This document shows, in pieces, positions 1 through 64,000 of a stretch of DNA of 64,000 bases. This stretch comes from an uncultured Flavobacteriaceae bacterium (lineage in GTDB: Bacteria > Bacteroidota > Bacteroidia > Flavobacteriales > Flavobacteriaceae). Below the pieces are notes generated by a model that was given only the letters and a program-made list of their open reading frames with translations, ran no database searches and was not told the origin of the DNA. Both the position numbers and the translations under genes were made by a program. The DNA lies in the NCBI GenBank assembly GCA_905182575.1, contig CAJJCA010000013.1, forward strand, positions 62,001 through 126,000. Direction: 5' to 3'. Numbering within the stretch: position 1 is the first letter of the stretch; every line of letters starts with the position of its first letter.

Positions 1-284
1 TGAGAGGCTGTGTAGATAAGTAGCAAAACGATTAAAGGCATCGCCAATATTGAAATCCCTTTAAAATATTGATAAGGAATTTTATGTATCGCAAACATCA
101 GCCCAAAACCAAACATCATGACGATAAAGTGTTTAAATAAATAGCCCCAAGGCGTTCCTTGCCCGACAACATATGCCAGGTTTGAGCTCGCACTGAATAC
201 TGGGAGAAATGAGAATATAGAAAGCAATGCCAAGGCACCCCAAAGTACTTTGTCTCCTAAAATGATATTGCCTTTATTACTCAT
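1..284 (-). CDS. ftsW: FtsW, SEDS peptidoglycan polymerase (5' part only)
   Basis: Reading the minus strand from ATG 284 gives about 94 residues that run off the window. They include a first membrane helix rich in L and A, the segment SFLPVFSASSNLAYVV, then HFIVMMFGFGLMF and HKIPYQYF. These match the N-terminus of FtsW, the SEDS-family glycosyltransferase that polymerises septal peptidoglycan with the class B PBP. It is the last visible gene of the dcw cluster and starts 12 bp after murD ends. Only two to three of about ten membrane helices are present here. The identification rests on this N-terminus and on the gene order murD-ftsW. Confidence 0.88.
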   Translation of the reverse strand, partial: MSNKGNIILGDKVLWGALALLSIFSFLPVFSASSNLAYVVGQGTPWGYLFKHFIVMMFGFGLMFAIHKIPYQYFKGISILAMPLIVLLLIYTAS

Positions 285-295
285 TTTATTTTTAA

Positions 296-1633
296 TTAAA
301 GGTTACGAACAGCTTCTTTAAACTGATCTCTTTTGTCTTTATAATTTTTAAATAAATCAAAACTCGCACAAGCCGGTGACAACAATACTTGATCGTCTTT
401 TTGTGCAATTTTATGAGCGATTTTAACGGCCTCACTCATCGATTGTGTTTCCACAATAATGTCTATCACTGGTCCAAAAACCTCAAGCAACTTGTGATTG
501 TCTATACCCAAGCAAATAATTCCTTTCACCTTCTCCCTAACCAAGGGCAACAAAGCTTCATAATCGTTTCCTTTATCAACTCCTCCAACAATCCAAACCG
601 TTGACGATTTCATACTTTCGAGCGCATAGAATACGGAATTTATATTGGTCGCCTTCGAGTCATTAATATAACTGATGTTTTGAATTTTAAGCACGGGCTC
701 TAAACGATGCGGCGCTCCTTTAAAGTTTAGCAAACTCTCTCGAATGGTCGCTTTACTAATCTGAAGTAGGCTTGCTATTGTGCTTGCAGCCATCGCGTTC
801 AACAAGTTATGTCTTCCGCTAAGTGGAAATTCTATTGTATTGATCATAGTTTTCTCTTTTTCTGTTTCTATAGTGATTTGATCACTTGTGTAATGTGTTT
901 TATTTAAACCCGAAGCCTCAAAACCAAAACCATGAAGTTTTGCCTCTGTAGGTGATTCTTTAACCACTGGTTTCAATATGGGGTCATCAGAATTGAATAT
1001 TAAAAAATCACGCTGTTTTTGATTTTTTGTAATCTTTAATTTTGATTTTAAATAATTATTAATGTCGTAGTTATATCGATCAAGATGATCAGGAGTGACG
1101 TTGGTTATTACTCCAATGTGAGGGGTGAATTCATGGATATCATCTAATTGAAAACTGCTGATCTCCAAAACGTAATATTCATGGTCATTTTCAGCGACTT
1201 CCCTGGCAAAGCTTTTGCCAATATTCCCTGCCAAACCAACATCAAAACCTGCCTCAATCAAAATATGGTATGTGAGAAGCGATGTGGTGGTTTTACCGTT
1301 GCTGCCCGTAATGCCAATTAATGTAGCTGAGGTGTATCTTGCCGCAAACTCTATTTCAGAGACTACTGGAATTTTAATTAATTTTAATTGACTTACAATT
1401 AAAGCATTTGACGGAATTCCGGGACTTTTCATAATCCAATTAGCATCTGACATTTTCGAAAAACTATGCATTCCTTCTTCCCAAACCACGTCTAATTCGT
1501 CAAAAGTCTTTTTGGCAGTTGCGTTAATAGCACCTTGGTCAGAAACAAAAACATCAAACCCTTGCTTTTTGGCAAGTATTGCTGTTCCGAGTCCGCTTTC
1601 TCCAGCACCCAAAATGACTATTTTTTCTTTCAT
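296..1633 (-). CDS. murD: UDP-N-acetylmuramoyl-L-alanine--D-glutamate ligase
   Basis: This 445-residue Mur ligase adds D-glutamate to UDP-MurNAc-L-Ala in the cytoplasm. An N-terminal Rossmann motif (LGAGESGLG, residues 8-16) binds UDP, the ATP P-loop GITGSNGKTT lies at 107-116, and the central domain has the HLDRY segment. The C-terminal domain carries NDSKATN and SPACASFDLFKNYKDRG-like signatures typical of MurD. The length is normal and the frame is intact. Its ATG overlaps the end of mraY by one base, consistent with co-transcription in the dcw cluster. Confidence 0.97.
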   Translation of the reverse strand: MKEKIVILGAGESGLGTAILAKKQGFDVFVSDQGAINATAKKTFDELDVVWEEGMHSFSKMSDANWIMKSPGIPSNALIVSQLKLIKIPVVSEIEFAARYTSATLIGITGSNGKTTTSLLTYHILIEAGFDVGLAGNIGKSFAREVAENDHEYYVLEISSFQLDDIHEFTPHIGVITNVTPDHLDRYNYDINNYLKSKLKITKNQKQRDFLIFNSDDPILKPVVKESPTEAKLHGFGFEASGLNKTHYTSDQITIETEKEKTMINTIEFPLSGRHNLLNAMAASTIASLLQISKATIRESLLNFKGAPHRLEPVLKIQNISYINDSKATNINSVFYALESMKSSTVWIVGGVDKGNDYEALLPLVREKVKGIICLGIDNHKLLEVFGPVIDIIVETQSMSEAVKIAHKIAQKDDQVLLSPACASFDLFKNYKDKRDQFKEAVRNL

Positions 1634-2856
1634 TATCTAATCTTAAGTGTTACGATTGATAGCACTGCAAGAAGAATTCCTATGATCCAAAACCGTGCAA
1701 CGATTTTACTTTCATGGTATCCTAACTTTTGATAATGGTGATGCAAAGGAGACATCTTGAAAATTCGTTTTCCTATGCCTGTTTTTTTCTTGGTATATTT
1801 AAAATAACCCACTTGCATTATCACCGATACATTTTCAATAAGAAAGATTCCACAAAGAAGTGGAATCAATAATTCTTTTCTAACAATTATTGCGATTACG
1901 GCGATGATGGCGCCAATGGTTAAACTCCCCGTATCTCCCATAAAAACAGAAGCTGGATAAGTATTGTACCACAAGAAGCCTATCAAAGAACCCATGAAGG
2001 CAGCAATAAAAACAACAACTTCTCCAACATTTGGGATGTACATAATATTAAGGTATTTTGAAAAAATAAGATTTCCTGATACCCATGCGAAAACCCCCAA
2101 GGCAATTACCATGATGGCGGAAGACCCTGCCGCAAGTCCGTCAATCCCATCGGTGAGATTTGCTCCATTCGAAACCGCAATAACGATGAAAACTACTATT
2201 GGAATAAAGATTATCCATGCATAAGTCGAAAGTTTTGGAGAAATCCAAGTAAGCAAATCTGCATAGTCAAATTCATTGCCCTTAAGCATTGGGATTGTGG
2301 TTAGTGTGGATTTTTTCTCAGCCGAAAACACTTCCTGAATGGCTGTTGTTGCAGTAATTTCAAATCCTACTATTTCTTGTTTAACGGTAACCGCTGGATG
2401 AAAATACAGTACTGACCCCACAAAAACGCCGAGCATTAATTGTCCAATTACTTTAAATTTACCTTTTAATCCTTCTTTGTCTTTTTTGAATATTTTTATA
2501 TAATCATCAATCAAGCCTATTGAACCCATTGTGATTGTTGTTACAATTAACAACTGAATGTAAATGTTGTCTAAACGAGCAAGAAGAAGCACCGGAATGA
2601 GTGTTCCCAAAATGATGATAATTCCCCCCATCGTTGGAGTGCCCGATTTTTCAGCTTGACCTTCTAAACCGAGATCTCTGATGGTCTCCCCTATTTGTTT
2701 CCTCCTTAAATAATTGATTATTTTTTTTCCATAAATTAAGGTGAAAACCAATGATAGTATGATTGCAATGGAAGCTCTAAACGACAAGAACTGAAACAGC
2801 GAAGCCCCTGGGAATTGAAATTGTTTTTCGATAAATTCAAATAAATAATACAACAT
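1633..2856 (-). CDS. mraY: Phospho-MurNAc-pentapeptide transferase
   Basis: This 407-residue integral membrane enzyme transfers phospho-MurNAc-pentapeptide to undecaprenyl phosphate, giving lipid I. About ten hydrophobic helices are visible. The catalytic signatures of the family are present: [25 protein letters not shown] and PLHHHYQK. As in other Bacteroidetes it is longer than the E. coli protein because of an insert (roughly residues 155-205) between early helices. The frame is uninterrupted. It lies between murE, 3 bp away, and murD, which it overlaps by one base. Confidence 0.97.
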
Positions 2857-2859
2857 ATC

Positions 2860-4324
2860 TTACAATATTTTTGAAAACATTTCTTTTGCTACTTCATAAT
2901 CATCAAAAGGCAATCGATCACCTTTTATTTCCTGATAATTCTCGTGCCCCTTTCCTGCAATAAGAATTATATCACCAGGTGTTGAGAGCTGGCAAGCCAC
3001 TTTAATCGCTTCTTTTCTTTGCGTAATACTCATGGTTTTTTTATAATCCACTGGATCCACGCCGGCTTCTATCTGCTCAATGATTTCTTCAGGATTTTCA
3101 TCCCTAGGGTTGTCTGATGTAAAGATCACTTTTGAACTTAACCTTGCAGCAGTTGCCCCCATCTTAGGGCGCTTGTCCTGATCTCGATTCCCTCCACAAC
3201 CGACAACGGTATAAAGGTTTTCATTTCGAGTTCTAATTTTGTTTATGGTCACTAAAACGTTTTCCAGAGCATCTGGAGTATGGGCATAATCGACAATGAC
3301 CATTACCTGATTTGGCGCTTGATACGTTTGAAATCTTCCGGGTACGCTTTTCCAAAACACTGATCCCCCTCAAGGTGGAAAGTTCTTCCAGTTCGAGCAA
3401 TTTTGCAGTTGCAAAAACGGCCAATAGATTATATGCATTAAACTCCCCCAATAACTGGGTCCAAACTTCACTTTGATTAATTTTTAAAAGCATTCCCGTA
3501 AACTGGCTTTCCAAGACTTGTGCTTTGAAGTCCGCATTCTGATGTAACGCGTAAGCATATTTCTTTGCTTTACAGTTTTGAAGCATCACACTCCCATTTT
3601 TATCATCTATGTTGACCAAGGCGAAAGCTGATTTTGGAAGCTGATCAAACAATATTTTTTTAGTATCACGATAGTTTTTAAAAGTGTCATGGTAATCCAA
3701 ATGATCGTGGGTAAGGTTTGTGAAAATTGCTCCCTTAAACTCGAGTCCACTAATTCGTTTTTGATCAATACCATGAGAAGAAACCTCCATAAAACAATTC
3801 TTTACTCCCAGTTTTACCATTTCACTCAAACACTTGTTTATGGTGATAGCGTTTGTACTGAAAAAAGTCGCTGTTACATTTTCTTTACCATATTTTATTT
3901 ACAACCCGGTTGAAATTAATCCGGAAGGTTGATTTTCAGATTCAAAAAGCTCATAAAGTAAAGTGGCTACAGTTGTTTTACCGTTAGTTCCTGTAATCCC
4001 AATAAGGTTTAATTCTTCGGAAGGATTGTCATAAAAATTGGCAGCAATCAACCCTAAGGCTTCTTTTGTGTCTTTTACATGAATGTAAACAACTTCCTGT
4101 TGGATCTTTTCTGGCAATCTTTCACAAATGATGTATTTCGCACCAAGCCCAATAGCTTTGTCAATAAATTGATGACCGTCAATTTGAGTTCCACTAATTG
4201 CAACAAAAAGAGCGTCCTCAACAACTTTTCTTGAATCAAATGCGATCTCAGAGACAAGGCCTTCGGTAGTGCCTAATATCGCCTCAATAGCAACTTTATA
4301 CAATATTTCTTTTAGCTGTTTCAC
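2860..4324 (-). CDS. murE: UDP-MurNAc-tripeptide synthetase, frame-broken
   Basis: MurE adds the third amino acid of the stem peptide. The full span fits a protein of about 487 residues but is read in pieces: 4324-3899 (N-domain and P-loop GITGTNGKTT), then on to about 3365 (EVSSHGIDQ, THDHLDYH), then 3360-2860. The first two pieces share a frame but are separated by TAA at 3899-3901; local shifts on either side of it restore a normal STVVNKI-like sequence. The second break is a run of five C at 3365-3369 where four would keep the frame. DNPR near 3103-3114 is the motif known to select meso-diaminopimelate. I take the breaks to be sequence errors. Confidence 0.93.
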
Positions 4325-6309
4325 GATAACTCTATTGTTATTTTTTGATTTTCCTTAACCCTTGTCCCCGCATTTAAAGATTGTTTTTTGACTTTACCTG
4401 AACCTTTAATTTGAACTTCAAGCCCCATACTTTCAAGTATAAAAAGTGCCTCCCGAACAGTTAAACCTTTCAAATTAGGAATCTGATTATGTGTTAATTC
4501 AACTGAAGCTATTTTGGATTCCAAAGCATTAATCTGGTTGAAATTAAGCTCTGTGGTTATTGGTGTAGCGGTATAAATCTTTTTTGCGATTTTCTTAAAC
4601 ACTGGGGCAGCGACTGTAGAACCATAGTAGCCTAAGCTCTTGTCAGGCCTATGAATGACAACAATACAGGAATACTTGGGCGCTTCTGCTGGAAAATACC
4701 CTACAAAACTGGAAACATACTGCGTCTCTTCTTTAGTGTAATCGACTTGACAGGTTCCGGTTTTTCCAGCCATAGTAAAAACGTCTTATCCTTGATTGCA
4801 TGCGCTGTCCCCCATTTTTTATCAACCACATTGAACATCATTTTCTGAACCTGATCAACTGTAGACTGGGAGCATATCGAAGGATTTAAAATTTCTTTTC
4901 CAAAAATTTGTTGGGGTGCATTTCCAATGGTACTGATCTTATCGATAAATCTTGGCTTTAACATCACGCCATTATTGGCAACTGCATTGTAAAAAGTTAA
5001 AGTCTGAAGCGGAGTTATCGCTACCCCGTATCCGTAGGCCATCCAAGGCAAATCCAATCCACTCCCAGCCAGCGTCAGTAGGATAGGGAATCTTAGGCAT
5101 TGCTTCTCCGCGTATTGAAAGTCCTAAGTGGCTTATGTAAACCCATATTGTAGAGTCGATCTACAAATTTCTGAGGGTTTTTCTTATAGTTGTCATAAAT
5201 AATCTTTACCAAACCAGTATTTGAGGAAACTTCAAAAGCTTTGGAAACTGGGAGTTCCATAACCTCCTTTTTTAGAATCTCGCACTTTATATTTACCAAA
5301 AAATGTGAGTATTCCATTTCCAGTTGAAATAGGTGTATTTACATCAACAACCTTGTCTTCTAGTGCAGCAATCATTGCCATTAGTTTAAAAGTAGAACCA
5401 GGCTCATGAGCCTCCCCAATCGCATAATTTAACTTCTCATAATAGGTTCCTTTGGAGGTTCTGCCAAGGTTGGCAATCGCCTTCACCTTTCCAGTTTTGG
5501 TTTCCATAACTACAACACAACCATGATCAGGCTTTAAACTTTTCTAACTGCTCTAAAAGTGCTGTATGGGCAATGTCTTGAATATTTACATTAATGGTGG
5601 TGTGAATGTCAAAACCCTCAGTAGGCTCTTTCTCATTGTTATCATTAATAGGCTTCCACTGTCCGCCTGCAATTTTTTGTTTTAACCGCCTCCCTCCTTC
5701 TCCTTTTAAATACTGACCGAAAGCACCCTCTAAACCAACACGAAGAAAACGACCATCTGTATCTCTTATTTCGTAACCTATTGTGCGTTCAGCGACTCTG
5801 CCCAATGGATGCTCTCTGATGATTTGCTGCTCAACAATCAACCCTCCTTTATAGGATGGTAAATTGAATAGAGGTAATGATTTAAGTTTTTGAAGTTTGG
5901 AATAAGTCAATCCTTTTCCAATAAGTAAATATCTATTTTTATTTCTCTTAGCCCTTTCAAGTCTTAATAAAAACTGTTCTTGTGTCAAATCTAAAACTGT
6001 TGCGAGTCCTTTTGAAAGCGCTACTTTATTCGCATTGAAAGCAGTCTTTGATGGAACCGCCGCATCCCATCGGATTTCGTAACGCGCCACTGAGGTGGCA
6101 AGTATGCTTCCATCGTCTGCATAAATATTACCTCTACTGGGCTGTAACTCGACATTCTTTACGGTGCGACTGGATGCTAATTCTCGGTATTTTTCACCTT
6201 GAAAAAACTGTAAGTGAATCAACTTACCCACAAGGAGAAACGAAAATAAAATTAACGAAAGCCCCACCAAGTAGGTTCTATTCATTATTTTTTTCTTCCG
6301 ATTTTCCAT
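4321..6309 (-). CDS. ftsI: FtsI/PBP2-type septal transpeptidase with PASTA tail, frame-broken
   Basis: This class B penicillin-binding protein cross-links septal peptidoglycan. A single N-terminal membrane anchor (residues about 13-33) is followed by the dimerisation domain. The transpeptidase domain has all three motifs: STFK near 5385-5396, SSN near 5219-5227 and KTGT near 4753-4764. A PASTA domain closes the protein. The reading frame changes four times (about 5515, 5275, 5075 and 4750), giving five fragments of a protein of about 660 residues. The catalytic residues all survive, so indel errors are likelier than gene loss. It overlaps murE by 4 bp and lies 4 bp from ftsL. Confidence 0.93.
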
Positions 6310-6313
6310 TGAA

Positions 6314-6625
6314 TTAATCTTTTGAAATAATTATTTTAATTGGAGGTGTTTTTGCTGGTGCAATTCCCAAAGGCCTTAATTCACTAATAATTTTCGTCTC
6401 CATTTTGAGATTCATCAAATTCGTGCGTTGCTCTATAAACTCACTCTTTAACATTTTTATATCTTCATTCAGTTTTGCAATCTGAAAAATCTTCCGATCT
6501 GCCCCATGTCCACTTGCAATCATAATCAAGGCAAGTGATGATAAATAAAGAATGATACGCCAGTTTTTAAATGAGTTATCATTAATCAAGAATTCAATAT
6601 TTAGAATTGACAAGATCTTCTTCAT
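6314..6625 (-). CDS. ftsL: FtsL-like division protein
   Basis: This small bitopic protein of 103 residues has one membrane helix (about residues 24-42) followed by a coiled-coil-prone stretch rich in L, K and E (about 47-80). Its place between rsmH and ftsI is where ftsL sits in dcw clusters, and the Bacteroidetes family keeps only this topology. FtsL links FtsB/FtsQ to the FtsWI complex. It overlaps the rsmH stop by 4 bp. Sequence identity alone would not settle the name; position and topology do. Confidence 0.85.
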   Translation of the reverse strand: MKKILSILNIEFLINDNSFKNWRIILYLSSLALIMIASGHGADRKIFQIAKLNEDIKMLKSEFIEQRTNLMNLKMETKIISELRPLGIAPAKTPPIKIIISKD

Positions 6626-7524
6626 GTTTTCTCTGCTATTCTGAGCTTCCCACTTCTGGCCCTATTATTCTCTTTTATTTCTTCTTTAGTAATATCTTTT
6701 AATTTCCCGACTTTTTTCAACGGAAGCGTTCTATTTCCATAAAAATCAACCGCTGCCGTACCTTCAAACTTACCTTCCCTAATGAATCGTTTTACCAATC
6801 TGTCCTCAAGAGAATGATAGGAAATACAAACCAATCTTCCTTCAACTGATAATATTTCAGCCGTTTGAAGCAAGAATGCTTTGATCACGTCGAGTTCTCC
6901 ATTGACCTCAATTCTAATGGCCTGAAAAACCTGAGCCATTACTTTATGGATGACATGCTTAGGAAGTGCAGGCGCAAACAAATCGACCAATTGTTGGGTC
7001 TTACTGAATTTTTTCAAATTGCGCGCTTCGATGATTTGGTCAGCAAGCTTAGCAGCATTTCTTAACTCTCCATAATCACTTAAAATCCTGATCAACTGTT
7101 CTTCACTGTAATGATTCACGACATGTGCGGCATCGATTGTTCCTTCTGTGTTCATTCGCATGTCCAACGGTCCTTCAAAACGAGTAGAAAAACCTCTTTC
7201 GCCGGTATCGAACTGATGTGAGGAAACTCCAAAATCTGCCAATATTCCAGAAACAGATAAGATCCCGTAAAATTTCAAATGCTGTTTTAGATGTGAAAAG
7301 TTGCCTTTGATTAATTTAAATCGTTCGTCAACAATATTATTTTTAATCGCCTCTGCATCCTGATCAAAAGCAAATAACGTTCCCGATTCGGAAAGTTGAT
7401 CGAGAATCGCTCTTGAGTGACCTCCCCCTCCGAAAGTTACGTCGACATAAACCCCATCAGGATCAATGTTTAATCCCTGAGTCGCTTCTTCAAGCATTAC
7501 TGGCTTATGATAAATTGTCTTCAT
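6622..7524 (-). CDS. rsmH: 16S rRNA (cytosine1402-N4)-methyltransferase
   Basis: This 300-residue SAM-dependent methyltransferase modifies C1402 of 16S rRNA. The start KPVMLEEA, the SAM loop VDVTFGGGGHSRAIL (about residues 27-41), the segment ADFGVSSHQFD, ERGFSTR and the C-terminal ISYHSLEDRLVKRF are all RsmH signatures. The frame is intact and the length normal. Its start overlaps the end of mraZ by about 20 bp, the usual order at the head of the dcw cluster. Confidence 0.97.
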   Translation of the reverse strand: MKTIYHKPVMLEEATQGLNIDPDGVYVDVTFGGGGHSRAILDQLSESGTLFAFDQDAEAIKNNIVDERFKLIKGNFSHLKQHLKFYGILSVSGILADFGVSSHQFDTGERGFSTRFEGPLDMRMNTEGTIDAAHVVNHYSEEQLIRILSDYGELRNAAKLADQIIEARNLKKFSKTQQLVDLFAPALPKHVIHKVMAQVFQAIRIEVNGELDVIKAFLLQTAEILSVEGRLVCISYHSLEDRLVKRFIREGKFEGTAAVDFYGNRTLPLKKVGKLKDITKEEIKENNRARSGKLRIAEKT

Positions 7525-7973
7525 TTTGATCTCCCATAACTTCCTCTGCTAATGCAGCGAAATCCATAGTGGCTTCATCTATTGCTTTTTCATATTGGTC
7601 TTTACCCCATATTTCAAGGATATTAACAGCAGAGGAAACGACTACTTGTTTTGATATATTGGCATGTTTTATTAAATCCTTAGGAATCAACAACCGACCA
7701 GTTGCATCGACTTCAACCAGCTTTACACCAGCTGTAAATCGCCTGATAAAGTCATTGTTTTTTTTGTTGAATCTATTTAAACTATTTACCTTCTCCATCA
7801 AGCTCTCCCATTGATCCAACGGATAGAATTCAAGACAATTGTTAAATACTGCCCGCTTGAGAACAAAGCTTTTCTGTAGACTCGCAGATAGTTGTTTTTT
7901 TAACGCAGCAGGGAGCATTATCCGACCTTTAACGTCAGCCTTTACATTCGTATGTCCCTATAAAATGTTGCAT
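7505..7973 (-). CDS. mraZ: MraZ transcriptional regulator, frameshift near N-terminus
   Basis: MraZ is the AbrB-fold DNA-binding regulator of the dcw cluster. The long open frame starts only at MLPAALKK, but upstream on the minus strand an ATG at 7973 reads MQHFIGTYECK and then, after removing one base in the CCTTT stretch at 7939-7943, joins ADVKGRIMLPAALKK. This restores the first SpoVT-AbrB half; the second (VDATGRLLIPKDL) is in the intact part. The repaired length of about 155 residues is normal for MraZ. It is the first gene of the cluster and is preceded by its likely own operator. Confidence 0.93.
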
Positions 7974-7995
7974 TAATTTTACTTGATATTACAAT

Positions 7996-8003
7996 CAAAT
8001 ATA
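7996..8003 (-). promoter_or_regulatory. -7 box of the mraZ/dcw promoter
   Basis: The minus strand reads TATATTTG, an exact match to the Bacteroidetes -7 consensus TAnnTTTG, 22 bp ahead of the repaired mraZ ATG at 7973. No good TTTG -33 element is seen; that position falls inside the GTGGTA repeats. Confidence 0.65.
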
Positions 8004-8010
8004 TGAAAGT

Positions 8011-8057
8011 TACCACATTTTACCACTTAATACCACATTGTTGATAAGTTTTACCAC
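8011..8057 (-). promoter_or_regulatory. MraZ operator: GTGGTA direct repeats at 10-bp period
   Basis: TACCAC occurs at 8011, 8021 and 8031, exactly 10 bp apart, and again at 8052 (two turns further). On the mraZ strand these read GTGGTA. MraZ of other bacteria binds arrays of short G-rich direct repeats spaced about one helical turn apart just upstream of its own gene. The array covers the region just upstream of the -7 box, where RNA polymerase would bind, so autorepression is the natural inference. Confidence 0.8.
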
Positions 8058-8119
8058 TGCTCATTTCACACTCAGAATTACAGACTGAAATTAAATCCAA
8101 TAGATAAAATCGAAATGCA

Positions 8120-8127
8120 TATATTTG
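8120..8127 (+). promoter_or_regulatory. -7 box of the hydrolase-engB transcript
   Basis: TATATTTG matches the TAnnTTTG consensus exactly and lies 21 bp before the ATG at 8149. It faces away from the mraZ promoter, so the two transcripts diverge around the MraZ repeats. No clear -33 TTTG is visible. Confidence 0.55.
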
Positions 8128-8148
8128 TGAACTATAATTAAGTTCTCA

Positions 8149-8916
8149 ATGAGTGAAATGCGAGTAATTATCGATGGTGATTTTAGATATTCTGAAAAGG
8201 GAGTAGGCACCCCTATTATTGTTCTTCATGGACTGATGGGGGGGTTAAGCAACTTTACAGGTGTTTTTGATTTTTTCCCAAAAAAAGGGTATAAAATAAT
8301 TATTCCAGAGCTACCGGTGTACGACCTTCCGTTGATTAAAACAACTGTAAAATCCCTCTCTGAGTTTCTACATGATTTTTTAAAATTCAAGGAGTTAGAC
8401 AGTGTAATTTTATTGGGCAATTCCCTCGGTGGACATATCGGTCTTCTTTATACAAAATATCATCCTGGTTACGTAAAAGGACTTGTCATCACTGGCAGCT
8501 CTGGTCTTTATGAAAACTCCATGGGAGACGGCTATCCTAAAAGAGGGGATTATCAATACATTAAAACGAAAAGTGAAGAGGTTTTTTACGATCCTAAAAT
8601 AGCCACGAAAAAGATTGTAGACGAGATCTTTGAAACCGTAAACGACAGGCGAAAGTTAATCAAAACCTTAGCAATAGCTAAAAGTGCGATACGTCACAAT
8701 ATGGCGGAGGATCTGCCTAAAATGACAACAAAAACTGCAATAATCTGGGGCGCTCAAGACAGCGTTACACCGCCCAATGTCGCAGAAGAGTTCAATACCT
8801 TACTCCCAAACTCAAGCCTGTTTTGGATTGATAAATGTGGTCATGCTCCTATGATGGAACATCCTGATAAATTCAATGAAGTTCTCCATGCTTGGATGAT
8901 TGAAAACAATCTTTAA
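8149..8916 (+). CDS. Alpha/beta hydrolase
   Basis: This 255-residue cytoplasmic protein has the alpha/beta hydrolase fold. It shows the HG oxyanion segment (VLHGLMG, about 25-31), the nucleophile elbow GNSLGG with Ser92, an acid in WGAQDSVTPP and the catalytic His in KCGHAPMMEHP near the C-terminus. The triad is complete. The substrate cannot be read from the sequence. Flavobacterial relatives commonly lie beside mraZ and engB, as here; engB starts 9 bp downstream, so the two are probably co-transcribed. Confidence 0.88.
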   Translation: MSEMRVIIDGDFRYSEKGVGTPIIVLHGLMGGLSNFTGVFDFFPKKGYKIIIPELPVYDLPLIKTTVKSLSEFLHDFLKFKELDSVILLGNSLGGHIGLLYTKYHPGYVKGLVITGSSGLYENSMGDGYPKRGDYQYIKTKSEEVFYDPKIATKKIVDEIFETVNDRRKLIKTLAIAKSAIRHNMAEDLPKMTTKTAIIWGAQDSVTPPNVAEEFNTLLPNSSLFWIDKCGHAPMMEHPDKFNEVLHAWMIENNL

Positions 8917-8925
8917 ACTACTCGC

Positions 8926-9531
8926 ATGAACGTTGCCCACGCTGAATTTGTGATGAGCAATGCCGAAGTTGCAAAATGTCCAAAAAGTCATTTGCCCGAA
9001 TACGCCTTTATTGGCAGGTCTAACGTGGGTAAGTCGTCTTTAATTAACATGCTGTGTAACCGTAAAGGTTTGGCCAAAACTTCTTCAAGACCTGGTAAAA
9101 CCCAGCTAATCAATCATTTTCTAATAAACAAAAAATGGCATTTAGTCGATTTGCCTGGATACGGTTACGCGAGGGTCTCTAAAACACAAAAAAAAGTTTT
9201 TCAGAAGTTTGTGACGGATTATTTCTTAAAAAGAACTGAATTAATTTCTGCTTTTTTATTGATTGACATAAGACACGAACCTCAACCCGTTGATCTCGAT
9301 TTTTTCAAATGGCTGGGAGAACACCAAATCCCCTTTTCAATTGTTTTCACCAAAGCGGATAAAATCAAACCTGGCACCTATTTTGAAAACATTAACAATT
9401 ACTTTGATGAACTAAAAAAAGATTGGGAAGAGCTACCTCCCCACTTTGTCACCTCCGCATCAAAAGGCAATGGAAAAGAGGAATTACTTGGTTACATCCA
9501 AGAAATAAATGATTCTATTAAGGAAAATTAA
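8926..9531 (+). CDS. engB: Ribosome biogenesis GTPase YihA/YsxC
   Basis: This 201-residue TrmE-Era-EngA-YihA GTPase is required for 50S subunit assembly. G1 is GRSNVGKSS (residues 30-38), G2 lies around the SSRPGKTQ stretch, G3 is DLPGYG and G4 is TKADK; a TSASKGNG segment fits G5. The frame is intact and the length typical. Its stop codon overlaps the convergent gldC stop by a few bases. Confidence 0.96.
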   Translation: MNVAHAEFVMSNAEVAKCPKSHLPEYAFIGRSNVGKSSLINMLCNRKGLAKTSSRPGKTQLINHFLINKKWHLVDLPGYGYARVSKTQKKVFQKFVTDYFLKRTELISAFLLIDIRHEPQPVDLDFFKWLGEHQIPFSIVFTKADKIKPGTYFENINNYFDELKKDWEELPPHFVTSASKGNGKEELLGYIQEINDSIKEN

Positions 9532-9866
9532 TTTCCTTTTTTAATTTCAAGCTTTTCTGCAAAATACTCACTAAAATCTTTCATCGTAGCGGCCATTTTT
9601 TCATCCTGAGTTGCTCTAAGATATGTTTCACTCATGGTAACTAAACTTTGATGAAAAAACATTTTCATTTGATCTACAGTCGTCTCTTTAATCCACAAAT
9701 CCATTCTTAAGGTTTCTTGCTTCTCCCCGTCCCAAATTGACAAAAGCATAGCTTGAGCATTTTCATTATTGACACCGCCATCGGGTGCAGACCATTTTAT
9801 TTTTTCTGGAATTTTATTTTCATCTAAAGTGATTTCAATGGATATTGGACTTACTTTCTTAGACAT
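9528..9866 (-). CDS. gldC: Gliding motility protein GldC
   Basis: This soluble protein of 112 residues matches the GldC family of Bacteroidetes. Recognisable segments are ISIEITLDENKIPEKIKW, LSIWDGEKQETLRMDLW and the C-terminal AEKLEIKKG. GldC is needed for full gliding, and its gene usually follows gldB. Here the start codon abuts the gldB stop (shared base 9866). The biochemical role of the family is not well defined. Confidence 0.93.
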   Translation of the reverse strand: MSKKVSPISIEITLDENKIPEKIKWSAPDGGVNNENAQAMLLSIWDGEKQETLRMDLWIKETTVDQMKMFFHQSLVTMSETYLRATQDEKMAATMKDFSEYFAEKLEIKKGN

Positions 9867-10848
9867 TATCTTCGTGGTTTATAATTGGATTTATTAAAAA
9901 TAGTTTGTGCAGGTAGAGAGAGTAGTTTATTGATTTCGACTTTAGGGTTGTTTTCTATGTAGGACTTTACGATTTGCCAGCCCAGCCATTTTCCTATTCC
10001 TCCCGGAGATTCGTTGTCTATCTCCAAATAAAACTTTGAAAATGGAGCAGGATCAATAAAACGTTGAATCAGCGCTGGATCTGAACTATATATCAATTGT
10101 TTTTCAATAAAAAATTGCCACATGTATAACTCATTGCTTCTAACCCATTCCTCTTGATCAATGGTGTATCCAATCTTGATGGCATTCGTTTTATTGGGAA
10201 TAAGTAAATCTTTTAAATACAATTTTTTACCATAAAAGATCATCTGAGACAAGAGCGTGCGATCTTCGGGAGGATTGACTTTATAATCAGAAAACTTATC
10301 TATCACATGAGCAGTCAAGTATTGTGCATCCATTTCCTGCTTTACATAGTTTGAAATCCCTTGATAAAGGTAGTGATCAGCACCAAAATAGGTGTCTAAG
10401 GAAATTAAAAGCAACGAATCGGTATAAATTGTTTTGCTTTGATAATCGACATTGTTAACCAATCCAATCACTTTAGGAATTTTGGTTTTGGGAAAATAAT
10501 GTTTTATGTGTTTAAATAAATACTCCAACTCTTCTTCCAAAGGAACCATAGAAGGAAAAACCTCGTCAACAGTATCCACGAGCATCAGCTGCAAGGTGTC
10601 TTTTTGACGATTTACCCAGACACTGTCCGCAAATACTTTAGGAAATAAATAAGGGTAAGCCTGTTTTAGGGCAGGAATTGCATCCGAAGAAGCCCGATGA
10701 AACTTAAGGTCAAATCGATCAATGTTAATTGTCATTGGAATTGAAAGGATTTGAGATTCTAATGAATTTTCTGCTCCACACACATTTAAAAACACAATTG
10801 AAAACCCAAAAGGGAAATATTCTTAATTCTTATAACAATCAGCCTCAT
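9866..10848 (-). CDS. gldB: Gliding motility lipoprotein GldB, frameshift in signal peptide
   Basis: The open frame begins with a GTG near 10795 and lacks a signal peptide. An ATG at 10848 reads MRLIVIRIKNISLLGF and, after one base is removed near 10795-10805, joins IVFLNVCGAENS. This gives a basic start, a hydrophobic core and a Cys at about residue 21, as expected for the GldB lipoprotein. The mature part (IDRFDLKFHRA, GADHYLY, GIGKWLGWQIVKSY) is typical GldB, a predicted metalloprotease-like fold of unknown activity in the gliding apparatus. It pairs with gldC and diverges from nadE, the usual flavobacterial arrangement. Confidence 0.92.
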
Positions 10849-10890
10849 ATTATTGGATTATTTTTCGCCAGAGCGTATCTTAGTTTTTTA

Positions 10891-10898
10891 CAAATTTA
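10891..10898 (-). promoter_or_regulatory. Candidate -7 box for gldBC
   Basis: The minus strand reads TAAATTTG, matching TAnnTTTG, 42 bp upstream of the repaired gldB ATG at 10848. No -33 element is evident, and it lies just upstream of the divergent nadE ATG. Confidence 0.4.
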
Positions 10899-10918
10899 AG
10901 CGGTCTAATCGAAAAAAA

Positions 10919-11698
10919 ATGAAAACACCCGAAAAAGTAATTGAACACATTGTAAGTTGGTTAAATGAATACCGAACCAGATCAAACATGAATGGTTTTG
11001 TCGTCGGGGTGTCCGGAGGAGTTGATTCTGCCGTAACCTCAACACTGTGTGCCCTAACAGGTGCTCCAGTGATCTGCTTAGAGATGGAAATACACCAAGA
11101 AGACAATCAGGTCTCCAGAGCAAATGAGCACATTAAATGGCTTGAAAATAAATTTAATAATGTTTCCCACCACAACTTATCACTTAGCGGTGTTTTCGAC
11201 AGTTTTGTCAATGGATTGCCCCCAACAGACCTTAAAGAAGAGCAATTGTTGAGCCTGGCCAACACGCGCGCGCGAATGCGAATGTCAACATTGTATTATT
11301 TTGCTGCCCTTAATCGCTATCTTGTTGCTGGAACTGGAAATAAAATAGAAGACTTTGGCGTTGGATTTTATACTAAATATGGAGATGGAGGTGTCGACTT
11401 AAGCCCCATTGCTGACCTTTTAAAATCACACGTTTTTAAAATTTATAATATTATCAATGAAATTATAGAAGCAACACCAACAGATGGGCTTTGGGATGAT
11501 AACAGAAATGATGAGGATCAAATTGGAGCATCATATGAAGAGCTTGAAAAAGCAATGCAGATTGCCCATAATTTAGATTATGATTTATCAAATAGAGAAC
11601 AGGAAGTTTTGAAGATATACAAATCGTTAAACTCATCTAATAGGCACAAAATGCTCCCAATTCCTATTTGTAAAATTCCAAAAGATTATATTAGATAA
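10919..11698 (+). CDS. nadE: NAD synthase, ammonia/glutamine-type core
   Basis: This protein of 259 residues belongs to the N-type ATP pyrophosphatases and makes NAD from deamido-NAD. The P-loop GVSGGVDSA (about 31-39), the NTRARMRMSTLYYFA helix, GTGNKIEDFGVGF and DLSPIADLLKSHV are NadE signatures. There is no glutaminase domain, so ammonia is the likely nitrogen source. The frame extends upstream to 10853, but the ATG at 10919 (MKTPEKVIEHIV) matches family N-termini and is preferred. The next gene begins directly after its stop. Confidence 0.94.
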   Translation: MKTPEKVIEHIVSWLNEYRTRSNMNGFVVGVSGGVDSAVTSTLCALTGAPVICLEMEIHQEDNQVSRANEHIKWLENKFNNVSHHNLSLSGVFDSFVNGLPPTDLKEEQLLSLANTRARMRMSTLYYFAALNRYLVAGTGNKIEDFGVGFYTKYGDGGVDLSPIADLLKSHVFKIYNIINEIIEATPTDGLWDDNRNDEDQIGASYEELEKAMQIAHNLDYDLSNREQEVLKIYKSLNSSNRHKMLPIPICKIPKDYIR

Positions 11699-12360
11699 TT
11701 GAAAAAATTAAAAATCTTAATTATTGATAGTAGCCCAATTATTAATATTGGGTTTAAATCTATTTTTAAAAACTCTGTATCAAATTCTTTTTGAACGGTT
11801 GTAATTTTGTAAATTTTGTTAAATGCATAGAAAACATTGAGCAGGCTATCGAAACAGTCAACAATCATTACATTGACATCTTAATTACTGAAATGTTATT
11901 AAATGATGAAAGTCCAATCAACTTAATCGCTCAAGCCAAAAAAAGTTGTCCAGAAATTGAAATTGTTATTTATACTTCACATGATAAAAATATTTACAGC
12001 ATTCCTCAATTAAAGGCAGGCACTATTGGGTTCTTATCTAAAAATATAGAAGCTTGTGTTTTGGCTGAAGCACTCTCTAAAATTCACAACCACAAACTCT
12101 ACATAACCAACAACTTTAACAATCAATTAAACTTAGAAATTGATTTAGAAAGACCTAGAAATAGTTTCGGAAAGTTATCTACAAGGGAAATTGAAGTACT
12201 CAAATATTTAACCGACGGAAAAAGAAACATCGAAATAGCGCAACAGCTCAAAATCAATCAAAAGACAGTAAATACCTATAAAAAATAGGATGATAGAAAG
12301 CTTCAGGTGAATAATATTTTTGATTTATATTTGCAAACTAAAAACATGAACATCGTCTAA
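11699..12360 (+). CDS. NarL/LuxR-type response regulator, frame-broken
   Basis: A REC-HTH regulator. Starting at TTG 11699, directly after the nadE stop, it reads LKKLKILIIDSSPIINIGFKSI (receiver start), then needs one more T in the T5 run at 11788-11792. The middle gives DILITEMLL and VIYTSHDK; the usual phosphoacceptor Asp is not obvious in ILITEMLL, where T or E occupies its place. The LuxR helix-turn-helix follows (LSTREIEVLKYL, QKTVNTYK). Near the end, A6 at 12280-12285 should be A5 and A3 at 12297-12299 should be A4, after which KLQVNNIFDLYLQTKN completes the domain. No histidine kinase lies nearby. The regulator's target is unknown. Confidence 0.82.
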
Positions 12361-14313
12361 AGAACTCGGTTTAATTTTTTCGTTACGTCATTTCTTAGTT
12401 CTGAAAAAACTTGATGAAGATCCTCTAAAACTTCTTTATTGAGTGCATTTAACTTGGTAGGTCTATCAATTCTTTTATTTTTTGATCGACTAAATACCTT
12501 CTTAATGATAAAATAGTTTCATTGACCAATTGACCAACTTGGGTATAGCTTTTTTACGAAGATATTTTTCTTCTCCCAATCATGAAGATAATATTGCTCG
12601 CCTTTCATCACCAAATCAGCAACCATTTCATTGAGAATCATATCATCAGTTTGCATTATTTTTTCAAGATTGAGTTGCCCTTCTTCCAACTGATAAGACT
12701 CTATTAATTTATAAAATAAGTTTTTAAATGTAGTATTGGATTAATTCGATTTCATCTTGCTGAAGATCTAAAAAAACTTTTTCATAAACCTTTGCAGAAA
12801 TGGTTCTAGTGTCTTCAATCAACTCACCACTTTCATCAGATCTTATAATGGTTTCGTTGAATTCTGCTTCATGGCCTCCATAGTGCAACAAAATAGATAT
12901 GATTTGTTTTTCCAACTCATAAGAATGATCCACTTTTAAAGAAGCATCAGCTGTTTTCTTGACCAACGATACGTTTTCATTAGGCACCAAACGTGTTGCC
13001 CCCTTCTGATTATTCTTTTGTTTTAATTGAGCCAATGCACCAAAAAGAGTATCTTCAGAAACCTCCATGATCTCAGAGCAGCTCTGTATGTAAATCTCCT
13101 GCTTAATCATGTCAGGGATTTTAGAGATACTTTCGATGATTTCCCTTACCGTCTCTGCCTTACGTATAGGATCAGATTTTGCTTCGCCTTGCAATAAAGA
13201 AGCTTTAAATTGAATAAAGTCTTTAGATTCTTCCTCAAGGAAGGAAGTGATTTCTTCTGAAGTATGTGACTTTGCAAAACTATCAGGATCTTCACCTTCA
13301 GGAAAAGCGCAAACCTTAACGTTCATTCCCTGTTCAAGAATAAGATCAATTCCTCTCAGTGAGGCACGAAGTCCTGCTGCATCACCGTCAAAAAGAACAA
13401 CAATATTGGACGTGAGCCTACTTATCATCCTGATTTGATCGGTGGTCAAAGCAGTTCCGGAGGAAGAAACAACATTTAAAACTCCAGATTGATGTAAAGA
13501 AATAACATCAGTATACCCCTCTACAAGATAACAAACATCTTGTTTTGCAATTGCTTGTTTAGATTCATAGATTCCATAAAGCACCTTGCTTTTATAATAA
13601 ATCTCACTTTCCGGTGAATTGAGGTATTTGGCTGTTTTGGCATTCGTGGTCAGTATTCTTCCTCCAAAACCTTGAATTCGTCCAGACATACTGCGAATCG
13701 GAAAAATTATTCTTCCGCGAAAAAAATCATTTGTCGATTTTCATTGACAATTACCAATCCTGTTTTTTCTAAAAACTCTAATTTATAACCCTCTTTTTGT
13801 GCTTCTTTGGCAAGGGCACTATATTCATCAGGTGAATATCCTAAAGCGAATTTTTTTATGGTTTCCTCGGTAAATCCTATCTGGTTTCACCATTCCTAAT
13901 GCAATAGATTTACCCAATTCGGTTTCCCATAAATTTTTCTCGAAAAATGATCCCGCATATTGAGCAACCAAAAACAAACTCTCTTTCGCATCTTGAATCA
14001 ACTTGGCTTCTTCCGTCTGAACAGTTTCTTCAATCTCAATATTGTATTTTTTTGCTAAAAAGCGAATGGCTTCAGGGTAAGTAAAGTGCTCGTGCTCCAT
14101 AAGGAAAGCAACAACATTTCCCCCTTTACCACTACTGAAGTCTTTCCAAATTTGCTTTACAGGAGAGACCATAAAACTTGGTGTTCTTTCTTGAGAAAAA
14201 GGACTTAATCCTTTAAAATTTGCACCAGACTTTTTAAGTGTTACAAATTCACCAATAACCTCCTCTAATCGAGCAGTTTCGTATACTTGGTCAATGGTGC
14301 TTTTTGAAATCAA
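12357..14313 (-). CDS. dnaG: DNA primase, frame-broken
   Basis: DnaG makes RNA primers for replication. The N-terminal domain (NFKGLSPFSQERTPSF, about residues 33-48; GNVVAFLMEHE) is the CHC2-type domain, but the usual zinc ligands are replaced (GLSPFS where many primases have GLCPFH). The TOPRIM core is intact (EGYTDVISLHQ, VVLFDGDAAGLRA). The frame changes near 13690-13870, again at 12724 and twice more near 12540 and 12450; repaired, the C-terminal helicase-binding part ends at TAG 12357-12359. The total of about 650 residues is normal. Its stop overlaps the convergent regulator gene by 4 bp. Confidence 0.93.
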
Positions 14314-14397
14314 AGTTTAAAGTTTAAAAAGATAAAAATAGGATTATAAAAATAGAGAGCAAAAAACCTAGAAAATAAATTATAAAAAGAAGTGTTT

Positions 14398-15375
14398 TTA
14401 AATTTTACGTTCAATTACATAATCGACCATTAACTCAAGGGAATCCCTATAAATATTACTTGGGAAAGTCTTTAATATTTTTATCGCTTCCGAACGGTAG
14501 TTTTCCATCTTTTGAATTGCAAAATCAAGGCCTCCGGCTTCTTTCACCATTTTTATGGCTTTTTTAACGCGAACTTTATCTTTGTTGTGATTCTTGACTG
14601 TTTTAATAAGCCATTTTTTATCTGAACCTTTAAGAACGTTAAGCGCATGAATCATCGGAAGGGTCATTTTCTGTTCTTTGATGTCAATTCCTGTGGGTTT
14701 TCCGATTTTTTGATCTCCATAGTCAAACAAGTCATCCTTAATCTGGAAAGCCATTCCCAGCAGTTCTCCAAAGTCATGCATTTTGGAAACAAAGTCTTCC
14801 TCTGCATCTACAGATTTAGCCCCCATAGCACAACATGCTGCGAGAAGAGTAGCGGTCTTCTGTCTAATTATTTCATAATAAACCTCTTCCGTAATGTCTA
14901 GTTTTCTTGCTTTTTCTATCTGCAATAACTCTCCCTGACTCATTTCCCTAACGGCTATAGAAATGATTTTAAGTAAATCAAAATCTTCGTTTTCAATCGA
15001 CAAAAGCAAGCCTTTAGACAATAAAAAATCTCCAACCAAAACAGCAATTTTATTTTTCCACAACGCATTTATGGAAAAAAATCCGCGCCGCTGATTGCTA
15101 TCATCTACCACATCATCATGAACCAAAGTAGCTGTATGAATAAGTTCTATGATAGAAGCCCCACGATAAGAACGCTCGGTGATTTTACCCTTCCCAAGCA
15201 TTTTTGCAACCAAAAAGACAAACATAGGACGCATTTGTTTTCCTTTTCTATTTACAATAAAATGGGTGATTCTATTTAATAGTGCAACTTTTGAGGACAT
15301 CGAATTAGAAAACTTTTTTTCAAAAAGCTCCATTTCCTCATAGATTGGTCCTTTAATTTTCTCAACAACTTTCAT
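14398..15375 (-). CDS. Polyprenyl diphosphate synthase (menaquinone side chain type)
   Basis: This 325-residue all-helical trans-prenyltransferase elongates farnesyl or geranyl diphosphate with IPP. The first Asp-rich motif is HDDVVDDSNQRRG, the second FQIKDDLFDYGD, followed by KPTGIDIKEQKMTLPMIHAL. The residues before the first Asp motif are small or aliphatic (LIHTATLV), which fits long-chain (hexa- to octaprenyl) products used for menaquinone, though chain length cannot be proven by eye. The frame is intact. It lies between rlmN and dnaG on the same strand. Confidence 0.92.
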   Translation of the reverse strand: MKVVEKIKGPIYEEMELFEKKFSNSMSSKVALLNRITHFIVNRKGKQMRPMFVFLVAKMLGKGKITERSYRGASIIELIHTATLVHDDVVDDSNQRRGFFSINALWKNKIAVLVGDFLLSKGLLLSIENEDFDLLKIISIAVREMSQGELLQIEKARKLDITEEVYYEIIRQKTATLLAACCAMGAKSVDAEEDFVSKMHDFGELLGMAFQIKDDLFDYGDQKIGKPTGIDIKEQKMTLPMIHALNVLKGSDKKWLIKTVKNHNKDKVRVKKAIKMVKEAGGLDFAIQKMENYRSEAIKILKTFPSNIYRDSLELMVDYVIERKI

Positions 15376-15408
15376 AGGGAAATAAATATACCATTTTAAA
15401 TGAATTTT

Positions 15409-16467
15409 CTAAGAACTAAGTCCTTCTGTTTTGTTGGCAAGTTGACCACAGGCTGCATCGATGTCTTTCCCTCGCGAACGTCTAATCGTTGCAGTAATCC
15501 TAACCCGTTCTAGTGCTTTCTGATATTTCTCAACCTGAGAAATATCCGCCTGTTTAAAAGTGTCATCCCCAATGGGATTGTATTCAATAAGATTCACCTT
15601 GCAAGGGACGTGCATACAGAATTTAACCAAAGCATCAATATCCTCCTGCTTGTCATTGATGTCCTTCCACACCACATATTCATAAGTCACCAAACTAGAG
15701 GTGGCATCAAACCAATATTTTAGAGAATCGACTAAATCAGTCAGGGGAAATTTTTCAGCAAAAGGCATCAATTGCTCTCGTACCTCTTGACGGGCACTAT
15801 GAAGTGAAACTGCTAATCCAAACTTAACATTCTCATCAGCCAGCTTCATTATCATTTTAGGAATTCCTGAAGTTGAGATCGTGATCCGACTGGGAGACAT
15901 CCCCAACCCATCAGGTTGGGTGATTTTAGCAATCGAACCCATTAAGTGTTTGTAATTCATTAAGGGCTCGCCCATCCCCATAAAAACAATATTGCTTAGG
16001 TGGCGATCAAAATAGTATCGGCCATACCGATCCATCGCAACGACCTGGTCATAGATTTCATCAACATTGAGGTTTCGCATCCTTTTGATACTTGCGGTGG
16101 CACAAAACTTACAGTCTAAACTACATCCTACTTGAGAAGAAACACAAGCTGTAGTTCGAGTTGCAGTAGGAATTAAAACAGACTCAACAATTAGATTATC
16201 AAAAAGCTTTACAGCATTTTTGAGGGTCCCATCTTTACTTTTTTGTTGGCGATCTATCGCAATGTTGTTAATAACAAAATGCTCCTCTAAAAGAGATCTG
16301 GTTTCGATGGAAAGGTTTGTCATTCCCTCAAAGTTGTGAATACCTTTTTGCCACAACCATTGGTATAACTGATTGCCTCTGAAAGCCTTGTCATTATTGT
16401 TGACAAAAAAATCTCTCAGATCCTCTAGTGATAGGGCGCGAATATCTTTTTTCCTAACTGTTTCCAT
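15409..16467 (-). CDS. rlmN: 23S rRNA/tRNA adenine-C2 methyltransferase
   Basis: This 352-residue radical-SAM enzyme methylates A2503 of 23S rRNA and A37 of some tRNAs. The cluster motif CSLDCKFCATA is present, as are the N-terminal QWLWQKG region, GMGEPLMNY, ISTSGIP and SLHSARQEVREQLMPF. The two reactive Cys of the family fit the CSSQ/CSLD region and the C-terminal AACGQL. Frame and length are normal. It starts 56 bp downstream of the queA stop, so co-transcription is plausible. Confidence 0.97.
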   Translation of the reverse strand: METVRKKDIRALSLEDLRDFFVNNNDKAFRGNQLYQWLWQKGIHNFEGMTNLSIETRSLLEEHFVINNIAIDRQQKSKDGTLKNAVKLFDNLIVESVLIPTATRTTACVSSQVGCSLDCKFCATASIKRMRNLNVDEIYDQVVAMDRYGRYYFDRHLSNIVFMGMGEPLMNYKHLMGSIAKITQPDGLGMSPSRITISTSGIPKMIMKLADENVKFGLAVSLHSARQEVREQLMPFAEKFPLTDLVDSLKYWFDATSSLVTYEYVVWKDINDKQEDIDALVKFCMHVPCKVNLIEYNPIGDDTFKQADISQVEKYQKALERVRITATIRRSRGKDIDAACGQLANKTEGLSS

Positions 16468-16523
16468 TGGTTGTACTTAATTCCCGAACAACTCAAAATT
16501 GAAAACTGTCAAGGAATGAAATG

Positions 16524-17574
16524 CTATATAATTAGCATGGCATCGCCGTATGAGTAAAAGTTATATTTTTTCTTAATGGCTTCGGTGTAAGCTTCTTTTA
16601 TAAAATCAACATCAGCAAATGCAGAAACCATCATCAATAAAGTAGATTTTGGCGTGTGAAAATTAGAAATCATACAATTTGCAATTGAAAAATCATGCGG
16701 TGGAAAAATAAATCTATGGGTCCAGCCTTCATAAGGGTTAAGTGTACCCATAGAGGAAACAGATGACTCTAATCCTCTCATAACAGTAGTTCCAACTGCA
16801 CAAATTCTTTTTTTATTCTTAAGAGCGCTGTTTACCATATCAGCAGAATCTTGTTTAATAATCAATTCCTCAGAATCCATCTTATGCTTTGAAAGATCCT
16901 CAACCTCAACAGGACTGAAGGTTCCAAGTCCAACATGTAAAGTAATTTCTGCCAAATCAACACCTTTAATTTGAAGTTTTTTAATCAAATGTTTTGAGAA
17001 ATGAAGACCTGCTGTAGGTGCTGCAACAGCTCCTTCATTTTTTGCGTAAATCGTTTGATATCGTTCTTCATCTTCAGACTCAATAGGTCTAGAAACAATA
17101 TTCTCGCAAGGGTGTTTGTCCAAGTTGTTTAAGTTTTGATCTAAACTCACTGTAAGATCCGTCATATAGAAACCTTAAGGTTCTTCCACGTGATGTAGTA
17201 TTGTCTATGACTTCAGCCACTAAACTGTCGTCTTCTCCAAAATAAAGTTTATTTCCAATTCTTATTTTTCTGGCCGGATCAACAAGAACATCCCATAGCC
17301 TTTGTTCTTCGTTTAATTCTCTCAACAAAAAAACCTCTATTCTTGCTCCTGTTTTTTCTTTGTTACCAAACAAACGTGCAGGAAAAACTTTTGTGTTGTT
17401 TAAAACCATCAAATCTCCTTCATCAAAATAATCAATGACATCCTTAAACGTTTGGTGTTTTATTGTTTTCTCAGCTCTGTTCAAAACCATCAACCTGGAT
17501 TCATCTCTTCCGGGCGAAGGTCGTTGAGCAAGTAAAATATTGGGTAATTCGAAATTAAAGTCAGATAGTTTCAT
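16524..17574 (-). CDS. queA: tRNA preQ1(34) S-adenosylmethionine ribosyltransferase-isomerase, frame-broken
   Basis: QueA transfers the ribosyl group of SAM to preQ1 in tRNA, making epoxyqueuosine. The start ATG 17574 ([12 protein letters not shown]) is chosen because an exact -7 box lies 18 bp upstream and family members begin this way. The N-part has [17 protein letters not shown] and [11 protein letters not shown], the C-part [24 protein letters not shown] and [14 protein letters not shown]. One base too many at AA 17097-17098 splits them; removing it gives REYVSRPIES across the join. The repaired length of about 350 residues is normal. Confidence 0.95.
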
Positions 17575-17592
17575 GTAATTTTTTTTGCGTTG

Positions 17593-17625
17593 CAAATATA
17601 CTTCTCCGAAGGGGGGCTTGTCAAG
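17593..17625 (-). promoter_or_regulatory. queA promoter
   Basis: On the minus strand TATATTTG (17593-17600) matches TAnnTTTG exactly, and CTTG at 17622-17625 lies 21 bp upstream in the -33 position. The box is 18 bp ahead of ATG 17574, supporting that start over the longer TTG frame. Confidence 0.6.
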
Positions 17626-17647
17626 TAAATCGTGCTTTAATATGAAA

Positions 17648-18874
17648 CTAATTCATATCATACTGAAAATCAATGCTTTTAAAGTCCTCCCAAAATCCTG
17701 GATAAGATTTTGAAACAACCTCAGAATTGTTAATCACGATTGGAACTTTTATGCCCAATGGAGCAAAAGCCATTGCCATTCGGTGGTCGTTATAGGTATC
17801 AATAGAAATATTTTGATTGATTACACCAGAAAATCTCAATTCAAGACTGTCATTTGTTATTGAAATTATAGCTCCCAATTTTTCAAGTTCAATCTTAAGG
17901 GCTTCTAAGACGGTCTGTCTCTTTTATTTTTAGAGTATGAAGTCCTGTCAAATTACAATCAACGCCAAGTCCAAAACAACTCACCGCAATTGTTTGCGCG
18001 AGGTCAGGAGTATTTCTAAGATCTAAATCTAGCACTTCGGGAAGTGCAAAACTGGAGTTTTAGAAAGGGTTATCGAACCATTGTTAAAAACAGTCGTTAC
18101 GCCTATTTTTTTATAAATCTGAACCAAATCCGAATCTCCTTGTAAGCTCTCAGAATAGTAGCTTTCTAAAGTAATTTCACTTTTATTTGCAATCGCAACT
18201 ACTGAATAGAAATAAGAAGCAGAACTCCAATCTGACTCAACAGTCCATTGATTTAATGTAATTTTGTCCTCAGGACTAATCTTTATTTTATTATTATTAA
18301 AAAAGGTTTTAAAACCCAAATTATCTAAAAGAGTTTGAGTCATTTTAATATAGGGGATGGAAGTGGTTTCCCCTATCAAATCAATTTCAAGACCATTTTT
18401 TAAGGAGGGAGCAATTAACATCAAGGCCGAGATGTATTGACTACTGATGTTTGCTGGCAAAGATACTTGGCTGACGTCTATTTTTTTGCCAGTGATTTTT
18501 AAAGGAGGGAATCCCTTTTTATTAACGTATTCAATTTCTGCTCCCAGAGACCGCAAGGCCTCCACTAATAATTCAACGGGACGGTCTTGCATTCTCGAAG
18601 AGCCTGTCAAAACAACTTTAGAATTAGGCTTAACTGAAAAAAAGGCTGTTAAAAAACGCATTGCAGTTCCAGCATGATGAATGTCCACAATAGATTCGTT
18701 ATTCTTCAATGCCTTCTGTGTCACCTGAGTATCATCAGAATTCGACAAATTACTTATTTCTAAATCCGGATACAGTGCCTTTAAGATCAAAAGCCTATTG
18801 GATTCACTTTTCGAACCAGTTACCGTTATTGACCCAAAACAGTTCTTAGATTTATGATCGAGTTTAAGGTTCAT
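17648..18874 (-). CDS. aroA: 3-phosphoshikimate 1-carboxyvinyltransferase, frame-broken
   Basis: EPSP synthase of the shikimate pathway, about 408 residues. The N-part shows [43 protein letters not shown] and the [13 protein letters not shown] segment. The C-part has [12 protein letters not shown], the classic DHRMAM signature. The 150 bp between the two long frames code for [17 protein letters not shown] and [12 protein letters not shown] once a shift near 18030 and one surplus base near 17916 are corrected. Active-site residues are therefore all present, and I treat the gene as intact in the organism. Confidence 0.94.
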
Positions 18875-18888
18875 TTTAGAATAAAAGT

Positions 18889-19215
18889 TTATTTTAATTT
18901 AGGATTATTTTGATGCCTGTCATGATCGCGTTCTGACTTAATAATCATTTTTTTGTCAAATGCTTTTTGCAAATCCACTCCAGTTTGATTTGCCAAACAC
19001 AACACTACAAAGATAACATCGGCGAGTTCCTCTCCTAAGTCTTTGGATCGGTCACTTTCTTTTTCGCTTTGTTCGCCATAGCGTCTGGCAATAATTCGAG
19101 CGACTTCTCCGACCTCTTCAGTGAGTTGCGCCATGTTGGTCAATTCATCAAAATACCTGACTCCGTGCTCTTTGATCCAGTCGTCTACTATTTTTTGGGC
19201 CTTTTGCAATTCCAT
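18889..19215 (-). CDS. MazG-like nucleotide pyrophosphohydrolase
   Basis: A small all-alpha NTP pyrophosphohydrolase of about 108 residues. The metal-binding motifs are EEVGEVARI and, about 20 residues later, LGEELADVIF, in the EExxE...ExxD pattern of the family. It probably hydrolyses a nucleoside triphosphate to the monophosphate in house-cleaning; the exact substrate is unknown. The open frame reaches 19239, but ATG 19215 (MELQKAQKIVDDW) matches family starts. A TAAATTTG box only 6 bp upstream of that ATG would imply an almost leaderless mRNA, or is chance. Confidence 0.85.
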   Translation of the reverse strand: MELQKAQKIVDDWIKEHGVRYFDELTNMAQLTEEVGEVARIIARRYGEQSEKESDRSKDLGEELADVIFVVLCLANQTGVDLQKAFDKKMIIKSERDHDRHQNNPKLK

Positions 19216-19283
19216 AATGTGCAAATTTAAAACTTTCAAACTTGGGTTAAAAATTAATTCAATTAAATTATTGAGCGCAATTC

Positions 19284-19974
19284 CTACAACAATGTTTTAA
19301 GTTCTTCAAGTTTATTTATAATAAGACAGTGTTCATGAAAGGGTTCATGATGAGAATTAAAGTGGATGGCTTGCATTCCTAAATGGATTGCACCTAAGAT
19401 GTCAGCTTCAAGACTATCTCCAATCATTAAAGTATTTTGTGGCAGGGTGTTTGTTTTTTTTAAAGCGTGCTCGAAAATAATGGGATTGGGTTTTTTTACT
19501 CCAACTTCATCAGCAGTAATGATATATTCTGACTCACAGTCATTAACCGGATCGTTCAATCTTCGGGTGTTGAACCTCTTCAAATCCGTTAGTGATTATG
19601 TGCATGTTGTATTTCTTTTGCAAACCGTTCAAAACAATAATGGTTTCGGGAAAAAGATGGGGAAAGGTAGGTAGGTATTCGATGTATTTATCAGAAATTT
19701 GATTTATGCTACCCCCTGCTATCTCATATTCAATCGCTTCAAAAGTTTTTTCTAACCGCTTAAACCTTAATTCAATCTGAGTGATTTTATCTTCACGATA
19801 TAGCTTCCAATAAGCTTGGTTGATGGGGTTGTATTTTTCAAGAAAAACAGAAAGTGGAATTTCGATTTTCAACTCATTAAATATTTTTTCAAAAGTAAGT
19901 GCTGAGTTTTTTTCAAAATCCCATAAAGTGTGATCTAAATCAAAAAAAAGGTCCGTAATTATTTCATTATTCAT
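19284..19974 (-). CDS. HAD-family hydrolase, YjjG-like nucleotidase, frame-broken
   Basis: A HAD phosphatase of about 229 residues. Motif I is FFDLDHTLWDF with two catalytic Asp, motif II is HIITNGFEEVQ, motif III falls in GVKKPNPIIF and motif IV in MIGDSLEADILGA. NGF at motif II and the C1 cap are typical of the YjjG group of pyrimidine 5'-nucleotidases. A single shift near 19560, just after KIERSG, divides it into two frames. It lies on its own between radC and the MazG-like gene; a CAAAAGTA sequence (TACTTTTG on this strand) ends 9 bp before its ATG. Confidence 0.88.
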
Positions 19975-20079
19975 AATTAAAACAAAAGTAATTAATAATT
20001 TTATCTCACTTGATAAGCCCTATACTAATCAAATGAAATATTCATAAATGATGATTTTTTTTAAAAACAATTTCAATTT

Positions 20080-20769
20080 TTAAATAATACTTTCATCTTT
20101 AAAACTATAATAGCCTTTTTCAGAAATAATCAGATGATCTAAAACGAGAATGTCAAAGGTTGCTGCAGCGTTGATTAATTTTCTAGTGATATTCTTGTCT
20201 TGTTTACTGGGCTGTAAATTTCCCGAAGGATGGTTGTGAACCAAAATCATTCCAGTAGCTCCAAGTTCAAGTGCTTTTTTCATTACCAGTCAAACATCGA
20301 CAACCGTCTGAGATATTCCGCCTTTACTAAGGCAGCTTTTATCGACCAATCCATTGGAACGATTTAAGTATAAAATCCAAAATTCTTCATGGGGCAAACG
20401 GGCTAAAATCGGAAACATTATATTGAACACTTTTTTACAATTATTTTTCCTTTGTGATAATCTTCAATAATTCTTTTAGAAAGCTCTAAGGCTGCTTTTA
20501 TTTTCACGGCCTTTGCTTGTCCTATCCCTTTGTTATACATGATTTTATTTATGGGTGACTTTTGAAGTTCTGAAAGACTGTTCCCGTATTGGGACATCAT
20601 GCGCTGCATCAATCGGACAGCACTTTCTCCTCGATTACCACTTCCAATTAAAATTGCAAGTAGCTCTGCATTAGATAGATAATCTGAACCTTTTTGAATT
20701 AACTTTCTCTCTAGGTCGATCAGCAGCTTCCCATTGTTTGATGGTAAAATTAGGGGTATATTTCGCCAT
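20080..20769 (-). CDS. radC: RadC/JAB1-MPN domain protein, frame-broken
   Basis: RadC-family protein of about 229 residues, of uncertain function despite the repair-related name. From ATG 20769 it reads MAKYTPNFTIKQWEAADRPREK, then after one surplus base near 20710 continues LIQKGSDYLSNAELLAIL and the helix-hairpin-helix NKGIGQAKAVKIKAAL. A second break near 20410 and a third near 20283 separate the JAMM metalloprotease-like domain, whose motif HNHPSGNLQPSKQD is complete. The full RadC domain order (UPF0758 N, HhH, JAMM) is thus present. Confidence 0.9.
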
Positions 20770-20816
20770 ATTTATTGATGTACATAATAAATATAGGGAT
20801 TTTTTAAGATGTATTT

Positions 20817-22181
20817 CTAATAATTCGAAAGGGCATTTTTAAGTTTTTCCCAATCAATTCCTCCATAATTACCCGAACTCATCATCAATAAGACGCTTTT
20901 GTTGTATTCTAATCCATGAAGCTGTTGCTCTAATTCCTGCGGGTCTGTAAAAACCAATAGCTGCTCATCATCAAAAGCAAGCTTGATTTGTTGTTCACTT
21001 ATTTCAGGGCGATTTTTTATTTTCAAGGCTGCTGGATCATAAAAAACAATCGCTTGATCTGAGGCACTAAGACTGCCTTGATATTTATTTATAAACGTTT
21101 TATCTAAACTACTAAAGGTGTGTAATTCGAAACAAGCAATAAGTTTAAATTCAGAAAATTGATTTTTAACCGCGTTGGTGGTTGCACTTACCTTGCTTGG
21201 TGCATGGGCAAAATCTTTATACAGGTGACTGGTTTTTCCAGAAACCATTTTCTCAAGACGTTTGGACGCACCCATAAACGAAGTAATGGCCTGATAAAAA
21301 TCGTCCTCATCAACGCCCATCAACTGACAAATCCATTTGGCACCAGCCAAATTGGACAAGTTGTGGTTTCCAAAAATCTCTAGTGGAAGTGGGCCCTCAT
21401 CCGTTTCCAAATAGGTGGTGCCTTTTTCAATAACAAAATCTGGAGTCTGATAGGCTTCTTTTCTTATGGTATTTGGAGAAGCTGTCGAAAGGCTCGCAAG
21501 CGTTGCATCTTCATCATTATAAACCAAAACACCTCCTGGAGTAATCGAATCAATAAAAATCTCAAATTGCTTGTTATAATCTTCTTGCGTTGGAAAAACA
21601 TTGACATGGTCCCAGGCAATGCCACTAATCAATGCAATTTGTGGCTTATAAAGATGAAATTTTGGTCTTAGGTCGATGGGAGAAGATAAATATTCATCAC
21701 CTTCAAGTAAAATAAAATCATTCGTTTCACTCAAGTAAACCGAGTTTTCAAATCCTGATAAGCTAGCGCCTATCATATAATCGACTGCGATATCTTGATA
21801 ATTTAAAACATGAAGAATCATTGCGGTAATGGTCGTTTTTCCGTGACTCCCTGCAATTACTACCCGTGTTTTTTCCTTAGAAAACGCATAAATAAATTCG
21901 GGATAAGAATAAATCAAAACCCCCATTTCTTTGGCTTTAATCAGCTCTGGATTGTCTGCTTTTGCATGCATCCCCAAAATAACAGCTGCTAGGTCCGGAG
22001 TTATTTTTTCAGGAAACCAGCCCAATTCTTTAGGGCAAATTCCAGCTGCTTCTAAATTGGATTTGGAGGGGTCGAAAATAGCATCGTCGCTCCCCGTGAT
22101 TTCGTCTCCATTGTTTTTTAATGCAATTGCCAAGCTGTGCATGGCACTGCCTCCTATTGCTATAAAATGAAGTTTTTTCAT
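20817..22181 (-). CDS. mpl: UDP-MurNAc:L-Ala-D-Glu-meso-DAP ligase (murein tripeptide ligase)
   Basis: A Mur ligase of 454 residues that fits the Mpl group, which reattaches recycled tripeptide to UDP-MurNAc. The start IAIGGSAMHSLAIAL and GSDDAIFDPS resemble MurC, while the P-loop AGSHGKTTITAMI, LLEGDEYLSS and YKDFAHAPSKVSATTNAV are Mpl-like. MurC itself would be expected in the dcw cluster beyond the left edge. The frame is intact. It starts 3 bp after the upstream TPR gene, so it belongs to the adk-obg-TPR-mpl transcript. Confidence 0.88.
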   Translation of the reverse strand: MKKLHFIAIGGSAMHSLAIALKNNGDEITGSDDAIFDPSKSNLEAAGICPKELGWFPEKITPDLAAVILGMHAKADNPELIKAKEMGVLIYSYPEFIYAFSKEKTRVVIAGSHGKTTITAMILHVLNYQDIAVDYMIGASLSGFENSVYLSETNDFILLEGDEYLSSPIDLRPKFHLYKPQIALISGIAWDHVNVFPTQEDYNKQFEIFIDSITPGGVLVYNDEDATLASLSTASPNTIRKEAYQTPDFVIEKGTTYLETDEGPLPLEIFGNHNLSNLAGAKWICQLMGVDEDDFYQAITSFMGASKRLEKMVSGKTSHLYKDFAHAPSKVSATTNAVKNQFSEFKLIACFELHTFSSLDKTFINKYQGSLSASDQAIVFYDPAALKIKNRPEISEQQIKLAFDDEQLLVFTDPQELEQQLHGLEYNKSVLLMMSSGNYGGIDWEKLKNALSNY

Positions 22182-22183
22182 TT

Positions 22184-23074
22184 TTATTTTATTTCTTTTT
22201 TAAGAAGTAATGCCTGTTTAAAATCAGGTTTAATTTCCAAAGCCTTTTCCAAATAAATCTTACTTTTTTGCATGGCTTTCTGCTTGATTGAGATTTTAGC
22301 CAAATTAAAATAGACCCATTCCAAGGCAATATTGTCAATAAAATTATAGTTTTTTAAATAAAACTGAAGTGAAGTAATTCCCAATTCATCGTTAATTTCA
22401 AAATCAGCGGTCACTCTCCCTAACTCGTAAGCCAAATCTCTTCTTTCTCGGTTTAAAACAAATTCCAGCTCCTCTTTCAAAATTAATTTTATGGCTTTGG
22501 AATAGTTTAATTTTGCCAACACAAGGTCCTCCTCCTTTTCATTTAAATAACCCTTTGCCATTAAACCCTCAACAGGATCAAGCTCATAAAGAAGTGCTGC
22601 TTTTTCCTTGGCAAACTCCTTGTCTCCTCCCAAAAAATAGGGGATTTCATAAAAAATCTCAATAGCGGTTCTCAAAAACAAGGGGTTGTTTGGCTGAAGC
22701 TCTAATGCTTTCAATAAAGCACTTCTTGTTTTACCCAAATAACTAATAGAATACAACCTAGAAACCTCGAGCGATTTTCTTCCTGCAGCCACAGAAAGTC
22801 TAAAGTAGCTGTCTCCTTTTGGAGCATTTAAGACTATTTTTTCATAAAAATCAATGGCCGTATCCCAATCTTTATAATAGAAGGCTAAATCTGCAATTTT
22901 TCTTTCTAATTTGCTGGTTGAGTTTTTATTTAAACTGTCTTTTAATTCCTTTAATTTGAGATTATAAACTTTGTCATTTTTAAAATCATATTTAACAAAA
23001 GACCTTGATTCTTGTGAGAAAGAAAAAAGAAAGCTTAAAAAAAAAGTCAGGAAAAATGATTTAAAACTAAGCAT
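22184..23074 (-). CDS. Secreted TPR-repeat protein, function unknown
   Basis: A 296-residue protein with a hydrophobic N-terminus (about residues 5-19, ending near SQES) that looks like a signal peptide. The rest is helical with tetratricopeptide-like spacing, for example [36 protein letters not shown] and [19 protein letters not shown]. Such proteins usually act as scaffolds in the periplasm or at a membrane. It overlaps the obg stop by 8 bp and is followed at once by mpl. I do not recognise a named family. Confidence 0.75.
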
Positions 23075-24077
23075 TAGGCGTATTCAATATTTTCCAAATT
23101 AGATCTTTCAATTGCTCCAATCCAGTTTGCGCTACCCCTGAAATCATACAATGAGGAATGCCTTTAAAATTTTCTGCCATTTCTTTAGCATACTCACTTT
23201 TAAGCTCTTCATCAAGTAAATCACATTTAGAAAGTGCAACGATATAGTCTTTATCTACCAGTTCTGGATTAAAAATTTTAAGCTCATTCATTAGAATATT
23301 AAAGGTTTTTTTAACATCTAATGAGTCTGCAGGAATAAGAAATAGCAAAACCGAGTTTCGCTCAATGTGACGCAAAAAATAGTGTCCAAGTCCCTTCCCA
23401 TCAGCAGCACCTTCGATAATCCCTGGTATGTCCGCCATCACAAAAGACTGAAAATCTCTGTAAGGGACAATTCCTAAGTTCGGCTTTAAAGTGGTGAACT
23501 CATAATCTGCAATCTTTGGCTTTGCGCCACTAACGGAAGCCAATAGGGTAGATTTTCCTGCATTCGGAAAACCAACCAAACCAACATCTGCTAATACTTT
23601 AAGTTCAAAGGTTACATCAAGCTCTTTTGCCGGTCTGCCGGGCTGAGCATATCTCGGCGTTTGATTGGTTGGAGATCTAAAATTCCAGTTCCCTAAACCA
23701 CCCAAACCACCTTCTAAAAGTATGACTTCTTGATCCGCTTCAACGATTTCAAAAAGTATTTCGTTTGTTTTTGTGTCTCGAACAATGGTGCCTAATGGAA
23801 CATTGATGTAAGCATCAATCCCCTGGGCGCCACTGCTTCGGCTTTTACTTCCATGTCCTCCATGTCCCGCTGTAAAGTGTCTTGAAAACTTAAAGGAATA
23901 GAGTGTCCATAAATTGGGATCCGCTTTTACGATCACATGGCCGCCTCTACCTCCATCTCCTCCGTCGGGTCCTCCTTTGGTGATGAATTTTTCACGGTGC
24001 AAATGGACAGAGCCTTTGCCTCCGTTTCCAGATTTAACTTTTAACTTAACATAGTCTACAAAATTCCCTTCTGTCAT
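23067..24077 (-). CDS. obg: GTPase Obg/CgtA
   Basis: This 336-residue GTPase takes part in 50S assembly and stress signalling. The glycine-rich Obg domain occupies about residues 1-158 ([35 protein letters not shown]). The G domain follows with G1 [10 protein letters not shown]3 DIPGIIEGA and G4 SKCD. The variable third domain of some Obg proteins is missing, as usual in Bacteroidetes. It lies 6 bp after adk, and its stop overlaps the TPR gene. Confidence 0.97.
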
Positions 24078-24083
24078 CTGTTT

Positions 24084-24659
24084 TTATAAAAAACTATCTA
24101 TTAGTAACGTTAATCTTCCTGTAATTTCGTCTATACTACCAATACCATTAACGCTGTGAAACTTTTTTTGATCTTGATAAAAATCACGAAGTGGCACAGT
24201 TTTACTGTTATATTCGTCGAAACGATTCCTAATTTTAACCTCATCTTGATCGTCCACTCTGCCGCTGGTTATTCCTCGATTTAATAAGCGTCCAATTAAA
24301 ACATCATCGGCTGCTTCGAGGGCAACAGTAGCAGTAATTGACATTGATTTTTCTGTAAGAAATTCATCTAAGGCAATCGCCTGTTTCGTGGTTCTTGGGA
24401 AGCCATCAAAAATAAAACCCTTAGCCTCTGGATTGGATTCGACCGAATCTTTTAACATATCTATGGTGACTTGGTCTGGGACCAAATCTCCTTGATCCAT
24501 ATAAGATTTAGCTAATTTTCCTAAATCAGTTGCATTGGTTATGTGGTGTCTAAATAAATCTCCTGTTGAAATATGAAATAGTTCGTATTTTGATTTCAAA
24601 AATTCCGCTTGCGTTCCCTTTCCCGCCCCGGGTTTTCCAAAAAGTACTAGATTAATCAT
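24084..24659 (-). CDS. adk: Adenylate kinase, short-lid form
   Basis: This 191-residue enzyme interconverts AMP, ATP and ADP. The P-loop is FGKPGAGKGTQ (about 6-16), followed by STGDLFR, the AMP-binding FDGFPRTTKQA and the lid Arg segment GRLLNRGITSGRVDD. The lid is the short type without the four-Cys zinc site. Length and frame are normal. It is the first gene of the adk-obg-TPR-mpl run and diverges from purK. Confidence 0.97.
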   Translation of the reverse strand: MINLVLFGKPGAGKGTQAEFLKSKYELFHISTGDLFRHHITNATDLGKLAKSYMDQGDLVPDQVTIDMLKDSVESNPEAKGFIFDGFPRTTKQAIALDEFLTEKSMSITATVALEAADDVLIGRLLNRGITSGRVDDQDEVKIRNRFDEYNSKTVPLRDFYQDQKKFHSVNGIGSIDEITGRLTLLIDSFL

Positions 24660-24725
24660 TTAAAAATATTTTACGTAAAGATATCCAAATTGTAATGCTT
24701 TCTTCCTTTCCACAAAAGATATGCT

Positions 24726-24733
24726 TATTTTTG
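24726..24733 (+). promoter_or_regulatory. -7 box of purKE
   Basis: TATTTTTG matches TAnnTTTG exactly and ends 14 bp before the purK ATG at 24748. No -33 TTTG is evident. The short leader is typical of flavobacterial transcripts. Confidence 0.5.
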
Positions 24734-24747
24734 CTTAAAACTATTTA

Positions 24748-25901
24748 ATGGATTTTTTTTCAACTTCAAAAACAATTGGCATATTAGGCGGGGGACAACT
24801 GGGTAAAATGTTGCTCTATTCAACCCGTAAATGGGATATAAATACTCATGTATTAGACCCAAGTGATGATGCTCCTGCGAGAATAGCTTGCAATAAATTT
24901 ATAAAAGGAGATTTGATGGACTTCCAAACTGTATATGATTTTGGTAAAAATTTAGATCTAATTACCATAGAAATAGAAAACGTAAACGTCCAAGCCTTAG
25001 AGCAACTCGAAAAAGAGGGAGTCAAAGTCTATCCACAGCCTCATGTCTTGAAAAACATACAAAACAAATGTTTGCAAAAAAAGTTTTATAATAAAAACAA
25101 GCTCCCACTGCACCCTTTGAAGAATTTAATCGGATCGATGAAGTGAAAGATGCTATTGCAAAAGGGAAGCTCTCATTTCCATTTGTATGGAAATCTGCTT
25201 CGATGGGATATGATGGTTATGGCGTAAAGATTGTTCAAACTAATAAAGAATTAGAAACGCTACTTGAAGGCGCTTGCTTGATCGAAGAAATGGTCAGTTT
25301 TACCCACGAACTCGCCGTAATTATTTGTCGAAGAGCTCAAGGGGAAAGGGTCAATTACCCTGTGGTCGAATCAGAATTTCACCCCACCTCAAATCAAGTG
25401 GAATATGTTTTGTGCCCGGCTAGAATTGATAAAAAACATGCTGAAAAGGCCATAGAAATTGCAACAAAAGTTTCTGAAGCTTATGATCATATTGGACTGT
25501 TGGCGGTTGAACTCTTCCTCACAACGAAAGGAGAAATGTTGATCAATGAAGTTGCTCCACGACCCCACAATAGTGGACACTTTAGCATTGAAGCTTCCTA
25601 TACCTGTCAATTTGAGCAGCACCTCAGGGCCATACTCAATTTGCCCTTGGGCAAAACAGACAGTAAAACTGCTGGTGTGATGGTTAACCTTGTTGGTAGC
25701 GAGGGACATACCGGAGCTGTTCATTACAAAAACATTGACCAAATCTTAGCAATTGATGGGGTAATTCCTCATATTTACGGTAAAAAAGAAACCCGTCCCT
25801 ACAGGAAAATGGGGCATGTAACGGTCATTCACTCAGAAATAGAAACTGCTCGAAAAATAGCGGAACAAGTAAAACAAACCTTATCAGTAATCTCAAAATA
25901 A
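24748..25901 (+). CDS. purK: N5-carboxyaminoimidazole ribonucleotide synthase, frame-broken
   Basis: PurK is an ATP-grasp enzyme that carboxylates AIR in purine synthesis. The N-domain has ILGGGQLGKMLLYS and TIEIENVN; the grasp domain has FVWKSASMGYDGYGVKIV, EEMVSFTHELAVI, NEVAPRPHNSGH and SIEASYTCQFEQHLRAI. One frame change near 25140 splits it; the two frames overlap by 4 bp there. The repaired length is about 384 residues, normal for PurK. purE follows one base after its stop. Confidence 0.95.
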
Positions 25902-25902
25902 T

Positions 25903-26380
25903 ATGGCACAAGTAGGAATAATAATGGGAAGTCAATCGGATCTGCCAATCATGCAAGAGGCCATTGACATTCTTCAGAGGATTTGACATCGAAATTGAAG
26001 TAGACATTGTTTCGGCGCACCGGACTCCACAAAAGATGATGGCTTATGGTGAAGAAGCACACAAAAGAGGGCTCAAAGTAATTATTGCCGGCGCTGGTGG
26101 CGCTGCTCACCTTCCAGGAATGATCGCCTCATTGACACCACTTCCAGTTATAGGCGTACCTGTCAAGTCATCGAATTCTATTGACGGATGGGATTCTGTT
26201 CTATCCATACTACAAATGCCAGGTGGTGTTCCCGTTGCTACAGTAGCACTAAACGGCGCAAAAAACGCTGGTATTCTTGCCGCTCAAATCATCGGATGTG
26301 CTGACAGTTGTGTCCTTGACAAAGTTGTTCTTTATAAAAAATCCTTAGAACAAAAAGTAATTCAAAGTTCAAAAAAAATT
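25903..26380 (+). CDS. purE: N5-carboxyaminoimidazole ribonucleotide mutase, frame-broken, stop unclear
   Basis: PurE follows PurK in the pathway. ATG 25903 reads MAQVGIIMGSQSDLPIMQEA; a surplus A near 25977-25981 then breaks the frame, and removing it gives ILQGFDIEIEVDIVSAHRTP. The core GAGGAAHLPGMIAS, PVKSSNSIDGWDSVLSI and PGGVPVATVALNGAKNAGILAAQI is complete. In the given sequence there is no stop before the next gene: the frame runs straight on into the M3 peptidase. One extra A in the A8 run at 26371-26378 would create TAA and end PurE at about residue 159, the usual length. The end coordinate is therefore an estimate. Confidence 0.9.
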
Positions 26381-26392
26381 AAAAAAATAATA

Positions 26393-28414
26393 TTGAAAAA
26401 CCCCCTTTTAAGTTCGTTTGAAACCCCTTTTCAAGCTGCTCCTTTTAGTAAATTTTCTTCGGAACATTTTCTCCCTGCCTTAACTGAAAACATCAAAGAT
26501 GCCCTGATTGAAATTGATGAGATCACTAATCAAAGTTCAATAGCAACTTTTGAGAACACTCTTGAAGCAATGGAAAATTGCAGCGATCTTCTCGAGAGAA
26601 ATAGTGCTTTGATGTTTAATCTCAATAGTGCTGAAACATCTGATGAACTTCAGGCTGTCACACAAGATGCCTCCCAACTAATTACGGAGTTTCAAAATGA
26701 CATTCGACTTAACAACGCACTTTTCAATAGGATTAAGTACATCTTCGAAAACGAAGACCGCCAGAAACTCAATACAGAAAAATTAACTCTTTTAGAAAAA
26801 GAATACAAGGGATTTGTTCGAAACGGAGCTTTATTATCAAAATCGGAAAAAGAAAAATTACGTGAAATAGATTCCGAAAAAGCAAAGTTAGGACTCACTT
26901 TCGGAGAAAATGTTCTGGCAGACAGTCAGGCTTTTGAACTACACATATCAGACGAAAGTCAATTGAAGGGTTTGCCTGAATCTGCAAAAGAGATGGCCGC
27001 TGAAATGGCCAATTCCAAAAACAAACAAGGATGGATTTTCACTTTGGACTATCCAAGTTACATTCCTTTTATGACCTACATTGAAAATCGCGAGCTTAGA
27101 AAAGACATGAGTATTGCCTTTGGAAAAAGAGGTTTTCAAGAAAACGACCATAACAATACCGAAATCATCCTAAAACTTGTCAGACTGAGAAATGAACGGG
27201 CAAAACTTTTGGGTTATGAATCCCATGCAGCTTTTGTTCTAGAGGAACGAATGGCACAATCTGAAGAGAAAGTAACTGATTTCCTAGAGGATCTTTACGA
27301 AAAAGCACTGCCCATCGCAACCTCAGAATGGGAAGAGATGAAACAATTTGCAAAAAGCCATCTTCAAATTGATACTATTGAAAAATGGGATACTGCTTAT
27401 ATTTCTGAAAAGTTAAAACAAACGCAGTTAAAGCTCGACGAGCAAGAACTCAAACCTTATTTTTCTTTGGAAAAAGTACAGTCGGGGCTTTTTGAAATTG
27501 TAGCTAGATTGTATGGATTAAGCTTTAAGAAAAACAACAAGCTTGAGGGCTATCACAAGGAAGTTGATGTTTATGAAGTGTATAATAAAGAAGGTGAATT
27601 CCGCGCCATATTATACACAGACTTTTTCCCAAGACCTGGAAAACGAAATGGCGCATGGATGACATCATACCGTTCGCAAAGTAAAAATCAACGTCCTCAC
27701 ATTTCAATTGTATGTAACTTTTCTAAGCCCACCGCAACACTACCTTCCCTATTAACTTTTCAGGAGGTAACTACCTTGTTTCATGAATTTGGACATGCAC
27801 TACACGGGATACTTGCCGACACAGCTTATAGTGGTTTGAGTGGGACAAGCGTTTATTGGGATTTTGTTGAATTACCTAGTCAAATTATGGAAAACTGGTG
27901 CTACGAACCCGAAGCCTTAGCTTTATTTGCCAAGCACTATCAAACGGAAGAAGTGATCCCAATGCATTTGATTCAAAAAATAAAAAAAGCAGCTCATTTT
28001 CAGCAAGGACTTCAAACACTTAGACAATTAGGTTTTAGCTTTTTAGACCTGTCTTATCACGGGAAACATGCCCTTGAAATCAAGGACATCAAGGAACATG
28101 AAACTAAAATATTAAAAAGAATTCAATTTACTTCGGACACTCCTGAAAACGCATCTAGCACTGCTTTTTCTCATATTTTTCAGGGAGGATATTCCGCAGG
28201 TTATTACAGTTATAAATGGGCTGAAGTTCTGGATGCAGATGCTTTTGAGTTGTTCCAAGAAAAAGGAGTTTTTGACAAAGAAACCTCTCAGTCTTTTCTG
28301 GAAAACATTCTCTCAAAAGGTGGCACCGAACACCCAATGAAACTTTACAAAAGATTTAGAGGAAAAGAGCCTGACCCTAATGCCTTGCTCAGAAGAGCAG
28401 GTTTGGTGAATTAA
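26393..28414 (+). CDS. M3 family metallopeptidase (Dcp/oligopeptidase A-like)
   Basis: A zinc metallopeptidase of about 673 residues that cleaves short peptides. Starting at TTG 26393 it reads LKNPLLSSFETPFQAAPFS, a typical M3 N-terminus. The zinc motif HEFGH is at 27782-27796, with the downstream Glu in WDFVELPSQIMENW. GGYSAGYYSYKWAEVLDADAF near the end is the substrate-binding Tyr region of M3 enzymes. No signal peptide is seen. The upstream frame is continuous with purE, which I attribute to a lost stop codon. An ATG start is lacking, so the exact start is uncertain. Confidence 0.92.
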   Translation: MKNPLLSSFETPFQAAPFSKFSSEHFLPALTENIKDALIEIDEITNQSSIATFENTLEAMENCSDLLERNSALMFNLNSAETSDELQAVTQDASQLITEFQNDIRLNNALFNRIKYIFENEDRQKLNTEKLTLLEKEYKGFVRNGALLSKSEKEKLREIDSEKAKLGLTFGENVLADSQAFELHISDESQLKGLPESAKEMAAEMANSKNKQGWIFTLDYPSYIPFMTYIENRELRKDMSIAFGKRGFQENDHNNTEIILKLVRLRNERAKLLGYESHAAFVLEERMAQSEEKVTDFLEDLYEKALPIATSEWEEMKQFAKSHLQIDTIEKWDTAYISEKLKQTQLKLDEQELKPYFSLEKVQSGLFEIVARLYGLSFKKNNKLEGYHKEVDVYEVYNKEGEFRAILYTDFFPRPGKRNGAWMTSYRSQSKNQRPHISIVCNFSKPTATLPSLLTFQEVTTLFHEFGHALHGILADTAYSGLSGTSVYWDFVELPSQIMENWCYEPEALALFAKHYQTEEVIPMHLIQKIKKAAHFQQGLQTLRQLGFSFLDLSYHGKHALEIKDIKEHETKILKRIQFTSDTPENASSTAFSHIFQGGYSAGYYSYKWAEVLDADAFELFQEKGVFDKETSQSFLENILSKGGTEHPMKLYKRFRGKEPDPNALLRRAGLVN

Positions 28415-28759
28415 TTATAAATGCCTGTCCAATTTAAATAGCCGCCTCTTAGGTCGTATATTTTTTTAAAACCTAAGGAATCCATGATTTGTGAAGCCTT
28501 AGCGCTTCTTCGTCCCGATCGGCAATAGATCAACAACGTATCCTCTTTCGAAACGGAAGTTTATTTGATCTAAAAACTCAATTGATTTGACATTAATATT
28601 CTTAGCACCATCAATATGTCCCTCCATAAATTCAACTGGAGTTCTAACATCAATTAATTGATGTCCTTCTTTTAAAAGAACTTCATAAACAGGCTTTTCG
28701 ACAACATTAACAGATGGTAACTGAACGAACATCCAGAGCATAATAATTCTTATAAACAT
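28411..28759 (-). CDS. Rhodanese-like protein with signal peptide, frame-broken
   Basis: A single rhodanese domain of about 115 residues behind an N-terminal hydrophobic stretch (IIMLWMFVQLPSVN) that suggests export. LIDVRTPVEFMEGHIDGAKNI is the CDC25/rhodanese motif. One G too many at 28555-28556 shifts the frame; removing it gives DTLLIYCRSGRRSAKASQIM with the active-site Cys, then KIYDLRGGYLNW and a stop at 28411-28413, overlapping the convergent M3 stop. It could move sulfane sulfur in the periplasm; no partner is visible. Confidence 0.88.
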
Positions 28760-28789
28760 CTTATTTGATTTTAAGGAACAAGATAATAA

Positions 28790-29605
28790 TTATCTTAATA
28801 AAATATAAAGCGAACACCACAAAACAGGAATGCCCTCTATCCAAAAGCTACTGTAATATTCTGATTGATCTTCGTTACTTTTTAATATTAAAACCATTAA
28901 TACCAACAAAACAAAAGATTCAATTATAAAAAAGTCTAAGGGGGTTTTGATGATAAAAAATGAAATTGACAAGTGAAAAATAATCAAAATGACACCCAAT
29001 AGCTTTGTGTTTCTAACTCCAAATTTTTGGGGTAAAGTGCTCAACTGAAAGTCATCAGAATTTAAATCTCTTATTTCGAAAGGCAAAGTCGCCACCAAAA
29101 CGAAAACATACCGCTGAACTGTAAGAAAAATTGAATTATCAAGGTCAACTGTCTCAAAAAAAACAAGTGGTAAATAAAAAGTAATGATTAGCCATGCAAG
29201 TGCTACTAAATGAATCTTTAAACCTCTTAAAGCACGGAAGTTTTTTCTTTTTTTTGACAAAGGAATACTGTACAAAAGCACTAAAATTCCCGCTAGAAAA
29301 ACCAAACCTAATGCAGCATAAGTAAAACTTGAAAGTCCAATTAAAACAACTATTAATGTAATGATTATTGGAGGGAAAAAAAGCGGAAAGAATTTTGATT
29401 TATTGAATCTGTTTTCTAAATAAAGAGAAAAAAACTTTATGAAATTATAGCCCAAGAATGCAATGCAAAAAACAGTAGCGTAAAACAGTAAGGATAGTGA
29501 AATATTAAAGTTAAATGCTGTAACTCGGGTTAATGCAACCACTGCCAATCCCACATGAAAATTGAACCGCACGTAACAGTCGAACAAGCGTATTATTGAA
29601 TTCAC
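28790..29605 (-). CDS. UbiA-like polytopic membrane protein
   Basis: A 271-residue membrane protein with about eight hydrophobic helices. The second Asp-rich motif of UbiA prenyltransferases is echoed by PFEIRDLNSDD followed by LPQKFGVRNTKLLG, but the first motif (NDxxDxxxD) is replaced by GYNFIKFFSLYLENRF, so it may not be a normal prenyltransferase. The start read here is GTG 29605; the start is uncertain because a TACTTTTG box lies only 4 bp upstream. It precedes the rhodanese gene on the same strand by 30 bp. Function is unknown. Confidence 0.7.
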   Translation of the reverse strand: MNSIIRLFDCYVRFNFHVGLAVVALTRVTAFNFNISLSLLFYATVFCIAFLGYNFIKFFSLYLENRFNKSKFFPLFFPPIIITLIVVLIGLSSFTYAALGLVFLAGILVLLYSIPLSKKRKNFRALRGLKIHLVALAWLIITFYLPLVFFETVDLDNSIFLTVQRYVFVLVATLPFEIRDLNSDDFQLSTLPQKFGVRNTKLLGVILIIFHLSISFFIIKTPLDFFIIESFVLLVLMVLILKSNEDQSEYYSSFWIEGIPVLWCSLYILLR

Positions 29606-29703
29606 CAGACAAAAGTATTCGAAACTGTTAATAAGTCGCGATTTTGTTCAAAAATAAATAATTATTGATCCTTACTGAACTTAAAAATTAAAACCCAATC
29701 TCG

Positions 29704-29711
29704 TAATTTTG
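29704..29711 (+). promoter_or_regulatory. -7 box of gcvP
   Basis: TAATTTTG matches TAnnTTTG exactly, 17 bp upstream of the gcvP ATG at 29729. No glycine-riboswitch-like fold is evident in the short leader. Confidence 0.5.
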
Positions 29712-29728
29712 ACGAAACAACAATTGGT

Positions 29729-32577
29729 ATGAAGAAGGATGAATTTGTGTCGCGACACATCGGACCCAACAAGAGTGAAATCCGACAAATTCTTGCAACC
29801 CTAGAAGTGGATTCTATAGCGGAACTACTTCAACAGACGATTCCTGAGGAAATACGATTACCAAATTCGCTAGACTTACCAGAAGGCATAAGCGAGTTTA
29901 AATTCTTAAACGAATTACGCGAGCTTTCTGAAAAAAATCAACTTTTTGACACTTACATTGGACTTGGTTACCACCCCACAATTACTCCTGCTGTTATTCA
30001 ACGAAATATTCTGGAAAACCCAGGGTGGTATACCGCATACACTCCCTATCAGGCCGAAATAGCTCAAGGAAGATTGGAAGCTTTGTTTAATTATCAGACC
30101 CTCGTCTGTGACCTCACGGGAATGCCACTTTCTAATGCCTCACTGCTTGATGAAAGCACTGCAGCAGCAGAGGCCATGGCGATGACATTTGCGCTTAGAA
30201 GTTCAGATCAGAAAAAAAGAAATACCAATCAGTTTTTTGTTTCGGATCAAATATTACCCCAAACACTCTCTGTTTTAAGAACACGATCAGAACCTTTAGG
30301 AATCGAATTGATCGTAGACGATATAGAGGAATTTTATTTTAATGGGGAATTCTTTGGGGCGATCTTTCAATATCCTGGAAAATCAGGAAATATAATTGAC
30401 CTTCCAGCTGCAATTTCAAAAGCTAAAGAGTTTGATGTAAAGACAATCGTAGCTGCTGATCTTCTCAGCCTGACGATTCTTGAAGCTCCTGGCAAATATG
30501 GTGTTGACGCAGTAATTGGAACCACTCAGCGCTTTGGAATACCTTTGGGTTATGGAGGGCCGCATGCGGCTTATTTTGCAACCAAATCAGAGTATAAAAG
30601 AAACATACCTGGTCGTATTATTGGTCAAACCAAGGATATGGACGATATTCCATTGCCTTAAGAATGGCATTACAAACCAGAGAGCAACACATCAAAAGAG
30701 ATCGAGCCACTTCAAACATTTGTACCGCGCAAGTGCTACTCGCAGTAATGGCAGGAATGTATGCAGTTTATCATGGTCCTAAGGGGTTAAAAGTAATTGC
30801 TAAGAATATTCACCTGAATGCAGTAAAACTCGAGAAAAAATTAGAGGATCTGGGTTTAAAACAACTAAACAGATATTATTTTGACACCCTTTGCGTTCAA
30901 GCCGATGCAAAAATCATTAAGTCCATTGCCGAAAAAGATAACGTCAACTTCCTCTATTTTGATAAACACACAATTGGAATTTCAATCAATGAAACCACAG
31001 ATGATTCTTCATTGTTGAAAATTCTAAACATATTCGAACAGGCCGTCAAACAAAAAAGCAGCTCAGAAAAAATAGAAGTGGATTCGTTTCGGATCCCAGT
31101 TAAACAATCAAGAAAAAGCTCTTTTTTAACACACAAAACATTCAATACTTATCATTCCGAAACAGCATTGATGCGATACATCAAATCATTAGAAAGAAAA
31201 GATTTGGCGCTAAACCACTCGATGATCTCTCTAGGATCTTGTACGATGAAACTCAATGCAGCCGCAGAAATGCTTCCTTTGAGTTGGGCAAAATGGTCTA
31301 ACATCCACCCCTTTGTGCCCATCGAACAAGCAGCTGGTTATCAATTCATGTTGAAAAGCTTGGAAGCTCAGTTAAATGAAATCACTGGATTTGCAGCCAC
31401 ATCGTTGCAACCCAATTCTGGAGCTCAGGGAGAATATTCTGGATTAATGGTCATAAGTGCCTATCACCATTCAAGAGGGGAACAAAACCGAAACATCTGT
31501 CTCATCCCTTCCTCTGCCCACGGAACAAATCCCGCCTCAGCCGTTATGGCAGGAATGAAAGTCGTGGTTATTAAAACAGATGAAATGGGAAATATCGACT
31601 GGCTGGACATTGCTCAAAAGGCAGAAGAGCACAAAGACAATCTGGCTGCATTAATGATAACTTACCCTTCTACTCATGGAGTTTTTGAATCAAACATTAG
31701 ACAGATCACCAAAAAAATACATGATTTTGGAGGTCAAGTTTACATGGATGGCGCCAACATGAACGCACAAGTTGGTCTCACCAGTCCAGCCATGATTGGA
31801 GCAGATGTTTGTCACTTAAATCTACATAAAACATTTGCCATACCACATGGAGGTGGTGGACCAGGCGTAGGGCCTATATGTGTTGCGAAACATCTTGAAG
31901 CTTTTTTACCTAATAATCCTTTAATAAAAACAGGGGGAGAAAACGCTATTTCGTCAATCTCAGGTGCGCCTTGGGGATCGGCACTCGTGTGCCTTATTTC
32001 TTATGGTTACATAAAAATGCTCGGGGCCAGTGGCTTAAAAAGAGCTACCGAAATAGCAATTTTAAACTCAAATTATATTAAAAAAAGGCTTGAGGGTGCC
32101 TATGAAATTCTGTTTTCTGGTGAAAATGGTCGAACAGCGCACGAACTAATCATTGACTGCCGGCCCTTCAAAAAACAAAATATTGAAGTTGTGGATATTG
32201 CTAAGCGCCTTATCGATTATGGCTTCCACGCTCCAACGGTGTCTTTTCCAGTAGCAGGAACGATGATGATTGAGCCCACAGAGAGTGAAAATCTGAGTGA
32301 AATAGATCGTTTTTGTGATGCCATGATTTCAATCAGAATGGAGATCGGATCAAATGACGATGCTGACCTGGCAATGCTTAAAAATGCGCCACATACATTA
32401 CAAATGATTACTTGTGATCATTGGAATCACCCCTACTCCAGACAAAAGGCTGCTTTCCCACTCGAATTTGTAAAGGAGAATAAATTTTGGCCAAGTGTAA
32501 GAAGAGTGGACGAAACGTTTGGCGATCGTAATTTGATCTGTAGTTGCGAGCCCGTGGAGAACTACATAAATGCTTGA
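29729..32577 (+). CDS. gcvP: Glycine dehydrogenase (decarboxylating), P-protein, frame-broken
   Basis: The PLP-dependent P-protein of the glycine cleavage system, about 949 residues. The N-half has DEFVSRHIGP, YTAYTPYQAEIAQGRLE, LLDESTAAAEAM and QRFGIPLGYGGPHAA. A shift near 30655 separates it from MALQTREQHIKRDRATSNIC and the C-half, where SLGSCTMKLN, SAHGTNPASA and the PLP lysine segment HLNLHKTFAIPHGGGGPG are found. Both halves of the fused alpha-beta type are present. gcvT and gcvH are not in the window. Confidence 0.96.
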
Positions 32578-32614
32578 TTAACATTTGTTTAAATATTTAA
32601 AAACAATCTTTAAC

Positions 32615-32634
32615 TCAGTAAATTCAATTACTGA
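32615..32634 (+). terminator. Weak hairpin after gcvP
   Basis: TCAGTAA and TTACTGA form a 7-bp stem with a 6-base loop, 37 bp after the gcvP stop. Only a short T stretch follows, so termination here is a guess. Confidence 0.35.
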
Positions 32635-32703
32635 ATTTCATACCGTTTTTTAAATTTTCGACATATAATCTCTTATTAAACGCTACTATTGTAATCTAAA
32701 TAT

Positions 32704-33765
32704 ATGAATTACAAAATTACAGGTAGCGGCAGTTGTATTCCAACAAATAATCAAGATAACGGTGCTTTTTTGTCACAATCATTTTATGATGACAATGGTG
32801 TGGAACTTGAATTAGACAATCAAATCATCATTGATAAATTCAATTCTATTACTGGGATAGAGCAACGCAAATACATCAATAAAGAGTTAAAAACCTCGGA
32901 CATTGCTGCTGTAGCTGCACAAGATGCAATTGAAGATGCGCAAATTGATCCTGAAACATTGGATTATATCATTGTAGCCCATAATTTTGGAGACATTCCT
33001 TACGGAAGCAAACAAATCGATACCTTACCCAACCTAGCTGCAAGGGTAAAGTCAAAATTAAAAATAAAGAACCCTAGCTGTGTTGCCTATGACATCCTAT
33101 TCGGCTGTCCTGGATGGGTCGAGGGAATGATTCAGGCGAAAGCATTTATCAAGGCCGGAATGGCTACAAAGTGCTTGGTTGTAGGAGCAGATGCGCTATC
33201 GAGAGTGATCGATAAATACGACAGAGATTCCATGATATTTGCGGATGGCGCTGGCGCAACCATTCTTGAGGCAACTGATGAGGATGGTGGTGTTTTATCC
33301 CACACTTCAGCTACTTACACTTCTGAAAATGAAGCTGAATTCATTTATTACGGTAACTCCTATAATACCAAAGCGGATCAAAGTGAAAAGTACATCAAAA
33401 TGCAAGGAAGGAAAGTGTATGAATTTGCACTTAGTCATGTTCCCGCTGCAATGAAAAAATGTCTTGATGATGCAAATATTGAGATCGACCAACTAAAAAA
33501 AATATTTATTCATCAGGCGAATAAAAAAATGGATGAAGCCATTGCAAAAAGGTTTTATAGACTTTATAAGGTTCCAATGCCTGGGGATATCCTTCCTATG
33601 AATATTGAAGAATTTGGAAACAGCTCCGTTGCAACGGTTCCTACCTTATTTAATTTGGTACTCAAGCAAAACTATAAGGGACATCGACTTAACAAGGGAG
33701 ACATTATCCTTTTTGCCAGTGTAGGTTCAGGAATGAATATCAATGCTATTACCTACCAAATTTAA
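32704..33765 (+). CDS. 3-oxoacyl-ACP synthase III-like enzyme
   Basis: A thiolase-fold enzyme of 353 residues in the KAS III/FabH family. ITGSGSCIPTN begins the fold, SITGIEQRKY is a FabH signature, the nucleophilic Cys is in DILFGCPGWVEGM, and the His and Asn of the triad fit KKIFIHQANKKM and EEFGNSSVATVP. It is longer than standard FabH (about 330), so it may be a paralogue acting on a special acyl donor rather than the main initiator. It stands alone, 64 bp before the MlaE-like gene. Confidence 0.88.
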   Translation: MNYKITGSGSCIPTNNQDNGAFLSQSFYDDNGVELELDNQIIIDKFNSITGIEQRKYINKELKTSDIAAVAAQDAIEDAQIDPETLDYIIVAHNFGDIPYGSKQIDTLPNLAARVKSKLKIKNPSCVAYDILFGCPGWVEGMIQAKAFIKAGMATKCLVVGADALSRVIDKYDRDSMIFADGAGATILEATDEDGGVLSHTSATYTSENEAEFIYYGNSYNTKADQSEKYIKMQGRKVYEFALSHVPAAMKKCLDDANIEIDQLKKIFIHQANKKMDEAIAKRFYRLYKVPMPGDILPMNIEEFGNSSVATVPTLFNLVLKQNYKGHRLNKGDIILFASVGSGMNINAITYQI

Positions 33766-33828
33766 TTTTACAATTACTTAACAAATTAAACGAACTACTC
33801 TTAAAGGTTAAATGTTTAAATTTACTGC

Positions 33829-34566
33829 ATGATTATCATTCATCACATAGGCGCTTATTTTTTAATGCTCCAAAAAGTCTTTAGGAGATTCGTAAAATGG
33901 AGCGTATTAAAAGAGTTGATAATTAAAGACATTGATGCCTTAATCATCGGTTCTATTGGTATTGTCGCTTTCATTTCTTTTTTTGTAGGAGGAGTTGTTG
34001 CGATTCAAACGGCATTAAACTTGACCAATCCTTTTTTACCACAATATTTAATTGGTTTTGCGACTCGACAGTCTGTTATTCTTGAGTTCGCCCCTACTTT
34101 CATTTCCATTATTATGGCTGGAAAAGTTGGATCATTTATTACTTCAAGCCTAGGGACAATGAGGGTTACAGAACAAATTGAAGCTTTAAAAGTGATGGGG
34201 ATAAATACCTATAATTATTTGATTTTCCCAAAGTTGATTGCCATGTTTTTTTACCCATTCGTAATAGTTGTCTCCATGTTTTTGGGTATAATTGGAGGCT
34301 ACTTCGCATCGATATATGGTGGATTTTGTAACAGCGCAGACTTCATTCAAGGCATTCAGCTAGATTTCATTCCGTTCCATATTGGCTATGCTTTTTTAAA
34401 AACAATAATATTTTCCTTCATTTTGGCAACTGTTCCTTCCTATCACGGCTATTTCCTTAAAGGTGGAGCATTGGAAGTTGGAAAAGCAAGTACAACGTCT
34501 TTTGTTTGGACGAGCGTACTGATCATCATCGCAAATTATTTAACAACTCAACTTTTACTCACCTAA
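33829..34566 (+). CDS. MlaE/YrbE-type ABC permease
   Basis: A 245-residue inner-membrane permease with about six hydrophobic segments. GGVVAIQTALNL, LEFAPTFISIIMAGKVGSFITSSLGTMRVTEQIEALKVMG and FPKLIAMFFYPF are MlaE family signatures, from the permease that moves phospholipids between membranes. The stop overlaps the ATP-binding gene start (TAATG). No MCE-domain substrate-binding gene follows, so that partner must lie elsewhere. Confidence 0.93.
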   Translation: MIIIHHIGAYFLMLQKVFRRFVKWSVLKELIIKDIDALIIGSIGIVAFISFFVGGVVAIQTALNLTNPFLPQYLIGFATRQSVILEFAPTFISIIMAGKVGSFITSSLGTMRVTEQIEALKVMGINTYNYLIFPKLIAMFFYPFVIVVSMFLGIIGGYFASIYGGFCNSADFIQGIQLDFIPFHIGYAFLKTIIFSFILATVPSYHGYFLKGGALEVGKASTTSFVWTSVLIIIANYLTTQLLLT

Positions 34567-35330
34567 TGATTGTCGTTGAAAACCTATACAAATCTTTCGA
34601 TGGAGTAAACGTTTTAAACGATATCTCCACAACTTTCGAAAAAGGAAAAACCAATTTAATTATTGGTCAAAGTGGAGGAAAGACAGTTCTACTCAAGAGT
34701 ATACTTGGTTTATTCAATATTGATAAAGGAAATATTTATTTTGGAAATCAATCGATTCAAAACATTAGCAATAAAGAAAGAAGTATTTTAAGACAAGAAA
34801 TGGGCATGGTTTTTCAAGGAAGTGCTTTGTTTGACTCGATGACCGTTGAGGAAAACATTATGTTTCCAATGCGAATGCTTACTAAAAACAGTTTTGAGGA
34901 AATGCAATCGCGTTCCAATGAGGTTATCAAACGGGTGAATTTGATCAATGCAAATAAAAAATTACCGTCTGAAATATCTGGAGGTATGCAAAAAAGAGTT
35001 GCCATTGCAAGGGCCATTGTCATGAATCCAAAATACTTATTTTGTGATGAACCTAACTCTGGGTTAGATCCCAAAACCTCAACGATTATTGACAATTTGA
35101 TTCAAGAGATTACCCAAGAATTTCAAATCACTACTATTGTAAACACTCATGACATGAACTCTGTAATGGAGATTGGAGAGAAAATTATTTTCTTGCAAAA
35201 TGGAAAAAAAGAATGGGAAGGAAATAATAAAGAAGTTTTTAAAACCGAAAATGAAGCCTTTAAAGTCTTTATTTATTCTTCTAATTTATTTAAGAAAGTT
35301 CGAGAGGTATACCTCAGAGATAACGCTTAA
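34566..35330 (+). CDS. MlaF-type ABC ATP-binding protein with altered P-loop
   Basis: A 254-residue ABC ATPase. The signature motif EISGGMQKRVAIARAI, Walker B YLFCDEPNSGLDP and the H-loop NTHDMNSV are normal. The Walker A reads IGQSGGKTVLLK, one residue shorter than the expected GQSGSGKT; three bases are missing without a frame change. Either the sequence has a 3-base deletion in the AGTGGA stretch near 34672-34682 or this ATPase has a truly changed P-loop. It starts at ATG 34566 within the permease stop and must work with that permease. Confidence 0.92.
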   Translation: MIVVENLYKSFDGVNVLNDISTTFEKGKTNLIIGQSGGKTVLLKSILGLFNIDKGNIYFGNQSIQNISNKERSILRQEMGMVFQGSALFDSMTVEENIMFPMRMLTKNSFEEMQSRSNEVIKRVNLINANKKLPSEISGGMQKRVAIARAIVMNPKYLFCDEPNSGLDPKTSTIIDNLIQEITQEFQITTIVNTHDMNSVMEIGEKIIFLQNGKKEWEGNNKEVFKTENEAFKVFIYSSNLFKKVREVYLRDNA

Positions 35331-35433
35331 TCCTTAGAGTTAAAATTAACTTAGCAGCATTACTTTTGCATGAGGACTAAACAAATACAACCTTCCAGTA
35401 GAAATTTCTTTACACTCATATTTTTTCACTCTT

Positions 35434-35952
35434 TTAGAACCAAGTAACAAATTTCCTATCGTTGTGAATCTTAAACACTGAGCCTTCTTTCAACTCGAAA
35501 ATATAAGTGTCCTCTGTCTCGGGATCAAATTTATTTAATTCAACAACTAATTTAAAATCGGAATCAGTGCTTGCCTTTGGATTTTTAAAATGAAGCGCAA
35601 GCGTCTCTAATAAAGGTGAAGGGAAAACTGAGTCATTTAAAAAAGGTAACATCATTTCACGATAACACAATTTCCAGTGCTTACCATGCGGTTTGATTCT
35701 ATTTCCATAAGTCTTAAAAGCGACCAAGTGTGAAATCTCATGTACGAGGGTGATTAGAAATCGAAAAACATTGGTTGTTTCGTTAATGGTAATTTGATGT
35801 ACGTCATGGGATAACATCCTGTAATCTCCATGTTTGGTAACACGTTTTCGAGAGACAATAACGTTCACTTTCCAGCGCGATAAGTATTCAGAAATTAAAA
35901 GATGTGCTTCTTTTGGGAGGTAGTCTTGTAAAGCGGTTATTTGAGCCTCCAT
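35434..35952 (-). CDS. SprT-like zinc metalloprotease domain protein
   Basis: A 172-residue SprT-type protein. The zinc site is LVHEISHLVAF with a third ligand in KPHGKHWKLC, and RKRVTKHGDYR is typical of the family. The C-terminal half lacks the four-Cys zinc ribbon found in some SprT proteins. The family is related to Spartan proteases that digest DNA-protein crosslinks, but bacterial function is not established. It lies 5 bp downstream of the SDR gene. Confidence 0.85.
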   Translation of the reverse strand: MEAQITALQDYLPKEAHLLISEYLSRWKVNVIVSRKRVTKHGDYRMLSHDVHQITINETTNVFRFLITLVHEISHLVAFKTYGNRIKPHGKHWKLCYREMMLPFLNDSVFPSPLLETLALHFKNPKASTDSDFKLVVELNKFDPETEDTYIFELKEGSVFKIHNDRKFVTWF

Positions 35953-35957
35953 AAAGA

Positions 35958-36632
35958 TTAGGGCGTACTTGAAGAAACAGGAAGAACTTTTCCGTTATAA
36001 AATTGATTCCCATTTGACGCAAAGTCTAGGATATAAGTTCCCATTTGCTCAGCAGTTAAAGGAGCTTCGTAACCTGGAAAGGCCTCTGCCAACATTTCAG
36101 TTTGAACGGCACCCAATGCCAATGCATTGAATGAAGGACCTGTTTTAGCGTACTCCTCCGCTAGCATTTCGGTCAAGGTGATTAGTGCACCTTTACTACT
36201 GCTGTAAGCTGATAATCCGGGGAATTTCGAACTGCCCTGTATGCCGCCCATGCTGCTTATATTGACAACATGACCCTTGGGGTTTATAATCGGCAAGAGA
36301 TTTCGTGTGAGCGATGCTACTGAGAACACATTCACTCTATAAACTGACTCAAACTCTTCATCAGTAGTTTCGGCAAAAGACTTATTTATTAAACTTCCAG
36401 CATTATTAATTAATATATCTATATTCCCAAACTCACTTTTAACTGATTCAGCAAAACCATCTATTTCTTTTTGATTTAAAAGGTCTACAGCGAAAGGGTG
36501 AATGTTTTCAATATTAGAAAGCGGCTTGATATTTCTCGATAGTGCAATGATCTGATGTCCCTCAGCTGCAGCTTTTAGGCAAACTTGCAATCCAATTCCC
36601 TTACTGGCTCCAGAAACAACTATCGTCTGCAT
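35958..36632 (-). CDS. Short-chain dehydrogenase/reductase
   Basis: A classical SDR of 224 residues. The NAD(P) motif is VSGASKGIGLQV (about 5-16), NNAG is at about 77-80, the catalytic Ser in NISSMGG and YxxxK in YSSSKGAL. The Asp or Arg that would fix cofactor choice is unclear (ALSRN suggests NADP). It shares its strand with sprT and pdhC; the substrate is unknown. Confidence 0.88.
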   Translation of the reverse strand: MQTIVVSGASKGIGLQVCLKAAAEGHQIIALSRNIKPLSNIENIHPFAVDLLNQKEIDGFAESVKSEFGNIDILINNAGSLINKSFAETTDEEFESVYRVNVFSVASLTRNLLPIINPKGHVVNISSMGGIQGSSKFPGLSAYSSSKGALITLTEMLAEEYAKTGPSFNALALGAVQTEMLAEAFPGYEAPLTAEQMGTYILDFASNGNQFYNGKVLPVSSSTP

Positions 36633-36677
36633 AAGTCAATCATTTTATAGTTTTCGATTTAAAGAACGTTTTTCTTT

Positions 36678-38276
36678 TTAGGAAACCAAAAGTGTAATCG
36701 GATTTTCGATATACGATTTTAATGTTTGTAAAAATAAAGATCCAGTTGCACCATCAACAGTTCTGTGATCGCAAGTTAGGGTCAATTTCATAGTGTTACC
36801 CACCACAATTTGCCCTTCTTTAACGACAGGTTTGTTGACTATTGCGCCTACAGATAAAATTGCTGAATTAGGTTGATTGATAATCGAAGTGAATTCTTGA
36901 ATACCAAACATTCCTAAATTAGAAATAGTAAATGTGCTTCCTTCTATTTCAGTAGGAGTTAATTTTTTCGCTCTTGCTCTGCCTGCAAAATCTTTAACGG
37001 TTGCACCAATTTGTCTTAAATCCATTTCATCTGTGAACTTTAGAACAGGAACAATCAATCCGTCTTCAACTGCAACTGCCACTCCAACATGAACGTGGTG
37101 GTTTTGAATGATTTTATCATCAAACCATTGAGAATTTACTTGCGGATGTTGTTTTAATGCCAGCGCTACGGCTTTTACTATGATGTCATTAAAAGAGATT
37201 TTAGTCTCTGGAATGGTATTGTATTGTGCTCTAAAAGCCATAGCATTGTCCATGTCAAACTCAACACCTAAATAATAATGAGGTGCTGAAAACTTAGAAG
37301 CGGAAAGTCTTTTGGCAATTACTTTTCTGATGGAACTGTTCGCGATTTCCGTAACTCCTTCTACCCCAGCAGGAACAAATGATTGTACTGAAGCACCATT
37401 AGCAGCAGCAGGCATTGAAATTTTCAATATCTCGCTTAATAATTCTTCCTCCTTCGCCTGATCCGGCAACATTATTCAAGTTAATTACTTTTTCTTCTGC
37501 TAATTTTTTAGCTAGTGGAGAAATAAATACTCTTCTGGCATTTGAATTTACTTTAGGTGCTTGAGCTACAGGAGCTGGTTTTGGAACTGCAACAGCTTCG
37601 GGTGTTGAAACAACAGGAGCTGTTTCTTTGATTGCTTCTGGTTTAACATCCGCTTGAGAGTGGCGCAATGCGGCTTTCACGGCCTCGGTAATCTTTATCT
37701 CCAATAACAGCCAATATTGCATCGACAGGTGCAGACTGTCCTTCCTCTAGACCAATGTGCAAAAGTGTGCCTGTATAAAAAGACTCAAATTCCATTGTTG
37801 CTTTGTCGGTTTCAATTTCAGCTAAAATATCGCCTTCTGCAACAGTATCGCCTACTTTAATATTCCACTTCGCAACGGTTCCTTCTTCCATGGTGTCACT
37901 CAATCGTGGCATAGTAATGACCTCAACTCCTGAGGGCATTGCGACAGCGGTAGTTTCCTCAACAACTGCTTCGGTTTTAACTTCTTTTTCATCGGCAGGA
38001 CTCTCAGTACCTGCAATCATTCCAGAAATATCTTCTCCATTTTTCACCTATAATGGCTAAGAGTGAATCTACAGGAGCAGTTCCTCCTTCTTGAATTCCG
38101 ATATATAGTAATTCGCCTTCTTGAAAAGATTCGAATTCCATGGTGGCCTTATCAGTCTCAATTTCAGCTAAAATATCGCCTTCAATTACTGAGTCACCTA
38201 CTTTTTTATACCATTTAGCGACAGTGCCTTCTTCCATTGTGTCACTTAACCTAGGCATATTTATTAATTCAGCCAT
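36678..38276 (-). CDS. pdhC: Pyruvate dehydrogenase E2 with two lipoyl domains, frame-broken
   Basis: Dihydrolipoamide acetyltransferase, about 532 residues after repair. Two lipoyl domains are seen, each with the modified lysine in [14 protein letters not shown], joined by an Ala/Val/Glu-rich linker. The peripheral-subunit-binding domain is [15 protein letters not shown]...[11 protein letters not shown]. The catalytic domain ends with [12 protein letters not shown], carrying the His-Asp pair. Three frame changes, near 38030, 37690 and 37430, separate four fragments. It follows pdhA by one base. The E1 beta and E3 genes are not in the window. Confidence 0.94.
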
Positions 38277-38277
38277 T

Positions 38278-39278
38278 CTATTTTATTTTATGCTTAATAA
38301 AAGGATAATCCTCTTGTTCATATACTGCGTCATACATAAGAGACTTTTCTGGGTAAGGAGATTCCTCTGCAAACTTAACACACTCAAGAACACCTTCTTT
38401 GACCTTAGCATCAACTTCATCGAGCTGATCTTGGGTAGCATATTTGTTTTTGAGAATGATTTCCTTTACCTGAGAAATAGGATCAATCTTTTTATACTCA
38501 AGAACCTCATCTTTGGTTCTGTATTTTTGTGCATCCGACATGGAATGTCCTCTAAAACGATACGTTTTCATTTCTAAAAAAGTTGGACCGTTGCCTTCTC
38601 TTGCAAATTTAATGGCTTTGTTCATCGCCTTAGCAACAGCCACTGGGTCCATTCCATCTACCGGTCCACAGGGCATTTCATAACCCAATCCCAATTTCCA
38701 GAAAACTTATGACTTGCTGTTCTTGCTACAGAAGTTCCCATGGCATAGCCATTGTTTTCAACAACAAAAACAACAGGAAGTTTCCAAAGTGTCGCCAAGT
38801 TTAATGTTTCGTGAAGTGACCCTTGTCTAACTGCTCCATCTCCCATAAAACATAGGGTGACATTGTCGCGATTAAAATATTTATCTCCATAGGCCATTCC
38901 AGCGCCTAAAGGTATTTGACCTCCAACAATACCGTGACCTCCATGAAATTTGTGTTCCTTAGAGAAAATGTGCATCGAACCACCCAATCCTTGGGAAGTT
39001 CCAGTTGCCTTACCAAATAATTCAGCCATTATTCGTTTTGGATCTACACCCATTCCAATGGGTTGAACGTGATTCCTGTAGGCGGTTATCATTCGGTCTT
39101 TACCAATTTCCATTGCGTGAAGAGAACCTGCCAATACAGCTTCTTGACCATTATATAAGTGTAAAAAACCTCTTACCTTCTGCTGAATATAAACTGCAGC
39201 TAGTTTATCTTCAAATTTGCGCCAGAACGTCATGTTTTCATACCAATTAAGGTAAGTTTCTTTTGTAATTTGTTTCAT
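38278..39278 (-). CDS. pdhA: Pyruvate dehydrogenase E1 alpha subunit, frame-broken
   Basis: The TPP-binding alpha chain of pyruvate dehydrogenase, about 333 residues. AYRNHVQPIGMGVDP, GGHGIVGGQIPLGAGMA and the TPP motif FMGDGAVRQGSLHE...VVENNGYAMGT are in the N-part; YRFRGHSMSDAQKYR is in the C-part. A shift near 38690 (after NWDWVMKCP/LGYEMPCGPVDGMD) divides it. It is first in the pdhA-pdhC pair, next to porV as in other Flavobacteriia. Confidence 0.95.
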
Positions 39279-39407
39279 TAAACGAGTTGAGATAATAAAA
39301 TTAAATTATTCTGTAAAATTAAAGAATTCTAGGGTAGGGAGAAAATATATTTATTAAATAAAAAAAATCTTTAATAAGTGCCCTGAATTTGACCACTCTG
39401 ACTATCG

Positions 39408-40561
39408 TCAATCTAAGGGTACTGAGGAATTTAAATTGAAGGTCAGGGAGAACCTAAGTGTATTTTCTAATGGGTTTCTAACCTTAGAAAGAGAAGAAAG
39501 ATATGAAATATCAATAGTAATGTTGTTTAATGTAAATCCAGATCCGAAAGTAAGATAGCGTCTTGAACCTTTTTCCTCGCTTTCATTAAAATAGCCAGTC
39601 CTTACAGCGAAATTGTCCCCTAGTAAATATTCCAACCCTAGCGCCCAAGTAAATTCTTCTACCTCTTCAGTGAATCCTCCGGGAGCATCGTTAAATGACT
39701 TGAATATCGCATCTAAGAAAGTAGTGTCTGGCTGTCTGTATCCAATAAAAACATTGTTATCGTCATAAGTTGCAACAGGAGATGGGACCAATAATTTAGC
39801 GAATTCCAAGTTGATTCCTAACGCGTTGGAATCATCAAAAATAAAATTCAAACCCGTTCCAAACCTAAGATTTGTAGGGATATAGTCTTCTTGTCCTCCT
39901 TCATCATATTTTAATTTAGGACCAATATTAGATATGTTAAATCCGGCTCTCAAAAAAGCTTTATTATTAAATAAATCAAAATTATTACCCTTATAAAATC
40001 CAGCGATATCAACCCCCAAACTATTAGAAGAGCTTGCATCCACATCTGTCGATATTTTCAAATCAGAACGAATATACCTCCCGGCAACTGACATCGCAAA
40101 TCTATCACTTAATTTTAATGCGTAAGAAAGGTCGATTGAAATTTCATTTGGCCGCTCAGCGCCTTGATCAACTATTGTTCCTCCTACACTTTCATTAAAT
40201 TGAATATCCCCTAAGCTAAAATACTTAATACTCCCCGCCCAAGAGCTTCTCTCGTTAATTTGGGAAGAAAAGATTAAACTTCCTAAAAAAATAACTACAA
40301 CGTTATAGAAAATAGGGAGTATAACTCAAACTAAACCCTTTTGGAGATTCAGCAAAAACATACTTTGCTGGGTTCCATTGTTGGGAGTAGGCATCCGCTG
40401 AAGTTGCAACTCCTTGTTCTCCCATTCCAGCTGCTCTAGCATCTGGGTGTAATTAATAAAAATGGCACACCGGTAGTGATCACTCGATCTTGTGCAATTC
40501 CAACTAATGAACAAAAGGTGGCAATTGTGAAAACTAAACAAAATGTTTTCCTGAGTTTCAT
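39408..40561 (-). CDS. porV: Type IX secretion outer-membrane protein PorV (LptO), frame-broken
   Basis: PorV is a FadL-like beta-barrel that shuttles cargo of the type IX secretion system. From ATG 40561 the sequence reads MKLRKTFCLVFTIATFCS with a clear signal peptide, then VITTGVPFLLITPDARAAGMG after correction near 40450, then SSADAYSQQWNPAKY and, after a second correction near 40310, YFSLGDIQFN and the long frame from MSVAGRYIRSD. The C-part has alternating barrel strands ending in FSLTFNL. About 384 residues in all. It diverges from gldJ. Confidence 0.9.
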
Positions 40562-40846
40562 TTATGAATAGATGTTTAGGTGAGTCTAAAACGAAAAAAA
40601 GAGATACTTATTGCTAAAGTCTTTAAATTTAATGTTAATATTATTTTCAGTTAGTTGGAATATCAATTCCTGATAATGAAAATCTTTTAGAAATATTATC
40701 CAGCATTTAATTTGCCAAAATATAATATTAGAAAACTTAATACGTTATGAATTATAAGATTGTAACATTTTGAATAATATTTTAATGCATAAAACAGCTA
40801 TTATTAGTATCTTGCAATCATATAATACATATATTACAGTAACTAT
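40562..40846. other. Divergent porV-gldJ intergenic region
   Basis: These 285 bp are very AT-rich and must contain both start regions. I find no exact TAnnTTTG box on either strand, no open frame of note and no remnant of porU, which in related genomes lies between these two genes. Confidence 0.6.
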
Positions 40847-42548
40847 ATGAGAATCAAATTTTTATTTAAGAGCTTTGTATTTCTATCTCTCGTTGCGTTT
40901 TTCGTAAGCTGTGGGAAAAGTAATAATCAATCTCGCGGAACAGGCTGGGGAATCAATTCTAAAGACGGAGGATTCCAATACAACTTAGATTTTGAAAACC
41001 AAGAAACTGGACCAGGATTGGTTTTTATAGAAGGTAGTACTTTTACAAAAGGACAAGTCCAAGATGATGTTATGCATGATTGGAATAACTCTCCTTCACA
41101 AGCAACATGTCATGTCTTTCTACATTGACCAAACTGAGGTTACTAACCTTATGTACATGGAATATTTGGATTGGTTAGAAACAGTATTCCCTCTTAATGA
41201 GCCTCGTTATATGCAGATATTTATAACGGAGCTCTTCCAGACACTTTAGTTTGGAGAAAAAGCTTAGGAAATACAGATATATTAACACAAATTACTTGCG
41301 GCATCCTGCCTATGCTGAATACCCTGTGGTTGGGGTTAATTGGCTTCAAGCAGTTCAATTTGCAGAGTGGAGAACAAATCGTGTAAATGAATTTATTTTA
41401 GAACGCGAATCTTTTGTTCAAAAAAATATTAGATACGGAGAATCTCAGGGTGGTGTCGTTAACGCGAATAGCACCTTCAGCACAGACGCTTATTTAAAAC
41501 GTCCCGAAACCGCCTATGGTGGATTGATGGCTTCTGATAGCCTAATGGGCAAAAGAGGAACCGTAAAAAAAGATACTGCTACTGTTAATGTATATGCAGG
41601 AGTTGACAAAGGAGTTTTATTACCTTCTTATAGACTTCCAACAGAAACAGAATGGGAATATGCAGCATTGGCCCTTGGTAGGAGAAAGAGAATACAATAC
41701 TTATCGAGGTAAAAAGAAATATCCTTGGTCGGGAGAATACACAAGATCAAGTGATAAAAGAAGTGAAGGAGATCAATTAGCAAATTTCAAATTCGGAAAA
41801 GGAGATTACGGCGGAATCGCAGGATGGTCTGATGACGGTGGAGATATAACCGTTCAAGTTAAAACTAATATCAATGATTTTGGAGTTTATGACATGGCAG
41901 GAAACGTTGCAGAATGGGTTGCTGATGTTTACCGTCCAATAATCGATGATGAAGCAAATGACTTTAACTACTATAGAGGTAATATTTATTCAAAAAGCGC
42001 AATTGGAGAAGACGGAAAAGCTGTAATCGTTTCTCCAGACGAATTGGTGTACGATACACTTCCAAATGGAAAAATAATGTTAAAACGTCTTCCGGGTCAA
42101 CTCGCTCAAATTCCAATTGATGAAGAAGAAACTTTCTTGAGACAAAATTTCACAGAGAGTGACAACAGAAATATTCGTGATGGTGATGTTGAATCAACAA
42201 GACTTTTTGCATCTGCTGGAGGTGATGACGAAAACAACCCAAACAAACGTCCAGAGAGCACTGTGATGTACAACGCCCCTAACCATCCAAAAGTAGAGTT
42301 GGATGAAGAGGGAAATATCATCAGAAGAATTGACAAGTCTACAAACAGAACTTCACTAATAACAGACGAAGTAAGAGTTTATAAGGGGAGGCTCTTGGAA
42401 AGACAGAGCTTACTGGTTAGACCCTGCACAAAGAAGATATTTGCCACAATACATCGCAACTGATTATATAGGATTCAGATGCGCAATGTCTCGTTTAGGG
42501 CAAAAAAGCAATATAAAGAAGACCGCAAGACACAAGCGGGCCAAGTAA
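40847..42548 (+). CDS. gldJ: Gliding motility lipoprotein GldJ, frame-broken
   Basis: GldJ is an outer-membrane lipoprotein of the gliding/T9SS machinery with a formylglycine-generating-enzyme-like fold. The lipobox FFVSCG puts the lipid Cys at residue 22. Family segments are GPGLVFIEGSTFTKG, IDQTEVTNLMYMEYLDW, YPVVGVNWLQAVQFAEWRTNR, RLPTETEWEYAAL, DMAGNVAEWVADVY and DYIGFRCAMSRLG. Breaks near 41110, 41240, 41680 and 42390 split the frame. Repaired, it has about 567 residues and ends at TAA 42546-42548, followed by a strong terminator. Confidence 0.94.
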
Positions 42549-42559
42549 TAATCGTTCAT

Positions 42560-42589
42560 AAAGGCATCCTCTGAGATGCCTTTTTTTTT
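42560..42589 (+). terminator. Rho-independent terminator after gldJ
   Basis: A perfect stem AAGGCATC/GATGCCTT with loop CTCTGA is followed by nine T (42581-42589). It is 12 bp after the gldJ stop and ends 4 bp before the murF start, so murF probably needs its own promoter or read-through. Confidence 0.85.
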
Positions 42590-42592
42590 GAT

Positions 42593-43877
42593 ATGATGCT
42601 ACATGAAATTCATAAATACTTTCTAGCCTCTTCGGGAGTTGTAACTGACACTCGTAAGATAAAAGACAATTGTTTGTTTGTCGCCCTAAAAGGCGAAAAC
42701 TTCGATGGAAATTTATTTGCAAAAGAAGCCATTCAAAAAGGAGCAATTTTTGCTCTGGTTGATGATCCAGTTATTGCAAGGGAAAATAACCAAATGATTT
42801 GTGTGGAAGACACCTTAAAAACACTCCAAGAATTATCTAGATTTCACAGGAAATCCCTAAAAGCAAAAATCATTGCACTTACTGGAAGTAACGGTAAAAC
42901 CACCACCAAGGAAATTCTGAAAAGTATTCTAAGTCAAAAATACAAAACCCAAGCTACTGTTGGAAACTTAAACAATCACATAGGGGTTCCCTTAACCCTA
43001 TTAAGCTTTAATGCAAACACCGAAATTGGGATTGTTGAAATGGGAGCAAATCATGGAGGAGAAATAAAGGAGCTTTGTGAAATCGCTTTGCCCGATTATG
43101 GTCTAATTACTAATTTTGGGAAAGCACACCTAGAAGGTTTTGGAAGCTTAGAAGGAGTTGTAAAAGCTAAAACAGAGCTCTTTGAACACCTCGTTAACAA
43201 AGAAGGAGCGCTCTTTATAAATGAGGATGATCCCATTCAAAAGGAATGGAAAACAAAAAGTAAATACTATTCTTTTGGAGAAGATCTGAATGCAACTTGT
43301 GTGATTGAATATTTAACAAAAAGTGGGAATCCATTAAAAATAAAATTTCAAGGTGAAATAATTACATACTAACCTAAATGGCTTTTATAATTTCACTAAT
43401 ATCGGAGCGGCAATTGCCATTGGAAAGTATTTTAAAGTTTCTAACGAAAGTATAAATCTTGGAATCTACGTCTATTCACCATCTAATAATCGTTCGGAAA
43501 CTATTACTCAAGGGACAAATAGAATCACATTAGACGCCTACAATGCAAATCCCACAAGCATGGAAGTATCTATAAAAGCTTTCGCTTTAAACAAAAATAA
43601 GAGTGGCGTTGTCATCCTAGGCGATATGTTTGAACTTGGAGCCTACACCGATGAGGAACATCAAAAAACAGTAATGCTTTTAGAGGAGACAAATTTGGAG
43701 GAAATTCTAATTGTCGGGGAAGCCTTTTTTAAGACTTCAAGCAGTGACTCAAGAATACAGAAGTTTAAAAAAACAACTTTTTTACATCAAATTAAAAAGA
43801 AATCTTTAAAAAACAAAAACATCCTTCTCAAAGGTTCAAGAGGAATGGCTTTGGAGAAGTTACTTGAGTTGCTGTAA
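42593..43877 (+). CDS. murF: UDP-MurNAc-tripeptide--D-Ala-D-Ala ligase, frame-broken
   Basis: MurF adds D-Ala-D-Ala to the murein precursor. TDTRKIKDNCLFVALKGENFDG, the P-loop ITGSNGKTTTKEIL, VGNLNNHIGVPLTLL, EMGANHGGEI and NFGKAHLEGFGS lie in the first frame. A shift at about 43372 leads to NGFYNFTNIGAAIAIG and LDAYNANPTSMEVSIKAF, then ILGDMFELG. About 428 residues in total. The ATG at 42593 or the one a codon later could be used. It converges with acs, with 3 bp between stops. Confidence 0.94.
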
Positions 43878-43880
43878 AAC

Positions 43881-45783
43881 TTATTCTAATCCAGCACCTT
43901 TAATAATCTCTTGAACAATCTCAGGATTTAATAACGTAGAAGTATCGCCTAAACTTGATACATCTTTACTTGCTACTTTTCTTAAAATACGACGCATTAT
44001 TTTTCCAGATCTTGTTTTGGGAAGACCAGGAGAAAAATTGTATTGTTCGGGTTTTGCAATAGGACCGATTATCTTTCTCACCATGGCTTTAATTTCACTT
44101 TCCATCTCAGCATTAGATTTTGTCGAAGAATTGCAAATTGCATAAGCGTAAATTCCTTGCCCTTTTATCGGATGGGGAAATCCTACTACTGCGGACTCGA
44201 CAACTTCGGGGTGTTCATTTATCGCATTTTCCACTTCTGCAGTACCCATTCTATGACCAGAAACATTGATCACATCATCAACTCTACCTAATATTCTTAA
44301 ATAACCATCATGATCTCGTTTTACACCATCACCAGTAAAATACATTCCTTTATATGTAGAAAAATAGGTCTCTTTACAACGGTTGTGGTCCCCATAGGTT
44401 GTTCTTATTATTGAAGGCCATGGGAATCTTATACACAGATTTCCTTCCACATTGTTCCCTAAAAGCTCATTTCCTTCAGCATCGACAATTACTGGCTGAA
44501 CTCCAGGTAAAGGTAATGAGGCGTGCGCCGGTTTATTTGGAGTAATTCCTGCCAGTGGTGAGATCATTATTCCACCCGTTTCGGTTTGCCACCACGTATC
44601 TACTAATGGACATCTTCCTTTTCCAATATTTTCGTGATACCAGTGCCAAGCTTCCTCATTTATCGGCTCCCCTACTGAACCAATTACCTTAAGTGAATCT
44701 AAATTGTATTTTTCTATTGGCTCAAGACCGAAGACTTGAAGGGCGCGAATGGCAGTAGGTGCGGTATAAAATTGATTGACTTTATATTTATCAATAATCT
44801 CCCAAAAACGTCCAGGATTAGGGTAGGTAGGAACGCCTTCAAACATTAAAGTAGTTGCACCAGCCAAAAGTGGTCCGTAAACAATATAAGAATGTCCAGT
44901 AATCCAACCAACATCGGCTGTACACCAATAAACATCTGATTCTTCATGCTGAAAAACATTTATAAAAGAATAATAAGTATAAACCATATAACCTGCAATT
45001 GAATGAACAACGCCTTTGGGCTGTCCGGTTGAACCAGAGGTGTAAAGAATAAACAACATGTCTTCGGCATCCATTTCTTCAGCCTCATTATCAGAAGACT
45101 GTCCAGCAATTGAATCACTCCACCAGATGTCTCGCCCTGTTTTCATATCAACAGACTCCCCCGTTCTCTTAAGAACGATAACTTTTTCAATGGTCGTTGT
45201 TTTTTCCAAAGCCTCGTCAACAACTGCCTTCACAGGAATCTGTTTACTCCCTCGGAAATTTCCCATCAGAAGTAAGCACCATTTTCGCTTGACAATCATT
45301 GATTCTGTCTGCCAATGCCGAAGATGAAAATCCAGCAAAAACTACAGAATGTACTGCTCCGATTCTGGCACAGGCCAACATGGCAATAGCGGCTTCAGGA
45401 ACCATCGGCATGTAAATAATTACACGATCTCCTTTTCGTACACCATTTGCACGCATCGCATTCGCAAACTTACAAGTAGCTTCAAAAAGCTCAGCATAAG
45501 TAAGACTCACAGAATCAGAATTCGGGTCGTTTGGCTCCCACAATATGGCTGTTTTATCAGCATGCGTTGGGAGTAGTCTCTCAAAAATATTTTCTGTTAA
45601 GTTTAATTTCGAATCTTTGAACCACTCCATTTTAGGTTCTTCAAAATTCCAATCTAATACTTTGCTCCATGGTTTTCTCCAACGAAAATCTTCAGCAATT
45701 TCTCCCCAAAAAGCCTCAGGATTGGAAATGCTATTTTCGTATTTTGCTGTATACTCGAAAAGACTTGATATTTTATGATTCAT
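43881..45783 (-). CDS. acs: Acetyl-CoA synthetase, frame-broken
   Basis: AMP-forming acetate activation, about 634 residues. The first part has EAFWGEIAEDFRWRKPW, LNLTENIFER and the ACARIGAVHSVVFAGFSSSAL segment. A frame change near 45265-45300 leads to the P-loop YTSGSTGQPKGV, DTWWQTETGG, FTGDGVKRDHDGYLRILGRVDDVINVSGHRMG and the C-terminal regulatory lysine PKTRSGKIMRR, the usual acetylation site. All motifs are complete. Confidence 0.96.
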
Positions 45784-45979
45784 ATTCTAGTTTATAAAAC
45801 CTAAAAATAGGTCATAAAATCATTTAACACAAACTTTAAATTTAGAGGGTTATGGACGAAAATAAGATTTACCCAAAAAAAAGGTTATTTAATTCATTAA
45901 TAAAAGTTTTTGAAAAAACTATATGATTATATGTTAAAAAAAATTATTTTTACTTATACATTAATTAAATATATGTAAA

Positions 45980-46192
45980 ATGGGAGATGCACTAGTAGTA
46001 TTAATTTTTCTAGCGGTTTTATTTGGAGGAGTATACTGGTACGCTAGTTACTCAACTCGCTCTGGCGGAATATTAGATGAAAACAATAATTTCATACCTG
46101 ATTCTTGGGAAAAAAATTTCTCGTGGTTCTTTTCTGGAAAAGCATTAATAATTAAATCAGGTATTAAATCGGTTTTGTACTTGCTAAAGTGA
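45980..46192 (+). CDS. Small membrane protein, unknown
   Basis: A 70-residue frame with one hydrophobic helix at the start (VVLIFLAVLFGGVYWYA) and a Trp-rich segment DSWEKNFSWFFSGK near the middle. The codon use resembles real genes and the ATG follows a clean AT-rich leader. I know no family for it. It sits just before the tRNA-Val, pointing the opposite way. Confidence 0.55.
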   Translation: MGDALVVLIFLAVLFGGVYWYASYSTRSGGILDENNNFIPDSWEKNFSWFFSGKALIIKSGIKSVLYLLK

Positions 46193-46275
46193 TCGGTTAG
46201 GTCCTAACTGACTTCTAAAAGCTTTAGATAAGCTGTTTTCATTTAAAGAATAACAGCACAAATACTCTATAAAAC

Positions 46276-46297
46276 AAAGCCTCCATTAGGAGGCTTT
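46276..46297 (-). terminator. Hairpin terminator after tRNA-Val
   Basis: AAAGCCTCC-ATTA-GGAGGCTTT forms a 9-bp perfect stem, 2 bp after the mature tRNA end; on the minus strand it is followed by GTTTT. It could also act on the opposite strand for the small membrane gene. Confidence 0.75.
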
Positions 46298-46299
46298 TG

Positions 46300-46374
46300 T
46301 GGGTGTTAAGGGATTCGAACCCATGACCTCTACCCTGTCAAGGTAGCGCTCTAAACCAACTGAGCTAAACACCC
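46300..46374 (-). tRNA. tRNA-Val(GAC)
   Basis: The minus strand folds as a cloverleaf. The acceptor GGGTGTT pairs with AACACCC, the D arm reads AGCTCAGTTGGTTTAGAGC, the anticodon stem CTACC/GGTAG encloses the loop TTGACAG with anticodon GAC, and the T arm has GGGTTCGAATCCC. The discriminator is A and CCA is not encoded. The anticodon reads Val codons GUC and GUU. Confidence 0.93.
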
Positions 46375-46506
46375 ATATGATTTAAAGCCATTATTACTTT
46401 TAAATTTGTGTTTTTATCGATATAATCCTTTTTATGCATTCAAATATATTACTTCTTACTCAATTCATACCTCAATTAATAATATTTTGAAGTGTTAATT
46501 CTAATG

Positions 46507-46578
46507 ACTTATTTAAGAGGATTAGAAATCCCAGAACTTACTCAAGATGATATGCCTGTGGTTTAAAAGAAAACGCCA
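46507..46578 (+). repeat. Repeat unit R, copy 1
   Basis: First of four copies of a 60-70 bp unit. In the plus frame it encodes YLRGLEIPELTQDDMPVV and a stop, like the C-terminus of a lost gene, then AAAAGAAAACGCC. Just after it CACTAA-AGTTAA-TTAGTG forms a hairpin (about 46579-46596). There is no start codon or longer frame upstream. Confidence 0.75.
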
Positions 46579-46624
46579 CTAAAGTTAATTAGTGACCTTA
46601 GAATTTAGTGAAGATAATTGTAGT

Positions 46625-46796
46625 TTATAAGGTTCCTTTTTTAGAACCGTAATAAAATAATCCTAGGGTTATTAATCCCATAATTATTACAGATAACGTT
46701 GCAGTTGGTTGTCCTAAAAAAACACTAATCAAAATCTGGTAAAGCTAAAATAGTGAGATATAAAAGCATAAGGGTTAAAAAAACTAATCCATATTC
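46625..46796 (-). other. Decayed small membrane-peptide sequence
   Basis: The minus strand contains two hydrophobic stretches in different frames, GLVFLTLMLLYLTILALPDFD then a stop, and LYQILISVFLGQPTATLS continuing VIIMGLITLGLFYYGSKKG to a stop at 46625. They look like one or two short membrane proteins, broken or shifted, directly downstream of the adhesin gene. Small holin-like proteins would fit, but I cannot name a family. Confidence 0.35.
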
Positions 46797-48432
46797 CTAA
46801 TTTGTTGAATAGCCTATTTTAATTCCGTGTATATACATATTCCCAGTATTAGTATCTCCATAAGTAGAAGGTTGATACCCATAACGAGAGAAGTTTATAA
46901 TTAATAAGTTATCGTCTGATGAATTACTGTTATAATCTCCAACTGTTTGAGTAAAAGTATGTTTATATAAAGTCCAAGCCGCAGAAGGAGTTAGGTCAAA
47001 TCCAGCTACAGGATATGTTATGTTTAGATCCCCTGTACCATACTTTCTTGCTCCTGTTTTAAAATAGATGTCTCCATCTGCTGCAGAACAGCTCCAATAA
47101 AAAGTTATTGAAACATTTCCTTTATTCCAATTTGAGGGCATCATCAAAGGAATCAAAACTCCGCCCTGTGTTGTACCTGTTCCCTCAGGAAAAGGGATAA
47201 GATTTATATATAGCCGGGAGGATATGTAACCGAAGCGTTAGTAGTCACTTCGTGAGGATGTATTAAAATTTCATTGGTATAGCTTGTTCCAGTAATTCCT
47301 GTTAACCCTGAGCCATCTCCAACAAAAGCTGTTGCAGAAATTGTTCCTGAGGTTTGAACTAAAGTAACGTTAGAATTACCTAACTGAATGGTATTACTTA
47401 GAAACTATTGCACCGTATCCAATAGCAGTTGCGTTTGTAAGGTTATTTGAAGCTACGTCTGCACCATTTCCAATAGCAGTATTATTACTCCCTGTTGTGT
47501 TTGAGGATAAGGTATTTGAACCAATAGCAGTATTATTACCCCCTGTGGTGTTTGAGTGTAAACTATTTACACCAACAGCAACATTGCCAGAACCTGTGGT
47601 GTTATTAAATAAACCTTGGTCTCCAAAAGCAGAGTTAGAATCCCCAGTGGTATTTGATAATAATGCATTTTTTCCAGTAGCAGTATTAAGACCCCCTGTA
47701 GTGTTTGAGAATAAAGCCCTGAAATCCATTAGCAGTATTATAATTTCCTGTAGTGTTGGCAAATAAAGCCTTGAAGCCACTAGCAGTATTACGTATTGCT
47801 GTAGTGTTTGAGTTTAAAGCCATACCACCAATAGCAGTATTATCGTGTCCAGTTGTGTTTGAGTATAAAGCCTCACCTCCAATAGCGATATTATTATCTC
47901 CTGTAGTGTTTGAGTATAAAGCGTTTGAACCAATAGCAGTATTACTAGCCCCTGTAGTGTTTGCAGCTAAAGCATTCCTTCCAATAGCAACTGAATTTGT
48001 TGCAGAAACAACCCCACCTATTGCAATGGTGTTATTAGCGTCTAAAAGGTTTACATTTTTTGCATAAAGAGCAACAGGTACAGCCTCAATTTGCTGTGTT
48101 CCCATATTAACATATCCACTCCCTATGTTTACTTCTGATTTTAAATATATCGCAGATGTACTCCAATCGATGTTTGCAAAAGTTCCACTTGCAGTTCCCC
48201 CGTTACCAAGCTTAATGTTTATTAGACCCGATGAGGTAGTTGTTGTTGTATGCGTTTCTGAATAAACAGCACCTGAATTAGCATTGGTATAAATAACACT
48301 TAATTTAACACCAATCGACTGAGAGGATATAACAGTACCGCTAGAATTAGAAACTATCGCTTGATAATTAATATTGTTCTGCCCAAAAGAAATCATTGGA
48401 ACTATCAATAAAAGAAGTAGTAGCTTTTTCAT
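46797..48432 (-). CDS. Surface protein with YadA-head repeats and phage-fibre-like end, frame-broken
   Basis: A secreted protein of about 545 residues. A signal peptide (MKKLLLLLLIVPMISFGQ) is followed by an N-domain (INYQAIVSNSSGTVIS, GTQQIEAVPVALYAKN) common in Bacteroidetes surface proteins. About eleven 14-residue Hep_Hag repeats (SNTTGxxNTAIGxxAL) follow, then the VGDGSGLTGI segment seen in tail-fibre-type proteins, and a C-terminal beta domain (PSNWNKGNVSITFYW ... HGIKIGYSTN) resembling receptor-binding ends of phage fibres. Breaks lie near 47720, 47400 and 47215. There is no YadA anchor and no clear T9SS C-terminal domain. Probably a trimeric adhesin. Confidence 0.78.
47480..47995 (-). 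repeat. 42-bp tandem repeats coding Hep_Hag motifs
   Basis: On the minus strand a unit of 42 bp coding for 14 residues recurs about eleven times with diverged copies, recognisable by AATACTACAGG/AATACTGCTATTGG-type stretches. The units match at both DNA and protein level, so copy number could vary by slippage. Confidence 0.85.
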
Positions 48433-48482
48433 AGTGTTAATTTTTTATTATATATAAAAGTAGTTATAATCTAATCAATAAA

Positions 48483-48625
48483 TAAAGGCAAGTCTTCTCT
48501 TACTTCATTAGTATCTTGTTTCATTCTTGGTAAAGTATATTGTAAGGCTATTTGAAGCATCTTAATCCTCTGATTAGCGTCTAGCTCATTTACATTAAAG
48601 AAGCTATTAAATCGTCTATAAACAT
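48483..48625 (-). repeat. Repeat unit S, copy 1 (gene-end remnant)
   Basis: The minus strand reads VYRRFNSFFNVNELDANQ then RIKMLQIALQYTLPRMKQ and a stop at 48475-48483 after DLPLFID. It lacks a start codon. The style (charged helix ending LPxMKQ) resembles the ends of Bacteroidetes phage small-terminase-like proteins, which is a weak inference. A second copy lies near 50860-50950, again beside an R unit. Confidence 0.55.
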
Positions 48626-48630
48626 TAGTT

Positions 48631-48710
48631 TAACCTATTTTAAGAGGACTAGAAATCCCTGAACTTACTAAAGAGGATATTCAGAGTGTTAAATTTACTC
48701 CTTTTTAAAC
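48631..48710 (+). repeat. Repeat unit R, copy 2
   Basis: The plus frame reads ILRGLEIPELTKEDIQSV then KFTPF and a stop, a diverged copy of the R unit. It lies immediately beside S copy 1 and overlaps the tail of the small secreted gene on the other strand. Confidence 0.7.
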
Positions 48711-49045
48711 CAAAGCATTATCCTGTTGTTATTTGATAATGTCATACTTGTAATGCCAAAATTATTCGCTCGATTACTGCTATTTAAAGGAAAACTACCG
48801 TTAATATCAAGTTCTATTCCTGATGTTACTTTTTCAAGAACAAAACCATTACTCTGATATTCATTTATAAGACTTACTATTGATGGGTTTTTAATTTTTT
48901 TTCTTTCTATTTCTTCACTTCCCACATCAATCATTATAACGAGCTCTTTTGAAGTTTGACTTACAATATCAACAATTACCCATTCTTGAGAATTTACATT
49001 TGATAAAGAAAGAATGAAACAAAAGGCAAGAAAAACTTTTTTCAT
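48695..49045 (-). CDS. Small secreted protein, unknown
   Basis: A 116-residue protein with a signal peptide (MKKVFLAFCFILSLSNVNS, cleavage near SQE). The mature part of about 97 residues has a beta-rich pattern (WVIVDIVSQTSKELVIMIDVG) and ends LSNNNRIMLWFKKE. I recognise no family. It lies alone in the island between R copies 2 and 3. Confidence 0.65.
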   Translation of the reverse strand: MKKVFLAFCFILSLSNVNSQEWVIVDIVSQTSKELVIMIDVGSEEIERKKIKNPSIVSLINEYQSNGFVLEKVTSGIELDINGSFPLNSSNRANNFGITSMTLSNNNRIMLWFKKE

Positions 49046-49515
49046 TGGGTCATTTTTAGATATTAAATATAAAGAATAATTTATACTAGCCTTAATCAGC
49101 TACTCTAGCTGTAAATAATCATCCCATATATATTTCACTTCACTCTACATACAAGCACTTTTTCACCTTCGTCACACTGGATTACTAAAGTAATCCTGAA
49201 GCTATGGACTCTCCGTGTTTAACTTCGTAGTTTGACTATTAATCCAAACTCTATTCAATTAATGATTCTCCACCTAACATACTTAAGGGGACTAGAAATA
49301 TCAGAACTAACTCAAGAGGATATGCCTATGGTTTAAAATAAAAAACCCCGCAACTAACTAGTGACGTTGTAATTAAATGATGTCAGTTTGGATTATTTAT
49401 TTTCTAACGCATCAATTCTTTTAATCAAAGTTTATAGCTTCTTTTTTTAATAAACAAAAAAATATAATCAATAATTAACAATTAAATTTTAATAAAATGA
49501 TTACGTTGGTTTTTA
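49046..49515. other. Intergenic stretch with R copy 3
   Basis: About 470 bp without a gene. Besides the R unit at 49275-49340 it holds a small inverted pair GATTACT-AAA-GTAATC near 49180 and AT-rich sequence. I see no frame with gene-like codon use. Confidence 0.5.
49275..49340 (+). repeat. Repeat unit R, copy 3
   Basis: The plus frame reads YLRGLEISELTQEDMPMV and a stop, with TTTAAAATAAAAAACCCCGC after it, as in copy 1. CAAC ... GTTG at about 49353-49371 may form a hairpin. No gene precedes it. Confidence 0.75.
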
Positions 49516-50754
49516 TTAATTTCTTTTTTTAAGTGAAATTTTTTCCTCAACAGCTTCCCCTTTTTCATTTGTGTGAGAATTACTTAATTTCATCTCTTCT
49601 CGGGTTAAAACGTCTATTGTGTAAGTACTTGAAGCATAGTCCAAAGAATCCATATTATCCTCAGTTCCAAAAATTATAGCATTTTGTTTACTGTCTTTCC
49701 ATTTCCATCCTTCAACATCGGTATCAATTGGTCCATTCAATCCAATCCATGTTACTGAATATGTTCCAAAATTAGATATGTTGACAATTATCGAAGTAGC
49801 TGCTACACAACCTTCTCTTAAAACTTCATCAAATGTATAAGATCCATCATCATTTAAAGTTCGAATTTCATCCATACAGACTTGTTCAAAAATTGTTAAT
49901 TTCATGTCGGTTGCAGTATAGCTAACAAGATCCCATTCTCCAATAGCCATAGCGTGATTACTTACTGCAGTTGCTGTTTTCGCCTCTTCTACTGGTTTAT
50001 CTTTAACCGAACTTACACTTCCAGGCAAACTTGCCTCACAGTACTCTAGAGCTGCCGGTAAAGTTAATACCACGTCAAAAGTTGCTGACAATTCATCATC
50101 ATTATCTTTAATAACTACAATATTAGTCAGTACTGCAATTGTAATGTCAGAATCACCTGCATCAAACATCAAATCTACACTAATAACCTTCCCTTCGGTA
50201 TTTTCCTTCATTGCATAAGGACCAAACACCGTCTTTGTCTCTTGTTCAGCATCTAAGATTGACATAAAGTATTTGGTTTCTGTAAACTCAATATACTTAA
50301 AAGAACAGCCATTTCTTGTTGATGATTTAGAAGAAGAAGCACCTCCAATATCCCACTTACCATAAATAGTTTTTTTTGCTTGTGCAGTAGACATATCAGC
50401 GACACTTCCAGTTGCATCTAACGCTACGGTTGCACTATAATCAACTTTGGAAAGTTCATCATTAAGAGCTTCTAATTGTTTTTGTAGATCCCCAAAGTTA
50501 GTATCTGCAGTTGCTAATGAGGCTGTTGCAATGTTAACAGCATCTTGAGCCGTCTTAAGTTCTGTTGACAACGTTGAATTTGAAGAATTCAAGGTGTTTA
50601 TTGTTCCTTGAAGCGTTGTTATTGTTGCTTCTAATTTAGTTAACTGAGCTTGCAGATCCTTAGTAGTAGAATCATCCGGCTCACAAGCGGCAAATAAAAA
50701 TATAGCTAAAAAAGTAATTATTGATTTTATTTTCAATTTTTTAATGTATTTCAT
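49516..50754 (-). CDS. Coiled-coil lipoprotein with lipocalin-like repeats, unknown
   Basis: A 412-residue lipoprotein with the lipid Cys at residue 24 (FLFAACEPDD). Residues about 32-105 form a heptad-rich coiled coil (QAQLTKLEATITTLQGTINTL), as in trimeric or Lpp-like spacers. Two similar beta-rich domains follow, each opening with a YGKWDIGG or IGEWDLVSY segment as in lipocalin-like proteins. It ends EEKISLKKRN. It probably stands off the outer membrane. The frame is intact and no named family is recognised. Confidence 0.75.
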   Translation of the reverse strand: MKYIKKLKIKSIITFLAIFLFAACEPDDSTTKDLQAQLTKLEATITTLQGTINTLNSSNSTLSTELKTAQDAVNIATASLATADTNFGDLQKQLEALNDELSKVDYSATVALDATGSVADMSTAQAKKTIYGKWDIGGASSSKSSTRNGCSFKYIEFTETKYFMSILDAEQETKTVFGPYAMKENTEGKVISVDLMFDAGDSDITIAVLTNIVVIKDNDDELSATFDVVLTLPAALEYCEASLPGSVSSVKDKPVEEAKTATAVSNHAMAIGEWDLVSYTATDMKLTIFEQVCMDEIRTLNDDGSYTFDEVLREGCVAATSIIVNISNFGTYSVTWIGLNGPIDTDVEGWKWKDSKQNAIIFGTEDNMDSLDYASSTYTIDVLTREEMKLSNSHTNEKGEAVEEKISLKKRN

Positions 50755-50861
50755 AATAATAAATTTATTTAGCTATACTCTATATAGGCAAAAAGTTAAA
50801 CAAAATAGAAATTAAACCAATTAAATTATTGAAAGAAATTAATAAAAGAAATAATGGCAAT

Positions 50862-50950
50862 CCTTTACTTACTTCTTTAGTAGCTTGTTTCATTCTTGGT
50901 ACATTATATTGTAAGGCTATTTGAAGCATCTTAATACGCTATTAAACATC
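50862..50950 (-). repeat. Repeat unit S, copy 2 (remnant)
   Basis: The minus strand reads RIKMLQIALQYNVPRMKQ then ATKEVSKGLPLF, clearly the same sequence as S copy 1 with several substitutions. It reads on into non-conserved hydrophobic residues, so its stop has been lost or shifted. R copy 4 lies about 40 bp away in the opposite sense, as for copy 1. Confidence 0.6.
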
Positions 50951-50988
50951 TATATTAAAAATGGGTTTTTATTAAATATATTATAAAC

Positions 50989-51070
50989 GTTAGTTTGACT
51001 TATTTAAGAAGACTAGAAATACCAGAACTAACTCAAGGGGATATGCCTGTCGTTTAAAAGAAAACCCCTC
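50989..51070 (+). repeat. Repeat unit R, copy 4
   Basis: The plus frame reads YLRRLEIPELTQGDMPVV and a stop, then AAAAGAAAACCCC, nearly identical in layout to copy 1. The flank GTTAGTTTGACTTATTTAAGAAG also matches the flank of copy 2. Confidence 0.75.
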
Positions 51071-51508
51071 AGAAATTTATTTAAAGAAAAAAAAGGAGCC
51101 CCTTCGTAATATTCTAAATAACGGACTTTAAAGGCTCCAAAATGATTATAAATGAATTTCTTAGCTGCATTATTTCAAATTCAACAAAATAGCATTTTAT
51201 TAGTTCAAACAGAGTTTGCAACAATGACTTTGACTCTAAGTTTAAATTATAAAAATAAAGATATCGGCTGGTCTTAATAATAGTGGAATTAAGTTTACTC
51301 ATAATGATTTAATTTAATTGTTTGGTTTTTGTTTATAAGGAAATGCTTTACCACCCAAATTTTTTACAATAGTTTCATTTAAAAGAAATAAACACTATTT
51401 TTACTAATTACTTTATCTTTAAAATCAATAAATTCTTTATTTTTAAAATCATTTTCGGGATTATAAAAAAATCATCATAATAATCATTGAACTGACAAAT
51501 TTTAAATA

Positions 51509-51715
51509 GTGAAAAAAAACATCAATCGTTTTAAATATATTCTCATTTTAATTCCATTGGGGATTGCCATCAGATTCATTGATATACAGGTTACTGACGG
51601 CTTTCTTTCCTCAAACGAGAATAAGGATCATTTCATGTTTATTGGAGGTCTAGTAATTATCGTAATAGCCCTTTTGTCTGCCGTTTTGTATTTTGAGAAA
51701 AAATCTAATTCTTAA
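51509..51715 (+). CDS. Small membrane protein, unknown
   Basis: A 68-residue protein starting with GTG 51509. It has two hydrophobic segments (YILILIPLGIAIRF and FIGGLVIIVIALLSAVLYF) with a polar loop that includes DIQVTDGF. It lies 46 bp before the flavin reductase gene on the same strand. Small two-helix proteins of this sort are common in Flavobacteriia; I do not know the role. Confidence 0.65.
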   Translation: MKKNINRFKYILILIPLGIAIRFIDIQVTDGFLSSNENKDHFMFIGGLVIIVIALLSAVLYFEKKSNS

Positions 51716-51761
51716 TTTGACATTCTTAAAATAAGATTCACACTATATCTATAAATACATT

Positions 51762-52397
51762 ATGCAATATTTTAATCAAACTGACGTAAAAGGATTGTCC
51801 AAGATTTATCGTTTAAACTTAGTGAACAGTATCACAGGATACAAGTCGGCCAATATGATAGGAACCCGATCAAAATCGGGTTATGAAAATCTCGCAGTTT
51901 TCAGTTCGATCACCCATCTAGGAAGCGACCCTGCTTTGATCAACTTCACCATGCGCCCAAACACTGTGCCTCGAGATACTTATAAAAACATAAAAGAAAA
52001 TGGGGTTTTCACAGTCAATCACATCGAGGTTGACCATATCGAAGATGCGCATCATACTAGTGCAAAATATGAAGAACACATCTCTGAGTTTGACCAAACC
52101 GATCTTAATGCCGAGTACAAAGGAGATTGGCAAGCACCTTTTGTTAAAGGAGCACCTGTACAGTTAGGATGTCGTTTTTTGAACGAATATCTAATCAAAG
52201 AAAACGGTTGTGTTTTGATTGTTGCCGCCATTGAGCATATCTATGTAAGAGATGAAATGATCGGTGAAGATGGCTGGGTTCAACTCGACAAGGGCAATGT
52301 AGTCGTTGTCAACGGACTGGATGGTTATGCGCTTCCAAAGCTCGAAGAGCGCTTTGAATATGCAAGACCAAAGGACATTAAGCAACTTAATAAATAG
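51762..52397 (+). CDS. Flavin reductase-like FMN-binding protein
   Basis: A 211-residue protein of the flavin reductase/split-barrel family. NSITGYKSANMIGTRS, LAVFSSITHLGSDPALINF and RPNTVPRDTYKNIKENG form the FMN-binding part; the VNHIEVDHIEDAHHTSAKY segment is typical of a Bacteroidetes subgroup. The substrate is unknown. The O-methyltransferase gene begins 11 bp later, so they may share a transcript. Confidence 0.85.
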   Translation: MQYFNQTDVKGLSKIYRLNLVNSITGYKSANMIGTRSKSGYENLAVFSSITHLGSDPALINFTMRPNTVPRDTYKNIKENGVFTVNHIEVDHIEDAHHTSAKYEEHISEFDQTDLNAEYKGDWQAPFVKGAPVQLGCRFLNEYLIKENGCVLIVAAIEHIYVRDEMIGEDGWVQLDKGNVVVVNGLDGYALPKLEERFEYARPKDIKQLNK

Positions 52398-52408
52398 ATT
52401 TTAAACCT

Positions 52409-53073
52409 ATGGATTTTATAGACAATAAAATCTTGGATTACGCGCTGCTTCATTCCGATAATGAATCTGATTTACTCAAAGAATTAGCAAAAGAAACTTA
52501 TCAAAAAATTCTTCAACCGAGGATGCTTAGCGGGCCGCTACAGGGCCGGTTTTTAAGTTTGTTGTCAAAAATAATTCAACCCAAAACAATTCTTGAAGTA
52601 GGAACTTTCACTGGCTATGGGACTCTATGCTTGGCAGAAGGATTACGGAAAGACGGACTGCTCCACACGATTGACACCAACGAAGAATTGATTGATTTTC
52701 AGAAAAAATACTTTAACCGAAGTGATTACAAGGACCAAATCAAATGCCATTTAGGAGCAGCTAAGGATGTGATTTCAAAGCTTAATCTATATTTGATCTA
52801 ATTTTTTTAGATGCTGATAAAGCAAACTACCTTAATTATTTTAACCTTTTAATTCCAAAATTAAATCCAAAAGGGCTCCTAATTGCCGACAATGTGTTGT
52901 GGAGTGGAAAGGTATTAGAGGAAACTACTTCAATCAAGGATATAGACACACCAGCGATGAAAGAATTTAACGAATATGTTAAGAATGATCAACGTGTGGA
53001 AACATTACTATTGCCTCTCAGAGATGGCTTAACAATCTGCAGGAAAGTAAGTTTAGAGCTTTCTTTTAATTGA
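52409..53073 (+). CDS. SAM-dependent O-methyltransferase, frame-broken
   Basis: A class I O-methyltransferase of the caffeoyl-CoA/TrmR type, about 220 residues. LEVGTFTGYGTLCLAEGL is the SAM loop and TIDTNEELIDFQKKYF follows. A shift near 52790 interrupts it; the next frame gives FLDADKANYLNYF, the metal-binding Asp motif, then LLIADNVLWSGKVLE and RDGLTICRKV. The stop at 53071-53073 lies inside the convergent tatA end. Bacterial relatives modify tRNA uridine 34 or catechols; which applies here is open. Confidence 0.9.
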
Positions 53074-53325
53074 ATCAGTGAGGTTGTCAAAATCTTCTTT
53101 AACCTTATCTACCTGATCTTTAATTTCACCTCCAATTGAACCTACGGAATCTTTTGTATTCGCAGATTTTTGAATTTCGGACTTTATTTCATTTGTGGCT
53201 TGACGCACTTGAGTCACTCCTTTTGCCAGTGATCTCGCAATCGAAGGGATTTTATCTGCCCCGAATACGAGCAAAACAATAAAAAAAACAAAGACGAGCT
53301 CTGCACCGCTAATAAAAAGAAACAT
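53053..53325 (-). CDS. tatA: TatA-type twin-arginine translocase subunit
   Basis: A 90-residue protein with an N-terminal membrane helix (ELVFVFFIVLLVFGAD, about 9-24), the conserved FG hinge, then an amphipathic helix KIPSIARSLAKGVTQVRQATNEIK and a charged tail. The Glu at residue 9 and the LARSLGK-like helix fit TatA/TatB. The chain is short, nearer TatA. tatC is not seen here. It overlaps the methyltransferase gene tail by 21 bp. Confidence 0.9.
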   Translation of the reverse strand: MFLFISGAELVFVFFIVLLVFGADKIPSIARSLAKGVTQVRQATNEIKSEIQKSANTKDSVGSIGGEIKDQVDKVKEDFDNLTDSIKRKL

Positions 53326-53341
53326 TAATTTATATTTTAAT

Positions 53342-53349
53342 CAAAGATA
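53342..53349 (-). promoter_or_regulatory. -7 box of tatA
   Basis: The minus strand reads TATCTTTG, matching TAnnTTTG, 16 bp ahead of the tatA ATG at 53325. It follows directly after the terminator of the M1 peptidase gene, so tatA is probably its own unit. Confidence 0.6.
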
Positions 53350-53361
53350 TAAAAAACACAA

Positions 53362-53397
53362 CTTAAAAGCACGACTTAAATAAGTCGTGCTTTTAAG
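53362..53397 (-). terminator. Long perfect hairpin terminator
   Basis: A 17-bp perfect stem (53362-53378 with 53381-53397, arms CTTAAAAGCACGACTTA and its complement) with a 2-base loop. On the minus strand it follows the M1 peptidase stop by 5 bp and is followed by GTTGTGTTTTTT. Confidence 0.85.
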
Positions 53398-53402
53398 AGA
53401 TT

Positions 53403-55714
53403 TTAATTTTCTGTTTTTTTAATAAAATTTTCAAAATCGCTAGCAGCCTCCTTTTTGGGCCAGCTGTTATTTGATAGTATCAATATCTGCAGTTTCTAAA
53501 TCAGGATCAACCAAAATATTAGTAATTTCTTTGTCTGAAGCCATAACTTTGCGAACCACTTTGTCATTTTTTCTCCAAACTTGAACAGGATATGTAATTC
53601 TTTCTGAAGTACCATCGGCGAAAGTATACTCAACAATTATGGGCATTACGAGGCCTCCAGGCTTTTCAAATTCAATTTCATAAAAATACTTAGGAACCTT
53701 AAGCCCCTTAAGTTGCTCTTCAGTGAAATTATCTTTCACATAAGTATCCAATACCTTAGAATGGTCCATTGGAGAACCTTCTGCATATTCAGGATTAAAA
53801 TCTTCACTGTCTTCCATTACTGTAAAAACAGCTGGGGGAAGATCATCTAAGGTCATATTATAAGCGGCCAATTTTCCTTTAATTTCAGCATTTGGTTCTT
53901 TTGAAATAAAAAACTTTTTGACACTAGTACGCCAATATCGACGTAATCTGTAGAATAGAACCATCCTCTCCAAAACCAATCCAAATCTACTGCAGAAGCG
54001 TCTTCCATTGTTCTGAAAAAATCTTCAGGAGAAGGGTGCTTAAACATCCAACGTTGGGCATAGGTTTTAAAAGCATAATCAAAAAGCTCTTTGCCCATTA
54101 CGGTTTCTCTGAGTATATTTAAAGCTGTGGCTGGCTTGGCGTAAGCATTTGGAGACCTAATTGATAAACATTTTCAGGGTTGGACATGATTGGAGCTAAA
54201 TACTCTGATCTCCTCCCATATAATTAACAATTTTTGAAGGCGCCCCTCTACGAGAAGGGTAGTTGTCCAAGCCCAAAATTGAATTTGGAAATTTTTTTCC
54301 AAACTCTTGCTCTGTAAGGTATTGCATAAAAGTATCTAATCCTTCATCCATCCAGCCCCATTGACGCTCGTCAGAATTCACAATCATTGGAAAGAAATTG
54401 TGCCCCACTTCATGGATAATGACACTAATCATTCCAAATTTAACCCTATCAGAATAAGTTCCATCTTTTTCTGGTCTGCCGTAATTCCAGCAAATCATCG
54501 GATATTCCATTCCTTGATTTTTGGCGTGAACAGAAATGGCTTTGTGGTAAGGGTAGTCGAAAGTCATTCTTTGAATACGTTTTTAAGGTTTGAGCTACTG
54601 CAACAGTGGAATATTCTTCCCACAAAGGGTTCCCTTCCTTAGGATAAAGGGAAACAGCCATCACTTTTCGTGACCCAACTTTTACGGCCATCATATCCCA
54701 AATAAACTTCCTAGAGCTTGCAAATCCAAAGTCTCTAACATTTTCAGCAATAAACTTCCAAGTTTTTTTCTTTTCAGAAAACCCAGCTTCTCGTGCTTCT
54801 GCTTCAGCCTGGTTAACAATAATGACTGGTTTATCAAAAGTGTTTTGAGCTTTTTTATACCTGTTTAATTCTTGTTTAGATAAAACATCTTTCGGATTTT
54901 GTAATACGCCAGTTGCATCGACAATATGATCTGCAGGAACGGTTAAATTAACTTCATAATCCCCAAAGTTTAAAGCAAATTCACCATTGCCCCAAAATTG
55001 ATAATTCTGCCATCCTTCCACGTCATTATAAACGGCCAATCTTGGGAAAAACTGAGCGATTACATAGGCACGATTTCCATCTTCGGGAAAATATTCAAAT
55101 CCTGAACGTGCTCTATTTTCGACGTGATTGTTAATGTTGTACCACCATTTTATAGAAAAAGTATACTGATCTCCACTCTTTATCGGAGTAGGCAAATCAA
55201 TTCTCATCATCGTAGCGTTGATAAGGTGCTTGAGTGGACGATTGTTAGCATCCTTAACGGACTGAATATTAAAACCGCCATCAAATGGATCTTTAAGGTA
55301 ATCCGAAACAAATTCTTCAACCATCATTAAAGGTTTGGCTCCATTCCCATCTTTTTCATGGGCAATAGCATCTTTCTTTCTTATATTTTGCTCCAACTGA
55401 ACCCACAAATAAGACAATGCGTCGGGCGAGTTGTTTGTGTAAGTGATTTTTTCTTCCCCGTAAAGGCGTTCATTTTTGTCGTCCAACTCTATGTCCATGA
55501 TGTAATCAACCTGCTGTTGATAGTAATCTACTCCAGGAGCACCAGAAGCAGTTCGGTAACTGTTGGGAGTGGAAAACTCTTGATAGAGCTGCTTAAACTT
55601 ATTTCTATTGGTGTGACCGCCTTCTTTTGCAACTACTGAATCGGGTTGTGCTGACAAGCCAGAAGTAAAAAAAAGGGTCGCCAAAAAAATTAAATGTGAA
55701 TGAATTATGTTCAT
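53403..55714 (-). CDS. M1 family metallopeptidase, exported, frame-broken
   Basis: An aminopeptidase N-type zinc enzyme of about 770 residues. A signal peptide opens it ([22 protein letters not shown]). The M1 N-domain has [15 protein letters not shown] and [15 protein letters not shown]. The zinc motif HEVGHNFFP (54414-54388), the third-ligand Glu in DEGLDTF and the substrate segment [12 protein letters not shown] are in the second fragment. Breaks lie near 54500, 54150, 53910 and 53470. After the last one [18 protein letters not shown] ends the protein at 53403-53405. The DUF6702 gene lies 60 bp upstream on the same strand. Confidence 0.92.
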
Positions 55715-55775
55715 TAGATTTCACTTGTTTCCCATGATAGTTCAAAAAATGGAACTGAATAAATAAGTACTAAAA

Positions 55776-56297
55776 TTATAAAAGGTTTAATTTGATTTTA
55801 AAACGAGGTTGGGTGTGAGTAAATAAAAAACTTTTTCGCTGATTTCCATTTCTATAATGAATGATGTTTTTTTGCTCTTCAGAAAAATCAAATAGTAGGG
55901 TGTTTTGTATATTAATATTTTCATCTAGCTTGTCAAATTTCAATTCCAAATAGCAAACCATCATATCATCTTTATACTCCTTACCTAAAAAATTAATTTT
56001 AAATTCATTTTCAACAGAGGTAAATATTAAATTATCTTCAAAGTAATTCGTTAATAAACTATCCACAACAGATTCGTCACTGTCTGGTGCTAGTTTCAAT
56101 TCAGTATTACTGCTTTTTACCAAGATCGATTCAATGTCCTCAATAAAAAGTCGAGAGGTGATTTGAAAACTGTTATTGGATTCAACGAACCTTAAAGAGG
56201 TGGTCGTAACATAAAATTTGTGAGGAATAAATGCTGAAAGCAATACAGTACAAACAATAATAAAAAATAAGCCAAAACGCTTTCTAAATATTCTCAT
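55776..56297 (-). CDS. DUF6702-type secreted protein
   Basis: A 173-residue protein with an N-terminal membrane/signal segment (FGLFFIIVCTVLLSAFIPHKFY). The sequence FYVTTTSLRFVESNNSFQITSRLF matches the DUF6702 family, which in Bacteroidetes lies next to this M1 peptidase and a CarboxypepD-like protein. The function is unknown. It ends with an amphipathic FKIKLNLL. The frame is intact. Confidence 0.8.
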   Translation of the reverse strand: MRIFRKRFGLFFIIVCTVLLSAFIPHKFYVTTTSLRFVESNNSFQITSRLFIEDIESILVKSSNTELKLAPDSDESVVDSLLTNYFEDNLIFTSVENEFKINFLGKEYKDDMMVCYLELKFDKLDENINIQNTLLFDFSEEQKNIIHYRNGNQRKSFLFTHTQPRFKIKLNLL

Positions 56298-56315
56298 GGT
56301 AACTAGTTTTTATAG

Positions 56316-57024
56316 CTAAAATTGAGCTCTATAACTTTGACTCTCAGAGATCAAGTAGTCAATCAACTCGAATTGCTTATCTACTTTTAATAATTTTTGG
56401 GAAGGTAAGTTTTTATCTATATGCTCAAGAAAACCGACAACTTGATCGTCTTTTAGCTTAAGGTCTCTTGTGAAAAAGTCGTCATCAAAAACATAAAGTA
56501 AAATCTCGCTTGGCTTAAGGTTGTTCTTTTCCTCTTCGGTTTTACCAATTACCATTTTTGCAATTAATTTAACCACATTAATCACATTTAATCCATTGGT
56601 TAATTGATCTTTTTTCAACAAGACATTTCCAAAAACTATCATAATCATAAGACTTAAACTCTTCTTCCTTTAAATCAAGAAACTTTTCAGTGTTATAAGG
56701 CGTAATCACGACCTCTTCAAGTGCGTTTATTCGCTCATTCACAGAAACCGTTAGCCTATTGTTTTGAAGTATTTCAGGAGTGATAACAACAGTCCTTATA
56801 AGGTATTGAACAGAAGAAAACAGAACCTCATCTCCTAGCGCTACATCAATTTCAAATTCTCCATCGGCGTCAGTAATGGTGTTTATTTGTGCGGTGTTGT
56901 TCACCACGTTGGCTGCTACAACATTTATATTGCGATAGAGCAACTTCCCTTTTATAGGCATTCGATTTTGTCCCCACGAAAGCATGTTTGAAAAAAGGAG
57001 CAATAGCAATATGAATTTTCTCAT
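56316..57024 (-). CDS. CarboxypepD_reg-like secreted protein, frame-broken
   Basis: A secreted protein of about 235 residues: signal peptide (MRKFILLLLLFSNMLSWGQ), then a carboxypeptidase regulatory-like beta domain (IKGKLLYRNINVVAANVVN, ITDADGEFEIDVALGDEVLFSS, INALEEVVITP). A shift near 56620 leads to a helical C-part (WKCLVEKDQLTNGLNVINVV, FLEHIDKNLPSQKLLKVDKQ). It has no TonB plug or barrel, so it is a stand-alone member of this group. It neighbours the DUF6702 and M1 peptidase genes, a conserved trio in Flavobacteriia. Confidence 0.82.
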
Positions 57025-57160
57025 GGTTAAAGATAAGAAGCTAATTAATTTATTAAATCCTTCTGGTGTTAATTTTTAATTAAAAAGTAGTTTTTAGTAT
57101 TAATACCGACTCAAAATCTATCCTATGATTAGAATTTAGTATTTTTATATTTTGACCCAT

Positions 57161-57601
57161 ATGATTATTCAATCGTCTTCGTCCCAAACAACCTATCAGG
57201 TTAGGCATCCAATTCTCAGAAAAGGGAAACCCCTCGAGAGTTGCCGATTTGAAAATGACGATCACCCAGATAGCATTCATCTTTGTGCAAAAAAAGAAGA
57301 CATTATCATCGGCGTATTGTCTGCACTGCCCAATAATTGTAGTGATTTTCCCTTAAAAAAAAGCTATCAACTCAGGGGTATCGCTATTAATCATGAATTC
57401 CAAAGGAAAGGAATTGGGTCGCTTCTGGTTCAAAAAGTTGAACAACAAATTCGATTAAACAAATCAATTGAATACATTTGGCTCAACGCAAGGGTAAACT
57501 CCAAAAATTTCTATTTAAACCTTGGATATCGTCCTGCTGGCAAAGTATTCAACATAAAAAATATTGGAATGCATCAACGTTACATAAAAAACAACTCATG
57601 A
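57161..57601 (+). CDS. GNAT family N-acetyltransferase
   Basis: A 146-residue GNAT domain. The CoA-binding segment is QLRGIAINHEFQRKGIGSLLV with R/QxxGxG present as QRKGIG. The C-terminal ARVNSKNFYLNLGYRPAG and the final beta strand are typical. ATG 57161 (MIIQSS) or the upstream ATG 57152 could be the start. Its stop overlaps the following gene (ATGA). The substrate is unknown. Confidence 0.85.
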   Translation: MIIQSSSSQTTYQVRHPILRKGKPLESCRFENDDHPDSIHLCAKKEDIIIGVLSALPNNCSDFPLKKSYQLRGIAINHEFQRKGIGSLLVQKVEQQIRLNKSIEYIWLNARVNSKNFYLNLGYRPAGKVFNIKNIGMHQRYIKNNS

Positions 57602-58251
57602 ATCGTTTTGAATTTATCAGTAGCCTAATCAGTCTGCCCTTACTTAACTTCTGTAGCAATGAAAAGTATGCTGCTGAAATATTAATCGGTAAAGGAAATC
57701 CAAATCTTGTGGGAAAAGATCATCGTTTACTTCCAGAGGTTGAAAAGGCTTATCAAAATATGGAAAGGGCGGCAAGGGCGGCAGGTATTAAAGTTAAAGT
57801 GGTCTCCTCCTATCGGTCCTATGAAAAACAGAAAGCCATTTGGAATCGAAAATTCAATGCATTCAAAAAAGAAGGACTCGACGGATTGCAAATCATCAAT
57901 AAAATCATTGAATACTCAACAATTCCGGGGACCTCTCGACACCACTGGGGGACCGAAATCGATATGATTGATAATAATCCTTTAGCCGAAGGGGATGTAT
58001 TACTTACAGAGAAGTTTCATGATGGAGGACCTTATGAAAAACTCAGGATTTGGATGGATAAAAACGCCCAAAACTTTGGATTTATCAGACCCTACACTCT
58101 GGACAAAGAACGTAGTGGATTCTATTATGAACCATGGCATTACAGCTTTTCTGAGATTTCAAAACCCATGCTTAAATCTTATTTAAAATTGGATATCGTT
58201 GAACTCTTAAAAGACGATTCGCTTTTGGGATCAGAAATGTTAGATGCGTAA
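57598..58251 (+). CDS. VanY-type D-alanyl-D-alanine carboxypeptidase
   Basis: A 217-residue M15B peptidase. The start ATG 57598 gives MNRFEFISSLISLPLLNFC, a signal or lipoprotein-like segment with Cys19. The zinc site is in SRHHWGTEIDM and EPWHYSF, as expected of VanY/DacY proteins, and SSYRSYEKQKAIWNRKF is the usual first motif. It would trim the terminal D-Ala of cell wall stem peptides in the periplasm. The long upstream frame 57478 is not used. It overlaps the GNAT gene by 4 bp. Confidence 0.9.
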   Translation: MNRFEFISSLISLPLLNFCSNEKYAAEILIGKGNPNLVGKDHRLLPEVEKAYQNMERAARAAGIKVKVVSSYRSYEKQKAIWNRKFNAFKKEGLDGLQIINKIIEYSTIPGTSRHHWGTEIDMIDNNPLAEGDVLLTEKFHDGGPYEKLRIWMDKNAQNFGFIRPYTLDKERSGFYYEPWHYSFSEISKPMLKSYLKLDIVELLKDDSLLGSEMLDA

Positions 58252-58313
58252 CTGTTAAACAAATACCTTAAAAGTCATGTTTTGGGAATTGACCCGTCGC
58301 TTTTATAAGTTGA

Positions 58314-59075
58314 CTATCGAATAAAAACTGGGGCTAGTTTTGATTCAGTATGTGCTTCACTATAGACATAACCTCCAGAATCAAACCCGAGTAGTGCGTC
58401 GTAATCATTTTTTGGTGAATCCAATAAATAACGCACCATCATTCCCCTTGCCTTCTTGGCATAAAAAGATATTATTTTAAGTTTTCCGTTTTTAAAATCT
58501 TTAAACTGAGGTGCTATGATTGGGGTTTTTAAAACTTTTTGATCTACCGCAGAAAAATATTCAGTGCTTGCCAGATTGACAAAAAGCTCTTCTTCTTCTA
58601 ATTCTGAATTTAAAAAGCTGGTTATTTTCTGTCTCCAAAATTCATAAAGATTTTTATTTTTTTCAATTCCAATTTTAGTTCCCATTTCTAGGCGGTAGGG
58701 TTGAATTAAATCTAAAGGTTTAAGCACTCCATAAAGACCTGAAAGAATCCTAAGACTGTTTTGCATTTTATTGATCTTCTCCTCCGGAAGCGTGTAGGCA
58801 TCTAATCCAGAATATACATCTCCATTAAATGCAAAGACTGCAGGCCTTGAGTTTTTCAAACTCTCCTGATTGTTAAAATTTTGATTCCGTTCCCAGTTTA
58901 AATTCCCGAGCTTATCGGAAATATGCATTAATTGCGATAATTCAACTGAAGATTTCTTTTTTAAAAGCTCATTTATTCTTTTAGCTTCTTCAATAAAGCA
59001 TGGATTTGAGTTTGTCGAATTGGGTAAAACCGCATCAAAATTTAGGGATTTTGCAGGAGAAATTATCATTTTCAT
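58314..59075 (-). CDS. yaaA: YaaA peroxide stress protein (DUF328)
   Basis: A 253-residue protein of the YaaA/UPF0246 family. MKMIISPAKSLNFDA, RPAVFAFNGDVYSGLDAYTL, LRILSGLYGVLKPLDLIQPYRLEMGTK and KKARGMMVRYLLD are the conserved blocks. In E. coli YaaA lowers damage by iron during peroxide stress and binds DNA. The frame is intact. It lies between genes on the opposite and same strands without clear partners. Confidence 0.94.
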   Translation of the reverse strand: MKMIISPAKSLNFDAVLPNSTNSNPCFIEEAKRINELLKKKSSVELSQLMHISDKLGNLNWERNQNFNNQESLKNSRPAVFAFNGDVYSGLDAYTLPEEKINKMQNSLRILSGLYGVLKPLDLIQPYRLEMGTKIGIEKNKNLYEFWRQKITSFLNSELEEEELFVNLASTEYFSAVDQKVLKTPIIAPQFKDFKNGKLKIISFYAKKARGMMVRYLLDSPKNDYDALLGFDSGGYVYSEAHTESKLAPVFIR

Positions 59076-59153
59076 TTTGCAATCGTTTTTCCAAATGTAT
59101 AAGGATTTAGTCCAAAAAACAACTCTATCAAATCACCAAATTCAATTGGTATA

Positions 59154-60194
59154 TCAAGAATTCTTATGTTGTGCATAATTACGCCACTTTTCAAGTGCAT
59201 TTAAAATGTCCGAAGGAGTTTCAGAATTAAAATCCATCCACTCATTAGTCGTGGGGTGGTTAAAACCTAAGGTTTTTGCATGCAATGCCTGACGCGGAAT
59301 CAATGTAAAGCAGTTCTGAACAAATTGCTTGTATTTTGTAAAAGTCGTACCCTTTAAAACAGCATCACCCCCATAGCGCGAATCATTAAACAGTGTGTGT
59401 CCAATATGTTTCATGTGTACACGAATCTGATGGGTTCGGCCCGTCTCGAGTCGGCATTCAATCAATGTTACATATCCAAAACGTTCTAAAACCGAATAGT
59501 GCGTAATGGCAGGCTTCCCAGATTCTCCCTCTGGAAAAACGGTCATTTGAAGGCGGTTTTTAGGATGTCTCCCGATGTGTCCTTCCACAACTCCTTCTTC
59601 CGCTATGACATCTCCCCAAACCAAAGCTAGGTATTTTCGGGAGGAGACCTTGTCGTGAAACTGTTTTGCCAAATGCACCATCGCTATGTCTGTTTTAGCA
59701 ACGACTAAAAGACCACTTGTATCCTTATCAATTCGGTGAACCAAGCCCGGTCGATCATTAGAATTTAATGGTAGTGTCTCAAAATGATGCAAAAGACCAT
59801 TAATCAAAGTACCTGAATAGTTTCCATGTCCGGGATGAACAACCATGCCCGCTTCCTTATTGACCACAATCAAGGCTTCATCTTCATATATAATGTCCAA
59901 AGACATTTCTTCGGGTATTAAAAGATTTTCGTGAGGTGGATGAGACAGTAACACTTTCACCTCATCTCCTCCCTTGATTTTATAACTCGACTTTACGGGA
60001 ACTCCATCTACTTGAATTGAACCTGTTTTAGCAGCTTGTTGGATTTTATTTCGCGTTGCATTTTCAATCCGATTCATTAAATACTTATCCACCCGAAGCG
60101 GCTCTTGCCCGGGGTCAGCCTTGAATGAATGATGCTCGTGTAATTGATCTTCTACCATCTCCGAACCGGAGCCTTGTTTATTTTCGTTTTCCAT
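59154..60194 (-). CDS. rluD: RluD-type 23S rRNA pseudouridine synthase
   Basis: A 346-residue pseudouridine synthase. An N-terminal S4 domain (about 29-90, RVDKYLMNRIENATRNKIQQ) is followed by the catalytic domain with HRIDKDTSGLLVVAKT (catalytic Asp), SRKYLALVWG, GRTHQIRVHMKHIGH and HAKTLGFNHP. RluD modifies helix 69 of 23S rRNA; RluA-family paralogues are alike, so the exact target is inferred. It overlaps the PASTA gene by 17 bp. Confidence 0.92.
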   Translation of the reverse strand: MENENKQGSGSEMVEDQLHEHHSFKADPGQEPLRVDKYLMNRIENATRNKIQQAAKTGSIQVDGVPVKSSYKIKGGDEVKVLLSHPPHENLLIPEEMSLDIIYEDEALIVVNKEAGMVVHPGHGNYSGTLINGLLHHFETLPLNSNDRPGLVHRIDKDTSGLLVVAKTDIAMVHLAKQFHDKVSSRKYLALVWGDVIAEEGVVEGHIGRHPKNRLQMTVFPEGESGKPAITHYSVLERFGYVTLIECRLETGRTHQIRVHMKHIGHTLFNDSRYGGDAVLKGTTFTKYKQFVQNCFTLIPRQALHAKTLGFNHPTTNEWMDFNSETPSDILNALEKWRNYAQHKNS

Positions 60195-60732
60195 TTCCTA
60201 ATACTAAATCAATCTTTGCTGTTTTTGGAAGCAAAGTTCCTGGAGTTAGTATTTCTCCTTTGTGTTTAATTTCTAAAACCATGTTTTTTCCGATATTGTC
60301 TCTGTAGGTTATTTCTCCAATAGAAAAACCGACAGATTGCAGCGTGGTTTCTGCATTTCTTCTTGTAATCTGAACTACGTCAGGGACGCTTACCTTTTTA
60401 TAATTAGATGGGTTTAGGGTGATGTAAATTTTTCTATTTTTTTTGACAAAATCTCCAGCTTTAGGATGATGCTCTAACACACTAAGCGGTGGCATATTTG
60501 GGGTGTATTTGGAAGAATCGATGATTTCAAATCTTAAATTTTCTTCTTCAATTAAAGGGATTAAAACAAATAGAGGTACCCCTTCTAAATCTGGAACTTC
60601 CTGAAGTTTATCGTGATGGGTGAAGATTTTTAAAAAGCTCAAAGCGAGGTAACAGAAAATCAAAAACACAATAAAAGCAAGCGCCAAATGTTTAAAAAAA
60701 GTCTTACTAAAAAAGAATCTAATTAAATTCAT
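60178..60732 (-). CDS. Membrane-anchored PASTA-domain protein
   Basis: About 184 residues from ATG 60732 (MNLIRFFFSKTFFKHL): a membrane helix (LALAFIVFLIFCYLALSFL) then two PASTA domains (EVPDLEGVPLFVLIPLIEEENL; SVPDVVQITRRNAETTLQ). It has no kinase or transpeptidase domain. PASTA domains bind uncross-linked peptidoglycan or lipid II. A -7 box 16 bp upstream supports this start over the longer frame. It lies back to back with ddl, so a link to cell wall synthesis is likely but unproven. Confidence 0.88.
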   Translation of the reverse strand: MNLIRFFFSKTFFKHLALAFIVFLIFCYLALSFLKIFTHHDKLQEVPDLEGVPLFVLIPLIEEENLRFEIIDSSKYTPNMPPLSVLEHHPKAGDFVKKNRKIYITLNPSNYKKVSVPDVVQITRRNAETTLQSVGFSIGEITYRDNIGKNMVLEIKHKGEILTPGTLLPKTAKIDLVLGNGKRK

Positions 60733-60748
60733 AACTTTAAATTCGAAA

Positions 60749-60756
60749 CAAAGATA
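60749..60756 (-). promoter_or_regulatory. -7 box of the PASTA-rluD transcript
   Basis: The minus strand reads TATCTTTG, matching TAnnTTTG, 16 bp ahead of ATG 60732. It lies about 40 bp from the oppositely oriented ddl promoter. Confidence 0.6.
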
Positions 60757-60771
60757 ATGAATCGCATTGCT

Positions 60772-60800
60772 TTTGATTAATTTGAAATACAATACCTTTG
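60772..60800 (+). promoter_or_regulatory. ddl promoter
   Basis: TTTG at 60772-60775 and TACCTTTG at 60793-60800 are 17 bp apart, matching the Bacteroidetes -33/-7 pair, 15 bp before ATG 60816. It rules out the longer frame that starts at 60798 inside the -7 box. Confidence 0.65.
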
Positions 60801-60815
60801 TTTAAAAGTGTTTTT

Positions 60816-61803
60816 ATGGGTAAAAAGGTTGTTGGGATTGCCATGGGAGGGTACTCTTCCGAAAGAGAAATTTCTCTAAATAGCGGTAATACGGTCAATA
60901 AAACCCTTTCAAATGAAAGCTGGGTTTGCTATAGGATCGTAATAAGTTCGGACAACTGGATTGTTTTAGACAGTCAAAACAACAGTTATCCACTTTCGAT
61001 GGGTGATTTTACTTTTTTAATTGATAACAAAATCATTTTTTTTGATAAAATTTTCAATGCAATTCATGGAATTCCTGGAGAAAACGGCCAATTGGCGGCA
61101 CTTTTAGAGTTATTAAACATCCCGCACACCAGCTGTGACAGCTACACAGCAGGACTCACATTTAACAAAAGAGACTGCCTTGATGTGGCAAAAAAATGGG
61201 GGATTCCAGCGGCAAAATCAGTTTCATTTGACAAAGGTGACATTATAGATCTTGACTTAATAAAGAGGCAAGTTGGATTTCCTTGTTTTGTAAAACCAAA
61301 TCGTTCTGGCAGTAGTTTTGGAATTGTTAAAGTAAACCGTAGAGAAGATTTTGAAAATGCATTAGACACCGCCTTTTTAGAAGACAGGCAATTAATTGTT
61401 GAATCTGCTTTGGTCGGAAGAGAAGTTTCTGTAGGAGTTTTCTCAATGGGCGAAAGAAATAATTGTTCTTCCAATAACCGAAATAACTACTGATAATGAA
61501 TTTTTTGACTATGAAGCTAAGTATGAAGGAAAATCGGAAGAAATCACTCCGGCTCAGATTCCTCAAAAATGGTCAGATGAAATAATTCGAATGTCCAAAA
61601 GACTTTATCTAAAAATGGAGCTATCGGGTGTATGCAGAAGTGAATTCATTATCGTTGACGAAGTACCGCATCTTCTGGAAATCAACACAATCCCAGGATT
61701 AACGGAGGCCAGTATAATTCCACAACAACTAGAAGCAGCAGGACTAGGGCTTAACCACTTGTTCGAGGCAATGCTAAACAACGCTTTAGAAAAAAACGTT
61801 TAA
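60816..61803 (+). CDS. ddl: D-alanine--D-alanine ligase, frame-broken
   Basis: The ATP-grasp ligase that makes D-Ala-D-Ala, about 328 residues. [48 protein letters not shown] and the grasp Glu/Lys region lie before a shift near 61455. After it come [29 protein letters not shown] and [19 protein letters not shown]. All catalytic blocks are present. It leads a probable ddl-coaD transcript, with coaD 10 bp downstream. Confidence 0.95.
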
Positions 61804-61813
61804 ATTTGTATTT

Positions 61814-62267
61814 ATGAAACGTGCAATTTTCCCAGGTTCTTTTGATCCAATCACTCTAGGTCACTATGATCTTATCAAAAGAAGTATTCCTTTGTTTGAC
61901 GAAATAGTTATTGCTGTTGGAACAAATTCGGAAAAAAAATACATGTTCTCTTTAAAGACAAGAATGGATTTTATCGAGGAAGACATTCGAAGGACACAAT
62001 TCACTGGTTATAAGGAACTACGATGGATTGACGATAGATTTTTGCAATAAGTGTAATGCTGATTTTATCATCAGAGGGTTGCGAAATCCAGCTGATTTTG
62101 AATTTGAAAAAGCAATTGCCCATACGAACAGGAAGCTTTCTGGGATTGAAACAATTTTTCTTTTGACTTCAGCTAACACTTCCTACATAAGCAGCAGTAT
62201 CGTGAGAGAGATCATTTCAAACAAAGGAGACTACAGACTCCTTGTCCCTGACGCTGTTAGTATTTAA
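61814..62267 (+). CDS. coaD: Phosphopantetheine adenylyltransferase, frame-broken
   Basis: CoaD makes dephospho-CoA. [18 protein letters not shown] carries the TxGH nucleotidyltransferase motif, and after a shift near 62015 the second frame has [34 protein letters not shown] and the C-terminal ISSSIVREI. About 151 residues, the normal length. It follows ddl on the same strand and converges with the NUDIX gene. Confidence 0.95.
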
Positions 62268-62278
62268 TCCATAAGGGC

Positions 62279-62876
62279 TTATAAAATTTCTTTAACTAGT
62301 ATTTTTATATTTTCATAAGCATTTTCCATTAACTCCGGAATAGCTTCCTTAGATTTCCATACCGCCTGATTTATTCCTTCTTCAACTTGAGGTATCAGCT
62401 TACCCTCAAAGGAAGTCGTCATCAAATACCAATAGGTTTTCTTTAACTTGTAAGAACCATTTCTCTTAAACAAATGGAACGTAGTAGGAAGTGGTTTTTT
62501 GACTATCAAATCCTTTACCCCTGTTTCCTCGATCACTTCTCTTAAGGCGCCATCGATAATCAATTCCTTTTTCTCAATCTTTCCTTTGGGGAGGTCCCAC
62601 TGATCATTTCTGTAGATAAATAAAATTTTTCCATCATGATGCTCAACAAGTCCACCGGCTGCTTCTATCTCAGGAAAGTGCTTTTTAAAATGTTTCCAAA
62701 GCTTTTTTTCCTTCGGGTGGTAAAGGTATAATCCCTTGACTTTTTTAGACTTCAAAGCAGTTATTATCAATTCTTTATTTGTGTATTTTAAGAAAAGAAA
62801 GGGAGTGGAGTCGTCAGTATCATCTTATTTTTGTGATTAAAACAATTAACTTTTTATTAAAAAAAACTTTATACAT
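62279..62876 (-). CDS. NUDIX hydrolase, frameshift near N-terminus
   Basis: A NUDIX protein of about 198 residues. The box GKIEKKELIIDGALREVIEETGV (length within the family pattern GX5EX7REUXEEXGU) is intact. The open frame begins at a TTG, but upstream ATG 62876 reads MYKVFFNKKLIVLITKI and, after removal of one base at 62825-62826, joins DDTDDSTPFLFLKYTNKE, giving the N-terminal extension usual for this flavobacterial group. The substrate is unknown. It diverges from pyrE with 6 bp between the start codons. Confidence 0.88.
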
Positions 62877-62882
62877 TTGTTT

Positions 62883-63526
62883 ATGATTTATGACCAAACA
62901 ACGGCTCAGTTAACGGCCAATTGCTTTTGCAAATTAATGCAATTAAATTGAATCCAAAAAATCCTTTTCAATGGGCAAGCGGATGGAATTCTCCTATCTA
63001 TTGTGACAACCGAATTGCACTGTCTTTTCCGGAAGTAAGAAATTTTCTTGCCGAAAAATTAGCCGATCAAGTAAGATCGCTCTACGGGGAAGGAAACGTT
63101 ATTGCAGGAGTAGCGACTGGTGCAATCGGAATCGGAATGTTGGTTGCTCAACGCTTAGACGCTCCTTTCATTTATGTCAGACCTGAAGCGAAATCACATG
63201 GTCGACAAAATCAAATTGAAGGAAATTTAGAAAAAGGACAATCAGTTGTTGTCATAGAAGATTTAATTTCAACCGGAAAAAGCAGTCTTAATGCCGTTAG
63301 AGCGTTAAGAAATTCAAATGCTGAAGTCAAAGGGATGGTGGCGTTGTTCACTTATGGTTTTGTTGTTGCTTCTGATAATTTTGCAGCTGAAGAAGTGAAG
63401 CTTCATACGCTTTGTGACTATGATCATTTATTGGAAGCTGGAGTGGCTTCAAACTACGTTGATAAAAATGATTTGGAATTGCTAAGGTCGTGGAAAAAAG
63501 ATCCTGCCAATTGGAGTCCTGCTTAA
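62883..63526 (+). CDS. pyrE: Orotate phosphoribosyltransferase, frame-broken
   Basis: PyrE makes OMP in pyrimidine synthesis. ATG 62883 gives MIYDQTTAQLTA and, after adding one base near 62925, ELLLQINAIKLNPKNPFQWASG. The PRPP motif is VVVIEDLISTGKSSLN, and CDNRIALSFPEVR and YVRPEAKSHGRQNQIEG are typical. About 214 residues. Its stop overlaps the convergent birA end by 4 bp. Confidence 0.95.
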
Positions 63527-64000
63527 TAAAGCAATTTCAAGGAACCGCCTGAAAAGTATTCAACCGTTCCATTTTCTTTTTCAATTTTAATTTTTCCTTT
63601 CGAATTAACCCCTTTTATCTTTCCTTTAAATTTTGAATCTGTATGCTCAAAAACCACCCATTGGTCCTTCATGTAAAGGTTTGCTTGATACTGATTGATT
63701 AATTCGATTTTATTTTCAGATTTACATTGTTCAAAAAAATCATTAAACTTTTCTAAAATCCTTTTTAAAAGTTTATCTAAGTCGTGTTCTTTTTGAGTAA
63801 GCATTAAAATTGAACTTGCTTTAGGGAATAAATCAAAATTATCTTGATTCACATTTAACCCTACTCCTAGGATTGTTCCCGAAAACCGGTCACCCCTGAC
63901 AAAATTCTCTATTAAAACTCCTCCAATCTTTTTATTACCTGACAAAATGTCGTTTGGCCATTTTAAACTTAAATCCGGAATATTAATTTCTTTCAAAGCC
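63523..64000 (-). CDS. birA: Biotin--[acetyl-CoA-carboxylase] ligase (C-terminal part)
   Basis: About 159 residues of a BirA/BPL enzyme cut by the right edge. LSLKWPNDILSGNKKIGGVLIEN is the biotin-binding segment, GVGLNVNQD follows, and the C-terminal SH3-like cap contains KGKIKGVNSKGKIKIEKENG. The GRGRRGRxW motif lies outside the window. No N-terminal DNA-binding domain can be judged. Confidence 0.9.
   Translation of the reverse strand, partial: ALKEINIPDLSLKWPNDILSGNKKIGGVLIENFVRGDRFSGTILGVGLNVNQDNFDLFPKASSILMLTQKEHDLDKLLKRILEKFNDFFEQCKSENKIELINQYQANLYMKDQWVVFEHTDSKFKGKIKGVNSKGKIKIEKENGTVEYFSGGSLKLLY

Follow-up and report, generated by a model that had tools for sequence, protein, structure and literature searches.

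Frame breaks in a 64-kb stretch of an uncultured Flavobacteriaceae assembly very probably reflect short bursts of sequence error rather than gene decay

Uncorrected indels that interrupt open reading frames (ORFs) have been described for long-read metagenome assemblies. In one such description they are common in the majority of its genomes with <10x short-read coverage, as judged, following the IDEEL idea, from how ORF lengths compare with those in a reference database (PMC9426551). Kastor, as presented, detects frame breaks against reference genes (PMC12007338). The 64,000-bp stretch of DNA analysed here (hereafter, the window) shares with the first case ORFs that are interrupted by uncorrected indels, but differs from that case as described in that its indels are not concentrated in homopolymers and are accompanied by clustered substitutions. 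Our analysis resembles Kastor in detecting breaks against reference genes; in contrast to the published outline of that method, the references here are two uncultured relatives, the second of which polarises the changes.

We consider it very likely that the frame breaks arose as errors in the assembly, whose consensus has retained short bursts of raw-read noise. Each burst would cover ~12 bp and would comprise several random substitutions, often together with the gain or loss of one base, adding up to about one frame change for every kb of coding DNA. The cell's own genes would almost certainly be intact. The source may be an under-corrected, low-coverage long-read metagenome assembly, with both platform and coverage inferred from the errors themselves: short mixed bursts and an excess of insertions point to raw long-read noise that thin coverage failed to remove.

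The window comprises bases 62001-126000 of contig C13 in an assembly of 1.97 Mb and 29 contigs (G000). Among 80 RlmN-related loci, mostly from Flavobacteriaceae or Flavobacteriales and nearly all metagenome-assembled, the nearest by RlmN identity belong to two uncultured relatives, G004 (95%) and G012 (93%). Both genomes are syntenic with the window across most of its length. Nucleotide identity to the window is ~94% for G004 and 88.5-91.5% for G012, except for 82.7% at 47470-48621. The gene set consisted of G004 ORFs of at least 80 aa with an alignment coverage of at least 80%, aligned with stiff gap costs while the reading frame was tracked along the window. The comparison left out 46.6-51.1 kb, which is without a G004 counterpart, the unaligned stretch 11561-11779, and ORFs <80 aa. 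For naming, 40 of the 57 genes were scanned against NCBIfam, where 6 remained unmatched at the chosen E-value, and one more against Pfam. The labels ftsI, aroA, response regulator and rhodanese reflect matches under curated cut-offs. For the gene in the ftsI place, penicillin-binding protein families match, none at a curated cut-off, and the name follows gene order and the original prediction; the coaD-like gene matched only the general family PF01467.

Between the window and G004 we found 56 frame-changing events in 29 of 57 genes (53.7 kb), or ~1 per kb: 30 are +1, 14 are -1 and 12 have other lengths. Against G012 there were 49 events in 23 of 45 genes. As a control, G012 ORFs were compared with G004, a more divergent pair (88.5-93% identical) than the window and G004; this gave only four events in 2 of 46 genes, whose ORFs are 92 and 149 aa long. 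The excess of shifted genes in the window is significant (Fisher p = 9e-8). Alignment to close relatives, which had been suggested as a check on the breaks, thus finds the orthologues unshifted. These totals depend on the alignment, since looser gap costs gave 78 frame-changing gaps in 31 genes. Polarity was assigned with G012, which agrees with G004 at 45 of the 56 events and so marks them as the window's own. At 39416 and 57591 G012 has the window's state, making these events G004's own. Eight events (3345, 12287, 12300, 12459, 61454, 61983, 62826 and 62927) have no adjacent G012 sequence, and the polarity of a +10 event at 37394 is ambiguous. Shifts are spread unevenly over the window, at 1 to 8 per 4-kb bin, except for 0 in 48-52 kb, a bin almost wholly outside the comparison. 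Table 1 lists the affected genes and, in its last row, an unaffected run.

Table 1. Genes of the window with frame changes relative to G004, and the longest run of genes without any.
Feature	Coordinates	Strand	Observation
murE	2860..4324	-	One shift at ~3345, unpolarised; the assembly's best match, split into two pieces
Penicillin-binding protein, ftsI place	4321..6309	-	Five frame changes
mraZ	7505..7973	-	Shift near 7938
gldB	9866..10848	-	One shift near 10801
Response regulator gene	11780..12360	+	Shifts near 12287 and 12300, unpolarised; possibly one burst
dnaG	12357..14313	-	Five frame changes; the assembly's only above-cut-off match, with internal stops
queA	16524..17595	-	One shift near 17097
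aroA-like gene	17648..18874	-	Two shifts; TIGR01356 at 284.6 bits, slightly under the cut-off of 287.25
YjjG-family nucleotidase gene	19281..20004	-	Two frame changes
radC-family gene	20080..20769	-	Two frame changes
purK	24748..25901	+	One shift near 25107
purE, running into peptidase gene	25903..28414	+	Two shifts in purE
Rhodanese-like gene	28411..28759	-	One shift near 28553; family matches below cut-offs
gcvP	29729..32577	+	Single +2 change near 30647
Pyruvate dehydrogenase E2 and E1-alpha genes	36678..39278	-	Both shifted
porV and gldJ	39371..42548	- and +, respectively	Three and five frame changes, respectively; 39416 in porV is G004's own
murF	42576..43877	+	One shift near 43366
acs	43881..45783	-	Clear shift near 45258; pair 44028/44042, maybe one burst
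ddl, coaD-like gene, unnamed gene, pyrE	60798..63526		One shift per gene, all unpolarised
Mur-ligase-like gene, unnamed gene, obg, adk	20817..24659	-	Longest shift-free run of compared genes

The original prediction, made from the window alone, had put the number of broken genes at about 28, which is the number that remains once G004's own event at 57591 is dropped; 6 of the 28 (murE, the response regulator gene and the four genes at 60798-63526) are without any polarised event. All nine genes that it called split (murE, ftsI, dnaG, murF, ddl, coaD, gcvP, acs and pyrE) are shifted relative to G004, and none of the five that it called unshifted (murD, mraY, rlmN, obg and adk) has a shift. Its junctions were placed well in six of eight cases, within ~3 bp of our calls (7939, 12280, 12297, 17097, 28555 and 62825); that at 3365 lies ~20 bp from the shift called at 3345, and that at 11788 is 12 bp away from a -1 that is present only under looser gap costs. 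Its further statement that one base restores the family sequence at each junction worked out is wrong in detail, since a single base frequently makes up just part of the difference, which includes many substitutions in short bursts too. The event pairs 12287/12300 and 44028/44042 are gapless in the alignments used for polarity, and each pair may represent a burst of substitutions instead of two shifts that compensate one another.

Substitutions seen only in the window are concentrated around the shifts (the 56 positions used here and in the burst and homopolymer analyses include G004's two own events). Up to 5 bp from a shift they occupy 15.5% of three-way columns, a share that drops to 10.4% at 5-10 bp, to 6.3% at 10-15 bp and to 2.5% at 15-20 bp, reaching a background of 1.4-2.1% beyond 20 bp. 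Substitutions seen only in G004 stand at 2.9% within 5 bp of shifts and at 2.6-5.3% throughout. We delimited 57 bursts, with a median length of 12 bp. The window has 49 groups of at least four substitutions of its own, against a mean of 2.1 and a maximum of 7 in 200 shuffles, a null that disregards natural clustering. The burst rule counted frame-changing indels for the window and substitutions only for G004, and the fair comparison is therefore 49 such groups in the window versus 21 in G004. Since G004 itself has 21, some bursts in the window may have a natural origin.

The substitutions inside bursts do not look like those of evolving genes. Random change is expected to give about one third transitions. 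Inside the 57 bursts, coding substitutions fall on the three codon positions as 87:61:97, with 37% transitions; outside them the figures are 126:72:387 and 66%, and for G004's own changes 225:135:927 and 67%. Changes in bursts thus occur as noise would, regardless of codon position and without the usual bias towards transitions. Outside bursts, with background reached by 20 bp, selection looks near normal from these ratios. The share of third positions there is 66% versus 72% for G004, a gap that would fit stray errors or mild differences remaining. Bases that differ at distances of up to 20 bp from shifts go from 50% to 35% G+C, and at the shifts single-base insertions are about twice as frequent as single-base deletions. 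It is very improbable, in our judgement, that the bursts are real, produced by a mutational process of this lineage that overwrites stretches of ~12 bp with random sequence of higher A+T content, with many of these lesions present in the population sampled, perhaps as dead or dying cells.

Noise of this kind would not be confined to shifted genes. rlmN (so named in the original prediction), whose frame is intact, has two clusters of window-only substitutions at 15997..16029 on the minus strand, which could be partly natural. In an alignment with 18 relatives, the window's RlmN departs at 3 of 155 residues that are invariant elsewhere, one of them inside a cluster; the test is weak, as the nearest two relatives depart at 0 and 1 residues and three distant ones at 4-6.

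Breaks affect half of the compared genes, as they might after mass pseudogenisation in a decaying lineage such as a new symbiont, and a reduced genome would likewise look incomplete. Nonetheless, we regard pseudogenisation as very unlikely. rpoB, dnaG and murE are indispensable. All three are broken, rpoB (on contig C10) into three pieces in three frames, and a search of the assembly, which is possibly incomplete, found no intact second copy of any of them; essential genes have not been spared. Moreover, codon-position and transition bias are near normal outside bursts, so whole genes are not relaxed. Other contigs are affected too. Gene-by-gene comparison with the corresponding G004 regions shows shifts in 12 of 20 cases at L104 on contig C4, a count based on two overlapping G004 loci in which some genes are possibly counted twice, and in 3 of 8 at L105 on contig C5; both counts are unpolarised. 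L101 (contig C1, 1-20000), for which there is no relative for comparison, has long intact ORFs with a mean of 365 aa and, in contrast to the window, looks clean, which is a point against the error reading. This region encodes SusD-like and TonB-receptor-like proteins, an amylase, a sulfatase, a GH65 protein and a LacI regulator, mostly without a G004 counterpart, and looks like a polysaccharide-use locus. Error rather than decay is indicated by the fact that essential genes are hit, that the damage is local and random, and that it extends to other contigs. The view that these are sequence errors and not mass pseudogenisation, already put forward from the window alone, is therefore upheld by essential genes that are broken, relatives that are intact and a noise-like spectrum near the breaks.

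The expectation that the indels would concentrate in homopolymers, which is the pattern of homopolymer-type long-read indel error, did not hold for the single-base indels at the window's shifts. Only 2 of 15 single-base deletions lie in runs of at least 3, versus 26% expected at random, and 14 of 30 single-base insertions adjoin the same base, versus 44% expected. The window therefore lacks a common signature of long reads, which counts against the error reading. No 4-6-mer is enriched after correction at 87 error centres (best corrected value 1.3). We therefore rejected a homopolymer or motif origin of the shifts, and our data support short bursts of mixed error, rather than single-base homopolymer slips, as the mechanism.

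The same observations bear on three explanations in which the changes are real. Bursts as short and dense as these could arise by template switching or copying from elsewhere. However, k-mer copies near 50 bursts, with donors within 60-300 bp, are about as frequent as expected: 3 versus 2.1 for 9-mers within 150 bp, 2 versus 2.0 for 10-mers within 300 bp and 6 versus 3.6 for 8-mers within 60 bp. With no clear excess, local template copying was rejected as the burst source. Such bursts would presumably also be lethal in essential genes, and we judge real local mutation even less probable than pseudogenisation. Less probable again is a hypermutating lineage, such as one that lacks mismatch repair, whose real indels would be numerous and found on several contigs, as they are here. 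Mismatch-repair loss is expected to yield homopolymer slips and transitions. Neither homopolymer indels nor an excess of transitions is seen at the shifts and bursts. The assembly also has a nearly full-length mutS match (862 bits, positions 12-839 of 840, with one internal stop), and mismatch-repair loss was rejected on this ground. Programmed frameshifting at conserved slippery sites, the least probable explanation of all, would account for coding sequence that remains alignable to relatives on both sides of the shifts. It is contradicted by the mixture of +1, -1, +2, -2 and longer shifts, by the lack of a shared 4-6-mer at the 87 centres, and by G012, which is unshifted along with G004 at 45 of 48 readable events. 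Retained read noise accounts for the breaks far better, and hence the shifts carry no new biology.

Two copies of the 16S gene are identical across 1,530 bases. This indicates an uneven distribution of error, though the identity could also be due to selection or to pooled reads, and it does not discriminate between the explanations. The 16S identity, the groups in G004, the third-position share and the weak RlmN test are counter-points, but none of the supporting results is outweighed by them. The completeness score of the window's genome (70.7% at 1.97 Mb), which may be another consequence of the errors and may be too low, by itself says little: G004 scores 99% at 2.2 Mb and G012 scores 69% at 1.4 Mb.

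What does this mean for use of the assembly? Gene losses, fusions and pathway gaps taken from it are untrustworthy, a caution on data quality. For example, an ORF of 816 aa at 25964-28414 joins purE to a peptidase gene, which we take to be of the M3 type, where G012 has separate ORFs of 161 and 673 aa. By this comparison, the joined ORF is a false fusion, an artefact of the shifts in purE, and such fusions may sit in annotated databases. As part of the noise consists of substitutions that do not disturb the frame, repair of frames would not correct every protein, and genes with intact frames can be affected.

The stretch at 46300-51100 is a low-G+C island beside a tRNA gene (46300-46374). It is absent from G004, which has ~354 bp in its place, and is different in G012. 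Between small minus-strand ORFs in the island lie copies of a dispersed direct repeat that measures up to 86 bp (46505, 48640, 49275 and 50996), and from this layout the island looks like a cassette-style array. Within it, a 51-bp tandem repeat at 47394-48432 encodes 17 residues, among which SNTTG recurs, and the protein concerned is split over two ORFs; a Pfam scan of one of the two gave no match, and the protein seems to start like a secreted one. Further copies of the dispersed repeat are found elsewhere in the same genome (L102 and L103) and in G012 (L098).
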